Source: Boothiomyces macroporosus
Taxonomy: Eukaryota; Chytridiomycota; Chytridiomycetes; Rhizophydiales; Terramycetaceae
Direction of reading: 5' to 3'
DNA: 64,000 nt
NCBI GenBank assembly: GCA_027604185.1
Contig: JADGKB010000016.1
Span: 1 to 64,000 of the forward strand
The notes below the pieces were generated by a model. The model had not been told where the DNA came from. It worked only from the letters and a program-made list of their open reading frames with translations, and searched no databases. Position 1 is the first letter of the stretch. Each line of letters opens with the position of its first letter. Below, in pieces: positions 1-64,000 of this stretch. Position numbers and translations under genes: made by a program.

Positions 1-1
1 G

Positions 2-181
2 AAAGTGTGCTCCTGCAAATCAAATACCTCAGAAAAAGGCTGCAACTGCTCCGGAACCGAAAAGGAAAGTTGCTCATGTACTTCCTCATCCAAAGTCTGT
101 GGATGCAAAAAGAATACTTCGGCAACTGGCTGTTCTTGCTCTGGAACTGAAAAGTCAGTCTGCTCATGTGGAAAAAAGTAA
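2..181 (+). CDS. Metallothionein-like Cys-rich protein, C-terminal part
   Basis: The 3' end of a gene whose start lies before the window. The frame ending at the TAA at 179-181 encodes a chain of CxC pairs (CSC, CNC, CSC, CGC, CSC, CSC) in two copies of a unit of about 28 residues. Each unit has the order V-C-x-C-K, then S-x-T-G-C-x-C-S-G-T-E-K, then C-S-C, and the protein ends C-S-C-G-K-K. Lys, Ser and Thr fill the spacers and no aromatic residue is present. This composition is typical of metallothioneins, which bind Cu, Zn or Cd in the cytosol. The two units also match at DNA level, so the gene probably grew by tandem duplication. The number of upstream units is unknown. A keratin-like or structural Cys-rich protein is possible but less likely. 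Confidence 0.6.
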   Translation, partial: KVCSCKSNTSEKGCNCSGTEKESCSCTSSSKVCGCKKNTSATGCSCSGTEKSVCSCGKK

Positions 182-1197
182 ACCAATAAACCACTTTTGG
201 TGAATTTACTTTATGTAATCGCTATTACCTTTTCGTGATCACTATTCCTATTTGGGATACATTTCTGTTTGATAATTTTTCCATGTCCCCACAATAATCC
301 TATACTTTGTCCATAGAGACACCTGCTTATGGTTACCTCAAGACTCAATTTTATCAATTGAAATGGAATAGATTAGTTTAGGCTAATATTGATTTTGTTG
401 ATATTTCGTTCCTCGATGCAAACAGGACCCTACCACCAACAGCTTACCTGTAATACGCTTCTCAATACTATTAGCGAGATTAATTTGCAATATGAATGAA
501 ACAAAGATAAACAAAAATCTGAAGCAGTCTAAATCATTTATTAGAACTCCGTTTGAGGATATAAAATAACCTTAGATGCTCATGGAAACTAGTGTTGGTG
601 GTCCCATTTTCTAGCATAGCCGTCAAGTGTCGTATTTTGTTTTTTGCCTTTTCCATAAAGTTTATTGTTCCTCTAAAACGCTTTCGTAAGAGTTTCAAAC
701 TCTCGCAAGATCGTATCTTTTGGTAATAGTAAAATTGTTGGTGGGCAATCTAGGCAGCTCTATGGCGAGCTAAAGAGTTAATTCATGCCTTATTCTATCA
801 ATTTAGATAGCGGTTCTGTTATTTCGGATCAACTAATTCACCCGGATGAGTAATAATCATCATGGACTGAATTGCCCAAAAACTGAACGGATAAACACCT
901 TGGGAATGTAATTTTGACAAAGATTTGCTCCATTCCTTTAATCCAATATGAACCCATCGCAAAATGCTTTTCACAGTGTAGTTATGTTATTTGCCTAGAT
1001 TACTAGTTTAAAAGTAACCCAAATGTTGCCGGATATGTTGGTATGCTAATACATCCGTTAGACCCCAACAATTGCAGTGCAATCAACCAGGCGGGATAAT
1101 TTCCATTGGATTTTTGTTCTACTCTGGATAATTTGTTGAAACACACAATGAGATATGGAATCAATTCCATTCATTAAAATATGAATACAGCTCAAGT
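182..1197. other. Gene-poor stretch with no intact gene
   Basis: About 1 kb between the metallothionein-like gene and the SET pseudogene. All six frames are broken by frequent stops, and I could not rebuild exons with the short-intron rules that work in the rest of the window. Short runs of plausible coding sequence (around 395-455 and 785-850 on +) suggest decayed DNA, but no family can be named. Confidence 0.5.
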
Positions 1198-2225
1198 TTA
1201 TTCAAATTCAATTCTTGTGGTGAAATAGTCCGAGCCGTAATCAATAGTGATTTCTTCATCTTGCAAAATGTCTCTTTCTGCAATATACACTACATGGTAA
1301 AGTCCGTTGAATGGGATAAAGCTACGCTAATATTAAAATCAGTTGTCTTGGTATTAGATTCTTCTCCTGCATGATTCACAAACCGCAGATAGTTTCCTTG
1401 CTCCAAGGCACTTATACCTATTTCGACAGATTTCCCATTGATGAATTTTTCAGGATATAGCACTATACTACAGTGCAGTCTGTATTCTCAAAATCATCCG
1501 TTAGTACTCCTGCGTAATAACCAATTACTTGACCGTTCTGAATAAAGCCTTTGGAAAACAAACCAAACCCAGTTAATTTGGAAGCCCATTTAATATAATA
1601 TCTGTCTGATTGATACTGATGCTGGTCCAATTGGAAAAATTCTCTAGTCCTTTCAATATCGTTATCGATCCTAGTCTTGTTTTTAAATTAATATTCACTT
1701 TCGAAAATGTCATAATTTGCAAATAGTTGTTGTACTGCTGGATCTATCCTAATTGAATCCAATGGTTTGACTTTGAACAGAGGGAAATCATCAAATGAAT
1801 ATCTATTATGAATATCGACTGGTGCATCATTTTCAAATGGAATGTGATCAGTATAACTAATATGTGCATCGTAATCTAATTTGTACACTACTTGATCCTT
1901 TCCAGAATCAGCATTTTTACACTGTTGTAAATCTGAATTCAGAATATCAAATAATCAAATTGAATGTAATTTGAAATTTCTGAATTCTGAATCTCTATCA
2001 ACTCCATTTTGAAACAATGAAAGGCAGCTACACGTTTTTCATTTTTGACAGGTACAATGACCTTTTGGAATAGAAATGAACGTATGAATGATTGCCCGTT
2101 TCACGATTGCATACAACTTTTCAATCTGCCAGTCCCATTTTGTGTTTATTACTGTTTGAGTAAAACGTGCTTGAGCAGACTTTGAATTTGATATTCAATT
2201 TTATTTACAAATCTATATACAATAA
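1198..2225 (-). pseudogene. SET-domain protein, frameshifted pseudogene
   Basis: Minus-strand pieces in changing frames together resemble a SET-domain (protein lysine methyltransferase) protein. About 1620-1500 gives G-F-G-L-F-S-K-G-F and G-Q-V-I-G-Y-Y-A-G. About 1420-1370 gives Q-G-N-Y-L-R-F-V-N-H-A-G, matching the family RFxNH motif. About 1280-1220 gives an A-E-R-D-I then D-E-E-I-T-I-D-Y-G-S-D-Y-F end block with the family's catalytic Tyr region. One ordinary 28-nt intron lies near 1661-1688. The frame breaks near 1480, 1325, 1950 and 2085, and no GT-AG intron repairs these breaks. Intact genes elsewhere argue against poor sequence quality, so this is probably a recent pseudogene. An unusual gene with non-canonical introns is the alternative. 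Confidence 0.6.
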
Positions 2226-2708
2226 TAATTTAGTCTATGGTATATTCCAAGGAAAGATGGTATTCAAAATCATTTCGACTTTTCGCTACTGTGAAAGAAC
2301 AACCCCATCATAAAAATGCTCGTCCTTTACAAACTTGATCTTTCTAGTTTGGTAATACTTCTTCAATGCTGCTTGTCTCGACAGTTCTGTCTTTGTAAAG
2401 GTCTTTTGTTCTTTAAGGGTCATTAGATAATTATACTTTTAGCGTTGGCATTCAAATTTATATATCGCGGACCCGGAGATTGATTGGAGTGAAACGACTG
2501 AGTCACAACACACCTCAAAACACTCACACCACAAATTCCATGAATGGTGCAGGTGCGGCTGAATGTCATACTACATCTTGCGCTTTAATTTTCATCTCTA
2601 TTTTATTGGTGTTATGATCGAATTGACATTTACCATTTCCTCACAGGAACAGCAAATGTACAAGCCACACGATGATAAATCTCCAAGATTGATTTTTGTA
2701 AATTTAAA
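2226..2708. other. Intergenic region upstream of ILV3
   Basis: AT-rich spacer between the SET pseudogene and ILV3. It should contain the ILV3 promoter. I see no coding exon, repeat or RNA gene in it. Confidence 0.4.
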
Positions 2709-4493
2709 ATGTATCGATTGCTGAAAAGAAGGTGAGTGCTGCCTAACTCCAGCTACGCAACCAACAAAATCTCTTCACGTATCACACAGCCAAAGTCTCA
2801 AGGTGCATCCCAAGCGATGTGTAATTCAATATTAAAATCTAGTATTGGCAACTGGTTTGAAGCCAGAGCAGCTAAATTTAGCCCAAGTTGGCATCGCTTC
2901 CGTGTGGTATGAAGGAAATCCTTGCAACATGCATCTTTTGGATTTGGCCAACAGTGTTAAAAAAGGAGTTCAAGATGCAGGATTGGTCGGATATAGATTC
3001 AATACTATCGGTGTTTCGGATGGGATCTCTATGGGAACTAGCGGCATGAGCTATTCCCTTCAATCCAGAGAGATCATTGCCGATTCCATTGAAACTGTGA
3101 TGGGCGGACAATGGTATTTGCGGTTTAATTCAGGTACGACGGCAATATTTCTATTCCAGGATGCGACAAAAACATGCCAGGCTGTATGATTGCTATTGCC
3201 AGAGTAAACAGACCAGCCTTGATGGTTTACGGAGGTACAATTCGTGCTGGAACTTCATGCTCTGGCAAACCTCTAGATATTGTATCTGCCTTCCAGTCGT
3301 ATGGTGAGTATTTTGCAGGAAAGATTTCTGAAGAGGAACGTGTAGATATTGTTCATCATGCTTGCCCAGGAGCTGGAGCATGTGGTGGTATGTATACCGC
3401 AAACACTATGGCCAGTTGTATTGAAGCATTGGGTATGACTTTGCCATACTCCAGCTCATGTCCTGCAGAGGATCCAATGAAACAAAAGGAATGTCAACAA
3501 GCGGGAGAAGCAATCAAGTATTTGTTGGAAAACGATATCAAGCCCTCTGATATTATGACTAGAAAGGCTTTTGAAAATGCAATGGTAGTATTGATGGCTC
3601 TTGGAGGGTCAACAAATGCTGTGCTTCACTTGATTGCCATGGCCAAAGCAATTGGAGTAAAGCTGAATATCGATGATTTCCAAAAGTTCAGTGATATGAC
3701 TCCATTCATTGCCGATTTGAAACCAAGTGGTAAATATGTCATGGAAGATTTGCACAAAGTAGGCGGCACACCAGCTGTGCTAAAGTATTTATTGGAAAAG
3801 GGCAGAATTCATGGAGACTGTTTGACAGTAACTGGTAAAACTTTGGAGCAAAACTTGGAATCTTTGCCTGGATTGACACCAGGACAAGATATTATTTATC
3901 CTCTAGAAAAGCCAATCAAACCATCTGGCCATTTGCAAATTCTAAAAGGAAGCTTGGCACCACTTGGTTCAGTTGCAAAAATTACCGGAAAAGAAGGTTT
4001 ATCTTTCAAGGGCAAAGCCAAAGTATACGATTGCGAAGAAGACATGTTGAAAGCTCTGGAAGTTGGTAAAATTGGAAAGGGAGATGTAATTATCATCAGA
4101 TACGAAGGTCCTAAAGGCGGTCCAGGAATGCCAGAAATGTTGACCCCAACCAGCGCAATCATGGGTGCTGGATTAGGAAAAGACGTTGCATTACTTACTG
4201 ATGGAAGATTCTCTGGAGGTTCTCACGGATTTATTATTGGACATATTACTCCTGAAGCTCAAGAAGGAGGTCCAATTGCCTTGGTTGAAGAAGGAGATGT
4301 CATTGAGATTGATGCCAGCAAGCAAACCATCGAATTATTGGTATCAGAAGAGGAGCTAGCTAGAAGAAGAAAGAACTGGGTAATGCCACCATACAAAGCA
4401 ACTAATGGCACCCTATGGAAATTCATTAAAAACGTAAGTATTTTTTAATTGTAGACTACAGACGCATCAAATGGGTGCACAACTGATGAATGA
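2709..4493 (+). CDS. ILV3: Dihydroxy-acid dehydratase
   Basis: Third enzyme of valine/isoleucine synthesis: an Fe-S dehydratase making 2-oxo acids in mitochondria. Five exons are joined by introns at 2732-2752, 2821-2842, 3114-3133 and 4434-4454 (20-22 nt), giving 566 aa, the normal family length. The start M-Y-R-L-L-K-R-S-Y-A-T is a basic, Ser-rich mitochondrial presequence. Family blocks follow in order: S-Q-A-M-L-x-[29 protein letters not shown] and the cluster motif [10 protein letters not shown]. Later come [23 protein letters not shown] and a C-terminal D-A-S-N-G-C. The third intron is a clear 20-mer, GTATTTGCGGTTTAATTCAG. The organism can therefore make branched-chain amino acids, which argues against an extremely reduced parasite. 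Confidence 0.96.
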
Positions 4494-4518
4494 TTCAATA
4501 AAATCCATGTTGATAAGT

Positions 4519-5279
4519 TTATTCGACTGGTACATAAGAGGTTACATTCTTTTCAGTCACTATCTTGTAGAGTTTACCAGAGCCAACAGCTTTGGTTCCT
4601 TCAGCCCAGTGAACAAGCTGATTGGCAATTTCAGGCATAGGAGTCCAGGTAGAAGTATCACCGCCACCCATATACTTTCTGTTGTTTGGAGTGTCCAAAG
4701 TAACTGGCAAGATACCAGCTACATGAGCACCAGCAGGCAATCCAGAGTCTGGTCCAGCGGCAGATTTAACCAAATGATGAACAGCAGCTTTAGCCATTCC
4801 GTAAGCAATCATTGATGGAGTTCCGTGGGTAGCTGCTGCTGCTCCAGTAAGAACCTACCATAAAAATTGAATTACCAAGAGACCACCTTGCTTCAAGTGT
4901 AATGCAGCCAATTTGGCGGTAATAATCGATGAGCTAACAGATTGGTTCATCATCAATTCAACATTATCATAAACGTTTTCATCCAAGAGATTACCTACAT
5001 TAAAAACCGAATACCACCGGCCCATCCACCAGCAACGTTAATAATAGTATCAATCTTTTCGCCATTCAAGATTTCAGTCAGCTTGTTGTTTACAAGAGTT
5101 CCAATTTGCTTTGTTCCACTCATTCCTCTTTCAAGAGTGATATTGTTATTTGCTTGATCGTTTGAAGCAAAATCAACGGCAGTAGTTTTCCATGCTTTTG
5201 CTTGGAATGCTTCTACGATGATTCTTCCTAGCGCTCCAGATCCACCGTAGACTAGAACATGTTTAGTTGCGTTTGCCAT
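4519..5279 (-). CDS. Dihydropteridine reductase-like SDR
   Basis: Short-chain dehydrogenase closest to QDPR, which regenerates tetrahydrobiopterin with NADH. Introns at 4995-5014 (20 nt) and 4855-4875 (21 nt) give 239 aa, the family's usual size. Visible motifs are V-L-V-Y-G-G-S-G-A-L-G (nucleotide fold), I-I-N-V-A-G-G-W-A-G-G, and Y-G-M-A-K-A-A-V-H (catalytic Tyr-x3-Lys). A typical QDPR ending follows, L-P-V-T-L-D-T-P-N-N-R-K. I chose the start at 5279 (M-A-N-A-T-K-H) because it places the glycine loop at the usual distance. In-frame Met codons at 5288 and 5321 would add a short leader. It converges with ILV3; the two stops are 25 nt apart. Confidence 0.85.
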
Positions 5280-5321
5280 TTTTTGCATTTTGGGGAAAAA
5301 GACAGCATGCTTTATACTCAT

Positions 5322-5721
5322 TTCACTGGCCGTGTGGAAATCAGGACCTTACTAATCTGGCACAGGCGGGGGCTAGTTATGAAGTTATATTGAGTTGGTG
5401 TTTTGCACTCTATTGCCAGCCTTTTTTTTGAATTGGTGGGGACTTGAAGTTAAAAGCCAATTCAGCCTGCCTCGATCAATTGCGGTATTTCCAACATCCT
5501 TTTTTTGATAGAGTTATTTACAGGTGGAAATACAATCCCGCGATTAATTCCGTGGACAGTCATCAAAAGCTGCCCTAACAGACTAATAAATCTGACAATC
5601 GAACAGTAAGAGAATCAACTGCAAGGTAACCAACTCAATTCTATTAAAAAGAGAAAGACAAAAACTACCGAACGCCCCAGCTAACGAAACGAAGGCTTGA
5701 AAAGGAATTTGTTTACAATTA
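5322..5721. other. Divergent promoter region
   Basis: About 400 nt between the divergent QDPR-like and CYSTM genes. It holds A/T-rich tracts and no detectable exon. It presumably contains both promoters. Confidence 0.4.
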
Positions 5722-6369
5722 ATGTCCACACCGTTTGTACCGCCTACTGTCCTTGGTCCTAAAGCGAGCCAGTATCCTGCGCAGAATGGCTACCCTCAGC
5801 AGTTGAGCAGCCAGACAATGCCGTACCAAGGAACACCAAATGTTCAAGTACCACAGCAATACCATAGCATGAATTACCCTAGCCAAGGGCAAACTTACCC
5901 AACCAGCCAATATCCACAAAACCAACAGTATGCACAATCCAATGTTGGATCGGCAGTAGGATACCAGTCACCACAACAGCAACTCCAACAATTTCCGAAT
6001 CAAGTACAGTATCCCCCACAGCAAGTACAATATCAACAGCAAACTCTCAATACTCAACAATTCTACCAACCTAGCCAGCAAATTCAATCCCAATTCCCAA
6101 CAAATCCAATGCAGTCTCCGCAATATCAGCAAACGATCAATCCCCAGCAGCAAATGAATCAGCAACAAATCCATAATCAGCAATATCAGCAAGTGTCTAA
6201 CCAACCAATGAAACCAAACTCTCAAAACCCAACCTCTGTTCAACCTTCGAGTCAACCCGAGCCGACTACTGTCCCGCAAAACAAAAAGAATCAAGCGGGA
6301 AACCTGTGTGCTGGCTGTGCTGCTGCGGGTGCCTGTCTGTTCTGTCTCTTTGAATGCTGCATAGGCTAG
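5722..6369 (+). CDS. Pro/Gln-rich protein with CYSTM-like Cys-rich tail
   Basis: An intronless 215-aa protein. Residues 1-190 are low complexity, rich in Gln, Pro, Tyr, Asn and Ser with repeated Y-P-x-x-Q and Q-Q-x-Q-Q runs, like prion-like or annexin-type tails. The last 20 residues (from G-N-L-C-A-G-C) form a small hydrophobic Cys cluster that matches the CYSTM module of small tail-anchored proteins in fungi and plants. Such proteins are usually membrane-associated through this tail and linked to stress tolerance. The role here is inferred from architecture only. Its stop is 31 nt from that of the convergent NDUFS5-like gene. Confidence 0.7.
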   Translation: MSTPFVPPTVLGPKASQYPAQNGYPQQLSSQTMPYQGTPNVQVPQQYHSMNYPSQGQTYPTSQYPQNQQYAQSNVGSAVGYQSPQQQLQQFPNQVQYPPQQVQYQQQTLNTQQFYQPSQQIQSQFPTNPMQSPQYQQTINPQQQMNQQQIHNQQYQQVSNQPMKPNSQNPTSVQPSSQPEPTTVPQNKKNQAGNLCAGCAAAGACLFCLFECCIG

Positions 6370-6399
6370 AAATCCAAATAAAATTTGTTCTTATATTTA

Positions 6400-6622
6400 T
6401 TAAGCCTTTTGTTTCTTTTCCCACTCGTCCCTAACTAACGCAATTCTAGCCAACTACATTAACAAAACTTACTTCCTTTTTATGAAACAAACATTCCTGG
6501 TAATCTTCAAACGCATTTTTACATTCTCCTTGTTGCTCTGATTGTACATGGCATTTGGCGAATTCCTGCCAGAATGGAAAACATCTTCCTCTTCCTCCAT
6601 TTGTTCCAAAGCCTGACGACAT
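6400..6622 (-). CDS. Complex I subunit NDUFS5-like (twin CX9C)
   Basis: A 67-aa accessory subunit of mitochondrial NADH:ubiquinone oxidoreductase on the intermembrane-space side. The start M-S-S-G-F-G-T-N-G-G-R-G-R-C-F-P-F-W-Q-E is characteristic of NDUFS5. Two CX9C motifs are present, C-x9-C in CFPFWQEFAKC and again in CKNAFEDYQEC. A 19-nt intron (6454-6472, GTAAGTTTTGTTAATGTAG) must be removed to reach the end E-W-E-K-K-Q-K-A. I preferred the Met at 6622 over one 30 nt upstream because it starts the conserved block. Complex I is therefore retained. Confidence 0.85.
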
Positions 6623-6901
6623 TTTAGATTTGATTAAAAAAATGAAATGCAAAAAAATGTAGTAATTGGCTGTAATCCTACTAGGAATGTAGGTAATTAT
6701 GTGGAATTATTATGGGGAGTAAGTGGGAATGTTTTACTATGTACTTGTAACAGTATAGTAACGTAGTAGAGTATAGTAGCACAGTTGAACATATAGTAAC
6801 TCTGTAAACTGTGAAATACAAACAAGAATGTTGCACAGAGCCATGCTGTAACTCGTACCCCATAGTAAAACAAACTGATATTTAGAATGAAATGAAAATG
6901 A

Positions 6902-8266
6902 TTATATTTCAGCCAACATGTTTGTCAGTTGAATCAAGACATCCTGGGTTTCTTCAGGATTAGTAATCCACTAACGTTAAAAGTATTTACAATGGTACAA
7001 CAGCAATTTCTAGTTGCAATATCATTCCCAGTTGAAAGGAATTGATCGCCAACATGCAGAGTCTCGTGTCCTTCGGTTTTTAATAGTTCTTGAAGCACTT
7101 TGACACCGATTAGTTTGTTACCTATATCTACCCATACATCACTCCCGCCATTGAATGCGCAGTATGGGATTGTGTTTGAAAATGGAATAGAGATTGACTT
7201 GCCTATTCTTCTCCTTTTTGTAGTTGGTGAGCCTGGGATTTTGTTGAAATTGTGTTGGTCTAGAACAGCTTGGACAGCTAGTGATAATTCATCCAACTTT
7301 TTTAGTTTGATTTACCTGTTCGCGAGATAACTTGAATCCTGGTTTAGGAGATACACCGACTGCTCTCATCTTTCGAATAATAGAAACTTTTTGCTCGTAT
7401 CCCATTTCTTTGAGTCTCTTTTTCAAGTGATTTTCAGCAACATTGAGCATTTCCTGGATACGATCCTCATCTGTAGACCACTCTTTCAAGAACTCTGGCT
7501 GGTATTCTTCTTCTGGAATATAGTGCAAGTGCTCATCCTCAGGGCTGTATTGGAACAGATAGTTGCCTAGATTAGCAAGATTTACATTCTCCTCCAAGTA
7601 CATAAAAGTTGGAAAATATATCCTTGTTCTTTTTAAAGTTTCTAAACCCATCTAGCAGCCCAGATAGTCGTTGTTCGTATCTTACTGCATCGCCCGGATA
7701 TCCAGCAGCAGTTACAATAGCTACTTTGATTCCATGCTGCAGTAACGAAATAATTAGCCCAACCAATGCTGAATCTTTAGCAAAATCTTGTCCATCGGCA
7801 TACAAAGTGTAATCTCCATCAAAAGTAATAAGCTTCAATTGCTTTGCGATTTCTAAAATTTGGGCGTGATTTAGCAAGTGACGAATATCGTTGAACGATG
7901 GCGGTACAAATCTTCTAGTTGAAATCGATCTATTCTCATTGATATATTCATAAGCTTGCTGCAGAGGAAGCTTTGTAAAGAACCGCCTTTGTTAACTTTC
8001 AAATACCCCAAAGATGGAACAAGCCTATTCAACCTCGCGCTGTCCGGTTTGCCCATCTGAACACAGTTGATGTGATCTTCAACTAGCTCTTCAATACATC
8101 CAAGAATTTCCAAATATCTTGGAGTATTTCGATCCTGCTGTTCTTTTGGTTTTGTTGATAAAATAAACGGTGTTAGTAAGAGCGACTTTATAAATTCGAT
8201 AAAGCGGTCTCGTTTGTGTGCTCTGAGCTGATAAGTAACGTCGTAGAGTGATGTGCGGGAGGACAT
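6902..8266 (-). CDS. ISN1: IMP-specific 5'-nucleotidase
   Basis: Fungal-type ISN1, which dephosphorylates IMP to inosine. The 426 aa (yeast about 450) begin M-S-S-R and include L-K-S-H-like R-A-H-K-R-D, the block R-L-N-R-L-V-P-S-L-G and F-V-P-P-S-F-N-D-I-R-H. The HAD-type aspartate motif follows as I-T-F-D-G-D-Y-T-L-Y, then A-I-V-T-A-A-G-Y-P, and later G-G-S-D-V-W-V-D and H-V-G-D-Q-F-L-S-T-G-N-D. Introns at 7567-7585 (19), 7297-7315 (19) and 6971-6990 (20) are standard. The first, around 7971-7996, is atypical: its donor is GTTAAC, it is 26 nt, and a 38-nt alternative acceptor also keeps the frame. ISN1 supports a fungal affinity. Confidence 0.92.
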
Positions 8267-8556
8267 TTACAAAAAAATTCTAGTCACGCAGCTTCCGCAT
8301 CGGCATCCTAAAAAAGGGGCGGCGCCAAACGGCACATTGACTCTTATGACTTGTTTTGATGAACAATTGCGGAATGTTCAATCCTGGCTGGCACACTTGA
8401 ATTTGCTGGGGCAAAAGCAACCCTAGGAGTTGGGGTTTGATTCCGAGGATTATCAGTGATTGTATATCTGTTTCTTCAAGCTTAACATTTGTCAAACGAG
8501 AAGCTGTCCGTATGATATAAAGCCTAAATTGCTTGCAAATTATGATACACAATAAT

Positions 8557-9066
8557 TTATTGACAAGTAGGGGTATGCCCAAATGTATTTGCAGGCATAG
8601 CAGGGTTTCTGTCACCACCTTTGACTTTGGCGAGACAATCTGCTAGTTTCCCTGCACCAGATGCACCAGCAGCAGCACCACAAGCGTTACATTTTGCAAT
8701 CAAGGCTTCAGCAGAAGTTACAGCAAATGATCCTGATGAAGTGCACAGTGATCCATTCAAATTGCCGCAAGGTGGTAATCTTTGGTCGTTAGACGCGTTG
8801 GTGTTTGTATTTGTGACAACTGCCTTGGAGTCATTAGCACCTTTTCCGTTAACAGCTTTTCCGTTACCACCTTTTCCATTAGCACCTTTTCCACTAGCAC
8901 CCTTTCCATTAGCACCTTTTCTATTAGCAGCTTTACCCTTTCCCTTGTTCTTTTTCTTGCCTTTTTCTTTGGTTTTTGCAGGATCACGAGCAACAAGTTC
9001 ACTAGATTGCGGAATCACAACAGCATTGACAGCAACAGTAGCAAGCAGAGCAATAAAGAATTTCAT
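8557..9066 (-). CDS. Secreted protein with Lys-Gly-Ala-Asn repeats
   Basis: About 169 aa from the Met at 9066 (an in-frame Met at 9078 adds four residues). The N-terminus M-K-F-F-I-A-L-L-A-T-V-A-V-N-A is a classical signal peptide. Next come a basic stretch, six or seven degenerate G-K-G-A-N/S-G units (about residues 45-85), and a C-terminal part with six cysteines (C-G-N-L-N-G-S-L-C, C-N-A-C, a D-C, and a final T-C-Q) that could form disulfides. I recognise no family. A cell-wall or host-surface protein is a reasonable inference. Strong repeat-driven codon bias also creates long open frames on the opposite strand. Confidence 0.65.
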   Translation of the reverse strand: MKFFIALLATVAVNAVVIPQSSELVARDPAKTKEKGKKKNKGKGKAANRKGANGKGASGKGANGKGGNGKAVNGKGANDSKAVVTNTNTNASNDQRLPPCGNLNGSLCTSSGSFAVTSAEALIAKCNACGAAAGASGAGKLADCLAKVKGGDRNPAMPANTFGHTPTCQ

Positions 9067-9546
9067 ATTAACAGCCATCTATTGAACTTGTTATTTATAA
9101 CCTTGGGGCTTCTTGAAAAAAGCGGTTGGGGGTTTCAGGCTCTTTTTTGCGTCTCGTCTGGTTCCTGTGGTTTGGGTCTTGAGTGGATTGGTAATGACAT
9201 CAATGGGGCCAAGGTCTTTCACTATTCATGGCGGACATTTGTCTGACTATTCCGCTCTGAATGAGCCGTCAGAGTAAACCGGTTTCAGCCCACTAATGAT
9301 TGATCATATAGATGGAGAGAAAGGTTTGTTTCCATGGAGTTGAGATACAGATATTTTATCCACATTTGTTAGAATTCACAATCCTGCAATTAGAGCACTC
9401 CACAGCGCAATCTGGCCAAAGTAACATACAAGTTTGTGATTAGAGACGAACGGGTTAGTTGGTTTCAGTTAATTCACAAGTCCATAAATTTTCGGTTCAT
9501 CTCTTTGGACATCATTCCCCAAAAATCCTCCGAAAACTTTTTCTCA
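9067..9546. other. Divergent promoter region
   Basis: About 480 nt between the divergent secreted-protein and receptor genes. No exon, repeat or RNA gene is visible. Confidence 0.35.
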
Positions 9547-10410
9547 ATGGCATATGCACCAGACGAACTACAAGCACTATTCATCACGATCAGAGTAGGA
9601 TCTGCCATCGGCATAGTAGGATTAATCCTCACATTCGTGGTAACATTATTCTAACAGAGATGTTTTACGTGAGAAAAGAAGAAATCAACACCCCGATTGG
9701 AAAGCTAATGTTTGCAATGACTGTAGCTGGACTAGTTGAATCGCCTTTTAAATTCATTGGACGGGATGGGGTTAACGCTGGAATTAATAGTCCACTCTGT
9801 ATATCCCAAGCATTAATCATTATTTGGGGTAACTTGGCATCGATATTCTTTTACTGCGGCATTTCCCTTTCTGCCTTGTATTTACTATTCTTTGACGGAC
9901 AGTTATCTACCATAAAGAGTCGCCAGTGGATTGTTATCTTGGTTGGGTTTCTCTTTCCTGCTGTCCCGACCATTCTGGTCAATTTCTTACCAAGTATAAA
10001 CAAGAAGCCAATTATAGGCGATGCAGATCTGTATTTATAGTTAACCTAGGTGGTGTTTCATCACTGGTAGTTATTTCAATTACCAAATTGCTTTGCAGTA
10101 TATCATCGTTTGGGCGTCATTCATTTTCAATACGGTTGCACTAGTATTTATCTGGATAAGAATGACATCCTTGTCGCAGGGTCTTCATATTGACTTTAAG
10201 AATGACAAGAGTGATCAGTTAAAGAACTTTGTGCTTGCTAGATTGGTCGGCTTACTTTTAGCCTTTTTCATCTCTTGGGTCTTTCCTAGCTTATATCGAA
10301 TAGTTACTTACTACCAAGGCCCTAACTTTACGTTGGCAATGTTATTGGGTATGTTTGGGCCGTCCAGAGGTATATTCAACTTTCTCGCCTTTTTTTATTC
10401 TTGGTGGTAA
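9547..10410 (+). CDS. Seven-transmembrane receptor, cAMP-receptor-like
   Basis: Three exons (introns 9640-9659 and 10031-10049) encode 274 aa with seven hydrophobic segments. TM1 is near residues 12-33, TM2 near 45-58, TM3 near 75-105, TM4 near 115-135, TM5 near 155-180, TM6 near 200-225 and TM7 near 235-270. A Cys before TM3 and a D-L-W-C-F-I motif before TM5 resemble class E/cAMP-like GPCRs of fungi and amoebae. It probably senses an outside signal through a G protein; the ligand is unknown. The first intron is notable because the frame needs the second AG in CAGAG, two bases after a usable CAG. I began at M-A-Y-A-P; 37 further open codons upstream are probably untranslated. Confidence 0.72.
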
Positions 10411-10585
10411 TCATGGTTAAGTGTAGGTATTTTGCTCCTGATGGTCCTGGAAGTTTGTACAGTTCTGTCCACCAGAGTACAGATAGCACCGCTATCAACT
10501 CTGACAACAAAATCATTATTATAGAATAGTATTTCAAAATAAAGTGTTTTAATAGCTTGTGTTGGACGCGATTTTTCATCTTTTG

Positions 10586-11337
10586 ATGCAGTCGGCTGAA
10601 TACTTGGAAACAAAAAAGATTGTCAAGGATCTCCTAACTAAAGATGGAACTTTGGCTTTAATCAAGGTAAGGGCTGAACTGATCTAGGCTCAATTGGCAA
10701 GAAAGGTAGTGGACTGTTTACATGACGCTCCAAAAAATGAAATCAAGCATACTCCTTTGGACAACCAAATATATGATATTACTAAAGAGTTGCTGAAATC
10801 CTACGGGCTGCAGAATACGCTAACGGTATTTGAAGCGGAGTGGGGAAAAGCGAGTTTAAGCAACCCAAATATACAGATTGCCAAATTAATCAACAATCAA
10901 GAAAGACCTTTAGATACGAAAATAACAGAAAGCACCCAACCAAAAGCAGTCGAGCCTCCCCAAGCACATGCGGAACAGAAAGAGACACCAAAAGAAAATC
11001 TTGGTAAATCTTTGGAAAGTGTTGCTCCAAATTCTATTCTGGGAATCAATATCCAAGGATCCAAAGCAGAATCGGTGGAAAAACCAAAGAGTGATGTCCC
11101 TAAAGATGCCAGTCTAGCTCAATCTCAACCATCGGCAAAGGAACAAAAATCTTTGAACGCTGCAGATCAGCACCAGTCCAAAGAAGAAGTGAAAACACAA
11201 GAGTAATTTAAACTAACGGTAGAAAAACAGATATTAGCGAAATCTCCGGATCAGAAGATTACATGTCCAGCGACAACAGCTTGACTCCTGTTCTAATGAC
11301 TAAATTAATCCACATTGAAGATTTAGAAAATAAATGA
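10586..11337 (+). CDS. FOP/FGFR1OP-like centriolar LisH protein
   Basis: Three exons (introns 10667-10687 and 11203-11222) give 236 aa. The N-terminal 100 residues match the TOF-LisH dimerisation module of FOP/CEP20: a helix ending L-I-K-A-Q-L-A-R-K-V, then T-P-L-D-N-Q-I-Y-D-I-T-K-E-L-L-K-S-Y-G-L and L-T-V-F-E-A-E. The rest is acidic, Lys/Gln-rich and disordered. The last exon contains I-S-E-I-S-G-S-E-D-Y-M-S-S-D, similar to the Ser/Asp motif at the FOP end. FOP anchors proteins at centrioles and basal bodies and is needed for ciliogenesis, so its presence implies a flagellated stage. The last intron hides a premature-looking stop just after the second exon. Confidence 0.82.
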
Positions 11338-11352
11338 AAAAGTTAATTTTTC

Positions 11353-13268
11353 ATGTTCAAACTCGGACTTGCAATTTTACTATCTTGCCTTGTATTCCTA
11401 TTCCTAGGATTCGATCTACCAGATGCTGATGTGCGGATTAGCAAGCACAAGCTAACGAGTTGGCTAAACTCTCAGACTGAATTCTCAAAGGAGAGAATAC
11501 AGAGCCAGTAAGTAAATCTAACCTAGTATTCTGGCAAATGGAGCCTTGACTGCAGGAGTAGGAGTAGGATATCCATTTGAGATCCAAGACCACTACCATT
11601 ATTTTTGGGTCCGCGATGGAGGTATCCCGAGATAATATAGGAATCTCTATGCTGCAGCTGGCAGAGTTTCATGCAGATCCTAAAGTGCAAGAGCAGTTTG
11701 AACTGTTTCATCAGTGGACTAGGTTAGTGCAACAAAACGACGACGGATTTGGATATACGAGATTTGATCTAGTAAATGGCAAGCCAGACTACAATTGGAT
11801 GAGCCCTCAATATGATGGATTTGCGTTCAGAGCACTGGCATTCATCAAATATGCAAAAAATTGTGGTGTCCGATATGACGATGTGATCAAGCAAGATTTG
11901 GACAGTATTTTAAAAGTGTGGAATAGGAATGATGGGTATGAGCCGTGGGAAGAAGTAGTTGGAGAGCACTATATGGTTCTACTGGTCCATATGGAAGCAT
12001 TATTCCAAGGATCACACTATTTTAATGACGAATTATATTTGGAAACGGCAATTCTGATAAAGAATAACTTGAAACGATTCTACAATGGAGAATGGATCAA
12101 ATCTACACTGAATGGGTATTGTAAAGAGAACGACAAGAATGAAGGAGCAAGAACAAAAGTGCAATTGAACAATTTCATTGACATTTCAAGTGTACTTGGA
12201 TTAAATATTGCTACTGAACCGTTTAGAACAGAATACGAAAGTTTGCAGACATTCTATGAGCTGGTCAATAGTTTTGCTTATAACCAACATTCACCGCCTA
12301 TAAAATTATCTTCGTGGGCATTAAACAATGTTACATGTTCATCAGACGGATACGAAATGGCTCCAGGAATAGGAAGATATCCCGAAGACATATTTGATGG
12401 AATTGGGTATATGTTTGAAGGCAAGTACAAGAGTTTTGGAGCAGGGTTTTGGTTTTTGGCTACCAATGCCATGGCAGAATTCTTGTTCAAACTAATCCAC
12501 GACTATGAGAACCTAGAAATGGTTGAAATTAATGAAAAGTCCAAAAAGTTTTGGGAGTTTATCGGAATAGACTATACTGGACAAGTTTACATCGGAGACT
12601 ATCGATTTGACTCTATTTTAGACGCGATATTCATTAAAGCTGATTCGTTTATACATCGAACTAAAGAGTATGTGATTGATGGGTACATGTCTGAACAGTT
12701 TCACTACCTGACTGGGTCTCAAATGTCAACTTCAGATCTATCGTGGAGCTATGCCTCTATTATTAGTGTAAATTCAGCTAGGAGAAAGGTATTGCGAAAT
12801 GTAGAGCCGAAAAGGTGCAATGCCACTGCTTATCCTACTTGCCCATTACCTTGCAAGAACCATTGTGGGTTTCCAAAGAATCAACCAAGATGTGTGGCTA
12901 GGAATGCCGAGGAGTGTCATTCACTAGGGTGTTGCTGGGTCCAAAGAGATATTTTACATCCTGTTTGTATGCTATCTCTAGATCAACCTTCTCGTATTGG
13001 CACTATTTTTGAAGTTGAGCACCATGTTGAATATGGCCAGACTCTCTCTGTAGTTGGAACGTTTAACGATTGGGATACATGTTCTGGTTTAGAATGCCAA
13101 TGGACTCTCGGGGATATATGGAAATGCCCAGGATTTATTGGTTCAAAGAAAGAGTACCAAGTCAAAGCTATCGTGTACACTGATTGCTCTGTGGTTGAAT
13201 GGCAAAAAGGGGAAAATATTAAATTTACAACGACAGGTAAACCACAGTTGATAAAATTCAAATTCTAA
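11353..13268 (+). CDS. Glucoamylase (GH15)-trefoil-CBM20 fusion
   Basis: Introns at 11508-11526 and 11622-11640 (19 nt each) give 625 aa. Residues 1-18 form a signal peptide or anchor. Residues about 40-465 are a GH15 catalytic domain with H-Y-F-W-V-R-D-G-G, W-M-S-P-Q-Y-D-G-F-A-F-R-A-L-A, the acid motif Y-E-P-W-E-E-V (about 183) and the base motif M-S-E-Q-F followed by D-L-S-W-S-Y-A (about 434). A P-type trefoil module follows at about 476-520, with C-G-F-P, then E-C-H-S-L-G-C-C-W-V. The end is a CBM20 starch-binding domain with G-Q-T-L-S-V-V-G-T-F-N-D-W. It should release glucose from starch or glycogen outside the cell or in the secretory route. A trefoil placed between GH15 and CBM20 is unusual. 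Confidence 0.9.
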
Positions 13269-13277
13269 TATATTCTG

Positions 13278-13991
13278 TTAGTGTCCGCCCACTCGTCTAC
13301 TCGCGGAAAGGGCTACTGTAGATTGACGAGCGTTTAGATCTTGCTCTGAGCTTCTATTCAAATCTAATCTTGACCTGCCACCCAACATTCGCCGTTGACG
13401 GCTATTTGGAATTCGGTAACGACTTTTTTCGACACTTTCCCATTCATTCGCAGTCAAAAATGTTGCAATAACAAGGTTCCTAATGTTATTTACGGACGGA
13501 TGGAGTTTGAGGAACATGAACCCTGTCCTTACATTGAAACTGGCCAAGACTTTCTTTGAAGGATATACAACTAGATTGCGCATTCTGGTTTCAAGTAAAT
13601 TTCCTTTCCAAGCATAGGTGGTACCGTCTGCAGCTTGAAAAGAGTACTTTGAGCTAAACTTGTTGATTATCTTTGTTGAATAAGTGTCTGAATAAGAAAT
13701 CAAGGTGTGATCCGGAAGAATAAAAGATTTCTCCCTGTAAACTACAATTTCTGGTTGAATTGAAAGCCCGTCTCCCCAGAACAATTCCAACTTCCAATCG
13801 GTATCTTTTGTAGGCATATTTACAGTGTACAGCAGTGTAGAAGAAGTAAAATCAAAAACTTGGAGTTGGTTATCGTTATTAGGGTGCTTGCATATCAATA
13901 CGTCTGTTGGCGCTTCAAAATACGCAGGCAATTCATCATCAGAACTTTCTGTTTGCATAAGTGAAGCAGTGATGAGCCACAACTCCATCAT
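13278..13991 (-). CDS. Beta-rich protein, DUF6593-like
   Basis: An intronless 237-aa protein. The central 100 residues alternate hydrophobic strands with turns: L-E-L-F-W-G, F-Q-A-A-D-G-T-T-Y-A-W-K-G, V-V-Y-P-S-K-K-V-L-A-S-F. This resembles fungal DUF6593 or tubby/LURP-type beta barrels, but the match is by eye only. The C-terminal 60 residues are basic and Ser/Arg-rich (R-S-R-L-D-L-N-R-S-S, R-Q-S-T-V-A-L), with possible kinase sites. Met codons at 13991 and 13958 are both possible starts; the second drops a hydrophobic leader that could act as a signal. Its stop is 9 nt from that of the glucoamylase gene. Confidence 0.6.
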   Translation of the reverse strand: MMELWLITASLMQTESSDDELPAYFEAPTDVLICKHPNNDNQLQVFDFTSSTLLYTVNMPTKDTDWKLELFWGDGLSIQPEIVVYREKSFILPDHTLISYSDTYSTKIINKFSSKYSFQAADGTTYAWKGNLLETRMRNLVVYPSKKVLASFNVRTGFMFLKLHPSVNNIRNLVIATFLTANEWESVEKSRYRIPNSRQRRMLGGRSRLDLNRSSEQDLNARQSTVALSASRRVGGH

Positions 13992-14327
13992 GCGTACAAG
14001 CCACAGGCGTGAAAGATAGGTTCAAAATTTTAGATTGCCAATGCAGATCTTTTAATCGAACTGGTTTATTCCAAGCAGGACGATCGCTGATTAGAATGCG
14101 TGTCAAGTTTGTTCAAAAGAACCCCATGTTATACTGCGCTTAAAAGTGATCATATGTATGTAGCAAAGACGGACTCTAGGGATCGTTCCAAATATTTCAG
14201 TTCTCGCATTTTTCCAAGTTGCAGACTCTGCTACACCCCAGCATAGAGATTAAACCGTAAAGCTATTTCTGTACTCTGTTCTATACACCCAGATAAAATG
14301 TCCAAGTTTCCAAATTTTTTGTAAAAA
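13992..14327. other. Divergent promoter region
   Basis: About 340 nt between the divergent DUF6593-like and MutT genes. I see no exon or repeat. Confidence 0.35.
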
Positions 14328-14714
14328 ATGACAATCTTGAAAGCTGCCATTGGAATAATCAAAAAGGGAGACTCAGTATTCATGTGTCAGAGATCGCTTC
14401 AGAAAAGTACGTATCCGGGGTTCTGGGAGTATCCTGGTGGAAAGATTGAACCTGGGGAAACTGCAGAGGAAGCAATCAAAAGGGAGCTTTATGAAGAGGT
14501 TGGAATTGGTGCTGTTGATATCAAGCATTTGGGATATTGGGAGAATGACAGTTACTCTATCGACGCATTTGTAGTTGACAATTACACTGGCGAACCATCA
14601 ATCAAAGAAAACCAGATTGCCTGTAAATGGGTGCTCATCAAAGACGCGGACAGCTACAAGCTTCCTCCCCTCACATACCCGGTAAACGAGAGACTACGAT
14701 CTGTATACAAATAA
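14328..14714 (+). CDS. MutT-type Nudix hydrolase
   Basis: An intronless 128-aa protein with a complete Nudix box, G-G-K-I-E-P-G-E-T-A-E-E-A, then I-K-R-E-L-Y-E-E-V-G-I (GX5EX7REUXEEXGU). The preceding C-Q-R-S and F-W-E-Y-P-G-G are typical of MutT, which hydrolyses 8-oxo-dGTP. Length and compactness match bacterial MutT better than eukaryotic MTH1, which usually has the box later and a longer chain. Bacterial origin is an inference that only a tree could test. It is one of the few enzyme genes here without any intron. Confidence 0.9.
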   Translation: MTILKAAIGIIKKGDSVFMCQRSLQKSTYPGFWEYPGGKIEPGETAEEAIKRELYEEVGIGAVDIKHLGYWENDSYSIDAFVVDNYTGEPSIKENQIACKWVLIKDADSYKLPPLTYPVNERLRSVYK

Positions 14715-14780
14715 AAAATATAATCTAAAATATCCATGTTGAATTATATTGAAAACATGATACTCGAGATACAAAAATAT

Positions 14781-15225
<445 letters not shown>

Positions 15226-15375
15226 GTTTGAAAAGTGTAAAGAATATCTTTAGCGAAAAACTTTTTTCGCAATGAATCATGTGACTTTCGGAGAATTTAG
15301 TTGGCTGTCAGACACTTGAAAAAAAACGAAACTAAAAAAATGAGGAGAAAGTTTTTCACCTTTTAACCAGAAGCA
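15226..15375. promoter_or_regulatory. Shared uS9/eL13 bidirectional promoter
   Basis: 150 nt between two divergent ribosomal protein genes. Pyrimidine-rich tracts with TTTTTCGC occur on both strands (for example 15254-15270). The EF-1alpha leader has a similar T-tract plus CGC. This suggests a common initiator or TOP-like element for translation genes. No factor can be named. Confidence 0.4.
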
Positions 15376-15993
15376 ATGAAGCACAACAACGTTCTTCCAA
15401 ATCAACACTTCCGTAAAGATTGGCAATTGCATGTCAGAACTTGGTTCGATCAACCAGGAAAGAAAAAGAGCAGAAGAACAACTCGTTTGCAAAAGGCTGC
15501 TAAAATTGCACCAAGACCAATTGATGGATTGTTGAGACCAGCAGTTCGTTGCCCAACTTTAAAGTACAACACCAAATTACGTGCTGGACGTGGGTTCACC
15601 ATTGAAGAATTAAAGGTTTTTATAGTTTAATATCAGGAAGCTGGAATTCGTCGCAAGGAAGCTTTGACCATCGGTATTGCTGTAGACCACCGTCGCAAGA
15701 ACCGCTCTGTTGAATCTGTAAAACAAAACGTTGCCAGACTTGCTGAATACAAGGCTAAATTGATTGTCTTCCCTAAGAAGAAGGCTGATGTATCTGAAGC
15801 TGTCCAACTTAAAGGAGCTTTGTTCCCAGTCCAACAACCAGTCAATGAAGATGTTGAACGTAAGATTAGCTCTGTTGCTCAAATTGAAGCTTATGCTACT
15901 TTGAGAAAAGCTCGCTCTGACAAACGTTTGAAGGGTACTCGTGATGCTAGAGCAAAGGCAAAGGCTGAAGAAGAAGCAAACAAGAAGAAATAA
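15376..15993 (+). CDS. RPL13: Ribosomal protein eL13
   Basis: Large-subunit protein of 198 aa. It starts [16 protein letters not shown] and has the family blocks [29 protein letters not shown] and [13 protein letters not shown]. One 21-nt intron lies at 15616-15636, directly after E-E-L-K. Its donor is the unusual GTTTTT. Confidence 0.97.
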
Positions 15994-16222
15994 GAGTCTT
16001 GTACACATAACAATACAATTATTCCAATTTTTAATTTCCTTGTTTAATTTTGCTTCAATTCTCTCCTGGTGTGAGTTCTTTTAATGTGATGCTAAACGGT
16101 TGGTACTGGGAATGGATGCTTGAATTCACGCTGGTAACTCGCATGGATGTTTGGATAAGCTTGATGGGGTTGATACCCTGTTCTACCAGACGGTATTGTA
16201 GCTTGCAACTGTTGGAGCAACA

Positions 16223-16251
16223 CTAACGCTCAAATTGGCAATGAGCGTTAG
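16223..16251. repeat. 10-bp inverted repeat with 9-nt loop
   Basis: CTAACGCTCA at 16223-16232 and its exact complement TGAGCGTTAG at 16242-16251 flank AATTGGCAA. It could be a hairpin in RNA or a dimeric protein-binding site. It lies well away from both flanking genes. Confidence 0.6.
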
Positions 16252-16865
16252 AGCAAATTAACAGATATGCGGCCAAGCAAACAGTAATTGCAACCGGCAG
16301 AGAAAGAAGAATAAAACTATTATACGAACGATGCCTTGCAACTCTACTTTTTATTAGTTTATCTTTCGTCGATACCGATTTTTTTGTGTGGACTCGACAG
16401 CAAACTAAGCTTTGATAAACTTGAGAGAGGCCAAACGAAAGAAATAGAAGCTCAGATTATGCCGCAACAACTTTGACTCAGTGCGGCATCATGCAAGCGC
16501 ATACTTTGTGCACATGGTATCTGAGATGTAGATCTGGCACACCCATACACAAATATCGACCACTCAAAACACTGCACACTGCAAATTCATAAAAATCCAA
16601 TGACTCATATGATTCAACCCATTGCAGACACGTACTCATCCTGAATGAACCTGAACCCTTTTATCTGAGGCGCATTCGTAATTAATCAGTCTAAACAACG
16701 CTCTTGCACCAAATACAGGCTGAACCAATCTATTTGTACTCGCTAAAGTCTATTTCAGTCGTTCATTTCTTTCTTTTTCGACGTAATTCTCCACAGTCAC
16801 GTGAATCACGGAAAATTTTAGACCAATAGAATCAGGAAAAAGAAAAAAATTAAAGTGGCGTCGGG

Positions 16866-16903
16866 TATAAAGCAGAAGCGATTTCAGTTTTTTTTTCGCT
16901 TCT
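16866..16903 (+). promoter_or_regulatory. EF-1alpha TATA box and pyrimidine initiator
   Basis: TATAAA at 16866-16871 is followed 15-30 nt later by a T-tract with CGCTTCTC (about 16888-16904), a likely transcription start region. The distance suits a TATA-driven start, and the pyrimidine run recalls TOP leaders of translation genes. Confidence 0.5.
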
Positions 16904-16909
16904 CAAAAG

Positions 16910-16941
16910 GTAACTAATCTAAAATTCATGAGTGATTTCAG
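16910..16941 (+). other. Candidate 5'UTR intron of EF-1alpha
   Basis: A 32-nt segment with GTAACTAAT donor side and TTTCAG acceptor. A second candidate is 16978-17036 (GTAGGT to CTAACGGTAG). Both contain an upstream ATG that would otherwise precede the real start at 17044, which supports their removal. Not proven without cDNA. Confidence 0.45.
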
Positions 16942-17043
16942 AAATCGGTGTCGATCCCAGGAATCGGAAGTAGTTCTGTAGGTTGGGGGAGCATGATTAC
17001 TGGAAAATTCATCCTCTAGAGCAGCTCTAACGGTAGATCTCAA

Positions 17044-18420
17044 ATGGGTAAAGAAAAGGGACACGTTAACGTTGTCGTTATTGGACACGTCGATTCTGGT
17101 AAATCTACTACTACTGGTCACTTGATCTACAAATGTGGTGGTATCGATAAACGTACCATCGAAAAGTTTGAAAAGGAAGCTGCTGATATGGGCAAAGGTT
17201 CCTTCAAATACGCTTGGGTTTTGGACAAATTGAAGGCTGAACGTGAACGTGGTATCACTATTGATATCGCTTTGTGGAAATTCGAAACTCCAAAGTACAA
17301 CGTCACCGTCATTGACGCTCCTGGACACAGAGATTTCATCAAGAACATGATTACTGGTACCTCCCAAGCTGATTGTGCTATTCTCATCATTGCTGGTGGT
17401 GTTGGTGAATTCGAAGCTGGTATCTCCAAGGACGGTCAAACCCGTGAACACGCTCTTTTGGCCAACACCCTCGGTGTCAAGCAAATGATCATCGCTGTCA
17501 ACAAGATGGACACCAACAAATGGTCCGAAGCTCGTTTCAACGAAATCGTCAAGGAATTGTCCTCCTTCGTCAAGAAGGTTGGTTACAACCCAAAAGCCAT
17601 TCCATTCATCCCAATTTCCGGATGGCACGGAGACAACATGTTGGAACCTTCCACCAACATGCCATGGTACAAGGGATGGACCAAGGAAACCAAGGCTGGT
17701 ACCCAAACTGGTAAGACCCTTTTGGATGCCATCGATGCTATCGACCTCCCAACCCGTCCAACCGACAAGCCATTGCGTCTTCCACTTCAAGACGTTTACA
17801 AGATTGGTGGTATTGGTACAGTCCCAGTCGGTCGTGTTGAAACCGGTATCATCAAGGCCGGTATGGTTGTCACCTTTGCTCCAGCTAACGTAACCACTGA
17901 AGTCAAATCCGTCGAAATGCACCACGAAATGTTGGAACAAGGTGTTCCTGGTGACAACGTTGGTTTCAACGTCAAGAACGTTTCCGTCAAGGATATTCGT
18001 CGTGGTATGGTCTGCTCAGACTCCAAGAACGACCCAGCAAAGGAAGCTGCCTCATTCACTGCTCAAGTCATCATCATGAACCACCCTGGACAAATCTCTG
18101 CTGGTTACTCTCCAGTTTTGGATTGCCACACTGCTCACATTGCTTGCAAATTCAACGAACTCAAGGAAAAGCTTGACAGACGTTCTGGTAAGAAGGTCGA
18201 AGACAACCCAAAGTTCGTCAAGGCTGGTGATGCTGCTATCGTTGAATTGATCCCAACCAAGCCAATGTGTGTTGAATCCTTCACTGAATATCCACCTCTT
18301 GGTCGTTTCGCTGTCCGTGACATGAGACAAACCGTTGCTGTCGGTGTCATCAAGGCTGTAGACAAGACCGAAAAGGCTGGTAAGACCACCAAGTCTGCTG
18401 CCAAAGCTGCCAAGAAATAA
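17044..18420 (+). CDS. TEF1: Translation elongation factor EF-1alpha
   Basis: A 458-aa GTPase that brings aminoacyl-tRNA to the ribosome. Motifs are G-H-V-D-S-G-K-S (P-loop), D-A-P-G-H-R-D-F (G3) and N-K-M-D (G4). The opisthokont insertion [19 protein letters not shown] is close to that of yeast. No intron interrupts the coding region. Codon use is strongly biased to C-ending codons, unlike its neighbours, as expected for very high expression. That bias produces a 345-codon antisense open frame which is not a gene. A single intact copy argues for EF-1alpha rather than EFL use. Confidence 0.99.
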
Positions 18421-18495
18421 GCTTCTCCCTCATAGTTTTTCTTATTTCAAATAAAGCATTAAAAATATTAAATTAACTTGTTTACGCGATTATCA

Positions 18496-19265
18496 ATGGG
18501 TGCAGGTGCGAGCTTGCCAGAGCTGAAGGATAAAGACCTGGAAAAGCTTGCAAAGAAGAATGGACTGACTAAGGAGGGTGTAAAGTTCTTTTACAACCAC
18601 TATGCAGTTTTACAAGCTAAAATAAAAGACCCAGCGGATATGGAGAACAGATGGATGATTGAGAAACTGTTTGACGACCTATTCCCTGAAAGAGAGACCT
18701 TGACGTTTGGACAGTATCTGGAGACACTCATGAAATTTCGAAGCCAATCAGTTGACGAACGCGCAGAGTTTTATTTTCGAATATTAAACTACGACAAAGA
18801 TACAGTTATTAACCAGGCAGACATAGCAGTATTCCTCCAGCAAATATCAAACTACAAATTCACACCTGGTGATAGAGTCAGAATAGCGAATGGCGACGAT
18901 GAGCGTACAGGCATCCTCTCTTTTTACGGAAAAACAGACTTTGGTAAGGGTACATGGGCTGGAATAACCCTTGATACTCCTAGTACTTTAGATTAATGTA
19001 GCGGGCAAGAATAACGGGACTGTGAATGGTGTTAAATACTTTACATGCCAGCCAAACTATGGAGCTTTCGTTCAATCCCAATTCATTAGATCAGTAACAC
19101 GAATTAACACAGGAAGTGTTTTACAAGTCAAGTGCTGCAGTTTTGAAAGCGTTTGATGCAACTGGAGGGATTACCTTTGACCAGTTCAAGCAAAAGGTAG
19201 TTGAAGACAAGTGGCTGAATAGCAGGGTGATGTTTGACCCTGTTAAACCAGAATATCTTAAATAA
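18496..19265 (+). CDS. EF-hand protein with inserted CAP-Gly domain
   Basis: Introns 18983-19001 and 19094-19112 (19 nt each) give 243 aa. The start M-G-A-G-A-S at 18496 fits N-myristoylation; an upstream in-frame Met at 18478 would destroy that. Residues 8-115 resemble the first EF-hand lobes of calcineurin B/CIB-type proteins (L-T-F-G-Q-Y-L-E-T-L, Y-F-R-I-L-N-Y-D-K-D-T-V-I). Residues about 118-190 form a CAP-Gly domain with G-D-R-V-R-I, F-G-K-G-T-W-A-G-I-T-L-D, and G-K-N-N-G-T-V-N-G-V-K-Y-F (a GKNDG-type tubulin-tail binding loop). The last 50 residues return to an EF-hand-like helix-loop (F-D-A-T-G-G-I-T-F-D-Q-F). A calcium-regulated link between membrane and microtubule ends is an inference from this order. 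Confidence 0.78.
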
Positions 19266-19266
19266 T

Positions 19267-21337
19267 TTATTTCATCCAAGGATGGGTTAGTGCTTGATCG
19301 ATTGTTATACGAGCGGTGATGTCGGAATTGAGCAAGCTTCGTAATAAACTTGTGCATTCATTTGATAGTTCGTATGGCAGAACTAGTTCGTTTTTGAGTA
19401 TTTCTTGGTGCGTGTAGAACGGCGTGTCTTTGTATATCATTGCGTATAGGAGGATACCAAGTTGCCACATGTCTTGCGGTTTGCCTTCGTACGGATGTCC
19501 CAAGAGCGTTTCTGGTGGAGAGTACAATGATGTGCCGTAAAAAGTAGTGAACGGGCCTGAGGAACAATACGCGCTACTACCAAAATCAATTAATTGAATA
19601 TTTTCATTCTTGTCTATCAAAATATTCTCATCCTACGATTAGGTAATGTTACTTTTAAATCTCTGTGTACAATATCCATAGAGTGGATTATTCCAATCGC
19701 TTCTAAAACTTGTTTGTAAATCCTTTTGATAGAGTTTTCTGCCAGGTTGCTGGATTCGATATATTCAAAGAGGTCTGTAGAGTCTGTGTATTCTGTAATG
19801 AGGAAATAGAAAAAGTCGTCATAGAAAAAGTGAAGCATGTTTGGTAGTAATGGCGATTTCTCTTTGAGATCGTGGAGTACAGCTATTTCTGTCGGTACTC
19901 TACCCAGTGTCTCTGATCTATGGAATGTTAAAATCCTGGTTCTGACGATATACTTCATTACGAGAGGAAACTGTGGTTAATTATAATTACAGTTGGATCG
20001 GATTTTAGTGAACATAATTTCACATAACTATGCGCTCCTTCTCCTAGTGCTTTAATAACTTCAAAATCTTCAATTTTGTGTTTTGTAAATATTGGTTTAA
20101 CTTGCTTTTTTGATATGTTTGGAATTAGATCAGGACTTGCCAGTGGAAACTGCTCCTTGTTTGTTTTATAGTCGGTGGTGGTTTCTACGGCTAACGTTTC
20201 AATTAAAGGCGCTTCTTCCTTTGAGAAATTCAACCATATAGCATACAACGGGTCTTCAGCATTTGAAGGTTTCCATATTCTACCTTGTATTGAAACCGGT
20301 AACAGAGATCCATCTCTATGCCTTAGATTCACTAGACGCGGCTTTGAAGTGCATTGTACACAAGAGTTTCTGGATGATGATGGACTATGAGCGCAACTAC
20401 TTGGATCATAGTCCGCCAATTGGCAACGCGGCGAGTGAATGAAAGGCTCTTTCTGATTCATTTCGCGCAGCTCCCATTCCATATCTTTGATGAATCCCCA
20501 AAACGTTGGAATGATATCTGTGATATCGATCCCTATAAGATCGTCTTTTGATCGCCCAATTAGTGCCTTTGAAAGCTGATCATTTACACAATCTATAAAT
20601 CCCTGCTGGCTTACTGTTACTAATCCTGCTATAGTTGGCATTGAGGTAAGCGTTACTGAGTATTGTTCGTGAACCTTTTCAACTATGGTTAACGATAGCT
20701 ACTTTTAGCTGACAGCGGAAACAGATTCTTGTCCTTTCCGCAAAAGTATTTGAACAAAGTGATTTCTTCAAAGATATCTGTTGCATCCAGTTTAGGAATT
20801 ATGACTGATAGCGGCTTGTTGATAAGAGAAATACTTGGAAAGAGGTTCTGAAAGGCGCCACCAACTACATGATCCTGAATTAGTGGAAATTACATTCTCT
20901 ATTATAAGGGTACACTGCTGTTCAACAATCTCCTCAATGTCCCACACATATACACAATTATTATCTACAAACTTTTCCTGAATTTTTGCTACTGCTTTGA
21001 ACGTCTCGCCGTTGGATTTCCTTACGGTGACCTAGTATTAAAGCTTATCTACTATCGATTCTTGCATAATATCGTCCGGCGGATCTATAAATCTTGTCAA
21101 GCTCTTTCCAATAATATCATCCTCCTTCTACGTTAGAAACAAGTACCAGATTTACCGCTTCCAGAAATTCAAAATTTGCAGTCAAAATATTTAGCTTTGT
21201 CGTGGTTGTAACTGTAGATTTTTTGGTCTGTGGTTAGGGATAAATACAGTGATATCAAAGTGAGTGGATAGGTCAGCGAGATTGTCCTTGGATATGCGAA
21301 GAAGGATATTTGGACATGAGAGATCTTTTTGCTTCAT
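19267..21337 (-). CDS. PAS-domain protein kinase (PASK/PSK type)
   Basis: Nutrient-sensing kinase. Seven introns (21228-21247, 21128-21155, 21032-21052, 20875-20893, 20683-20702, 19971-19990, 19633-19652) connect eight exons into about 640 aa. The first PAS-like region has I-L-T-A-N-F-E-F-L-E-A and D-D-I-I-G-K-S-L-T-R-F-I-D-P-P-D-D. A second sensor region has A-G-L-V-T-V-S-Q-Q-G-F-I-D-C-V-N. The kinase shows L-G-E-G-A-H-S-Y-V, H-R-D-L-K-D-E-N-I-L, D-F-G-S-S-A-Y and H-P-W-M-K, matching PASK. Met 21337 is the first ATG in frame. The frame stays open to about 21430, where it meets the divergent thioesterase start, so the true 5' end is uncertain. Its stop is 1 nt from that of the CAP-Gly gene. 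Confidence 0.88.
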
Positions 21338-21430
21338 ATTAGTTTTTAATTTTTCAAGTTTTTTTAGTGTCTGCTGTTTGGTGATTGTCAGGCTTTTTCC
21401 ACTGACGGTGAAACGATCTTGTGACGACAA

Positions 21431-21972
21431 ATGGTACTAGAACGATTCCAAAAAATATTCAATAGGAATCCGCTATTGCGCAACGTAAGATGGAGCTAAT
21501 AGGAGATGGTGATTACAAAGACTGGGCCGTCCTTTGTGGTTTGCGAGGTGATTTTGTGGTTAAAAATAGATGAAAGTGGAGGATATGCACTTGAATATGA
21601 ATGACAAGCTGTTTGGGGGAGTTATCGCTACTCTGATTGATATCGGAGGTTCGTTGGATTAATCTAGGCTCCCTAGCAATCGCACAAAAAGTTAAAGGAC
21701 CGAATGTGGGTGTATCAACGGATATGACAATGTCCTTCCTTAGTGCGGCTGTGAAGGATGATATTGTGAGGTAAGAGTCATGTAATTAGAATTGAATCAA
21801 CTTGTCACAAGAGCGGAAAATCACTCGCATTCACCAAAGTAGATTTATTTGTCAAAGACAGGATGATTGCTACTGGAAGGTTGTTTTGGATTAATTTAGC
21901 CATACCAAATACGTAGCGCTCCCTATAACAGAAGAGATGATGGATAAATACTTGGAAAAGTGGGAAAAGTAA
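21431..21972 (+). CDS. Hotdog-fold acyl-CoA thioesterase (ACOT13-like)
   Basis: Six small exons, introns 21485-21502 (18 nt), 21548-21569, 21649-21667, 21771-21789 and 21880-21899, give 147 aa. The order of motifs matches ACOT13/THEM2: V-C-E-M-K-V-E-D-M-H-L-N, then F-G-G-V-I-A-T-L-I-D-I-G-G-S-L-A-I, G-V-S-T-D-M-T-M-S-F-L-S-A-A, and a final A-T-G-S-H-T-K-Y. The expected active-site Asp in L-I-D is present; the usual H-G-G is F-G-G here. It hydrolyses long-chain acyl-CoA, probably at mitochondria. The first intron, GTAAGATGGAGCTAATAG, is the shortest resolved in the window. Confidence 0.85.
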
Positions 21973-22351
21973 AAGAATCTCATCCGCATGCATTATGCGA
22001 ACTTGAATCAATAAACCATAGTCAATTATATCCTTTTTGCGAGATTCTGTATTTTTTGAAATTGGCATGTGAAAGTGATCTGTTGTACAATAATATCTAC
22101 AAAATAGTAGATACTCAATCTACGCGAATATAAGAAAGATTTACATCTCGGTGATTTGCAACCAGATCCCTCCTGAATTAGCAGATCCCTCCTGAATTAG
22201 CAGATCCTTACCGACTTAACAGATCCTAGCTTGTTCCTAGTAAATAAGTACAAACACAATCCAGTACGTGGCTGCAAACACTTTAATGAAACTTGCTGGG
22301 GATCTGTGCTACAAAAATCAAAAAAGTTTCATGCAAGTTGGAAAATAAAAC
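21973..22351. other. Intergenic region with short tandem repeat
   Basis: About 380 nt holding the CAGATCC repeat array and the presumed promoter of the PAN-like gene. No exon was found, although a signal-peptide exon for the downstream gene could hide here. Confidence 0.35.
22163..22238. repeat. 19-bp tandem repeat, about 3.5 copies
   Basis: Two identical copies of CAGATCCCTCCTGAATTAG (22163-22181 and 22182-22200) are followed by a diverged copy (22201-22219) and a partial one. A minisatellite or clustered binding site upstream of the PAN-like gene. Confidence 0.75.
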
Positions 22352-23101
22352 ATGGTAGATGAGCCCACCAATATTATAGTTGGGAATATTCCAATGGTGT
22401 TGGCAGCAAACAAGAAATTCTACATTGGAAACAGTTGTTACCTCGATTCCACTCACGATATCAGTCGGCTGAAAAATACTAGAGATTTCAACACTTGCAG
22501 CTCAAAATGTGAAGATGCAAAGAATTGCATTGAATTTGATTATACCAGCGATCAAATTTGTACTTTGAAATCCGGTACGCTGATTCCCTACTACTCTAAT
22601 GCAAATACAATCTGTTCAATTAAAGTAAGCTGCATCAATGATCCAAACTGCTTGGCCAAAGCAGTTAAACCGGATTCCAATACAACAACCACAACAACAG
22701 CAGCCGTCACTACCGCATCAACTGGGACTTTTACTCCGTCTGATTTCCCAACCTTTACTACCACCAATTCCACTCCAGGAATATCTACATCCATAGTAAT
22801 TCTAATTATATTCATAGTTTGCTTTGTAGTAGTTGCAATATTGGGCATGCTTGTATTGTTTTACAGAAAGAAATCCAATGCCAAACCAATGATCAGCCAA
22901 GATCATGAAATACAGCCGTTAGAGGATACTAAACTACTGCAGCCTAGGATAGTACAGGTGGATAATGATACAGAGTCATTAGCTGGCACTTTTGATTCAA
23001 CAGAGGACATGGAAGAAGTTGTGTCTGTTCATGAACCAGATACTCCCATAGTAGAATTCCCAGCTTCTCCAGACATTTCTCTCGGTCCGTTCTTGAAATA
23101 A
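22352..23101 (+). CDS. Single-pass membrane protein, PAN/apple-like
   Basis: A 249-aa protein in one exon. Residues 20-105 carry paired cysteines with C-x3-C and F-D-Y spacing (C-S-S-K-C-E-D-A-K-N-C-I-E-F-D-Y), resembling PAN/apple modules that bind sugars or proteins. A Thr-rich, probably O-glycosylated stalk follows (about 110-148). One strong transmembrane helix (about 149-172) ends in R-K-K, and a tail of about 75 residues is acidic. This is a type I receptor-like layout, but no signal peptide is visible at the chosen start. A 5' exon may be missing. Confidence 0.6.
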   Translation: MVDEPTNIIVGNIPMVLAANKKFYIGNSCYLDSTHDISRLKNTRDFNTCSSKCEDAKNCIEFDYTSDQICTLKSGTLIPYYSNANTICSIKVSCINDPNCLAKAVKPDSNTTTTTTAAVTTASTGTFTPSDFPTFTTTNSTPGISTSIVILIIFIVCFVVVAILGMLVLFYRKKSNAKPMISQDHEIQPLEDTKLLQPRIVQVDNDTESLAGTFDSTEDMEEVVSVHEPDTPIVEFPASPDISLGPFLK

Positions 23102-23129
23102 TAAATCATTTTTTTACTTATTATTCAGA

Positions 23130-23945
23130 ATGACGTTTAAAAACCCTGTACCGTTTTGGATACACGAATGGAAAACCAAACCTTATAGAGCTAGAAGACT
23201 CTTGGCCGACTTTGTTCTACTAGGAGTAGTGTATTTCTTTGCTGTAATTTTTACTAAACCAGTCCGTGTTTGCGAATATCGCCAGTGAACTGTCACCCAC
23301 TTATATCGAGCCGGCGCTTCCGGATCAATGTAAATCAAGCTAATATAGTGTTTAATGTGCTACCGGTAATGAATGACTTGGATATGACTGATTTATTTTC
23401 AGACTGTGCCTTAGGAGCTGGGGTATTGCTGTGTATTTACAGGTACCAATATCTTTACAAGGCTATTTGATTCACTTGAGCCTTCAATTCAGTTCGCTGA
23501 ATGTCTATCTATAGCTTATATCCTTCGTAGCACGGTTGTTTGGATTACAAACTTGCCTGACCCAAGAGCCAATTGTACCAAGCTTGACCAATCCGAAATA
23601 TTTACAGATTTCCCAATGCATCGATGCGGAGATGGTACGGTTTGACTAATAAGCAATGTTTTCTGGGCATACAACTTTATTAACCATGTCGGCTTTGGTA
23701 TGGACTAGCTGCTGTAATTTCAAGAGTAGGGCAGTAAGGTACATGTGTATCTTTGTGATTTGGTGCTGGGCTTTTGGTGGAATGCTGGTAGTGCTAATGA
23801 ATAGAGCTCATTATTCGAGCGATGTGATTATCGCGATTTATATTTGCCACGGAGTAAATACAACTTTACATAGGTATGGTGGACATATAGTTACTTTAAG
23901 CTTCCTAGAAGACAAGAGTCGCTTAAAGCCCCAATTGGAGTGTAA
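23130..23945 (+). CDS. Sphingomyelin synthase-like (PAP2_C) enzyme
   Basis: Six exons, introns 23244-23262, 23330-23348, 23443-23461, 23635-23653 (all 19 nt) and 23854-23873 (20), give 239 aa. The catalytic blocks of the SMS/PAP2_C family are present: H-R-C-G-D-A-M-F-S-G-H-T, then N-R-A-H-Y-S-S-D-V, supplying the His-His-Asp triad. The end V-W-W-T-Y-S-Y resembles the W-W-Y-H end of SMS. Several hydrophobic helices surround these. Members move a phospho-head group onto ceramide at Golgi or plasma membrane. The head group here cannot be told from sequence; inositol-phosphoceramide or phosphoethanolamine transfer are alternatives. Confidence 0.82.
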
Positions 23946-23970
23946 TATAGATATTTTATAAATACTAATT

Positions 23971-25179
23971 TTATTCATCGTCTTCTTCCATCAAATCAGA
24001 GAAATCTTCTTCATCGTATTCCATTTCTTCCTGTTCTTCTTCAGCATCATTCTCTTCTTCATCACCCTCCGCATCCTTCTTTTGGTTTGCAGCTAACTTG
24101 GCAGCCTTTGCTTTGACATTACGTTCTTGTTCTGCTCGCCTTCTGTTCTTTTCATCCTTTTCTTTCTGCTTCTTTAGATTCAATTGCTTGATTTCTTCCT
24201 TTGATTTTGTAACTAGATCAATGATAGCTTACTAAATTCATGGTGAATAACTTCCCCACTACATAATCCATCTTGTATTTTAATCAATTTAAGATTCAAT
24301 CTTGGACCAATTTCAAACAATCGAATTGCACGCTTGTCCGATTCAGATTGTCTTGGTAACACCACTGATGCTTCAGGGCCATCTTCAATATCACTTTCAG
24401 AAGCAAAAGCACCTCTAACATGAGCAACAATTACCTCATTATGAAATCTGAAATATCCTTGTAGTTGTGGAGATCCGGCACATTTGCATGAATCAACGTT
24501 TTAACAGATTTGGACAACCCAAGTGTTTTTATCGTGATTCGGTAATGTCTCATTTCAACCATGTTAGTTTCTGGATTCAGGTTGAACAAGATGATTCTTC
24601 TGGCCTCTGACAGTTTCATCTAGATTAAACTAGTAATTACGGTTGATACTTTGATTGAAGGAAACATATTTTGAAGCATGGTGGCCATTAACACTACTTT
24701 TTTCGATGATTTATCACCAAAGCCATTCAACACTACCAGTGGGGAAGCTAGAAACTCTGTGCCTGGCGATTTAGGTCTCTTTTGTAAATGGAGGACATCC
24801 TTGGCCAACACGTATGATTCCACATGAAAAGTAATCGTAGGTCCGCGAGGAATTCTTCCAATTCTTAAATTTACACCACCATTTGAGGATTTTGAAAGGA
24901 CAAGTAAATGGGTAACCATTAATTGTCCCGCAATCATCAAGAAATCCTTGATTTTATTTCCTTTTCGTTCCTACGGTTAAATTATTTCCACTTTCAAGTT
25001 CTTTGCAGTGTTGGGTTCCATTACAGTCCTCATATCCCTCACAAGTTGAATTACTGACGAAGAAACGTCTCCTGATTTAATCACGAATGATCGCGGGATC
25101 GACTGGTCTGGAACTTCCTTTACATGCGTTCTCTTCTTTGTCTGAAATTAAAATTATTGCTTACTCTCTTTTTCCCCAT
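23971..25179 (-). CDS. SSF1: Peter Pan / SSF1 Brix-domain protein
   Basis: Nucleolar 60S ribosome assembly factor, 367 aa, six exons. Introns are 25142-25164, 24971-24991, 24620-24640, 24415-24434 and 24213-24232. After a basic start (M-G-K-K-R-T-K-K-R) come P-R-S-F-V-I-K-S-G, L-K-E-R-K-G-N-K-I-K-D-F, R-I-P-R-G-P-T-I-T-F, M-L-Q-N-M-F-P-S-I-K-V-S-T and L-S-E-A-R-R-I-I-L-F-N, the Brix blocks typical of PPAN. A Lys/Glu-rich coiled region and an acidic tail close the protein. The first coding exon is only 15 nt. Confidence 0.93.
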
Positions 25180-25562
25180 CTTGAAAAAAAAAGAAAAAAA
25201 CTAGACTATGAATGCAGACCTGCAAATTAATGCAGCAAAATCCTGCCCAGTCTATCTGACCAAATCTATCAAACAAATCTATCCATGTGAATTCCTCCAG
25301 TTCATCTTTTAATGTTATCATATTCTTACTCTCATTCAAGCAGACTCCAATCCCAACTATTCTCGATAAATCTGATAGTAGTATCAATAAGAGCAGAGCA
25401 TTCCATGTAACGTTATATCCTGAATTCTATTGCTAAATGCAAATGGGATTACAAGTTGGCTCCAAGAGTGAATTGATTCTTACGAGTTGCTGGTTTGTTA
25501 CAGACCTACAAAGCGCAAATCAATCTCATTCACGTCATTCCAAATTATCCGAACAGCTGAAA
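25180..25562. other. Divergent promoter region
   Basis: About 380 nt between the divergent PPAN and first DUF4436 genes, with an A-tract near 25181-25200. No supported exon. Confidence 0.35.
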
Positions 25563-26784
25563 ATGTCGTTAGCCAACTTGCTAAGTATCAAACAGCAACT
25601 AGAATTACAAAAGAGAAGCATTCAATTTATATGTGCCGCCGTATCGCTGGTAGTAGTAGTTGTCTTCACAGGTGTTTTCTCAAATTCAATCTGGTTTTCG
25701 AGTACAACCACTAGTTTTATCAACAGAGACCCCATACATCCTCAAGTAACTCTTCCCACATTCAATGGAATAGCAATATATTGCAACACGACGACTTTAA
25801 CGCGAAGCTCTTTCAATTTTAGACTTCACCTGGACTTTAAACCAAAAGGAAAGTTCCTTAGAGGTACGAATATCAACCCGCTACTGTCTCAAGACGTAAA
25901 GTTTGCTAACCATAGATTTTACTTACAGTCGATTCCAAGGAAATATTTTTCAATGGTGGACAAATGATGGCAGCCAGGGACTTTGATTTACCTTTGCAAA
26001 CTGGAAATCCAAATGCGTACCCATTCGATTCCTATGATACTACATTCTATCTTGATGCTTCAACTTCTGTGACTGGTGACGGATTGCAATTTGATGTGCC
26101 GCTATCAATATCTGTATTAATTCATTAAACTAGATTACTAATTCGATGGATGAATGGCGAACTGATTTCATACTAGAAGATAGCAGCCCTTCAAAGAATG
26201 ACACTTCGATCAAAGTCAGTATTACATTCACGAGAGGAATTTCTCAGAAATTCTTTTCATTATTTATCGTAGTTTTAATGTGGGTAATGTCTATGGGTAA
26301 CTATCTCATTGATTTAGGTGTATTTCTAATGGCAATGTCTCATGTGTGGTTGCAACAGAAAATTGAAGCGCCAACAACAGGAGTCGTGACTTCCATGTTA
26401 TTCGCCCTTCCGGCAGTTCGAAACATGCAACCTGGGCAACCGCCAATCGGATGTACGGCCGATGTTGTTGGTTTCTTTTGGAACATGTCTTTGGTGGCAG
26501 CAGCAGGTAACTTCACATTAAAGCAAGCTCTGATTCTGCTATACCGGTATTCCAAACAACAAAGAGGGGCGGTTGTGTTTTTAAAGTTTGATGATGAGCC
26601 TAGCGTTGTGGATATCAAGAGTACAGACTTCAAAATGTCAGATCCAAGCTCCAGTGGGGTTCAGAAAACACAAACCACAGAGACCAGGCCAGAAAGAAGC
26701 CATAGTATCCCCAAACCATATTTAAATGACATAAAGAATAACGACGGAGAAGAAATCGCATTACTAAATATCGAAAGAAAATAA
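25563..26784 (+). CDS. DUF4436 membrane protein, copy A
   Basis: Introns 25896-25915, 26114-26133, 26297-26317 and 26507-26527 give 379 aa. One N-terminal transmembrane helix (about 22-44) is followed by a large lumenal/external region and then three helices near the C-terminus. The block M-L-F-A-L-P-A-V-R-N-M-Q-P-G-Q-P-P, then G-C-T-A-D-V-V-G-F-F-W-N-M, is characteristic of fungal DUF4436 proteins. Function is unknown. Introns 3 and 4 are each 21 nt and contain no in-frame stop (they would read G-N-Y-L-I-D-L and G-N-F-T-L-K-Q). Comparison with copy B shows both are introns. Confidence 0.75.
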
Positions 26785-26817
26785 AATGGTCGTGATGTAA
26801 TTATAATTTCTCCGGCG

Positions 26818-27963
26818 ATGAGTACGTTGAATCTGAATATTCTTGGAGTCCACAAGAGGCTTGATTTCAAAAAGAGGAGTGTCCAATGGATAGTCGCCTC
26901 GATCATTATGGCGATTATAATCACAGTGACTGGATTGACATCTTCAGGCGCTTCGATAGCAAAGACAATATCGATAAATCGTGACCACAAAACTCACCTT
27001 CCGCCGCAGAATTTTAGCGGAATAGTAGTTTATGCAAAAACATCAACAGTTTCACGGACTGCATACAGCCATCGTATCCATTTCGAATTTAAACCACACG
27101 GAAAATACTTGATAGGCGCGGATTTGTATCCAAGACTATCGAGTGAAGTAAAGATTATTTAAACGAGACATTTATGAACATTGGTTCCAAAACCATCGTG
27201 TTTGGGGCAGGCGATCTGATGAGTGCCCAAGATGTTGACATGCATATCCAATATGGAGATCCAAATTCGTAATACTAGTTAATATAGGTATCCGTTTGAT
27301 ACATACTCTTCCTCCTTTTATTTGCATGCTGCGCCAAATGCTCAGATTCCTATTACAGATAATCCAGACATAGATATTGATCTTGATTCAAGAATTCCAC
27401 TATCTGTATCAGTAATTTAGATTTGATATAGATTACAAATGACTTGGCTGATTGGAGTGCCGACATAATCCTGGCAGATGACAGCCCTTTGGCAAATTTT
27501 ACTTATATCAGAGTTTCAATGGTGCTCAGTAGAAGCTTTTCTCAAAAGTTCTTTTCATTATTCATTATCTTGCTGATGTGGGTTATATCAATTGGCGTGT
27601 TCCTGATGGCAATGTCACACATTTGGCTGCAGCAAAAGATTGAAGGCCCAACTACAGTAAGACAGCTTTAAAGTGTAGGGAGTAGCAACTGTCATGTTAT
27701 TCGCATTGCCAGCTGTCAGAAACCGTACATACTCATTAATTTAGTTCAACCTGGGCAGCCTCCAATTGGATGTACGGCAGATGTCATTGGGTTCTTTTGG
27801 AATATGGTTATTGTCGCAGCAGCAGGTGATTCAAGCTAACCCAGCAATAATTTTGCTATGGAGATACTCTTACCAAGAACGCGGCAAAGTAGTATTCTTG
27901 CACTTTGAAGCACCGGAAGATAGGATGCAGATGCATCCACTAGTCAAAAAAACCTATGAATAA
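26818..27963 (+). CDS. DUF4436 membrane protein, copy B
   Basis: Tandem paralog starting 33 nt after copy A, 341 aa, with introns 27148-27167, 27269-27287, 27412-27431, 27657-27678, 27725-27744 and 27826-27844. The same layout is seen: N-terminal helix, R-D-H-K-T-H-L-P-P-Q-N-F, S-F-S-Q-K-F-F-S-L-F, and Q-P-G-Q-P-P-I-G-C-T-A-D-V-I-G-F-F-W-N-M. The tail is about 35 residues shorter than in copy A. Three intron positions are shared with copy A, three are unique to B and one is unique to A. The family tie to DUF4436 is by motif recall. Confidence 0.75.
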
Positions 27964-28069
27964 ATGCGCGAATTTGATTGGCTGACTTCGACTTTAAATT
28001 CTGGAAAAAAAGAAAAAAAAACTTGTAAATTAAAAATCATTCGATTGAATCATTTTACATTTGCAAGAG

Positions 28070-28150
28070 ATGATGAGGCAATTGGTCCGTGTTGCAGAAG
28101 GGTCTGACAGCCCATCTACGTTGAAACGAACAATGCGCAAGCACCTCTGA
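28070..28150 (+). CDS. Possible 26-aa small protein
   Basis: A short open frame M-M-R-Q-L-V-R-V-A-E-G-S-D, basic in its second half, lies alone between copy B and the BicC gene. An A-rich leader precedes it and an AT-rich, poly(A)-like stretch follows. Basic and amphipathic, it might be mitochondrial or ribosomal, but no family was recognised and chance is a fair alternative. Confidence 0.2.
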   Translation: MMRQLVRVAEGSDSPSTLKRTMRKHL

Positions 28151-28232
28151 TCTATCAAAAAGTAAAAGTTTTATTTTTACAAGAAATACATGGTATAAAA
28201 ATCCACAAAAAGGTATAGTAAACCGCAAGGTA

Positions 28233-31200
28233 TCAATTGTGTTCTGGTGATCGGGAAAGTTTAGGTTTGGTGTTGCATTCTTTGATCACTGACAAAATCT
28301 TTTTGCGAGACCCAAGAGCCTTTATACCTAGCTCTTTCAAATCACCGTCTTCAAGAGTGAGGAATGTCTGGTAATCAATCTCATGTTCGATGAACAATGG
28401 GAGATATTTGGCGTGGTCAATCGACTCTAAAACTCGTGCAATTCCTATAATTAATTTGAGTTTACTATTTGATTCTCCTGAATCTTGCTTGTCTAGTGCT
28501 TGCACTTGATCTTCCATTTTTTGGTCAAATTCAATGTCAGTCGGGCTGATTGGATACTCGTTCGCAGTGTCTCTAGGATAACTTGGTGGCAAGCCAGAAT
28601 TCTGAGTAAGGGTAGCTTTTACCTCTGTCATTATTGCTGCACTTGATAAACTCTTGTTAAATTGAGGAGCTGCCCATGAAGAGCGATATCCAAATGGATC
28701 AGCAAACCCAGTATTTTCTTGATTCATTCCTGCTTGCATAATATCGTTCATAGAAGCGCTTTTTCCAACCCCAAGGACAGACAAGTCTGGCATAGTGATA
28801 GCGGTTCTATTAAGAGCTGCTTGTCGCAGATAATCAGTTTTCTCATTCAATGGTGTTCGCTAGGATTATCAATAACTTACCATTTGGGGTGGTCTGCCAA
28901 TAACAGACGATGCTTTTGGTCTAGCATCAGTTCCTGACCGAATTAAACCCGGTGGAGCAGCTGGGGTTTCATCAAACAACTGCCTAATATTTGGAACACT
29001 TCCAGAAGAAGAAAAGAATCCTCCGAAGCCAGATGCACTGTTTCGTACCTGTGGTGGGGTTTCTAAATTAGCAAAATGTTACCGGTAGAGGAAGGAGCCA
29101 ACAATTTACTGTTAAAGTGCTGGAAAGAGTCATAGTTTTGATTGAAAATTGGATTCAGGTTTGCATAGGATTCAGATTTTGCTACACTGTTGAAAGGGAC
29201 CTATGATTATGTATTGCCTACCTGGTGCTGTGTGAATAACTTTATAATGGCATTTTTGGCTTCATTGTACGAATTGATTGACAGCGATGACGGGTGCAAA
29301 AGAAAGATGCAGAAATCTACCTCAAAGTCCCTTTCGACTTTTTTGTAATATAAAATGATATCTAAATCGTATTCCACTTTAAGCTTGGATTTCAATTTGC
29401 TAAAATCAGAGTGGTTAAATAAGTTATATGCCGCAATAGTCCCTGGAATGTCCATGTTCGATATATATGGAACTTGAGTCTACATTTAGCCTTGACTTAC
29501 CTGGAATTTCGCTTTAATTTGAGGTAGCAGCGATGTAGGACCATCCAGTTTAATCAAATCTATTCCAGATTCTTTGTCTGGCAAAGACACTCTAATTCTA
29601 AACTCTGACTCCATGCGATGTATGAATTCCATATTAACCCCGCAGAACCAAAAGGTTAGTTGTCTAGGCAATTCGATTGTTTCTTGCGATTCTATTAGCT
29701 CTGTTGCATTAACAGCTTCGATAATGGTCGCTTTAAGGTCTTTAAGATTCTCGGCGTTTTTCGAAGGAGTACGACAGATTACATTGTCTTCATTTTCATA
29801 GTACCCACCTAACTGGGCGTATTCTTCAGTGTTTGAGAATTTCACATAGACACCGTACCTTTTCATGATTTTCTGAATGTTTTTGCCGCCTACCCCGATA
29901 ATTCTCTTGTGGAAAGTCTCTGGAATGTGAAAAGACATTTCAGCAGGAAGCTCTTCTTCTAGCATGGCGATGCCAGTCAAAAGACAGTTTGGCACCGAAG
30001 AATACAAGTCAATCATCATGTTGTATGCATTGGGATTCTCTTGGAATATGATCCTACAGCCAGAAACTTTGGTAATTCTGTTAATCTTGCCGTTCTTTTT
30101 ACCGTTTATAAATTCACGGTGCTCCATTCCCAACTCAATTTGAATTTTGGTATCTCTGATCTTGATCAATTCAGAAGCAGTCAAGTCTTGATAAGCTTGC
30201 TTTGTGTTTTCATTAGTACCATATATTTCAATGATATTGCGGTAGATTACGATTTCTACTTTGTTTTTACTGCTAGTTGCGTTTAGTAATGGAGTCAAAT
30301 CAGTGCAAAATCGGACAAAGTTGTCTGCATTGTCCAATAAATTAGCAGTCTGGATACTAGCTACATAATAGTCGCAAATCTATGTTAGAGCAACTTACCA
30401 GTCTCTTGATTGCTTTAATCGCCCTTTCGATTAGATGGGCTTCACATCCCATAACCGTGATAGTATTAGCACCATTTAAATTGGCAAATGAAAAATCCAC
30501 AGCATTATCCGTCATGATTTTTCGAATTTCTAGCTTTCGAAAAGTAAACAGCCACTCTAGTTTCCTGGGGAGACACGGTATTTGCTTGGTGATTACTTTT
30601 GACTCCTAAAATTAAATAAAATTACAGTTGACTGCAAAAGAGTCTGATATCGGGTTTTGGCGTCCTTAATTGCATTGGTATCACCAGTAACAATAATAGT
30701 AGATGGGTAAGTGTCGGTATCATCTTTCTTTGGTAATAAAGTAAATGGGATGGGTAAATAGAAGCTGGTATTCGTTTCGTGCATGATGGCATTCAGTGCA
30801 GCCCGTTTTCGACCAGCAACAATGTAATGCATCCGTGGGTTGACTGTAAATTGGGAAGAGCTTTGCCCAAACTAATATTAATCATAATTACTAATTCATC
30901 CAATAAGGATAGACAGAGCAATCGTGCTTTTTCTGCTTGTTCCACTGGTCCAAATATCTCGATATCCATTGATTGTGGCAACTCTGGTTCTCCCACCAGA
31001 TGTGAATTCCCTCCTACACAAGTGATTTGGGTCTCAGTTTTCAGTTTGATTTCTTCCAGTTTGTTCTTTACAATCAATTTCATTTCCCCGGCATCGTTGA
31101 GAATAATATTCCGAATTGTTTTTATGATAATCACCGTCTGAATCAACTATCAGTTACCTGCGATGGATTAGACGACAGCAGCAGTGATTTAGTGTTCATT

Positions 31201-31448
31201 ACTTGTGTGAATGGTCCAATGACAGTCACTGTGAATTTTGTAGTGTATTTACCACTGTCTCTGTGTCCTATTGTTTCATTGCACTTGTATTTTACGCTGC
31301 ATTTGTAAATATTCATTGCATGTTCACAAACTTTGATAACCTGTTCCGTCATTAAGGATTCTATTTTCTGTGGTGAATGGTCGTCGAAATTATATTTTAC
31401 AACATTGTAACCGAATGTTGTACATGTCATTGTAAGCGCTTCGGCCAT
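28233..31448 (-). CDS. Bicaudal-C-like KH/SAM RNA-binding protein
   Basis: Nine exons (introns 31138-31157, 30872-30891, 30606-30625, 30380-30398, 29480-29500, 29201-29221, 29063-29082, 28860-28880) give 1,017 aa. Several KH or KH-like units occupy the first 650 residues; the clearest has I-I-G-V-G-G-K-N-I-Q-K-I-M-K-R-Y-G with an intact GxxG loop. Others (for example V-A-G-R-K-R-A-A-L) are degenerate. A disordered stretch follows, then a C-terminal SAM domain with L-P-L-F-I-E-H-E-I-D-Y, L-T-L-E-D-G-D-L-K-E-L-G-I and G-S-R-K-K-I-L. Tandem KH plus terminal SAM is the Bicaudal-C plan; animal BicC proteins control mRNA translation and cilia-linked signalling. Confidence 0.82.
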
Positions 31449-31741
31449 GTTGAATCAAGTATATGCTGCTTTCGAATTTAAATTTAGTGAAAAATAACAA
31501 TGACAACAATGCGATAGCCAATCGTTAGCTCAGTATGGCAAAAAAGTAAAAAAAAATTAAGTTGCTTGAGCAAGGGTAGTCAACGGATATGAAATAACGC
31601 AGAACGAGGAAATTGGAGCGGATACGACCGCGTCATTAGAATTACATTTGACTGAATTTTCAATTGCTCGTAGGCAATGAGAGAATCAAAAATCTCGCGT
31701 GGCGTTATTTTTCTCTAGTTCTGTATTTTTTCCCTTGTTGA

Positions 31742-31950
31742 ATGACTCGTACTGTTTGCTAATGTAGGCGGTAACCAAAGAGATTTAGCCAGAGCAAAGA
31801 ACGAAAAGAATAAACAAGCAGGCGGGAGAAAGGACGACGGTAATGTTATGGTAACCCGTAGGTTTAACACCGTTGCAACGTAAAGAACGAGACATTGCTG
31901 CAATGGCTGCCAAGAAAGCTGCAAAGGAAGCCAAGAAACAGACATCGTGA
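31742..31950 (+). CDS. SERF / 4F5 small basic protein
   Basis: A 55-aa protein in three exons of 7, 72 and 89 nt, introns 31749-31767 (19) and 31840-31861 (22). After splicing it reads M-T-R-G-N-Q-R-D-L-A-R-A-K-N-E-K, then D-D-G-L-T-P-L-Q-R-K-E-R-D and a Lys/Ala-rich helix, the exact 4F5/SERF signature. SERF proteins modulate aggregation and bind RNA in nucleoli. Without recognising the tiny introns this gene is invisible in any open-frame search. Confidence 0.92.
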
Positions 31951-31978
31951 TTATACTTTAATATATTAACATTTTCAA

Positions 31979-32547
31979 TTAATTTGTAGATATATGCATC
32001 CCAGTCTCATAGCCTGCTGTATACCACGCCTGTTCCAGCCTGTTTTCAATCTTTTCTTTTTCCTTTCCTTCTAATCCATCTTGATATCCCTTGTAATAGG
32101 TCGGCATTATGCGATCTATCAATTTACTGGTTTCTGGATCAGATTCATTACACGAATCACATGGTATCTCTCTTGAGGGAAATAAATTCGATAAAAGTCG
32201 GTTTGGCTGAGCCTGGATTTCCGTTTCTTGATACTCTCCATCCTCCATCGGTTCTTCAATGACCTCTTGTGCTCCTTTGATTTCAATTTCTTGTTCAATA
32301 TTTTCATTCTCGTTGGATACATGAATTTGTACTTTGGATTCAATTCGAGCAATCTTTGGTTCCAACTCTACAAATTCCTGTTTCTTTTTCTGCTTCTTTT
32401 GGGGCCGGATTTCAGGATCAATCGAATAGTATTTCTACCATTAATAATGCTTACATTGTATTCCGCCAAAGCCAGATTCCAGGTATCTATCAGTACCGAA
32501 TCATCCCATTTTCCAAGTGGGATTTCAGTTTCAATTTTGTCTGTCAT
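31979..32547 (-). CDS. SMN1: Survival of motor neuron (SMN) homolog
   Basis: Core of the snRNP assembly complex, 182 aa. Exon 1 carries the Gemin2-binding helix, K-W-D-D-S-V-L-I-D-T-W-N-L-A-L-A-E-Y. A 20-nt intron (32435-32454) follows, then a Lys-rich segment and an acidic linker. The C-terminal YG box is P-T-Y-Y-K-G-Y-Q-D-G, then A-W-Y-T-A-G-Y-E-T-G, used for oligomerisation. No Tudor domain is present, as in fission yeast SMN. The start codon lies only 6 nt after the stop of the upstream carrier gene on the same strand. Confidence 0.88.
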
Positions 32548-32553
32548 AAAAAA

Positions 32554-33487
32554 TCAAGAATTTATTTTGTGGAGTAAATGATAAAAATTCTCTTTAAAGG
32601 AAAAGATAAATGCTGATGTTAGGACAGATTGAGTGAGGTTGGCTTCGATTCCCTTGTACAGACCAAGGAATCCTTCACTATCAACAATACTTTTAAATTC
32701 ATCCATCATTGACGCCTTCTCGTGCTTGACATGCAACCGCGATCGCAGCAGTATATACGGATACGTTACCAAGGTAGCGCATAATTTAGAAACTGAGTTA
32801 ATCGCGATTTACATGCACCGAGCAAAAAATATTGAAATGTCGAGATATCTCTGGCTGATTTAGCAATCCATTTTTTTAACCGCTCAAAGACGGCAAATTG
32901 GATTACTGGGTTGGTTACTAGAACCATCGCAGGAAGGATTCCTTTCCAAAATCCACCAATGCCATCTTCCGTGTATATTTCTCCAATAGCGTCTTTTACA
33001 CCCATCTTTTTGTTATTTTTAACCAACAGCCGAGTATTTACTACCCATATTGGGTTGGTTAATATGGTGGTGATGGTAGCAGCAACGGCTGACGGTGCCA
33101 TTCTAGTCAACACATCCAAATCTTGTCCTAATTTAGTAGCAATAACCATCCTTTGACTTTGATTCATACGCAGCTTTCATGAATTCATACCAATAAAAAT
33201 ATATGGCTTGTGTAATTGAAATACCAAACACACCAGATGCAATCCCACTGTATTAGTTCTTTTTACGCGTATAATCCAACAACTCCTTCATCTTTAATAA
33301 TCTTTTTAAAAGTTTCGATTTGGTTTGGTCTGGATTTGTTTGTCGAGACTTGAGACCGTGTAGAAACAGTTAGCAGAGGGTATGTTAATGTCAAGCTTTA
33401 TCAGCATAGTGTACCTAATTATTCCACTTCCAGCGCCTATATTAGGAACCAACAACCAGCTATCGCGTGAAGAATACTTTCTTTCAT
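32554..33487 (-). CDS. Mitochondrial-carrier-family transporter (PMP34-like)
   Basis: Six exons (introns 33437-33456, 33396-33414, 33248-33266, 33128-33146, 32793-32812) give 278 aa with three carrier repeats. Signatures are L-T-Y-P-L-L-T-V-S-T-R in the first, L-T-N-P-I-W-V-V-N-T-R in the second and V-T-Y-P-Y-I-L-L-R-S-R in the third, each with the following E-G-x-x-G-x-Y/F-x-G. Order and spacing resemble peroxisomal adenine-nucleotide carriers (PMP34/ANT1). Two exons are only 31 and 22 nt. It begins 10 nt after the SNIP1 stop and ends 6 nt before SMN. Confidence 0.85.
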
Positions 33488-33497
33488 TGAAATTAGA

Positions 33498-34253
33498 TTA
33501 TTTTTTATTGACTATTTCTTCATCCATCAACACGTACTCTCTTGAGCTATTGCCAAACTTTACTACATCACCAACTAGTAGCTGATAGTACCTACTAGGA
33601 GGAATCTTTTTCTTGTTCACTATTGTGCCATTGGATGACTCCAAGTCGATAATATATAGATTTGTTTTCCTTCCCTCAATCCCATATTCATCTTTGAACT
33701 TTACTTGACGGTATTGCAGAACAGCATGCTGACTGGATATCGAAGGGTGTTCAAGCGGTATATCACAAACTTTTCTTTCTCTTCCAACCAGATAAGCAGA
33801 CTGTCGATGGATAGCAATGATATCTACTTTGTCATTCTTGAATGCGTATAGACGATACTTTGTATCTGGAAGTCTGGCTTCAGGGGGCTCACTGTACTTT
33901 AGCAGGATTCCGTTCACTGTGTTCAAATCTTTTGCTAGAGCCCCAGATTGGCTAAAGTTTGGCAATTCCTTTTCTTCTTTTGGTTTCTTGGACTGACTCT
34001 CTTCAGGATAATCCGCCCTTCTCTTTCTATCAGAATCAGATCTACCATCCCTGTCATTGTACTTTCTATCCCTATCCAGGTATTTTTCACTGTGATCGCC
34101 TTTCCTTTCTCTCTCTGAATTTCTAGAATATTCGTATCCAGAGCCGGAATGTCTATCGCCGCTCCGGCTTTTATTTCTGCTTTCCTCTTTATCTTGGTTC
34201 CATTGTCCATTCATGTTTCTAGATTTTTCTGTCTTGTGTTTTTCTTGAAACAA
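33498..34253 (-). CDS. SNIP1 / Pml1 FHA protein of the RES complex
   Basis: An intronless protein of up to 251 aa (the Met at 34214 is a likelier start than 34253). The first half is Arg/Ser/Asp-rich and disordered. The second half is the SNIP1/Pml1 FHA domain: [40 protein letters not shown] and D-L-E-S-S-N-G-T. In other eukaryotes this subunit joins Bud13 and Snu17 in a spliceosome-bound complex that aids splicing of weak introns and retention of unspliced mRNA. It is 21 nt from the divergent J-protein start. Confidence 0.9.
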
Positions 34254-34274
34254 AAAAAAGTCCCAATTTTAGAC

Positions 34275-34897
34275 ATGCAATATTACGAAGTTTTAGGAAT
34301 TTCAAAGACTGCGGATGAAAAGGAAATCAAGACCGCATACAAAAAACTCGCACTAAAATACCACCCCGATAAAAATAATGAGCCAGGTAAGCCGGATTAA
34401 TGTTAGGTGCAGCTGAAAAGTTTAAATTGATTGGGGAAGCATATCAGGTACTGATTGATCCAAAGAAGCGATATGAATACGACACTCGCGGAACCGCAAG
34501 GATAAATATGATCAACCCTGAAGACCTGTTCCGTTCATTCTTTGACGATTCATTCTTTGCGGACGATTTTGGCTTTAATAGCAGATTTACCCAACGTCGA
34601 AATATGTTTTCCTCTTTTGGCTCTCCATTCGACTCTGACCTATTCTTCAACTCTGGGTTTTCAAACATGTCTTCCTTTTCTAGTATGAATTCGTTCCCAT
34701 CTGGAGGCTCATTCACTTCGCGTTCAACAAGCACTGTAATTAGAAACGGCAGAAAAGAAACCACTACTACCACAACGCAAAATGGAGTCACCACCGTTGA
34801 AAAAGAGATTCGTGAACCTGATGGAAGAGTTACTACTGAAAGATGGGTAAATGGCCAACAGCAGATTGGAGGAAATGAAAGGAAACCTTTGAAATAA
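34275..34897 (+). CDS. J-domain co-chaperone (DNAJB6-like)
   Basis: One 20-nt intron (34387-34406) and 200 aa. The N-terminal J domain reads [11 protein letters not shown] and L-K-Y-H-P-D-K-N-N, with the HPD motif that stimulates Hsp70. A Phe/Ser/Gly-rich middle ([18 protein letters not shown]) and a Ser/Thr tract with [12 protein letters not shown] resemble DNAJB6/DNAJB2-type anti-aggregation chaperones. There is no zinc finger. Likely cytosolic or nuclear. Confidence 0.9.
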
Positions 34898-34911
34898 ATT
34901 ATTTAGCTACT

Positions 34912-35666
34912 TTATTTCCCATCTTTAAGGATACTGGCAGCTAACATATTGGATACACTCTTTGATTTCGATGCTTTACTTTCCTATACTAAGATGTAAT
35001 TACCTCTCTCTTTTTGATAGTTGGTAACTTTCTCTTCAATTCAGATGGGAACAAAAGAAACTCTCCATCATTTTCTTGTTCATTGCCATCCTCTTCTTTT
35101 TTAGCCTCTTCCCTCTCACGCTTGATTCCTTGCAAGACAGAGTACTTTGACATGACAGCTTCCTTACCATACATGGCCTTCTGAGCATTGAAAAACTGTC
35201 TGTTTGAATCAAACAACACATCGTCTGCCTGTTCTAGCTTGCTTAACAGCTCATCTGTGTTTAATTCTTCTCTTGAATCATCCTCCACGTGGAAAGCGTT
35301 GGCATTCAAAATATTACCCTGAGATCCTTTGATTTTGGTCATATTCGATTGATTTTCTGATAAATTAAACTTTGACCCTGATGATTTAAGCAAGTTTGAT
35401 TGAGAGCCTTTTGACAGCAAATTTGCTTGTGATCCTTTTGAAAATAAATTCGCTTGAGATCCTTTAGTTCTTGGCGAAGTCAAATTCGAACCAGAGTTGC
35501 CCAAGCTTGATTGCGAATCAGACTTTGGAAATGTTGGCGATGGTGAAGTTTTCGCTGGACTGTCATTGAGCGGTTTTGTGTTACGCGGTTTGGTAATCGA
35601 TGGATCTATCCGAGGCAGAGATTCTAATTTTGTTGCTTTACTGGGGTTGTCAACTTTAGTTGACAT
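34912..35666 (-). CDS. Ser/Asn/Leu-repeat protein 1 of tandem trio
   Basis: A 244-aa protein with one intron (34984-35003). Residues 50-110 repeat K-G-S-Q-A-N-L-F/L-S units. A coiled-coil-like block follows, L-E-Q-A-D-D-V-L-F-D-S-N, then F-F-N-A-Q-K-A-M-Y-G, and S-V-L-Q-G-I-K-R. The protein ends K-S-V-S-N-M-L-A-A-S-I-L-K-D-G-K. The same block appears in the third gene of the trio (E-L-E-Q-A-Q-S-N-L-W, F-F-S-V-Q-K-S-L-Y-G, S-V-L-Q-S-I-R-K). I know no described family. The G-S-x-x-N-L units look like kinase or 14-3-3 sites. Confidence 0.7.
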
Positions 35667-35765
35667 TTTTCAAACTTTATTGTCAAAATGCAGGAGGGTG
35701 GGCCAGATTTCCCATCCACTTTGAATTTCGTATCCATGAAAGTTGCAAAAACGTTGATTTATTAG

Positions 35766-36797
35766 TTATTTATAATTGGGGACTTTTCTGGTTTTTGGCT
35801 CATGGCAATCTCCTGCTTGAGGCTCTACGGGTTGAATATCATCAAATATTGCAGGAGTGGACTTTTTAAGATGATTTGTTTTTTCTAACCCACCACGGCT
35901 CTCTTTTTGACTTTTGTCCACAGATTTCTATATTAATTTCGCTTACAGGCATTGCTGACAGTTGCGCACTATCTGGCCTATCTGGCTTCAGTTCTGTCGA
36001 TAAAGTCTATCTAAATCTAAAAATTACCTTTAAATCCGTGCTGTTCTTGAGATTTACCTTTTCAGTATCCTAACATTAGCAGCCGTTTACCGCCAATAAA
36101 TTTCCCACACTTTTTCTCTTTGTGTGAACTTTTGCATCAACTTGATCGAGTTTCATTAGATTGCCGGCACTTTTTCTTCGATCGTTTATTTTTGTCAAAT
36201 CTGTATTTCTACTGGTATCATCCAACTTGCTCCTGCTCGAAAGCAAGCTTCCTTTGCTTCCCCCGTTCTTGTTAATCAAGAGTTACCGATTTCTATATTA
36301 AAAATTGTACTACAATCTAAATTAGTGCTAGTTACATCAGGCAATTGCGATCTTTCTTTTGGAGATTTAATTTCGGCATCATTCAAAGGCAATCTTGCCT
36401 TTCCTTTGCCAAGTTCATTCATAGTGTTCGTTTTTTCTTTACTTGGCATTCTATTATTAAGGGGCGAATTGGCGCCTAGCTCCAATATATTGTGGGTGCT
36501 GCTCAACAGCATATCCATTTCTCTTCCGGCTTTGGTATTTTTCTTATCTTCCTTGATATCATCCAATAAACTTGGTACAGAACCCCTCTTGTTTAGCATT
36601 TGCGTAGATCCATAGTTATTACCCGACAGAGCCTTTGTATTTAAGGCTTCTTTACTCTTGGACATTGTATCATTTAATTCGTTAATTGATGAGATTCTTC
36701 TCATCTGTTGCAAACCTACTGAGGCATGCTCATAGTTAGAAGTATCCCTGAGGGGCAATAGTACCTTTTCTTTTTTATTGCTCGTAGCCATTAACAA
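35766..36797 (-). CDS. Ser/Asn/Leu-repeat protein 2 of tandem trio
   Basis: About 303 aa. Repeated basic-Ser units with a Leu three to five residues later occur throughout: R-R-I-S-S-I-N-E-L, K-R-G-S-V-P-S-L-L, R-R-K-S-A-G-N-L and K-R-K-S-V-G-N-L-L. These fit CaMK/AMPK-type substrate spacing. Clear introns are 36070-36090, 36007-36027 and 35928-35946. Between 36268 and 36335 three consensus-like introns (19, 21, 19 nt) would leave exons of 6 and 3 nt; alternatively one or two longer introns. The end, K-V-P-N-Y-K, echoes the third gene's I-P-T-Y-N-L. Function unknown. Confidence 0.6.
36268..36335 (-). other. Compound intron cluster with candidate 3- and 6-nt exons
   Basis: Three consecutive intron-like units on the minus strand: 36335-36317 (19), 36313-36293 (21) and 36286-36268 (19). 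They leave ATT and AAATCG between them. The frame also allows removal as one 68-nt intron, or 43 nt plus 19 nt. Confidence 0.55.
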
Positions 36798-36849
36798 TGG
36801 GGTGGATTTGTTCTAAAATGGAAAGATTTAATACCCAAGAATATATTTA

Positions 36850-38257
36850 TTATAGATTATAAGTAGGAATCTTTCTTTGCGGTTCTTCAATTAGTTTTAG
36901 AGGAGTTGGTCGTGGTAGTGGCACGTCTTCGAAAATGCCATTGGTAGAGGACCTCTTTTGTTTATCTATATCTTCCATACTTTGCTCTAATTTGGTAATA
37001 CTTGAAGGCCCGGAACTGGTAGAGTTCCTTGCGCTTTGACTAGGAGAGAGACTGGAAAAGATCTGGTTAAATCTCCCTTACTTTCATTGAAGAAGCTGCG
37101 TTTGCCCTCAACTTTTCTTTTTCAACTTCGGGCAACGGCTTGAATCCATTAGTGTATCCTGCATTTAAAGAAAAATCACCTGTAAATTTCACATCTTCGT
37201 TGCTGCTTTTTTCGTGTTTGTGTTTCGCGTCTTCATATAATCTCTTGTACACTTCTGAATCGGGCCCCTTTGTAAACAAAACAGTACATTCAATGATGAT
37301 AGTGAAGCATAGCTCTTTCCAAGCTTGTTTACCGAAAGGTTGCTTGCTTGCTTGCTTAACGAAGCAACACTTCCACTTAGATTCACAGATGATCCGTAAA
37401 TACTCCTTGCTTCTTGCTGTCTCTTTATTGCTTCCATTTTTGCCTTGTGTGCCGCGGGATAGTTGTTTGGGTCTGTCAATCTTGACGTGACATCTACCTA
37501 AAGTCAGCACCAAATACCATTTTCATGTAATCGCTTTCACTTGCTGAAAGTCCTGGCGCAATACCGCCAGCCTGAGTAACCTGTTTATATCTCATTTAAA
37601 AAAAGGTTTAAAGGGTGTTTGAAAAAGAAAAAGGATTGAAGAGAATGACGTACCTCTTGGAATCGGACAGACTTAATGTTAGCAACATATTACCCCATAA
37701 TGTTTTGGTTTTTCTGTGGGATTAGCATCAGCGATTTTTGGCAGACTGGTAGAGGCAGAAGATTTTGGTCTAGCACTTTTCTCTCCTGGAAATATAATCA
37801 CATCACCTTCTGCTTCTTCCTCTATTGAATCTGTAATTGGTTTTCTAATGCTTTGAAGCACTGAAAGCTTGTTTAGCACTGCAGATGATCCGTACAGGGA
37901 TTTCTGCACACTAAAAAATGACTGGTTGGATTTCCATAAATTGCTCTGTGCTTGTTCCAGTTCTGATTCCATGCTTTTAGTGGTTTTATCCATAGCCCTT
38001 CTTTCTGGGTCTATTTGTGCTGCATTCACTGAGCTCATACTTCCAAATCTTCTGCCTGCAGTAGAGCTTCTTTCATCTTTTAATTGATCCAACGAGCCTC
38101 TACTTCCATATTTCGATCCCCTGATGTTACTCATGCTTCCCGTTTTTAAATCATTAGTTGACCCAGCCGATCTAATTGACAAATTGGAAATGCTTCCATC
38201 TCTACGTTTGCCATGTTTGCGTATTGAAGGCGATGCATTCTCTGTTGAATTCTCCAT
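36850..38257 (-). CDS. Ser/Asn/Leu-repeat protein 3 of tandem trio
   Basis: 417 aa in six exons; introns 37672-37693 (22), 37581-37653 (73, far longer than usual), 37498-37517, 37268-37287 and 37063-37081. The second exon is 18 nt. The N-terminal 90 residues repeat G-S-x-S-N-L-like units (G-S-I-S-N-L, G-S-M-S-N-I, G-S-R-G-S-L). A block shared with gene 1 follows, then Y-G-S-S-V-N-L-S-G-S-V-A-S-L-S and a Lys-rich helix. All three genes lie head-to-tail within 3.4 kb, so they arose by duplication. No catalytic motif is visible; a phosphorylated scaffold is an inference. Confidence 0.65.
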
Positions 38258-38421
38258 TGGGTATTCGTATTGAAGTTGAAATGTTCACAATGCCTTCAAA
38301 TCCATGCCCACAAGGGACCAAACAATGGAATATTATTGGCCATACCATCACCATAAACTGCAAAGAATATTCAGAACCTTGATTCCGGCAGAGTTCAGGT
38401 CTAGTTTTTTTCATATTTTTT

Positions 38422-39906
38422 ATGCTCCTCTGTCTTGCTGTTGCACTCGTGTTTGGAAAACAGACACCATTGCAGCTCAACTCGCTGAATGTTGACACCA
38501 AGATCGCTGTTATCGGATCTGGAGCTGCGGGATCTTCTCTGATATACTTCCTGAAAAAGGAGGGGATCCACAACTTTACTGATGTTTACGAAAGAAGCGA
38601 TCGAATTGGAGGAAGAGCTAAATCTATCAGCCTCAATTTGAAAGCGTGCGATACTTGCGATGAATATTCAGTGTCTATAGAATTAGGAGCTTCTATCTTT
38701 GCAGGTGCCAACAGGCACTTGATGCAAGCCAAACAAGAGTTTGATCTTGAAACTAAATCAACCAAGCAGCCTAAAGCAGCTCAGCAGGCTAAATTTGGTA
38801 TTTGGAACGGGAAATGGGTGTATTACGACGCCTCCAGTCTTAGCTGGTAAGTATTCTTAACCAAGGTGGTCTAGTGCCAAGCTACTGTGGACTTATGGAA
38901 TTTCACCGATCACTGTTTCCAAAATATGTAAACAACTAGTTGGAAGATTTCTTGATATTTACAAGCATTTGGAGAACCGAGAATATTGGATCAATTCAGC
39001 ATATGAAATTGACCGCCTGGATATCAAAGAATCCCTCAATGTTACATGCAGAGACTATCTTCTATCGAGAGGAGTAAGCACTAGTAATTAATCTTAATGC
39101 AGAATTTGTCGACGAATTCATTAGCTCAATAACTAGAAACATATACCTGAATGATGCTTCAAATCTACATGCTTTCAGTTGCCTAGTCGGCTTCTACACA
39201 TCTTTGGATGACATGTATACAATTAAAGATGGAAACTATAAACTCTATGAACATATGCTGGAAGGCTCATCTGTCAATCTTCAAACAAAAGTTACTGTGA
39301 TTGAAAAAATGGATGACGGATTTGAACTTACTTTTGAGAAAGACGGTGTTGAATCAACCAAACGCTATGATAAGGTTGTCCTTGCTACTCCGCTTGAATC
39401 TTCTGGTATAGAACTAAAGGGATTCCCTGTTACAGTTCAAAGCGCACAGTTCCCCCATCTAGAATTTACTAAACTCTATGGTAATTCATACTAACTCAGT
39501 AACTGTAGTGCTTGGGGTGCTGAATTATAATTATTTTGGTCTTTCTAGACATTCGGACATTCCTCAAACAATATTAACACCAGCTGGACACGCGCCATTT
39601 AACTGCATTGGGATCAATCATGTTGTAAATGAAACTACCACGGTAGTCAAATTTTTTTCAGAGAAGCCAATCCCAGAGTCAGAATTGAATGCAGTATTTT
39701 TCAAGATTTCAAATATTTGGACGCAGGACTGGGTAAATCCGGGCAGCTATCCAATATTGAAGCCAGATAGTCATTGGAATCTTCCTACCAAGATTCAGGG
39801 CCTGTGGTATATTAATTCGTTTGAGCGGTGGGTATCGACTATGGAAACTGAAACTATCGCTGCAAAGAACATTGCAATTCAGATTAGCAACGAAATAAAG
39901 TCTTGA
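38422..39906 (+). CDS. Prenylcysteine oxidase-like
   Basis: Introns 38847-38865, 39084-39102 and 39481-39499 (19 nt each) give 475 aa. A short signal peptide (M-L-L-C-L-A-V-A-L-V-F-G) precedes an FAD-binding start, K-I-A-V-I-G-S-G-A-A-G-S-S-L. E-R-S-D-R-I-G-G-R-A-K and the later block K-V-V-L-A-T-P-L follow. The C-terminal region with H-W-N-L-P and F-E-R-W-V-S-T-M-E-T-E-T-I-A-A-K-N matches PCYOX1. This lysosomal FAD thioether oxidase degrades prenylcysteines from turned-over prenylated proteins. Confidence 0.87.
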
Positions 39907-39918
39907 GATTGTAAATGC

Positions 39919-41142
39919 TTATATTATCAATCCGGTAGTTTCCAAAGAAATGTTTGTGTTTTCAGTATTGGCCCTTGTTAGCGAATACACAAGAGAATCA
40001 ATTTCTTCGCGACTAAGAATATCCTATCTTTAATTCCAATTACATCTGGTGGAATTGAATGCAGTTCATTTAGTTTTTGGTCAATCTCCTCGAGCCGTTT
40101 TGGATTTTCGAAAATATCCTGGATAGAATTCTTTATCCCCGTATCCATAATAATGGTTTCCAAATCCTTTTCCGATCTTGCTCGGATGAGCTTGGACGTT
40201 GATGATCTTGTAATGAGCGTTGGAGTTCTTCTTCCCGTAGTGCCTTCTGGTGTCCATAGGAAGTCTGTTTCCAAGGTAGCTTGAGGAGTGATTTTACGTA
40301 GCCTCCCTTCAATCTCGTTTAATTTTTCCAGCTCTAAAGTATCTGGCGTGAAAGCGGAGGTGTTTATAATTCTATCGTATCTAGATTGCAACTAGTTTAA
40401 ATCTTGGTTACCTCCTCTTCATTTTCCTCAATTGCCAAGAGGGTATCAACTCGCTTCATCTCTTCCTCAGTCATCGCATGGTAGTATCTAGCGTCCGCAC
40501 CAAGGGCTATGTTTCTACCAATAAAATCGCCCTGCTTATAACTGGTGACTTTTGCTTTCGGTTCTTGTTAATGTGAAATTACTTGGCTTGGTCCCTGCAG
40601 CTAAAAGGGCTTCTTTTCCAATACTGATTCGCTTGAATTTCGGCTCTGTCAAAAATGTAATCAAGTCTTCTGAATTCAAACTTTTCAATTCAAATTCATC
40701 ATCATCTTCATCTGACAGTGTATTGTGATAAGATGGCTCTGACATTAGTGACACTGGAGTCCCTGTCAAACTTTCCCGCTCCAATCTTTCCTTTTTCAGT
40801 GATCTGGCAGCCTAAATTATTTTGGAATTACCATTGACTTTTGTTTAAGTTGCAGGTCATACTCTTTGATTTTTAAAAGTCCGTTGTAGAGCTTCTGTCG
40901 ATTGTCTTCCTGGTTGTCTGGAAGATTAACAACTGACTTTTCCAGTTCGCTTATACCTTGATTACTGGATTTCGCCCCTGATATGGATTCTTCAACAAAG
41001 GAATGGTCTGTCGGGGTTGTCAAGACGCTAGTGCGTATGATTTCCTCTTCGTTTGGAATGGGAGTGAGCCCGCCTGATTCTTTTGATCTGACACTCTTAA
41101 TTAATTCATTGATACCTTTGTTGGTGTTGTACTTTTCAACAT
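39919..41142 (-). CDS. FSIP1-like flagellar protein
   Basis: Six exons (introns 41096-41115, 40812-40831, 40564-40582, 40392-40411, 40024-40043) give 374 aa. The diagnostic part is D-F-I-G-R-N-I-A-L-G-A-D-A-R, then M-T-E-E-E-M-K-R-V-D-T-L-L. It aligns with F-I-K-R-N-I-E-L-A-K and R-L-V-E-L-L in vertebrate FSIP1. Two later helices (L-N-E-I-E-G-R-L, L-E-E-I-D-Q-K-L-N-E-L) and I-L-S-R-E-E-I-D-S-L-V also fit FSIP1. FSIP1 is tied to sperm fibrous sheath and cilia, which supports a flagellated cell here. The assignment rests on remembered motifs. Confidence 0.65.
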
Positions 41143-41183
41143 GAGTCGCGTAAGATTATTCAAAAAAGAATCGTTTATATTCA

Positions 41184-43171
41184 CTATGAATGAAAAATTG
41201 AATCAGCTTTCAGAATCAAATGTTCAATCAGGCAGCTTTTCAAGAGTGAATCAGCAATATCTAGCTGTGTATCAACTTGCTGGTTTCTCATGATGGTGGG
41301 ACCAAACACCACACCCAAATTTGAAGCAGTCATCAAGTTCTTTTCTGCGTATAATTGAACCCTATATTAAAGCAGTTTACTTTGCCAAATGATGTATCAA
41401 GTATGAAAGCACAATATTGTTATCTGCAGGTATTTGATTGATAATCATCTTGATGGATGCATCCCTTTCATCTCCAAGTGGCAATTCTAAATCAAATACA
41501 AATTACTCATTGCTTCAATCAAATCTTTGTAATATCTTGATGGTATTAGCGGGTCTGGCATATCTCTAAAGAACTTTTTCAAGATAGATGTCACTGCTGT
41601 GATATCAAACGGATCTTCAGGGTTAGTAAGTGAGCGATGCTCGCCTTTGTTGAATGACGCATATAGAGCGTTAATTTGAGACATTGGCCCCGATTTTCTA
41701 TAAATGCCCTCATACTCCAATCCTTTGGCTTCTACAAATTCTATACAGCTAATGATAAAGAATGGGATTTCTTGATTTTTCATTATAGAAGCAAGTTCTA
41801 CTCCAAACATGTTCATTTCCAAGTTATTTAAGAAATTACCCATCACAGTATTCTTTTTCTGAATTACACATGCACCAGAACCATTGGAGCATTTACTATG
41901 ACAGTGATAACCACAAACTTGGTTAAATAATGTTACCATTACAGCGTAATTCTTTTCCCCATATTTTCTCATTGCAAAAATTGCCTGGATTTAGAACTAG
42001 GATACATTTCTTTGGAGATAAATAAGAATGTGGAAGGAATTGATGATATGGGCGCTCTATGATTATTCAATGTCTACCAGTAACTAGAATTAGCTATTCA
42101 ATACTCTCATTTAGTGAATCAATAGATGCAGTTTTCTTTGACTTTTCCCGTAGCTGGATTGTGGTGTTTGCAGCTTTTACAATATTGGTTTTGAATCCCT
42201 TGGCCCATTTTTTCGCTGGCTCCAAACTTTTATTGGCTGTTCCAGCTCTCACTCTGTTCTTTGATATTGTATTTATTGGCTGTGCCTCTATCCCTGAAGA
42301 TGGGACAGATTGAATTATTGTCACGATGTTTGCGCATATAGTGTCAATTGAGTTTAGTCTGGAGGAGAGTATTTGATTGTTTACAATGGCAAGTTCCTCT
42401 GTTGCTAGTTGTTTTGCTTTTTCCTTGTCTACTCGTGTTTGGTGTAAGAGGGCAATCTCTTTCATTTGCGAGTCGATTGTTGCTTTTTGGGCTGTAATGA
42501 GTGAAGTGACTAGACTTAGATACTGCTGATATTCTGGGTTTTGATCAACCGTGTCCTCACATCGCCTTACAGATAAAAGCATTTTGTCAAAGGCATCTAC
42601 TAATCCAACCCCATCTACTTTAGGATAATTGGATAGGGTTTCAACAGTTTTTTTACGCAACTCCAGACATGCTATTTCCTGGTTTAGAGCTTCAATAGTT
42701 TGTGTCTTTTGTGTTGTCACGATGGAAGTACGAAGTGCCTGATATTCTTTGCTCAACTCTGAAATAAGCGATTCCGCCGTTTCTCTATGAAGCTTTTCTC
42801 TAGCGACCATATTTTGCAATTCCTCAATAGTTTCCTTTAATTTAATCAATTTTTACTAGTGATTCGATATATTTCTCTTCGGAATCTTTGACAAGCCGTG
42901 ACATTCTCTCTGACAGCTCATGCATCTGTTCAAACGTATTCGCATTGCTGTATTTTGTCTTTGGTTTAGGTCCAGCAAACTCTTTAGGTACTGGTCCAGC
43001 AATTTCTGAAGATAACGACCTCTGTAGCTGTTTCTGCGCGCAATCGTCGTCACTGACATCGTTAGAGAGATCTGCTTGAGAATAGGAATCCATTATATTG
43101 GTCCAAACGTAATCGTCCTTTTGAGTATCCATCAGCATTTCAGACAATTTGACTTCATCTATGTGTGCCAT
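41184..43171 (-). CDS. Coiled-coil, C1 and RhoGAP protein
   Basis: 614 aa. Introns are 42835-42856, 42084-42104, 42057-42077, 41985-42005, 41918-41936, 41487-41506 and 41362-41380. Residues 90-330 form coiled coils (E-T-I-E-E-L-Q-N-M-V). A C1 zinc domain follows: H-Q-F-L-P-H-S-Y-L-S-P-K-K-C-N-F-C, then W-G-K-E-L-R-C-N-V-C and H-C-H-S-K-C. The RhoGAP domain has the arginine finger in E-G-I-Y-R-K-S-G, F-F-R-D-M-P-D-P-L-I-P and N-L-G-V-V-F-G-P-T-I-M. It turns off Rho-type GTPases at membranes. A 6-nt exon (42078-42083) between two 21-nt introns is predicted; skipping it also keeps the frame. Start could be 43180. Confidence 0.87.
42057..42104 (-). other. Possible 6-nt microexon between two 21-nt introns
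   Basis: On the minus strand a GTATTG...CTAATTCTAG intron (42104-42084), TTACTG (42083-42078) and a GTAGAC...ATCATAG intron (42077-42057). With the microexon the protein reads N-E-I-T-E-R-P; without it, N-E-K-R-P. Both keep the frame into the C1 domain. Confidence 0.6.
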
Positions 43172-43233
43172 TGTCAGCAATAATTTTTAAAGCAACACAA
43201 GAAAAAAAGGGCATATTTATTATTGATATCCAC

Positions 43234-43671
43234 TTACTTTGAATGCATTCCGCAAGCACAAGGACAAATCACATACGCCTTCCCACACCCGCAATGAAAG
43301 GAAGTAGCTTTATTTGCAGAGGCCGCAATTGGTATCATTTCTTCCTGATCAATGCTCATTTGACTCGAGGCATAGAATTGGGAAGACTCCAAGTCCATCT
43401 GACTACTTTCAAACGTAAAGTAAGATTCAAATCGCTTCGAGCTTTCATTTTGGATATATTTGATGGTATTCTGGACTCGCTTCTCTCCATCGTTTTGCGC
43501 CCGATATGGTCTGTTTATGATCCCAATCCTCTTTGATCTTCGCACAGTAGTGGCAGACGGAGAGACCGCCCTGAATCCAGTATCAACCGCGGCTTTGGTA
43601 TCTGGGGTCTTGGGTTTCTTTTGGTCTGCTTCTACTACATTTGACTTTCTCTTTTTCAAGATTCCAGTCAT
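43234..43671 (-). CDS. Unknown basic protein with Cys-rich tail
   Basis: An intronless 145-aa protein. The first 60 residues are Lys/Arg-rich (K-K-R-K-S, then R-R-S-K-R-I-G-I-I-N-R-P-Y-R) and look nuclear. The middle is Ser/Gln-rich with S-S-Q-M and S-S-Q-F pairs. The end is a compact cysteine cluster, H-C-G-C-G-K-A-Y-V-I-C-P-C-A-C-G-M-H, with potential to bind zinc. No family recognised. It sits in a tight same-strand run between RPAIN and the RhoGAP gene. Confidence 0.6.
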   Translation of the reverse strand: MTGILKKRKSNVVEADQKKPKTPDTKAAVDTGFRAVSPSATTVRRSKRIGIINRPYRAQNDGEKRVQNTIKYIQNESSKRFESYFTFESSQMDLESSQFYASSQMSIDQEEMIPIAASANKATSFHCGCGKAYVICPCACGMHSK

Positions 43672-43717
43672 TTCGAAGAGATTAAAAAAAGTGCGAAATA
43701 ATGGACAAATATATTTA

Positions 43718-44337
43718 CTATGGGAAACGAATGTCATCGCAATGCGAGCACATCACCATCAAGCCGGTTTCAGGATTAAAAGCAAAGAGCGGTTGGCTTT
43801 CTGGGCAAGTAGCGGTGTGACCTCGAACAAACTCGATTAAATATAGGACATATTCCCGCGCAGTGCAATTAGCCTTGTTAGCTTATTGTATACCTGAATA
43901 TTGAATCCGCATGGACAAAACAGTGTAGATCCGTTATCTTTCCGAAGACTTGCTCTCTGGCACACTGGGCATGGCTCCCAACTGGTACTAGGCTCTTCCA
44001 CATACATGCCCAATTCATCTCTGTAACCTTTTCATAAGCAACAATTTACATTCGTGCTGAATTTCTCTCTCAATTTCTACAATTAGATCCGGATCGATCC
44101 AATCCGGAGCGCTACTCTCCAGTAAACTCAATTCTTGTTTCATTATTTTCCTAATCTAAATCAACAGAAAGGTACTTCTATTTCTTGTTCGTATCCCTCC
44201 ATTCCCCGCAGTTTGTTCAGCAATAGGCTTCTGTTATTCCGGAACCGCTCAATACATTTCTTTCTGAATTTCTCTCTTGGTAGCTGTGATTTTGCAGTCA
44301 GTGGGGATGATATCCTTGGTTTGTGAAACTTGTTCAT
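43718..44337 (-). CDS. RPAIN: RPA-interacting protein
   Basis: Introns 44156-44175, 44028-44049 and 43874-43893 join four exons into 185 aa. The basic N-terminal helix (R-E-K-F-R-K-K-C-I-E-R-F-R-N-N-R) matches the RPAIN importin-binding start. The middle is an acidic helix. The end is the zinc domain: P-C-P-V-C-Q-R-A-S-L, F-C-P-C-G-F-N-I, H-T-A-T-C-P and a last L-M-V-M-C-S-H-C-D. RPAIN carries replication protein A into the nucleus. The whole gene appears only when the three tiny introns are removed. Confidence 0.85.
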
Positions 44338-44366
44338 TTTTTGAAAAAAAAAGTCCACGATAGATT

Positions 44367-45378
44367 TTATTTCTTTGGGTAATGGTGCCGAGTTACCAGC
44401 CCATTCTTGCTAAATAACACACCTCGATCTTCATAGAATGCAGCTCCTTCTGCTTTGACTTTGACTGGTTGAGCAATCGCGACCGATGGGGAGTACTTTT
44501 CTTCAATGTCAAAGGGTTCCTTCTTGAATATCCCCATCGCTTCTTGATTCAAAGCGCTTACTCCACGTAGAAAAGCAACTCTCATTTCTTCCTGCTGTTG
44601 AATTTGCCTATTCCTATACTGCTCCATCTTGCTATTCAATTCATTTATCTTTTGCATATACCCGTTGATTTTATTATCTGATTCTTGCACAATCTTTGCA
44701 ATTTGAAAATCGGCTTCTCTCTACCATAAGTACTAGTTACTCTTATTTTTCTCTCTGTAGTAATCCGCCAGTGATTCTGGGTTACTGAAAACCAAGCAAG
44801 GAGAATCTTTCTCGTTATTCTTGATTTATAGTAGTGCCGCGCCAGCTTGAACGTTGTTTCTTTGTTTGATTGAACTTGTGCTTTTGATTGCCATGCTCTG
44901 AAGAATTGATGGACTGTCAACTGGTTCCTCTATCATTAACACTGTTCTAGGAAGCCCAAGTGATTTGCCTTACCTTTTTACCAAGGTATTCGATCGTTTT
45001 ATTCACTAGTTTGTTTCGTTCGGTCAGTAGCTTCTTGCTATGTTGCTCCTTGTCCTTGCTTTGCTGCAGCTCTGCTTGTAACCCCTCAATTCTGGTTTCA
45101 TAAAAGGATTTCATGCTATTCATTTCTTCCTGCTTTATTTGATTACAGGCGGATCTTGAGTCTTGGTACTCTTTCATCAGGCTTTCTTTGATAGTAGCAG
45201 TCCATTCGTCAAATCTTTCGGAAAAATATTCCAGTTCCGGATCTTTTCCAATTACTGAGGGTTCCATATCTGTGGTTTTTGTTAGTGATTCTGCCAAATA
45301 TTGCACTTCAACCTGTATTGCTTGCTGATTGATTGTTGTCATGAATAACGCGAAAAGTTGCTGTGGAATTTGGTGCAT
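44367..45378 (-). CDS. POC5-like centriolar protein
   Basis: Introns 44930-44973 (44 nt) and 44721-44740 (20) give at least 315 aa. A long coiled coil contains Trp-centred centrin-binding-type repeats, F-F-R-A-W-Q-S-K-A and L-L-A-W-F-S-V-T-Q-N-H-W. The end carries V-A-F-L-R-G-V-S-A-L-N-Q-E-A-M-G-I-F, the most conserved part of POC5. POC5 builds the inner scaffold of centrioles and basal bodies with centrin. An additional upstream exon encoding V-F-E-N-E-I-M-R-I-K-S (near 45450) is possible, so the start is uncertain. Confidence 0.77.
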
Positions 45379-45594
45379 ATAATAGCATACATGAAATTAT
45401 ATGAGTATGTAGATGTATCAAATATATATTACCGATTTAATTCTCATGATCTCGTTTTCAAATACCGAGACTAGCTGATCAAGAACTCAAGATGAACAAA
45501 TTTGAACATACAACACCATATTGCAATAATGTTAGTTATAGTAGTTTAACTTGCTCAACTGAGGCTCAAATTTTAACTTTACGCGTAAAAGATC

Positions 45595-46173
45595 ATGGTA
45601 GTCAACAACCCTCACTTTACATCGGGATATCAAAAAGTACTATTCCTGGGATCCGGTTCATCAGGAAAGTCTGCGCTGGTACAAAAGTAAAGCTTTCTAA
45701 ACAAGATATCTCTCCAATACATTTTCACAGGATTACCAACAAACTTTTGGTGCAGAAATGTACTACAAGACATCCACCGATCAAAAGAAAGCCTCTTTGG
45801 AAATGTGGGTAATCGGTGGCCACCAGCGCTACCACACTATGCTAACACAGTTCTATCAAGATTGCGCAGTAATTAGAGTTGATATAGGTTGCAGTATTGT
45901 GTTTTGATCTAATGAACGTGGCTTCATTTCAAGAGCTACCTTTCTGGTACAATGAAGTTAAAAGAAATGTGCCGGATGCTTTGGTAATAGTTGTAGGAAC
46001 TAAAGGAGATGAGCCAGACTCAATGGCGGTAAAATTCCAAGAAGTTCTCAAATTGGTAATATTGATTAATTCAGACTAAAGACTGGGGAGTGGATTATAA
46101 ATCAACATCGTCCAAGAACGGATCCAATATCACCGAGCTATTTGATTCAATAATTTCCAAAGTCTCCATATGA
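45595..46173 (+). CDS. Atypical Rab-like small GTPase
   Basis: Introns 45687-45705, 45869-45887 and 46057-46075 (all 19 nt) give 173 aa. The P-loop G-S-G-S-S-G-K-S-A-L is intact. The switch II position reads W-V-I-G-G-H-Q-R-Y instead of W-D-x-A-G-x-E, so the usual magnesium Asp and catalytic Gln are missing. The G4 motif is T-K-G-D rather than N-K-x-D. V-A-V-L-C-F-D-L-M-N-V-A-S-F fits Rab. There is no C-terminal prenylation Cys. Such features recall intraflagellar-transport or ciliary Rab-like proteins (IFT27, RABL type), but the exact member is unclear. Confidence 0.72.
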
Positions 46174-46247
46174 GCGGTAATAAATCTATTTTATATTTAT
46201 TAGATATTTGTGTCTATGGTTTGGTCATCACTCTAAGGGTGGCGAAA

Positions 46248-49200
46248 TTATCCCAGCATGTTTGACAAGCTGCCCAAGCTCGACATACTATACAAATTGG
46301 CACTGCTTCCCAAATTAGGATCGCCTTCCTTCCACAGCGGATGATAATATCTACAGTTATCACAAGGTACCTTGATATCATTGAAGAAATCGATATTCGT
46401 CTTCTGCTGCAGTCTATACCTTCAAGAGTAGACTGCAATTTCGTAATCCATTTCAGTACTTTTTCGTCTTCAAATTTATCCTTTTTGAATTTGACACCGC
46501 ATTCCAGGGAATTTTCACATTCAATCATGATAAACTTTATATCGCAGTCATCTTGATTATTGATTGACCATAGTCTTTCGCAGCGCATTGATTCGTATTG
46601 GTCTTCTTTGTTTTCTTGTGGACACAAGAGATCCTGAATAGAGAATCCATTCTTCTGCCACTCTTGTAATTCCCGATTAGAGATGAATTGAAATTTCACT
46701 GGGAATTCCATGTTTGTTTTTAATGTTTTGTTTATAAACGCCAAAGGACAGGCTACTCCGTGTCTCTTGATTTGCTTGAATATTTTGTATACCGAGGTAA
46801 ACAGCTCGCTGAAGGTTGTTCCTTTCTTTGTTAGATCGATTTTGACAGGAAAAGAATCTGTCAGCGGGCCGTAGAGCAACCCTTGCGATCTGAAATTCAT
46901 CTCTACACCAATAATAAATAGATTATTTCCGGTAACATGCCGCATAAGCACTCCAAACGCTGCCAGACATACCGCGTTTACCGAGTACTCCTTCATCTTT
47001 TTTTCGCTAAATTTCACTGTATTTTCTTCATCATCTGATTCCAACAGACTGTCATTATCTGATGAATCGTTTATTTCAAGTTTGTTTGCTTTTCTAGAAG
47101 TTCTTTTCTTATTTCTAATGTTGATTGTCCACTCGCTTCTAAACTGCCTCAAATTATCAAATATATCTTCCTTGACTGTGAAATTCAAGAATTTGAATTT
47201 GTTTGTAGAGGCTGGCAAGTCCGTCACAGTGTCGAACATTTGCTTTAATGACAGGCATGGAATGAATGTCTCTGTTATTGGTGGTTGCAGGACTGCATTG
47301 AGACGGAATTCCATATCCTCATTGGCATCAATAACTTTCTTTGCTTTCATATGGTTTTCAACTGAAGTTTCCAGCCCTCGGGAAGCTTTTGCGATTTCTC
47401 TTTCCAAGGTGAATTTCACTTTTCCTTGCTCCATAATACACTCTTTGATACGGTTTTTGACATAGTCCGCCAGAGCCAGTATCTGTCTTTTGTCTCTGTT
47501 ATTCAATTCCAATTTTTCAACATAAGAGTCTGTTAATGAAGCAAAGGCTTCCAAATCCATTGAAGCCGCATCCAACTTTCTTTGCACCTCTTTTGGAACG
47601 TCATGCTTATTCAGGAGCGGTACTATATTTTCATCTATTGCCTCATCTCCCAATACTGCCTTGATTAGCGCTTCCTTTGTCTTTTGACTAATGAAAATTA
47701 CTTCTCCAGTCTCCATATCTGTAAATTTGACAGTTTGTCCATCGGCATCGGCTTCTTCTATTGCCATTCGCTGCTTCCTCAGCTTCATTAAATCCTTTTC
47801 AAATTGCATTCTTCTTTTAGAAGCCGCCAGTAACGAATTCTTTAAGGTCTTCTTTTCCTTCTGCAGCCGTTTCAATTGAGCCTCAAGGTTGCTCTTTTCC
47901 TCTGGTGCCAAATTGTCTTGATTAATTTCTACACACTGGTTCCTCCAAAACGAGATATCTGAATTTGTTCGAACATTCTCATAAGAGTAATCTTCAAAGG
48001 TATCATTTTCTTCCGATTGATATTCTGATAAATTTGGAACATCTTGGTTGTACAGCAGAAACAGCTTCTTGGCAAACAGAGTTATTGAAAGCTCGTCAAG
48101 GATTGTCATTGAGCCAGCGATTACAATGAAATCATTCTTTGGAATCGGCGTTTGAAGCAAGAGCACTGCAAATGGCTTTTCAAGTGTCAAACTGTTTATC
48201 CAGGTGTTCGCTGCCTGCCACATTTGCTCCAATACCGGATGGTTTTCATTGATGTCTACAGTCTTTTGGATTAGATAGCGTCCTGGGTCTATATCAGTGT
48301 AAGCTGTATCATCAACATAGCATTTAATATCAGCATCAATAATTTTGGCATTGCGGAAAATGGTAGTAGATAGAACAGTATAGGTGGAGCACAGCTTGTT
48401 TATGGTTCGTTCTAGCTTTGATTTATTACATGGACAAGAAGTAACGTAACCTTGATGTATCACATAGGAAGAATGCGGTGGAAAAGGTATTGGTGATTCT
48501 TGCTCATCAATTCCGGGTAATAGCTTAGTTGCAAGCTCTATTTGAAATTCCGTTGGATGATAAGACCGTTTGAAATTCGTGAGACTTGGAGTGCGAACAA
48601 AATCTTCGGAACCCAAGCTTTCCTTTACAGATTCTAATGATATTTGATTAGATGGACTTTGATCAATCTCTTCTGGAATTGAATCTTCAGAGTGCAGCAT
48701 TGGTTCTGATCTTGAAACGTCTTTATCTTTGATTGGTTTTGGCTAAATTAATGATATTGTACTGGAGCATTCGGTCGTGTTGAAATATTCCATGGAGGAA
48801 GCTCAATTGGTTTGGGTGGTACTTTCTTTTTTGGTTTTGGTTTTGATGCTACATTAGATAATAGATACCCAGCTCATTAGCAGATGCTGGTCTTTGTTGC
48901 AGGTTTTCTTTTAGACTGGTTCTCTTCTTTGGGTTCCCAGTAGTGGGTCTCGTTGGCGCTTTAAGTCCCTCGGCATACAATAAGGGGGTACTTTGAATAG
49001 CATCCCTGGTTTTGTCCTGCTTCTTTAAAATGTACTTTTGTGAATTTCTGACAGTGAAGCTATCGGTGGACAATACGCTAGTAGATGTACTCGGTCTTCT
49101 TGATGAATTTAGCTTTCTAGGATCCAAGGGAATCGAAGGGTGTCGTTGGGTTGCTGGAGGATAATTCCTGGGTAACTCTGCAGTGTCGTTAATATACTCT

Positions 49201-49274
49201 AATGAACTGCTTGCTGTACGCGTACTATTTTGTTCTCTCTGCTTATTGATAGTTGTTCTGAATGCGCTTGCCAT
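46248..49274 (-). CDS. Degenerate condensation-domain protein with coiled-coil insert
   Basis: 988 aa; introns 48849-48868, 48743-48762 and 46351-46370. The first 150 residues are disordered. Two halves resemble the condensation/CoA-dependent acyltransferase fold: an N-lobe with L-C-S-T-Y-T-V-L-S-T-T-I-F and I-A-G-S-M-T-I-L-D-E-L, and a C-lobe with A-F-G-V-L-M-R-H-V-T-G, R-S-Q-G-L-L-Y-G-P-L and D-S-F-P-V-K-I-D-L. The catalytic HHxxxDG is not recognisable (S-M-T-I-L-D-E at that place), so it is probably not an active enzyme. About 300 residues of charged helix separate the halves. The last exon ends with S-S-L-G-S-L-S-N-M-L-G, like the nearby Ser/Asn/Leu-repeat family. Confidence 0.6.
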
Positions 49275-49577
49275 TCCTTCTTTGTTCAGGCGTGTCAAGA
49301 AAAAGACAATATCCACAATCAAAATATAAATTTCAAATAAAATCAATAGAGCTAAAAGATGGTGATAATGGACCTTTTTTCGTTGTTTGCATTGGGAGAC
49401 AGGGTATGCTGAAGCGGATTGAAAGAGGGAAGCCCGCCAAGTGAGAGGGTAGTAAATTACAAATTATACCTGAAGCTTTGCATCAATGCTTGCGGAACAT
49501 GTCCTCAAGCGGATCAGTTGGCTCTCGCCAGAGCCTTTCATCTCAGTTTCACTCTTCAATATTTTTGACTTTTTTCT
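49275..49577. other. Divergent promoter region
   Basis: About 300 nt between the divergent condensation-like and cyclin genes. No exon, repeat or RNA gene recognised. Confidence 0.35.
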
Positions 49578-50371
49578 ATGGTAATCTCAAAGAATGACTG
49601 GATTTTTTCAAAGTTGAAACCACTGCCGTTACAAGAAAGACAATACCAATACAAAGCAATAAAGTTTTTATCATACCTGGGAAACTATTTCAAGAAAGAG
49701 AATTCAACGATAGCCATCGCATGTACAATTTTTCATCGATACTACGCTAGATTAGGAAGACTGAAAGCAAACAACATTTACGTAATGCAATCGTAACCAA
49801 GGATGTCGCTGCTGCTTGTTTGTTCTTGTCCAGCAAGTTTGGAGATCATATGCTCAAATTAAGCAGGTATTCCTTATTAATTCAAGGTTATTATTGCTAA
49901 TTCCAGGCTAGTTGAACACTGTGTATCATTAACCAAATCGGAATCCAGTAAATTATCAAACGAATGGAAAGAATCCATTTTATATCACGAGGAAATCATT
50001 ACTGCAACACTATGCTTTGATTTTGACGTTGAAATTCCGCATACTTTTTTGAAAAGGCTCTTTGATGAATTCGATATTACAACAGAAGAGAAGCAAAAGA
50101 TTTGGTATATTGTAAATGACTGGTATTTTCCATTAACCAAGCTTTTACTCTGATATATGTGTGAGATATCCCCCAAGATCCCTCTCAATTGCTTGTATTT
50201 ACACTTTCTTTAAATTAACAAAGCGGGATTTGCCGAAAGGAAAAAAGTCCTTCTGGGATATAGTCGATGAGAGGGAAGAATATATCGCCGGTAATTGGTT
50301 TCTAACAAGACATTCACTCCAAAATAGCAGAGTTTTATCGGAATATCCGTGAGCTTGAAACTGAAAAATGA
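49578..50371 (+). CDS. Cyclin, CTK2/cyclin-K-like
   Basis: 231 aa with two cyclin folds. The start D-W-I-F-S-K, then A-I-A-C-T-I-F-H-R-Y-Y-A-R-L and Y-D-V-A-A-A-C-L-F-L-S-S-K-F-G-D, match transcription cyclins (CTK2, cyclin K/T). The second fold has Y-P-P-R-S-L-S-I-A-C-I-Y and K-S-F-W-D-I-V. A partner kinase acting on RNA polymerase II is expected. Introns are 49782-49801, 50123-50141 and 50291-50309, plus 49867-49906, which consists of two complete 20-nt introns placed end to end. It converges with CTU1, stops 23 nt apart. Confidence 0.78.
49867..49906 (+). other. Abutted double intron (20 + 20 nt)
   Basis: GTATTCCTTATTAATTCAAG (49867-49886) is followed at once by GTTATTATTGCTAATTCCAG (49887-49906). 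Each has a donor, a TTAAT or CTAAT branch site and an AG. Only removal of all 40 nt keeps the cyclin frame (S-R-L-V-E). It may be spliced as one 40-nt intron or in two steps. Confidence 0.8.
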
Positions 50372-50394
50372 TGGAATATATAGACTTTATTAGT

Positions 50395-51494
50395 TTAGGG
50401 ATGGGCTTTTGATTTCTCTGTCAATAGACAACTATTGTTAGTTTGAGTTACTTGTTTAAAGTTTTGGATAGCCGGTGTTTTGATTTCACCATGTTGTTTT
50501 CTGATTTTTGATTCGTTTGCTATTCCTAGCTTTGGCAAACCTCTATTCAGTCCTTCCAGCAGGACACAGGCTTTACACAGCTTGTTGCTACTCATGTAGC
50601 CACATCTCTCACAATTCCCAACAATCACTTTGCCTCTAATTAGCAAATATTACCTTCTACTTCTTGGTTCAATTTCACTTCAACATTTGACTGATAGCTT
50701 TCTCCTGATTGAATAATGTCCAAAATGCTAGTAGTACTGATTCGCTCCAAATCTTTCAAAAAGGTTCGCGCATAGCCTCTATAAGCGTTTGGCGAATAAA
50801 TACATTCAGTAGAGAAATAGTCCAATTTCTTAAAGTAAGCGTACATGACGATTTCTTTTTCATAGATATACTTGAATGGTTTGGACCTTGGAATAGTCTG
50901 ATCTGTCGCCGTTTGAATTTGAGTGCATCTTGAGAGTCTGGAAAAATCACCGCGCATGATATTCATCAAGACTGTTTCAGCGATATCATCCGCATTATGG
51001 CCAGTAACAATGTGATTGACATTCAGCAGTAAAGCTCCTCTATCCAAAGCTTGTCTCCTAAAGACACCGCAAAAAGTACAATTATTTTTTAATCCTATTT
51101 GCGCAACAATTTTATCCATAGTCCAACCATACAGGTCTTGATAGCTAAGGATTTTTAATGGGATTCCGTATTCTTCTCTGTTTCGCTGAACAGTCAAAAG
51201 CGAATCGTCTCGGTATCCAGTAATTCCTTCGTCAATTGAAAGTAAAAACAAATCCAGTCCGTAATCGTACCGCTTATTCAAAGTGGTCATTACATGCGCA
51301 AGCACCGTGCTATCTTTTCCACCACTGACAGCAATAGCTACCTTGTCACCTCTCTTGAATAGTTTATTTAGCGTAATGGTGTTGTGGACTTTGGTTTCCA
51401 GCTGCAAAAAGAAACACTCCTTGCAAGACGGTTCGAGAGTAGAAGGGATTTTAACCAGCGCTCTAGCGGTTTTGCAAATTGAGCAGTTCTTCAT
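50395..51494 (-). CDS. CTU1: Cytoplasmic tRNA 2-thiolation protein 1
   Basis: Ncs6/CTU1, the enzyme that 2-thiolates wobble uridine in tRNA with CTU2. 359 aa, one intron (50634-50653). Visible are the first zinc pairs C-S-I-C and C-K-E-C, the PP-loop [26 protein letters not shown], and [15 protein letters not shown] last zinc finger reads [22 protein letters not shown]. The intron needs its second AG (TTAGAG), as in the receptor gene. Confidence 0.95.
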
Positions 51495-51721
51495 TTTGTC
51501 AAAAAAAAAAGAAAAACAAAGAGGAAATATTACGCTTGGAAATACAAGGCAAACCCAAAGCAAATCCTAGAGCGTTTAGGCTAATGCGAGGCGATGCGAT
51601 TGAGATTTTGAATTCATCTCTAGTAGTTTTGGCATATTCCCCCCAAAAAGGAAAAACTGTCAGGTGCAAGGCTTACCCATGTATAACGTGATTTAATTTT
51701 CCCATAGTTTTCGAAAGAAAA

Positions 51722-53224
51722 ATGAGTGCACAATCTCGAGCTCTCAGAGTTATCAAAGCTGTTCAGGCTGCTTCCAGCCAATGCCCTTGCCATGGCTCTG
51801 GTCATCACCACCACATGAGCTCTCACAATGGAGTAAAGGATACTGACTATGCATTTGAAGTACTTGTATTCTAATCGCAGCTTGCCACCTCAAATATTAG
51901 ATATGGTCTCGGAGTAACAAAGGAAGTCGGTATGGATATGGCCAACTTGAAAGCAAAGAAAGGTACTTGGATTTAACCATAGTCGTCGTATTCACTGATC
52001 CAAACATTGCAAAGCTTGGACCACTCAAGGCTGTCGTTGAATCATTGGAAACATCCAAAGTTCCATATGTAGTCTACGATGGAGTAAAGATTGAACCTAC
52101 AGATATTAGTATCAACCACGCTGTTGCATTCGTCAAAAAGGAAAGGCCAGACGCATTCATTGCCGTCGGCGGTGGTTCCGTTATCGACACTGCTAAAGCT
52201 GCCAACCTTTACCTCTCACACCCTGAATCTGACTTTTTGGATTTCGTCAACGCACCTATTGGTAAAGGGATTCCGCCTTTCAAACCAGTTTTCCCATTAG
52301 TTGCTGTTCCAACAACTGCAGGAACTGGTAGTGAAACCACCGGAACTTCAATTTTCGATTACACCCCTAAAAAGTTCAAAACTGGTATTGCATTCCGTTC
52401 TCTGAAGCCACTTTTGGGTCTAGTTGACCCTTATAACACCAGAACTATGCCACCTCAAGGTAGAATATTTCTAATGTAGTTCATGTTTCTACTGGCTTGG
52501 ATGTGCTCTGCCACTCTTTGGAATCCTACACTGCCATTCCATACAATGAAAGATCTCCACGTCCAAAGAATCCAATCTTGAGACCAGCTTACCAAGGTTC
52601 CAACCCTATTTCTGATATTTGGTCTTTGAAATCATTGAAAATGTGTATTGACAATCTTCCAAGAGCTTACAAGAACCCTGATGATCATGAAGCTCAGGAA
52701 CAAATGATTTTGGCTGCCACATTTGCAGGTATTGGTTTCGGAAATGCTGGTGTTCACTTGTGTCACGGAATGAGTTACCCAATTTCTGGATTAAACAAAA
52801 AATACAACCACCCAGGATATCAACCAGGAGTGCCATTGGTTGTAAGTTCTATGGATTAATTGTAGCCCCACGGTATTTCTGTAGCTTTATCTTCACCTGC
52901 TGTATTTGAATTCACTGCTCCAACTGATCCAGATCGTCACTTGGAGGCTGCAAAATTGTTTGGTAAGTTTTTCTAATGTTAGGTGTTGATGTTTCTAATG
53001 TTAAACGTGAAGATGCTGGTAAAGTATTGAGCGATGCCCTCAGAAAGTTCCTTCACACTCTTGATGTCCCAGATGGTCTTGAAGCTATTGGATTCAACAA
53101 ATCCCAGCTCAATGACTTGGTTTTGGGCACACTTCCTCAACATCGTGTTACTAAATTGGCTCCATCTCCAGTTGGCGCTGAAGAATTAGAACGCTTATTC
53201 GAAAAATCATGGAGATTATATTAA
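51722..53224 (+). CDS. ADHFE1: Hydroxyacid-oxoacid transhydrogenase
   Basis: Mitochondrial iron-type alcohol dehydrogenase relative that oxidises 4-hydroxybutyrate using 2-oxoglutarate. Introns 51860-51880, 51963-51982, 52460-52479, 52842-52865 (24 nt) and 52963-52982 give 465 aa. The basic start [12 protein letters not shown] could target mitochondria. Motifs are [42 protein letters not shown] and the metal-binding [12 protein letters not shown]. Length and all blocks match ADHFE1/HOT. Confidence 0.93.
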
Positions 53225-53244
53225 AGTGATTATTCAAAAGTATT

Positions 53245-54240
53245 TCATATTTCTGTTAACCATTCGTCAGGTATTTCATTAAATAAGTATTCATCTTCCT
53301 CTGGCTTTTTAGAAGCATTTCTATCTGCAGTTGCTACCTGTAGTACTTGCTCATTAGAGAGACTGCAGTCATTAGCGGTTGGATTCTCTGTACTGTTTTC
53401 TTTTAATGAAATACTGGGTCTACTCGTGTAATCAGGTGTTTTATGGCTGGTTAAACTCTTGGAGTAAGTATTGGCACGTTTCGATTGAGGTGTCTGCTGT
53501 CTCGCTGTATTCGCCGATGAATTTATAGTTTCCAGATTTGATCCTACTCTTACAGAATCACTCTTGGTAGGACGATTTGTTTTCTTTCTATAGTTATTGT
53601 AATTAGGTTTCCTGACCACCTTTTTCGGCTGTGGATTCACGAAATATTTTGATTCGCCAATCATTCTATCATCTATCGTCAGGTCATGGTGATAATGAGT
53701 CCATTGCTGTGTGGGAACTTCAATAGGAATATCTCCATCCGCAGGAAACAGTCGTTTAAGATTCCCCAAGGTAACATTCAAATACTGCGAAGTGAATGTT
53801 GGTTGAAATAATGTAACCTGAATTAACTAGCAAGTACTTTGATCAGTTCGAAAACAGTTCCCACTTTTATCGAATCTCCAAACGACTCCTGGACTTGGCG
53901 ATGAATTGTACCTTTAATCACTCCGGTTGGGTCGCAGAAAATAGCTCCAAAATCATCCTCTGTTTTCTGCAGTTCTTTTATCAGCACAATTAGTCTTTGA
54001 ATTTTTGCTCTTTTTGTAGCCTCCACTATTCCGTCGTTATTTACTTTATTAACATAATCTACCTTGGTAATCCTTGATTGTCCTCAGCATCTGGTCCCAT
54101 CCATCACTTTTTTCAAATCCAGAGTCTGCCGTCCTTTGTTTTTTCACTACCGTCGGATGGGCAATCGCTCCTGCTGGTCCTGGCGTCCTCCTCTTTGTTT
54201 CTCCAAACGAAAGTTTTACAGGTGTGTTTTCGATTGTCAT
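53245..54240 (-). CDS. HROB: HROB (MCM8-9 loader) homolog
   Basis: 318 aa, introns 54044-54062 and 53818-53837. Exon 1 has K-L-S-F-G-E-T-K-R-R-T-P-G-P-A-G-A, the signature F-G-x-T-K-R-R-x-P-G-P-A-G of HROB. The OB-fold-like middle reads F-C-D-P-T-G-V-I-K-G-T-I-H-R-Q-V. The block Y-L-N-V-T-L-G-N-L-K-R-L-F-P follows. HROB recruits and activates the MCM8-MCM9 helicase in homologous recombination. The C-terminal half is disordered. MCM8/9-dependent repair is absent from many fungi, so its retention is informative. Confidence 0.85.
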
Positions 54241-54268
54241 TAGAAAATTACAAGTCCGAAATTATTTT

Positions 54269-56544
54269 TTATTTTGAAATTTTACTGAAAATGGTTGGAG
54301 GAACATCTTCAGTCCGCTCGTCTTTGGTCTTGGACCGGCACAATTCCATGATTTCGCGCACTTGCGATTTATCTAGATCGTCCCTCTTTGAGAGAACTTT
54401 TTCCACAAAATCAAGCGGCATATCTGGAAATTGCTTCCACAGTGAGTAAAAGTCAATGTACAGCATACGAGGGTTGGATTCAATCAAGCCAATGATCTTC
54501 TCTATGACTTCGAAACTCGCTTTGACCCTTTTGGCGTTCTTGGATCTTGAAAAGAAGGTGATCAGTGAATCTAAATCTTGTCTCATGCGATCCGTAGCTG
54601 ATGGCATCTTGAATTTAGCGTTCTTGTTCTTGAAAGATTCGACATACGCGATGAGGAATCGGTCCACCAACTCTGTTGTGAGCTTGTTATTCAGATATTC
54701 AGACATGTGCTTTTGAAAATCATCCCCATAGTCTTCAAAAGTACCCACGATTAGCTTCATGATATCCTGCTCATACCATTGTGAGCAATGGAGCACATTT
54801 AAAGCAGGAGTTAAATCACTCATCACGATTTCTACTAAAATTTGAAGACAGCGCTTCTGGATTTTCATAAACCCATCGAGAATTATTTTCACCTTTAATC
54901 AGCAATTAAATTACATTGGACAGATTCTGTGCCTTGTACTGCTCATCAGACATTGTTTCCAATCTGGCACTGATTGTATCCGAGAACTCTGTGCTTCTCA
55001 TACAATCATTAGCCAGTGCCATGATATACTCCACTAGCCCCTCATTTAAATCTGCTTGCTTGTGCGTGAATTTGTTGTATTCCACATCAATAATCTTGAT
55101 CCATGCTGCTTGAAATTCTTCCATAATGCAACAGCACTCTGTCACTATTTCACTGAGTAATTGCCCCCGCGAAGTTCCTGCAACCATGTCTAGCTGCTGG
55201 TTGAACATTTGAAAAACAATAACTGATCCAGTAAACAAGTATTGTTCGGTTGTATCCATTTCGGGAGGATTCTTTCTCTCAAGGAAATCAACTGTTTCAG
55301 TTTTCAGAATGTTTTTCAACCACTCTGAAAGCTTTCCTCTAACTAACTTGACATATGACTCCATAAACTCGTCTTCTCTTCCATCCAGCAATCTTGGCTC
55401 CAGCAAATCTTCACTGACATCCAAACGCAGGGCCATGCTTGAATAGTAGTCGCGCACCCATTTAATTAGAATTAAAATCACTGCAGGCTCTATTTCCCCC
55501 TCAGTCATTGTGTTGACCATATTATAAATTGCACGATGATATTCGAGGACGAAAAAATGAAAGATGTTGTATCTCGCAGGGTAGAGCGGTGCAATATCAT
55601 CATGCACAAACATCAATGTGTCAATAATAGAATCAAAAGACTTCAACACCGCGGAAAGCTCTTTTTGGTTTTCCAAATAAGTCTTTTTCATCTCTTCATT
55701 GATTTTATCGCGCAGCAGGTCGAAATATTTGATTCTGTAACCTTTTATCTGTCTTCCTCTTAATTGATCGTATGCGTCTCCGGTCATATCTTCAGAGAAA
55801 TCCTGCATGGAAATGGCCTCATCCAACTTTTCTTCTACTTCAATTATTTTAATGATCCGGACTACAGTTGAGGGAAAATCAGCTTTAACTAGCTCTATAG
55901 AATTCTTTGCAAGCTCCCAAAAGTACGCTTCAAATTTGTATTCTAATTGATCCAGCTTCTTGAACATTGCGTTCAGTGTATTTAGCACGTCAGAGGACAA
56001 CCCCCGTGCTTCAGACAAAATTTTACTTCTAAAGATGGATAGCTGCTGGATGTTGTAGTGGATAAGCAGCAGATTTTCAGCGTGTCCAATAACTCTCTTT
56101 GAGTCGTCGTCCAATAATTTCGACACTCTGTTCATTTGTGAATTGATCTTTTGGAATTTTTCTACCAGAGTTTTGGTGGTGGTGAAGTTTTGATGAGCTC
56201 TGGAAATCTTTATTAGTATATATTACCTTTTGGATGAAGGAATAGTTTCTAATATGGTTTTCCGAGTCGCCACATATTTCGTCCATGTTTTGGAGAGCAG
56301 CTTTGATTGTATTTGTCTCTTCTCTGCATCTTTCCAAGTTATCAATACCTTTCTGTGTACTGTCTAGTTGGGTTTCCATGACTGTCTTTAGTTGTGCTTC
56401 AACAGAGGCTCTTTCCATTGCAATCTTTTTCCTCAATGTAGGAAGTTTACTTGTCAAATCATCTGGATGCCTCAACATATCTACTATACGAAGAACGGCG
56501 GCGTCGTGGGCATCTGCAACAAAGTCAACTCCGTTGATATCCAT
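54269..56544 (-). CDS. SEC6: Exocyst subunit SEC6/EXOC3
   Basis: 744 aa; introns 56208-56226 (19) and 54893-54914 (22). The start M-D-I-N-G-V-D-F-V-A-D lies 40 nt after the HECT ligase stop. The N-terminal coiled coil has L-R-I-V-D-M-L-R-H-P-D-D-L and V-E-A-Q-L-K-T. The helical repeats continue with L-A-K-N-S-I-E-L-V-K, and the end P-S-A-T-D-R-M-R-Q-D and K-R-D-D-L-D-K-S-Q-V-R-E-I-M is typical of Sec6. It tethers secretory vesicles to the plasma membrane as part of the octameric exocyst. Confidence 0.92.
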
Positions 56545-56584
56545 CAAAAAACGCGAAATTATTTCATATCTTTTATTGAAAACA

Positions 56585-59500
56585 TTATGCAAACCCAAAC
56601 CCTGAAATTTAGCCACATAGTCCTTACCTGTACCGCACTCAGAGATTGCCATTAGCAAAGCTGCCCGGAGCTGTTCGTAGTTGTCATACTGGGGCAAATC
56701 GATTTGATTAAAACTAGGAATTAAAAAACATCTACCATGTATGAGCACTAGGAAGTCTAGTATTGGATGAAAATTCTCTGTGAATTTGGAATTTCTGAAT
56801 ACCTGTCGAACCCTGGAGTTGGGCAAAACCTCCTAATGGGACTTTACTAGTTCCAGTTGCAAATTGAATGAGCTTTGCACGTTCTTCCTGCGAAAAGCTG
56901 CGAACTGCCCTCCAGAACCATTGGATTTGAGGGGAGGTAGATGTGTAGTTCTGATATTCTGTGTTATTTTTCCAGTCATCAATATCAATATCTGGTAATC
57001 CAGAAATTAGTAGCTCCAGTTCTTGCTCGTTGAATATCTTTATCAAATCCCTAGGAATAATTTCATGGAAACCGTTCAAGAACGCTTGAATCTGGTCCTT
57101 GATTGCTAGAACTAACTTTTGTTCAGTCACCAGCCTAACATATTCAGTTTTATTGGCCTCTGTGACCGGAATATTACGTCCGTTTTCCTTTAAATCAATT
57201 ATTTTCTGTTTTCCAAAATCATCAACCTCCAATGAGAATGTTAAATCCAAAACATCTGTGATATCATTGTTTAACATCCAATCCAAAGATTTATAAAACT
57301 CTGGGTCAATGGCTTCCATGTCCCTGTGATCTACAGGGCTGTTTATGATACATTTGTAGAAGGATCTAGTGAAATAAGCATCCAGCAGTCTTCCGTCATA
57401 AATTGCTTTCCCGATAATTCTTCCTACAAATTTAAAGTAGAACAAATGATCAGGATTAATACCAGATGTTCTGTTTGGCTGGTATGTAACTTTGTCAGCA
57501 GCCGACGGCCTAAACAGTGCATAATCTGGATTAAACATCTGCAGAGCTAAAGCTGAAAACCATTCTCGAGTGACACCTCCAGCATCAACACCCTCTTCAT
57601 CTCTAAACCGAACATTTAGCTTCCCGTATTTTATCGCATCTCCAGATTTACCTTGCAGCTGCTGATAAGATTCTTCAAAGACATATTGCCTACGAACATT
57701 AATCTGAATAGAGCCATGGCTAACTCTTGCTATAGAATTTTTGTGCAACTGCTGAGTGAAATATGTTCTCTTATTGTCAAATTGGAGGACTTTTGGGTTT
57801 TGAACCAGCAGCGAAAATGAGCCATTCATCAAAGATGGGTTATTTCTCACCATTGTGTTTAAAATCTTTTTGTGAGCTTCCGCGAATGTAAAGAAAGAAT
57901 CCTGTTCGATCTCCGAGATTTCAGAGTGCTGCTTCAAGAGGACATTTGGCAGTGAAACTGTGTTTGTCAGTGGCTTTTCTTTGGATAGCGAAACTGAAGG
58001 TGTAGAAATAACCATAAATGATTCAATCAGAGGTAATATAATAGTAGCTACGTGTATCAAGTTTTCGTTGTTTTCGATAATATCCATGCATTCTCCAAGC
58101 TCAGTCCATAATTTGGCGAATTTCAACTCTTCGTAATGTGATTTAAGAGTTTCCATATCAGATGATTTACCGTTTGATCCAGCTTTGTCTATGTAAAGTA
58201 ATAAATACCTTGATTTTTAGAAAACATGAAATCCACGCTCTTCAAAATTCGCAATAATTTAGCTTGACTTGCAGTGGCAGAGATGAAAGGCTCCAAAGCA
58301 GCCTTGTCGACATTTGTACCAGGCGTTGTGGGAGCAACTTTGAGCTTTTCAACAAGTAGATCTAAATCATCTACTACGATATTTCCTAGGCTTTGAGCCG
58401 ACTCCAAAATTGCTTTTGTTATGATTTTCATATTTTCAGGGAACGTACACAGCTGTTGGATAACAGCTAATGTGTGCTGAAAAGTTCTGCTTGAACATAC
58501 GGCTCCTTTTAGGACGTTGACCACATTGCGGACACTATTATCTGGTATTTTTGGTAATTTCACATCAGGTTTTTCTTTTCTATCTTTTGTAGGAGTCTTC
58601 ATGGAATCCTTTTCTTCTGGTTCAGAGAATTTCTTCTTGGCCAAGTGTGCTAACGGCCTTAAAACATTTGATAGCAACTGCATCAATTGTTCAAGCACAA
58701 CGCCATTTTGTAAAAACGATGACTTTTCGAGCAAATTAAGGAGTAGCACCACTGGATAGCAATTTAAAGGATGGTACAACTTTTCCTTGCCTTTTGATTT
58801 CTTGGTAGATTTAGGTGTCTTTGAAGAAAGCGGATTTTCGATTTCAGTTAGGAAATATTTTCCAACTGCAGGACTAGATGTAACCAATTTCGTAAGAGAC
58901 TCTAAACACCGCTGAGCAACCAAATTAGGGATCTTATCAGATATATCATGATCTGAAAGGCTGTTGATTTTCTTTTCTTTTGCAGCATACGGCAAATTCG
59001 ATCTACTTTTCAAAGTAAGCTGTGCAAACTCTTTGTCAACACTTGCTAAATCATTACTTCCATGAACTAACACAGAAAACAATAGACCTAATAGTTCAGT
59101 TCTCGTTTTGGTGTTTTCACAAAGATTGCACAACAAACGGTCCAAGTAATCGTTACCCAAAGGTTCAGGTACAAATATCAAACGCAACAAGCTTGCCAGT
59201 CCAGGGAGATCAAGCAGTTGTGCACTTTCTTTACTATGAACATGTTTAGTCTTTGGAGTTGCAGCGTTGCTATTTTGTCCAGCGCTCGGCACAGGTATGT
59301 TGGATCGTAATGGGGTTGAGGTGGCTGCACCAACCGGATTTGATTCTCGTTGTTGATTCTCCATTCGTTCTTGTCTTAAAACTTCCTGGCGAATGGCATA
59401 AGGCAGCGCATTCAAAAACTCTGGGTTGATTTCAGTACTTTCCGGTGCATTCCCTGTCCTTTGAGAGCCTAATTCTCGCATATGCTGGTTTATAACCTCT

Positions 59501-62500
59501 TGTCTTAGATCATCTGGGAGAGCCTCTAAAAATGTTGGGTCAATTCCGGTTCCTACTATTAGAACAAGTTACCTGTAATGTCAATGTCATTTCCATCAAT
59601 AGTGACAAATACCCTTTCTTCTGTAGGTGGTGCGCTGGCAGTTGATTCCATTTCCACATCCTCATTGTTCTCTGCTTGAGAATGCTCTCCTTCTGATTCA
59701 ATCTGTTGTTCCCTTAGTTCCTTTTCCTTTTGAGCTTTCTCTTCCTCTTCTTTTTTTTTGTTTTCTAGCTCGATTCTCTTTTTTTCTTCTTCCAGAATTC
59801 GGATTTTTTCCATCGCTGGGGGTATCAGTCGCTCTAACAATGCAGTTGAAATTCTAGTTGCTTTGGAGTTTGCAAGTGTTCCGTAAAGAACTTTGGCCTC
59901 CTGTTTCCAACGCTCGTCAGTAAATAATAACAAGAATGAATGGATATGCTGAACTTGTTCTTTAAGAGGCGATGCTAGGACTTCCGGTTCGTTCTTCTGT
60001 GGTTCGACATTCGTTGCAGTATTGGCATGGGTATGTAAATGATGATGTTGAATTGAGTCCAAAAATCCAGTTCTTGCAAATATTTGGTCCATAAGATTAG
60101 TTGATATCATTGAACCTTCATCCGAATGGTTGATATCATTTAATAACCCATGCGCTCTATTATTGGATCTTCTGCTCGGATTTTGGGGTGTGTTATTTTG
60201 TGGATTAACCAAGAAGGGATGGCTCATATCCGTATTTGGTGCGCTTCCCGTTAAGTTTCTAATGTAAATAGGTGGGTCCGAATTATCCAATGGATTTCTC
60301 AGCAATGATCCCACTCCACGCATATCAATTATTCCATGATTCATATCGATTTCTCTGGCAAAGAGCTCCTGCATTCTGCGCGTGGCATTACCCGTTACCA
60401 TATCTGGATGCAAAACGAATGCATCATCCATAGGATCGTCCCCCAACATGTCCAATGGACCATCCAGTTCATCTTCCTCATCATCTCCATCTTCACCATG
60501 ATCATGCTCTTCATCTGCAATATTTTCTTGGTTCTCTTCATCTTCGTCATCTTCAGGCTCACTATCACCTTCGTCAATTTCCTCTTCGGTAAGCACTTCA
60601 GTCTGCCAGTGGGCTCCATCGTCAATGTGCATCTCTTCTTCACTTTCTAGATTCCCTTGCTCATCCTCTGAAGAAGTTACATCCTGATTTCCTTGGAAAG
60701 GTTGGGGCACAACAATTTCCATCTCATCTTCAGTTGATGATTCCTACAATTAAAAGAAATTACTCCATCCTCTTCAGAATCCTCTTCCATTTCTTCATCA
60801 CCTGAAAAAGTTTCAAACAAATCGGAATCTTCCTCCTCTGAATCACTTTCTTCTTCCTCAGATGCAGGATCTAGCATGCCAAGAGCAGAGTTACGATAAA
60901 CACTAGACAATTCATTTTCTTCCCCCATTGATTCATCCACAATTTCTCTAAACACTGAATCAAATGCATTTGAACTGATTGGCGTATTAGGTACTTTTTT
61001 CCCTTTGATTCCAATATTGACTTCCGATTTGCCAAGAGTAATAGCAGCTTTTGAAAAAACTTCAAGAGGCTTCAACACAGTTTCCACAACTTTTTGGCTT
61101 ATTGGATGATGAATGTCCAAATCTGCAAGGATATTTGTAAAAAGATTAACAAACCCTTTTTCAATCATCAGCTGAACTATCTGTAAAGTTGGTTCACTAA
61201 GGTTGGACGCTGATTGATTAGAACTTAATGTAACATTGTTCCCTTTAACTGTCAAAATTTTGTAACACAGTTCACAGAGATTAATAAGCTTTCCAAATCG
61301 GACTTCTGGGAGCAAGTCAATATTGTTGAAAGTATCCTTCAGGCTTTTAAATATAGAATCCAATACAATCGTTCTAATAGACTTGAGTTCTGCAGATCTA
61401 TTTTCATCCAATTTGCCTTTGTGGAAACACAATCCAGTGATCAAACAGCTCGCCCATGTGCTTTCAGTAACTTGGTGGGTGTGTCTGAACTTTTCAATCT
61501 TGCTGCTATCCAAATAAATGTTTTCTGGATGCATCAAATCATTTAGTAAATAGTTCAGGAATGGGTTTTTTGTAGGTGATTTTGGTGTTTGCTTTATGTT
61601 TTTCTTTTGAGTAGCACAGATCAGATCGACTTTGCTATCAAAATAGCAAACTACTAGTTCCGACAGGCACTGTAACAAATAGCACCTCCTAAGATGCAAC
61701 TTCATATTATCAACGTCGGCAATGTTAAATTTACTTTTCGATTTCAAGGTGAGTAACTCTGATGTTAGGTATGATACAATTTTTCCTGTGACTGAAGACA
61801 ATTTCTCTTCTGAGAAGATATGCTCCATCATCGAAGCCTTTGGAGTAGAATCGCCTTTGGAAACAACCTCGTTCTTGGGCTCGGCTTCAAGGGTGGGTTT
61901 GATATTAATTTGATGGCTTCTTGCATTTGGATCATAATGATATAATTCGCAGATATTGGAACAGACCTCCACAAATAATTCTGGATTTCTGCACACCAAA
62001 TGAGAGGTAGCTTTGATAAAAGTCTGGAGCTCCATGCTTCGAGGACGAGGTGATTTCAAAAAATTTGAAACATCAGCCTCTATTATCGCACGCAAAACAT
62101 CTTCGCTTTCCAAGCAGTGTCTTAGAATCATAACCACAAGAGATTGATGTGCCGGAAAGCTAGCAAACTTTTCATTCTTCAGGAGAGCAGAAATGCCATT
62201 TGACTGAACAAAAAGTTGGGAAAATTCAGTATTCCTAGTTAATCGAACCAATAACCGCAATACGGAATGAAGCAAATCGGAGTCAGTTGATTCGAAATTA
62301 ATGATTCTGATTAGTTGTATTAATAGCGTTTCTCGTTCTGCCCTTGTAAATTCACGCACAGAATTCCCTGAATTACTTTCCGAACTATCTGCAGGTTCAT
62401 CCACAAGCGAAATCACAGACTCTAAGAATAGCAGAAAGGGTGTATACCAATCTCTTTGATGCTGGCAATTTTCAATGAGAGTAAAGTATTCTGACACCTT

Positions 62501-64000
62501 CAAATCGATCGAGTATATAATATCTTTTTGGAAAGAATTTTCAGAAGACAGCAATGTAACCAACCTAAAATATGTTGAGAGATTGGCGTTCAAATCTGCA
62601 TCGTCCTGTTTCTGAACCAATTTAGCCTTTACTTCAGAGATCTTCTTTCCTACGCTATCGGCAATCTTTTTCATATTATCTTTCGCAATTAGACACAACA
62701 AGTCCTTTATAATATAAATGTGAATACTGTCAATGTGTATCAATATTTCTATACATCGAAGTTGAATTTTTGCTTTAGCTTCATCTCTCAGCTTATTCAG
62801 GGCCTCTTTTTCAGCGTTTGAGTCTGATTCAGATTCCTCATTGTCCCTATCTATTGTGTCATCCAGCATCAACTCTTCAGATGGAATTTCTGAAGTAGCG
62901 TTTTGAGGGTTATCAGCGATTGCATGGTTTGTCAAATCAGGATCTATTGAAATCGCTGGCTGAATATTGATCGCTGATTGTTGGTTTTGCTGAACAGGTT
63001 GAATAGGAGGTACATTATCAGGTGTGGCTGTTGAATTTTCGGGATTAGGTGGTGCTGGGTTAGTGGCAGGATTAGTATTTGGTGTCGTCTGTGCGATTGC
63101 CACTACTTCAGGATGGTTTATCAAGTAATCAGCAGCTCGAGCGACATTGTTGCCACATCTTCTGAGTGCTACTTCGGCAGCACCACGAGGAAAGCCCATA
63201 TCGACGAGAAGAGCAATTTTACTTTCGTCGGGAACAATCGCAGCGGGGTTAATGTGTCTTACGAGCAGGGTTTCTCCTAAAAACGGAATGCGAGCGCTCG
63301 TTGAAAATATGGTGGCTGCTTCACTCGGAACTTCGCCTTCTGCAGCCATAATCTGCGTCACAATTTGAATAACCAATTGAATACAACTGTTCGGCAACTT
63401 TACAAAGTCCTCTTTTTCCCAAATATCTAAAATTTCGGTCAAAACTTTTCCACGAATATGAACCAAGAAGGAATGAGGGTTGAAATATTCGCTGGATTTT
63501 TTTTCCTTCGTACGTCCTGCCATAATACTTGTATGTGAGGAATCATGAAGCATTTTGTGGTTAGTAGCCGTGTTTAAAATGGAAAGGATTGCTTCCACTG
63601 GCTTGGGCAGCTTTGTTGGATCGCCTGAAAAACTTAAATATTTTCGGAGTATGGAAAATAATGACTCTATTCCACCCATCTTTTCAAAAGATACGAGCTG
63701 AGCGGTATTCAGGAATGGAGTAGTTTTTTCATCGCAAAGCAACCCTTTAGTTTCTGCTAAAATAGTATTGTAATACGTAATTTCTTTTCCCTCTGACTCC
63801 AAATTTGGATTTTCAAGATTTTTCAAGAGGAGTTTGGATATGTCATCCACTATATCTTGAATGTGTTTCCGGTTTTCAGCATCTGAAACTTTTCTGGTAC
63901 AGATGATCTTTAGAATTCCTTTAAACACTCCCAGAATATCTTTCGGGATCTCTAGCAGCAAATGTAGGAAATATTCAGCGTTTCTAGAAGACAGCTTTTC
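56585..64000 (-). CDS. HUWE1/TOM1-type HECT ubiquitin ligase, 3' part
   Basis: The last 2,435 residues; the start lies beyond the window. In order: helical (armadillo-like) repeats, a UBA domain (L-L-V-D-M-G-F-P-R-G-A-A-E-V-A-L-R-R), and a second long helical region. Then come a strongly acidic tract, ubiquitin-binding motifs (D-P-T-F-L-E-A-L-P-D-D-L-R and N-P-E-F-L-N-A-L-P), and the HECT domain with F-R-D-E-E-G-V-D-A-G-G-V-T-R-E-W. Introns are 60744-60763, 59553-59572, 58189-58208, 56714-56735 and 56602-56627. The catalytic Cys in S-A-H-T-C-F-N is encoded by TG and T on the two sides of the 22-nt intron. The last coding exon is 17 nt and gives the normal HUWE1 end, G-F-G-F-A. Confidence 0.95.

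Follow-up and report, generated by a model that had tools for sequence, protein, structure and literature searches.

The literature consulted here reports near-minimum introns from nucleomorphs, ciliates and mikrocytids. In the portions of the sources used here, introns are 18–21 nt long in chlorarachniophyte nucleomorphs and 16–17 nt long in mikrocytids, the highly reduced spliceosome of which comprises 17–19 proteins, with U2, U4 and U6 identified (PMC10245619). Those of Stentor coeruleus measure 15–16 nt, with the branch A at position 10–11 and a Cwc25 reported to be without the GGG motif (PMC9505925), and the ultra-short introns of Paramecium and Nyctotherus are about 25 nt long (PMC5014332). 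Microsporidian introns are described as few and relatively short, with a reduced spliceosome (PMC10245619); the introns of Cryptococcus neoformans (mean, 63 bp) are called relatively short, and chytrids are said to retain many introns (PMC8476143).

The window—the whole 64-kb stretch of Boothiomyces macroporosus DNA analysed here—contains introns of practically the same length band as those excerpts give for chlorarachniophyte nucleomorphs, with many introns per genome in both. A nucleomorph is a reduced endosymbiont nucleus, whereas this is a chytrid genome of 15.2 Mb with splicing parts conserved where examined; its size, and a deposited B. macroporosus protein that is identical to that of the window at 620 of 620 aligned residues, set it apart from a relict endosymbiont nucleus. 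Mikrocytids, as portrayed there, share a narrow length class and conserved signals but have a highly reduced spliceosome, whereas U1 and all seven families of a small tested set were found here. Common to S. coeruleus, within the same limits of the source, are a fixed branch position, a short tail, conserved U1/U2/U6 pairing sites and Prp8; the branch A lies at 10–11 there and at 14–15 here, and the N-terminal GGG of Cwc25 is reportedly lost there and kept in the predicted B. macroporosus protein. Ultra-short introns are genome-wide in Paramecium and Nyctotherus too, although theirs are longer and in ciliates. The sources, so far as excerpted, have short introns in fungi or close kin also for microsporidia, although few, whereas here they are many; and relative to fungal introns generally, all of them spliceosomal, the present ones are about three times shorter than those of C. 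neoformans and far more uniform. Such introns in a fungus were not found among the listed matches in openly licensed PMC literature, and we would rate these as a new, fungal addition to the known minimal-intron class. Chytrids share a kingdom with the yeasts of solved spliceosomes, and such a chytrid would let the question of what sets the smallest intron size be tested in a system whose parts are conserved.

Intron lengths against decoys

A gene finder with an intron-length prior flat over 10–150 nt and without a splice-site model, run over 264 kb, placed 81 of its 152 GT-AG calls at 18–22 nt (genes scoring >15), against 1–11 introns of that length (mean, 6.2) for ten decoy dinucleotide pairs. 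The first-pass annotation had held that almost all introns are 18–22 nt, and this was borne out by the excess over decoys and by the 30 homology-supported introns described below. Calls above 40 nt showed no excess in the same comparison (48 for GT-AG; decoy mean, 75). High-scoring 21-nt intron candidates within exons numbered 14 in sense and 1 in antisense (264 kb). Over all 15.2 Mb, the pattern GTAATT-gap-CTAAYNTAG matched 175 times and its reversed control 14 times; among the 100 matches listed, 89 were 19–22 nt long, with an allowed span of 16–46 nt. A finder with an order-2 coding model was rejected, its total gene score for GT-AG (1101) being hardly separated from those of decoys (1056–1100) and many of its long introns spurious; 20 of its 51 GT-AG introns were 18–22 nt, against 0–6 in seven decoys.

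Within the window, the flat prior combined with learned splice sites yielded 67 introns (53 of 18–22 nt, 1 of 24 nt and 13 of 38–128 nt). The calls of 38–128 nt belong to the length class that is at noise level in the decoy comparison, and no support was found for long calls in the window. The fuller model, which uses a length prior favouring 18–24 nt and overlooks some exons and stopless 21-nt introns, gave 87 introns, 72 of them in genes scoring at least 10: 85 of 19–22 nt, one of 24 nt with homology support and one unsupported of 113 nt. This count neither reproduces nor contradicts the approximately 125 introns in 37 genes of the first-pass annotation, the coding sequences of which are all divisible by three because such models are built that way. 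The bulk of the introns lie at about 25 nt or below, within a span of a few nucleotides, as in the minimal-intron class; the longest supported intron in the window, in the ADHFE1 gene, is 24 nt. Intron length is not strictly fixed, because this intron and a homology-flanked one of 46 nt (in Isy1) exist. Scans of the 64-kb window for tRNAs and Rfam families gave no matches. Two features stand apart from the short class:

37581–37693, minus strand: 113-nt predicted intron, ab initio only, without homology support; the sole long call of the fuller model in the window
17044–18420, plus strand: intronless contrast, one uninterrupted ORF (ORF and gene model), which we take, by eye, to be EF-1alpha

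Protein homology across the junctions

Thirty introns of the window join exons that match a protein of another species or a profile. The following genes provide junctions of this kind, together with three that we left out of the 30 (the 18-nt thioesterase intron, 7297–7315 and 56714–56735):

3114–3133, plus strand: 20-nt intron, dihydroxy-acid dehydratase; junction gap-free in 5ym0_A
4434–4454, plus strand: 21-nt intron near the C-terminus of the same gene; 5ym0_A gap-free from the junction onwards, as far as the final residue
6454–6472, minus strand: 19-nt intron GTAAGTTTTGTTAATGTAG, NDUFS5-like gene; spliced frame matches Pfam Ndufs5
7987–8006, minus strand: 20-nt intron, IMP-specific 5'-nucleotidase; junction gap-free in 6rmd_D
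7567–7585, minus strand: 19-nt intron, same gene; junction gap-free in 6rmd_D
7297–7315, minus strand: 19-nt intron, same gene, ab initio; 6rmd_D alignment gappy here and homology not decisive
14927–14948, minus strand: 22-nt intron, ribosomal protein S16; 139 residues gap-free against 4v6w_AQ
15616–15636, plus strand: 21-nt intron, ribosomal protein L13; junction gap-free in 7pzy_t
21485–21502, plus strand: 18-nt intron, thioesterase; one-residue gap adjoining the junction in 2h4u_A
21548–21569, plus strand: 22-nt intron, thioesterase; junction gap-free in 4ord_A
21649–21667, plus strand: 19-nt intron, thioesterase; junction gap-free in 4ord_A
21771–21789, plus strand: 19-nt intron, thioesterase; junction gap-free in 4ord_A
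21880–21899, plus strand: 20-nt intron, thioesterase; junction gap-free in 4ord_A, the alignment of which stops about 5 residues on
51860–51880, plus strand: 21-nt intron, hydroxyacid-oxoacid transhydrogenase (ADHFE1); Terramyces P0001 identical at 16 of 16 residues spanning the junction
51963–51982, plus strand: 20-nt intron, ADHFE1; gap-free in 56 of 59 proteins
52460–52479, plus strand: 20-nt intron, ADHFE1; gap-free in 59 of 59
52842–52865, plus strand: 24-nt intron, ADHFE1; gap-free in 50 of 59
52963–52982, plus strand: 20-nt intron, ADHFE1; gap-free in 58 of 59
59553–59572, minus strand: 20-nt intron, TOM1/HUWE1-type HECT ligase; junction gap-free in TOM1 9egk_A
58189–58208, minus strand: 20-nt intron, same gene; 9egk_A continuous at the junction but poorly conserved, with a 5-residue gap soon after
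56714–56735, minus strand: 22-nt intron, same gene, close to where the HECT domain ends; within the aligned stretch of TOM1/HUWE1 chains

The first ADHFE1 junction (51860–51880) is gap-free in 26 of the 59 proteins, gapped in 2 and uncovered in 31. The three units that the first-pass annotation had offered as typical all lie where it placed them, 6454–6472 being on the minus strand. The first (3114–3133) is upheld by the gap-free dehydratase alignment. At the second, the unspliced frame of the NDUFS5-like gene runs into a stop, whereas residues 12–64 of the spliced one match Pfam Ndufs5 at 26.1 bits (cut-off, 21.2), and the junction lies among them, at residue 50. The third (21485–21502) is more weakly supported, because the alignment of the best chain begins just past the junction and one chain, 2h4u, spans it, with the gap.

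Splice signals and the splicing machinery

The introns consist of a GTAATT-like donor, a T-rich spacer and a YTRAY branch site, followed by 5–6 nt to the end. Among the 76 introns with the motif, the branch-like A lies at position 14–15 in 66 and 5–6 nt ahead of the intron end in 64 (the motif is absent in 7 of 83), and branch and tail geometry together occur in 60 of the 83 introns, compared with 58 of 2,765 exonic GT-AG segments. The first-pass annotation placed this A 4–8 nt from the acceptor; its distance of 10–13 nt from the donor has to be replaced by position 14–15. A compact splicing geometry is supported. GT-AG ends with a branch A at short fixed distances are again features of minimal introns, and the sequence likewise supports the notion that this fungus has minimal introns of uniform length. 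On average, donors agree with the U1-complementary 11-mer at only 6.4 of 11 positions, and T (47%) exceeds G (16%) at +5; some change in early recognition is therefore possible.

The genome encodes U1 (0.7 bit under the Rfam gathering score; E = 3e-16), U2 and U6 snRNAs, and the U1 5' end, U2 GUAGUA and U6 ACAGAGA are all canonical—matching pairing sites that, with the core proteins present, assign the introns to the U2 type. All seven protein families searched (Slu7, Prp18, SF1, U2AF65, Prp8, Isy1 and Cwc25) were found, and loss of many spliceosomal proteins of the mikrocytid or microsporidian kind was not seen in this set. Prp8 is conserved over the 1,287 residues modelled (2,456 bits to a chain named hPrp8), and the predicted Cwc25 retains the N-terminal GGG (MGGGDLNLKKSWHP). 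A U2AF65-like protein with three RRMs scored 230.7 bits where the curated cut-off is 310.3, a shortfall that may stem from the separate scoring of exons; the same search matched in 2 of 14 control genomes. Tiny introns are predicted within the genes for Prp8, SF1, the U2AF65-like protein, Slu7, Prp18 and Cwc25 themselves. For Isy1, the N-terminus of which is unconserved in splicing of the Stentor type, the 5' end of the predicted gene model is uncertain, the best model requiring two 20-nt introns separated by an exon of 1 nt; the best PDB match begins at residue 37. Loss of Slu7 and Prp18, which yeast work would lead one to predict with a short branch-to-acceptor distance, was not borne out; both are present. 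Retention of these two and of the Cwc25 GGG argues that a fairly standard spliceosome can handle a lariat loop of 14–15 nt and a tail of 5–6 nt.

The first-pass annotation had gone further, proposing that the spliceosome is specialised for introns of one set length and suggesting a comparison of Prp8, SF1, U2AF and U2/U6; the parts examined look ordinary. Such specialisation is unsupported, given the ordinary U1/U2/U6 sites, Prp8 part, SF1, Slu7, Prp18 and Cwc25 GGG and the introns of 24 and 46 nt. These same observations, SF1 aside, make it unlikely that a rebuilt spliceosome now acts as a length ruler and no longer removes longer introns efficiently, although the very narrow length distribution, the unusual T at +5 and the lack of any excess over decoys among calls above 40 nt would fit. 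Slightly more doubtful still is a length-locked early spliceosome in Terramycetaceae, in which U1 and SF1/U2 would bind as an abutting unit, introns above about 30 nt would rarely be recognised and the donor shift to GTAATT would be part of the change; if true, the lower size limit of splicing would have turned into an upper limit in a fungus. Uniform lengths could also arise if a single intron-like mobile element (introner) had spread in a recent burst, and GTAAGTTTTGTTAATGTAG is present three times in the genome, but the interiors of the listed introns differ by eye and conservation is limited to donor, branch and acceptor, which leaves a burst highly improbable.

We consider that the segments are probably true U2-type spliceosomal introns, reduced almost to the smallest workable size, the spliceosome not having been rebuilt. 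The minimum would be reached where U1 on the 5' splice site adjoins SF1/U2 on the branch site. Some 8 nt covered by U1 and another 6 nt or so on the 5' side of the branch A may account for the 14-nt minimum. The length of 19–21 nt results from adding two short distances that hardly vary (donor to branch and branch to end). The 5–6 nt past the branch would leave no room for a polypyrimidine tract after it, which may be why the T-rich stretch precedes the branch. Deletion bias, together with selection that disfavours introns of greater length, would hold the size there, and splicing proteins may carry subtle changes.

Kinase and KH/SAM-domain genes in deposited proteomes

Two minus-strand genes were compared with deposited proteins, P0121 being that of the species itself:

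21228–21247, minus strand: 20-nt intron, protein kinase; same junction in P0121 only
21128–21146, minus strand: 19-nt intron, kinase, ab initio; P0121 differs, without VNL
21032–21052, minus strand: 21-nt intron, kinase; junction shared by P0121 alone, P0124 being gapped
20875–20893, minus strand: 19-nt intron, kinase, ab initio; P0121 differs, without 20 further residues
20683–20702, minus strand: 20-nt intron, kinase; junction shared by P0121 alone, P0124 being gapped
19971–19990, minus strand: 20-nt intron GTAATTATAATTAACCACAG, kinase; P0121 and Terramyces P0123 continue without a gap, whereas P0122 and P0124 are gapped
19633–19652, minus strand: 20-nt intron, kinase; gap-free in 4 of 4 proteins
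31138–31157, minus strand: 20-nt intron, KH/SAM-domain gene; gap-free in 12 of 15 relatives
30872–30891, minus strand: 20-nt intron, KH/SAM; gap-free in 15 of 15
30606–30625, minus strand: 20-nt intron, KH/SAM; gap-free in 15 of 15; of seven shown, the closest three alone have good conservation
30380–30398, minus strand: 19-nt intron, KH/SAM; gap-free in 14 of 15
29480–29500, minus strand: 21-nt intron, KH/SAM; gap-free in 14 of 15; among seven shown, P0152 and P0154 have good conservation
29201–29221, minus strand: 21-nt intron, KH/SAM; gap-free in 8 of 15
29063–29082, minus strand: 20-nt intron, KH/SAM; gap-free in 6 of 15
28860–28880, minus strand: 21-nt intron, KH/SAM; gap-free in 5 of 15
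28602–28622, minus strand: 21-nt stopless intron GTAAAAGCTACCCTTACTCAG, KH/SAM; overlooked by the gene finder, from protein comparison
28445–28465, minus strand: 21-nt stopless intron GTAAACTCAAATTAATTATAG, KH/SAM; overlooked by the gene finder, from protein comparison

Kinase introns at which the deposited protein disagrees (21128–21146 and 20875–20893), or which agree with the species' own deposited model only (21228–21247, 21032–21052 and 20683–20702), were left out of the 30. The seven residues encoded by 28602–28622 are missing from the JEL0728 and JEL0866 proteins and retained in that of JEL0838; those of 28445–28465 are retained in JEL0728, and the proteins of JEL0838 and JEL0866 lack them and show an S to R change, as expected. 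Exactly seven extra residues occur in Terramyces P0153 at 29480–29500 and in JEL0866 P0154 at 29063–29082 (GTFLLIL). Because residues are variably kept or lost at tiny introns, these differences point to errors in the deposited proteomes of those species, which is the practical side of such introns.

Disagreement of public gene models at several junctions, and the sequence-level nature of the evidence, might suggest that the segments are assembly errors or inserts dealt with at the DNA or translation level (deleted DNA elements or translational bypass). We give that reading almost no credence, in view of the GT-AG ends, the branch motif at fixed distances, the decoy controls, the same junctions in relatives assembled separately, and the splicing snRNAs and proteins. 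Some of these genomes are probably described in a PNAS paper by Amses and others. At the kinase intron 19971–19990, P0122 (JEL0866) reads V-I-I-I-N, as though into the intron.

A class of 18–22-nt introns

The first-pass annotation had described almost all introns of the window as 18–22 nt long, and the three units that it quoted (3114–3133, 6454–6472 and 21485–21502) are indeed present at these positions. Raw counts of GTAAG...TAG by distance rose at 18–22 nt in the window (positions 1–64000 of contig C16; genome, 15.2 Mb in 216 contigs) and, in a 264-kb sample of the genome, at 19–21 nt. We compared GT-AG with decoy dinucleotide pairs using a gene finder with a flat intron-length prior (10–150 nt) that required only GT...AG, with a coding model trained on the 264 kb, made up of the window and 20 regions of 10 kb each; genes scoring above 15 were counted. 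In this comparison, run without splice-site scoring (its coding model came from earlier rounds with such scoring), the GT-AG introns (n = 152) comprised 6 of 10–17 nt, 81 of 18–22 nt, 17 of 23–40 nt and 48 of 41–150 nt, whereas ten decoy pairs gave 1–11, 23–48 and 61–82 for the last three classes. The short class thus lies far above decoy noise, and the longer classes do not. An earlier finder, before such training and admitting lengths up to 200 nt, had placed 20 of 51 introns at 18–22 nt, versus 0–6 in seven decoys.

Intron totals for the window vary with the model: the flat prior with learned splice sites gave 67 (53 of 18–22 nt, one of 24 nt and 13 of 38–128 nt), and a prior favouring 18–24 nt gave 87, 85 of them 19–22 nt long. 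Because long classes lie at noise level in the decoy test, the 13 longer calls are probably false for the most part. Across the whole genome, the pattern GTAATT, gap of 1–31, CTAAYNTAG matched 175 times and its reverse 14 times. Among the 100 matches listed out of these 175, which are not all independent because some are duplicated stretches, 59 were 19 nt, 24 were 20 nt, five were 21 nt and one was 22 nt long; the other 11 lay outside 19–22 nt (16 to 45 nt). As a rough density, 164 kb of predicted coding sequence held 139 introns of 18–23 nt, spread over 59 of 90 genes, a count that leaves out 21-nt introns without an in-frame stop (stopless introns, readable as seven residues), which the finder misses.

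Protein continuity and deposited proteomes

For 30 introns in the window, removal makes the predicted protein continuous with that of another species, with a solved structure or with a family profile; they are distributed as follows.

ADHFE1: five introns supported
KH/SAM protein: eight introns supported, plus two stopless 21-nt introns
Dihydroxy-acid dehydratase: two introns supported
S16: one intron supported
L13: one intron supported
IMP nucleotidase: two of three introns supported
TOM1-type ligase: two introns supported, one weakly
NDUFS5-like protein: one intron supported
Thioesterase: four of five introns supported
Kinase: two of seven introns supported

The two stopless KH/SAM introns are coding in the finder's model and are left out by two of three close relatives. 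Three further kinase introns, outside the 30, agree solely with the species' own deposited model. Junctions were termed gap-free if no gap fell within 8 residues on either side, which does not mean conserved; in this sense, of the eight KH/SAM introns, the final three were gap-free in 8, 6 and 5 of 15 relatives. At intron 29480–29500, the more distant relatives among those shown share only 2–4 of 16 residues, so that its support comes from close relatives.

A Terramyces protein has exactly seven extra residues at this 21-nt intron, and a protein of Boothiomyces sp. JEL0866 has seven (GTFLLIL) at the 20-nt intron 29063–29082, which, decoded back from the protein, would fit an unspliced 21-nt GT...TAG segment. 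Where the window intron has the sequence GTAATTATAATTAAC, the JEL0866 kinase has V-I-I-I-N. We infer that relatives also have tiny introns. The kinase predicted from 19267–21337 matches the deposited B. macroporosus protein P0121 at 620 of 620 aligned residues, and both gaps in the alignment are sites of differing gene models. In 19267–21337 and 28233–31448, tiny introns are places where residues are missing from, or added to, the deposited proteins of B. macroporosus, Boothiomyces spp. and Terramyces; public proteomes of Terramycetaceae thus contain errors.

Passages of PMC10245619 give 18–21 nt for chlorarachniophyte nucleomorph introns and 16–17 nt for those of mikrocytids, and describe microsporidian introns as few and relatively short; in PMC9505925, Stentor introns are 15–16 nt, and in a fungal survey a mean of 63 bp already counts as relatively short (PMC8476143). 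Among the matches listed from the openly licensed literature, none described a fungus with such introns. They are surprising for fungi, the kind itself being already known, and they are visible in annotation, since the gene models deposited for these public genomes already include some of them.

Intron anatomy and the splicing machinery

Introns found without splice-site scoring have an AG/GTAATTT-like donor (+5: T, 47%; G, 16%), then a spacer rich in T, and after it YTRAY and YAG. Of the 76 introns with a motif, 66 have the branch-like A at position 14 or 15, 64 have 5 or 6 nt between it and the intron end, and 60 show both features; 7 more introns, for 83 in all, have no motif. Only 58 of 2,765 control GT...AG segments (18–23 nt, inside predicted exons) show both. 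Two distances, each nearly fixed, thus add up to the intron length. U1 covers approximately 8 nt, and SF1/U2 approximately 6 nt upstream of the branch A; the branch distance of 14 nt may thus be a packing limit for U1 beside SF1/U2, and the T-rich spacer may stand in for a polypyrimidine tract.

All proteins sought were found (Slu7, Prp18, SF1, a U2AF65-like protein with three RRMs, Prp8, Isy1 and Cwc25), and several of their genes are themselves predicted to hold tiny introns. Slu7 aligned to 5xjc_Z (426 bits) and SF1 to 7vpx_D (273 bits), both of which we take to be human chains, and part of Prp8 (residues 6–1287) aligned to a chain named hPrp8 (2,456 bits). U1 (5′ end, AUACUUACCUG), U6 with ACAGAGA intact and two copies of U2 with GUAGUA intact were found; the U2 genes (L024 and L025; 142 and 135 bits) have the branch-pairing region in common and differ chiefly in their 3′ halves. 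The Cwc25 N terminus reads MGGGDLNLKKSWHP and keeps a GGG that is reported missing from Stentor Cwc25 (PMC9505925).

Longer introns do occur: a 46-nt segment with donor GTAAGT in the Isy1 gene (L043:1970–2015, contig C39) has both flanks aligned gap-free to 6ff7_w (ISY1), and, when five AGs up to 60 nt away were tried, this choice alone kept the conserved frame. Its donor is nearer the U1 complement (9 of 11, versus a mean of 6.4). At the 5′ end of the gene (L043:1434–1520), two 20-nt GT-AG units lie one base apart and no simple model tried keeps frame; one intron may be nested in another, or the start may be wrong.

The first-pass annotation had proposed a spliceosome specialised for a fixed intron length. 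With the U1, U2 and U6 sites, the Prp8 part and the Cwc25 GGG kept, and with a 46-nt intron present, the data are most likely accounted for by a spliceosome that is fairly ordinary and operates at its limit, and a rebuilt machine is not needed. There is room for modest specialisation, since T at +5 is unusual and the comparison covered a subset of the spliceosome components.

Other features of the window and assembly

Same-scoring or identical hits occurred on different contigs (C49/C100 and C20/C31) or approximately 42–45 kb apart on one (C36 and C20), which suggests that the assembly contains segmental duplications or haplotypes that were not collapsed. A glycoside hydrolase family 15 gene (11649–13268) has no introns and, at its C terminus, a weak match to starch-binding CBM20 (20.8 bits, below the cut-off). 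The predicted protein at 8557–9066 carries KGANGKG-type repeats and had no match in a Pfam scan. Three adjoining minus-strand genes (34912–38257) encode serine-rich proteins that were judged similar by eye and may have arisen in tandem; a Pfam scan of one of the three gave no match. Besides the kinase, another window gene encodes a protein nearly identical to one of Boothiomyces sp. JEL0838 (991 of 995 residues). These matches point to B. macroporosus or a close relative (Terramycetaceae, Rhizophydiales) as the source of the DNA. In Terramyces sp. JEL0728, a single 139,796-bp contig carries relatives of three window proteins under nearby gene numbers (HDV01_003668, 003679 and 003682), suggesting that gene order is conserved.
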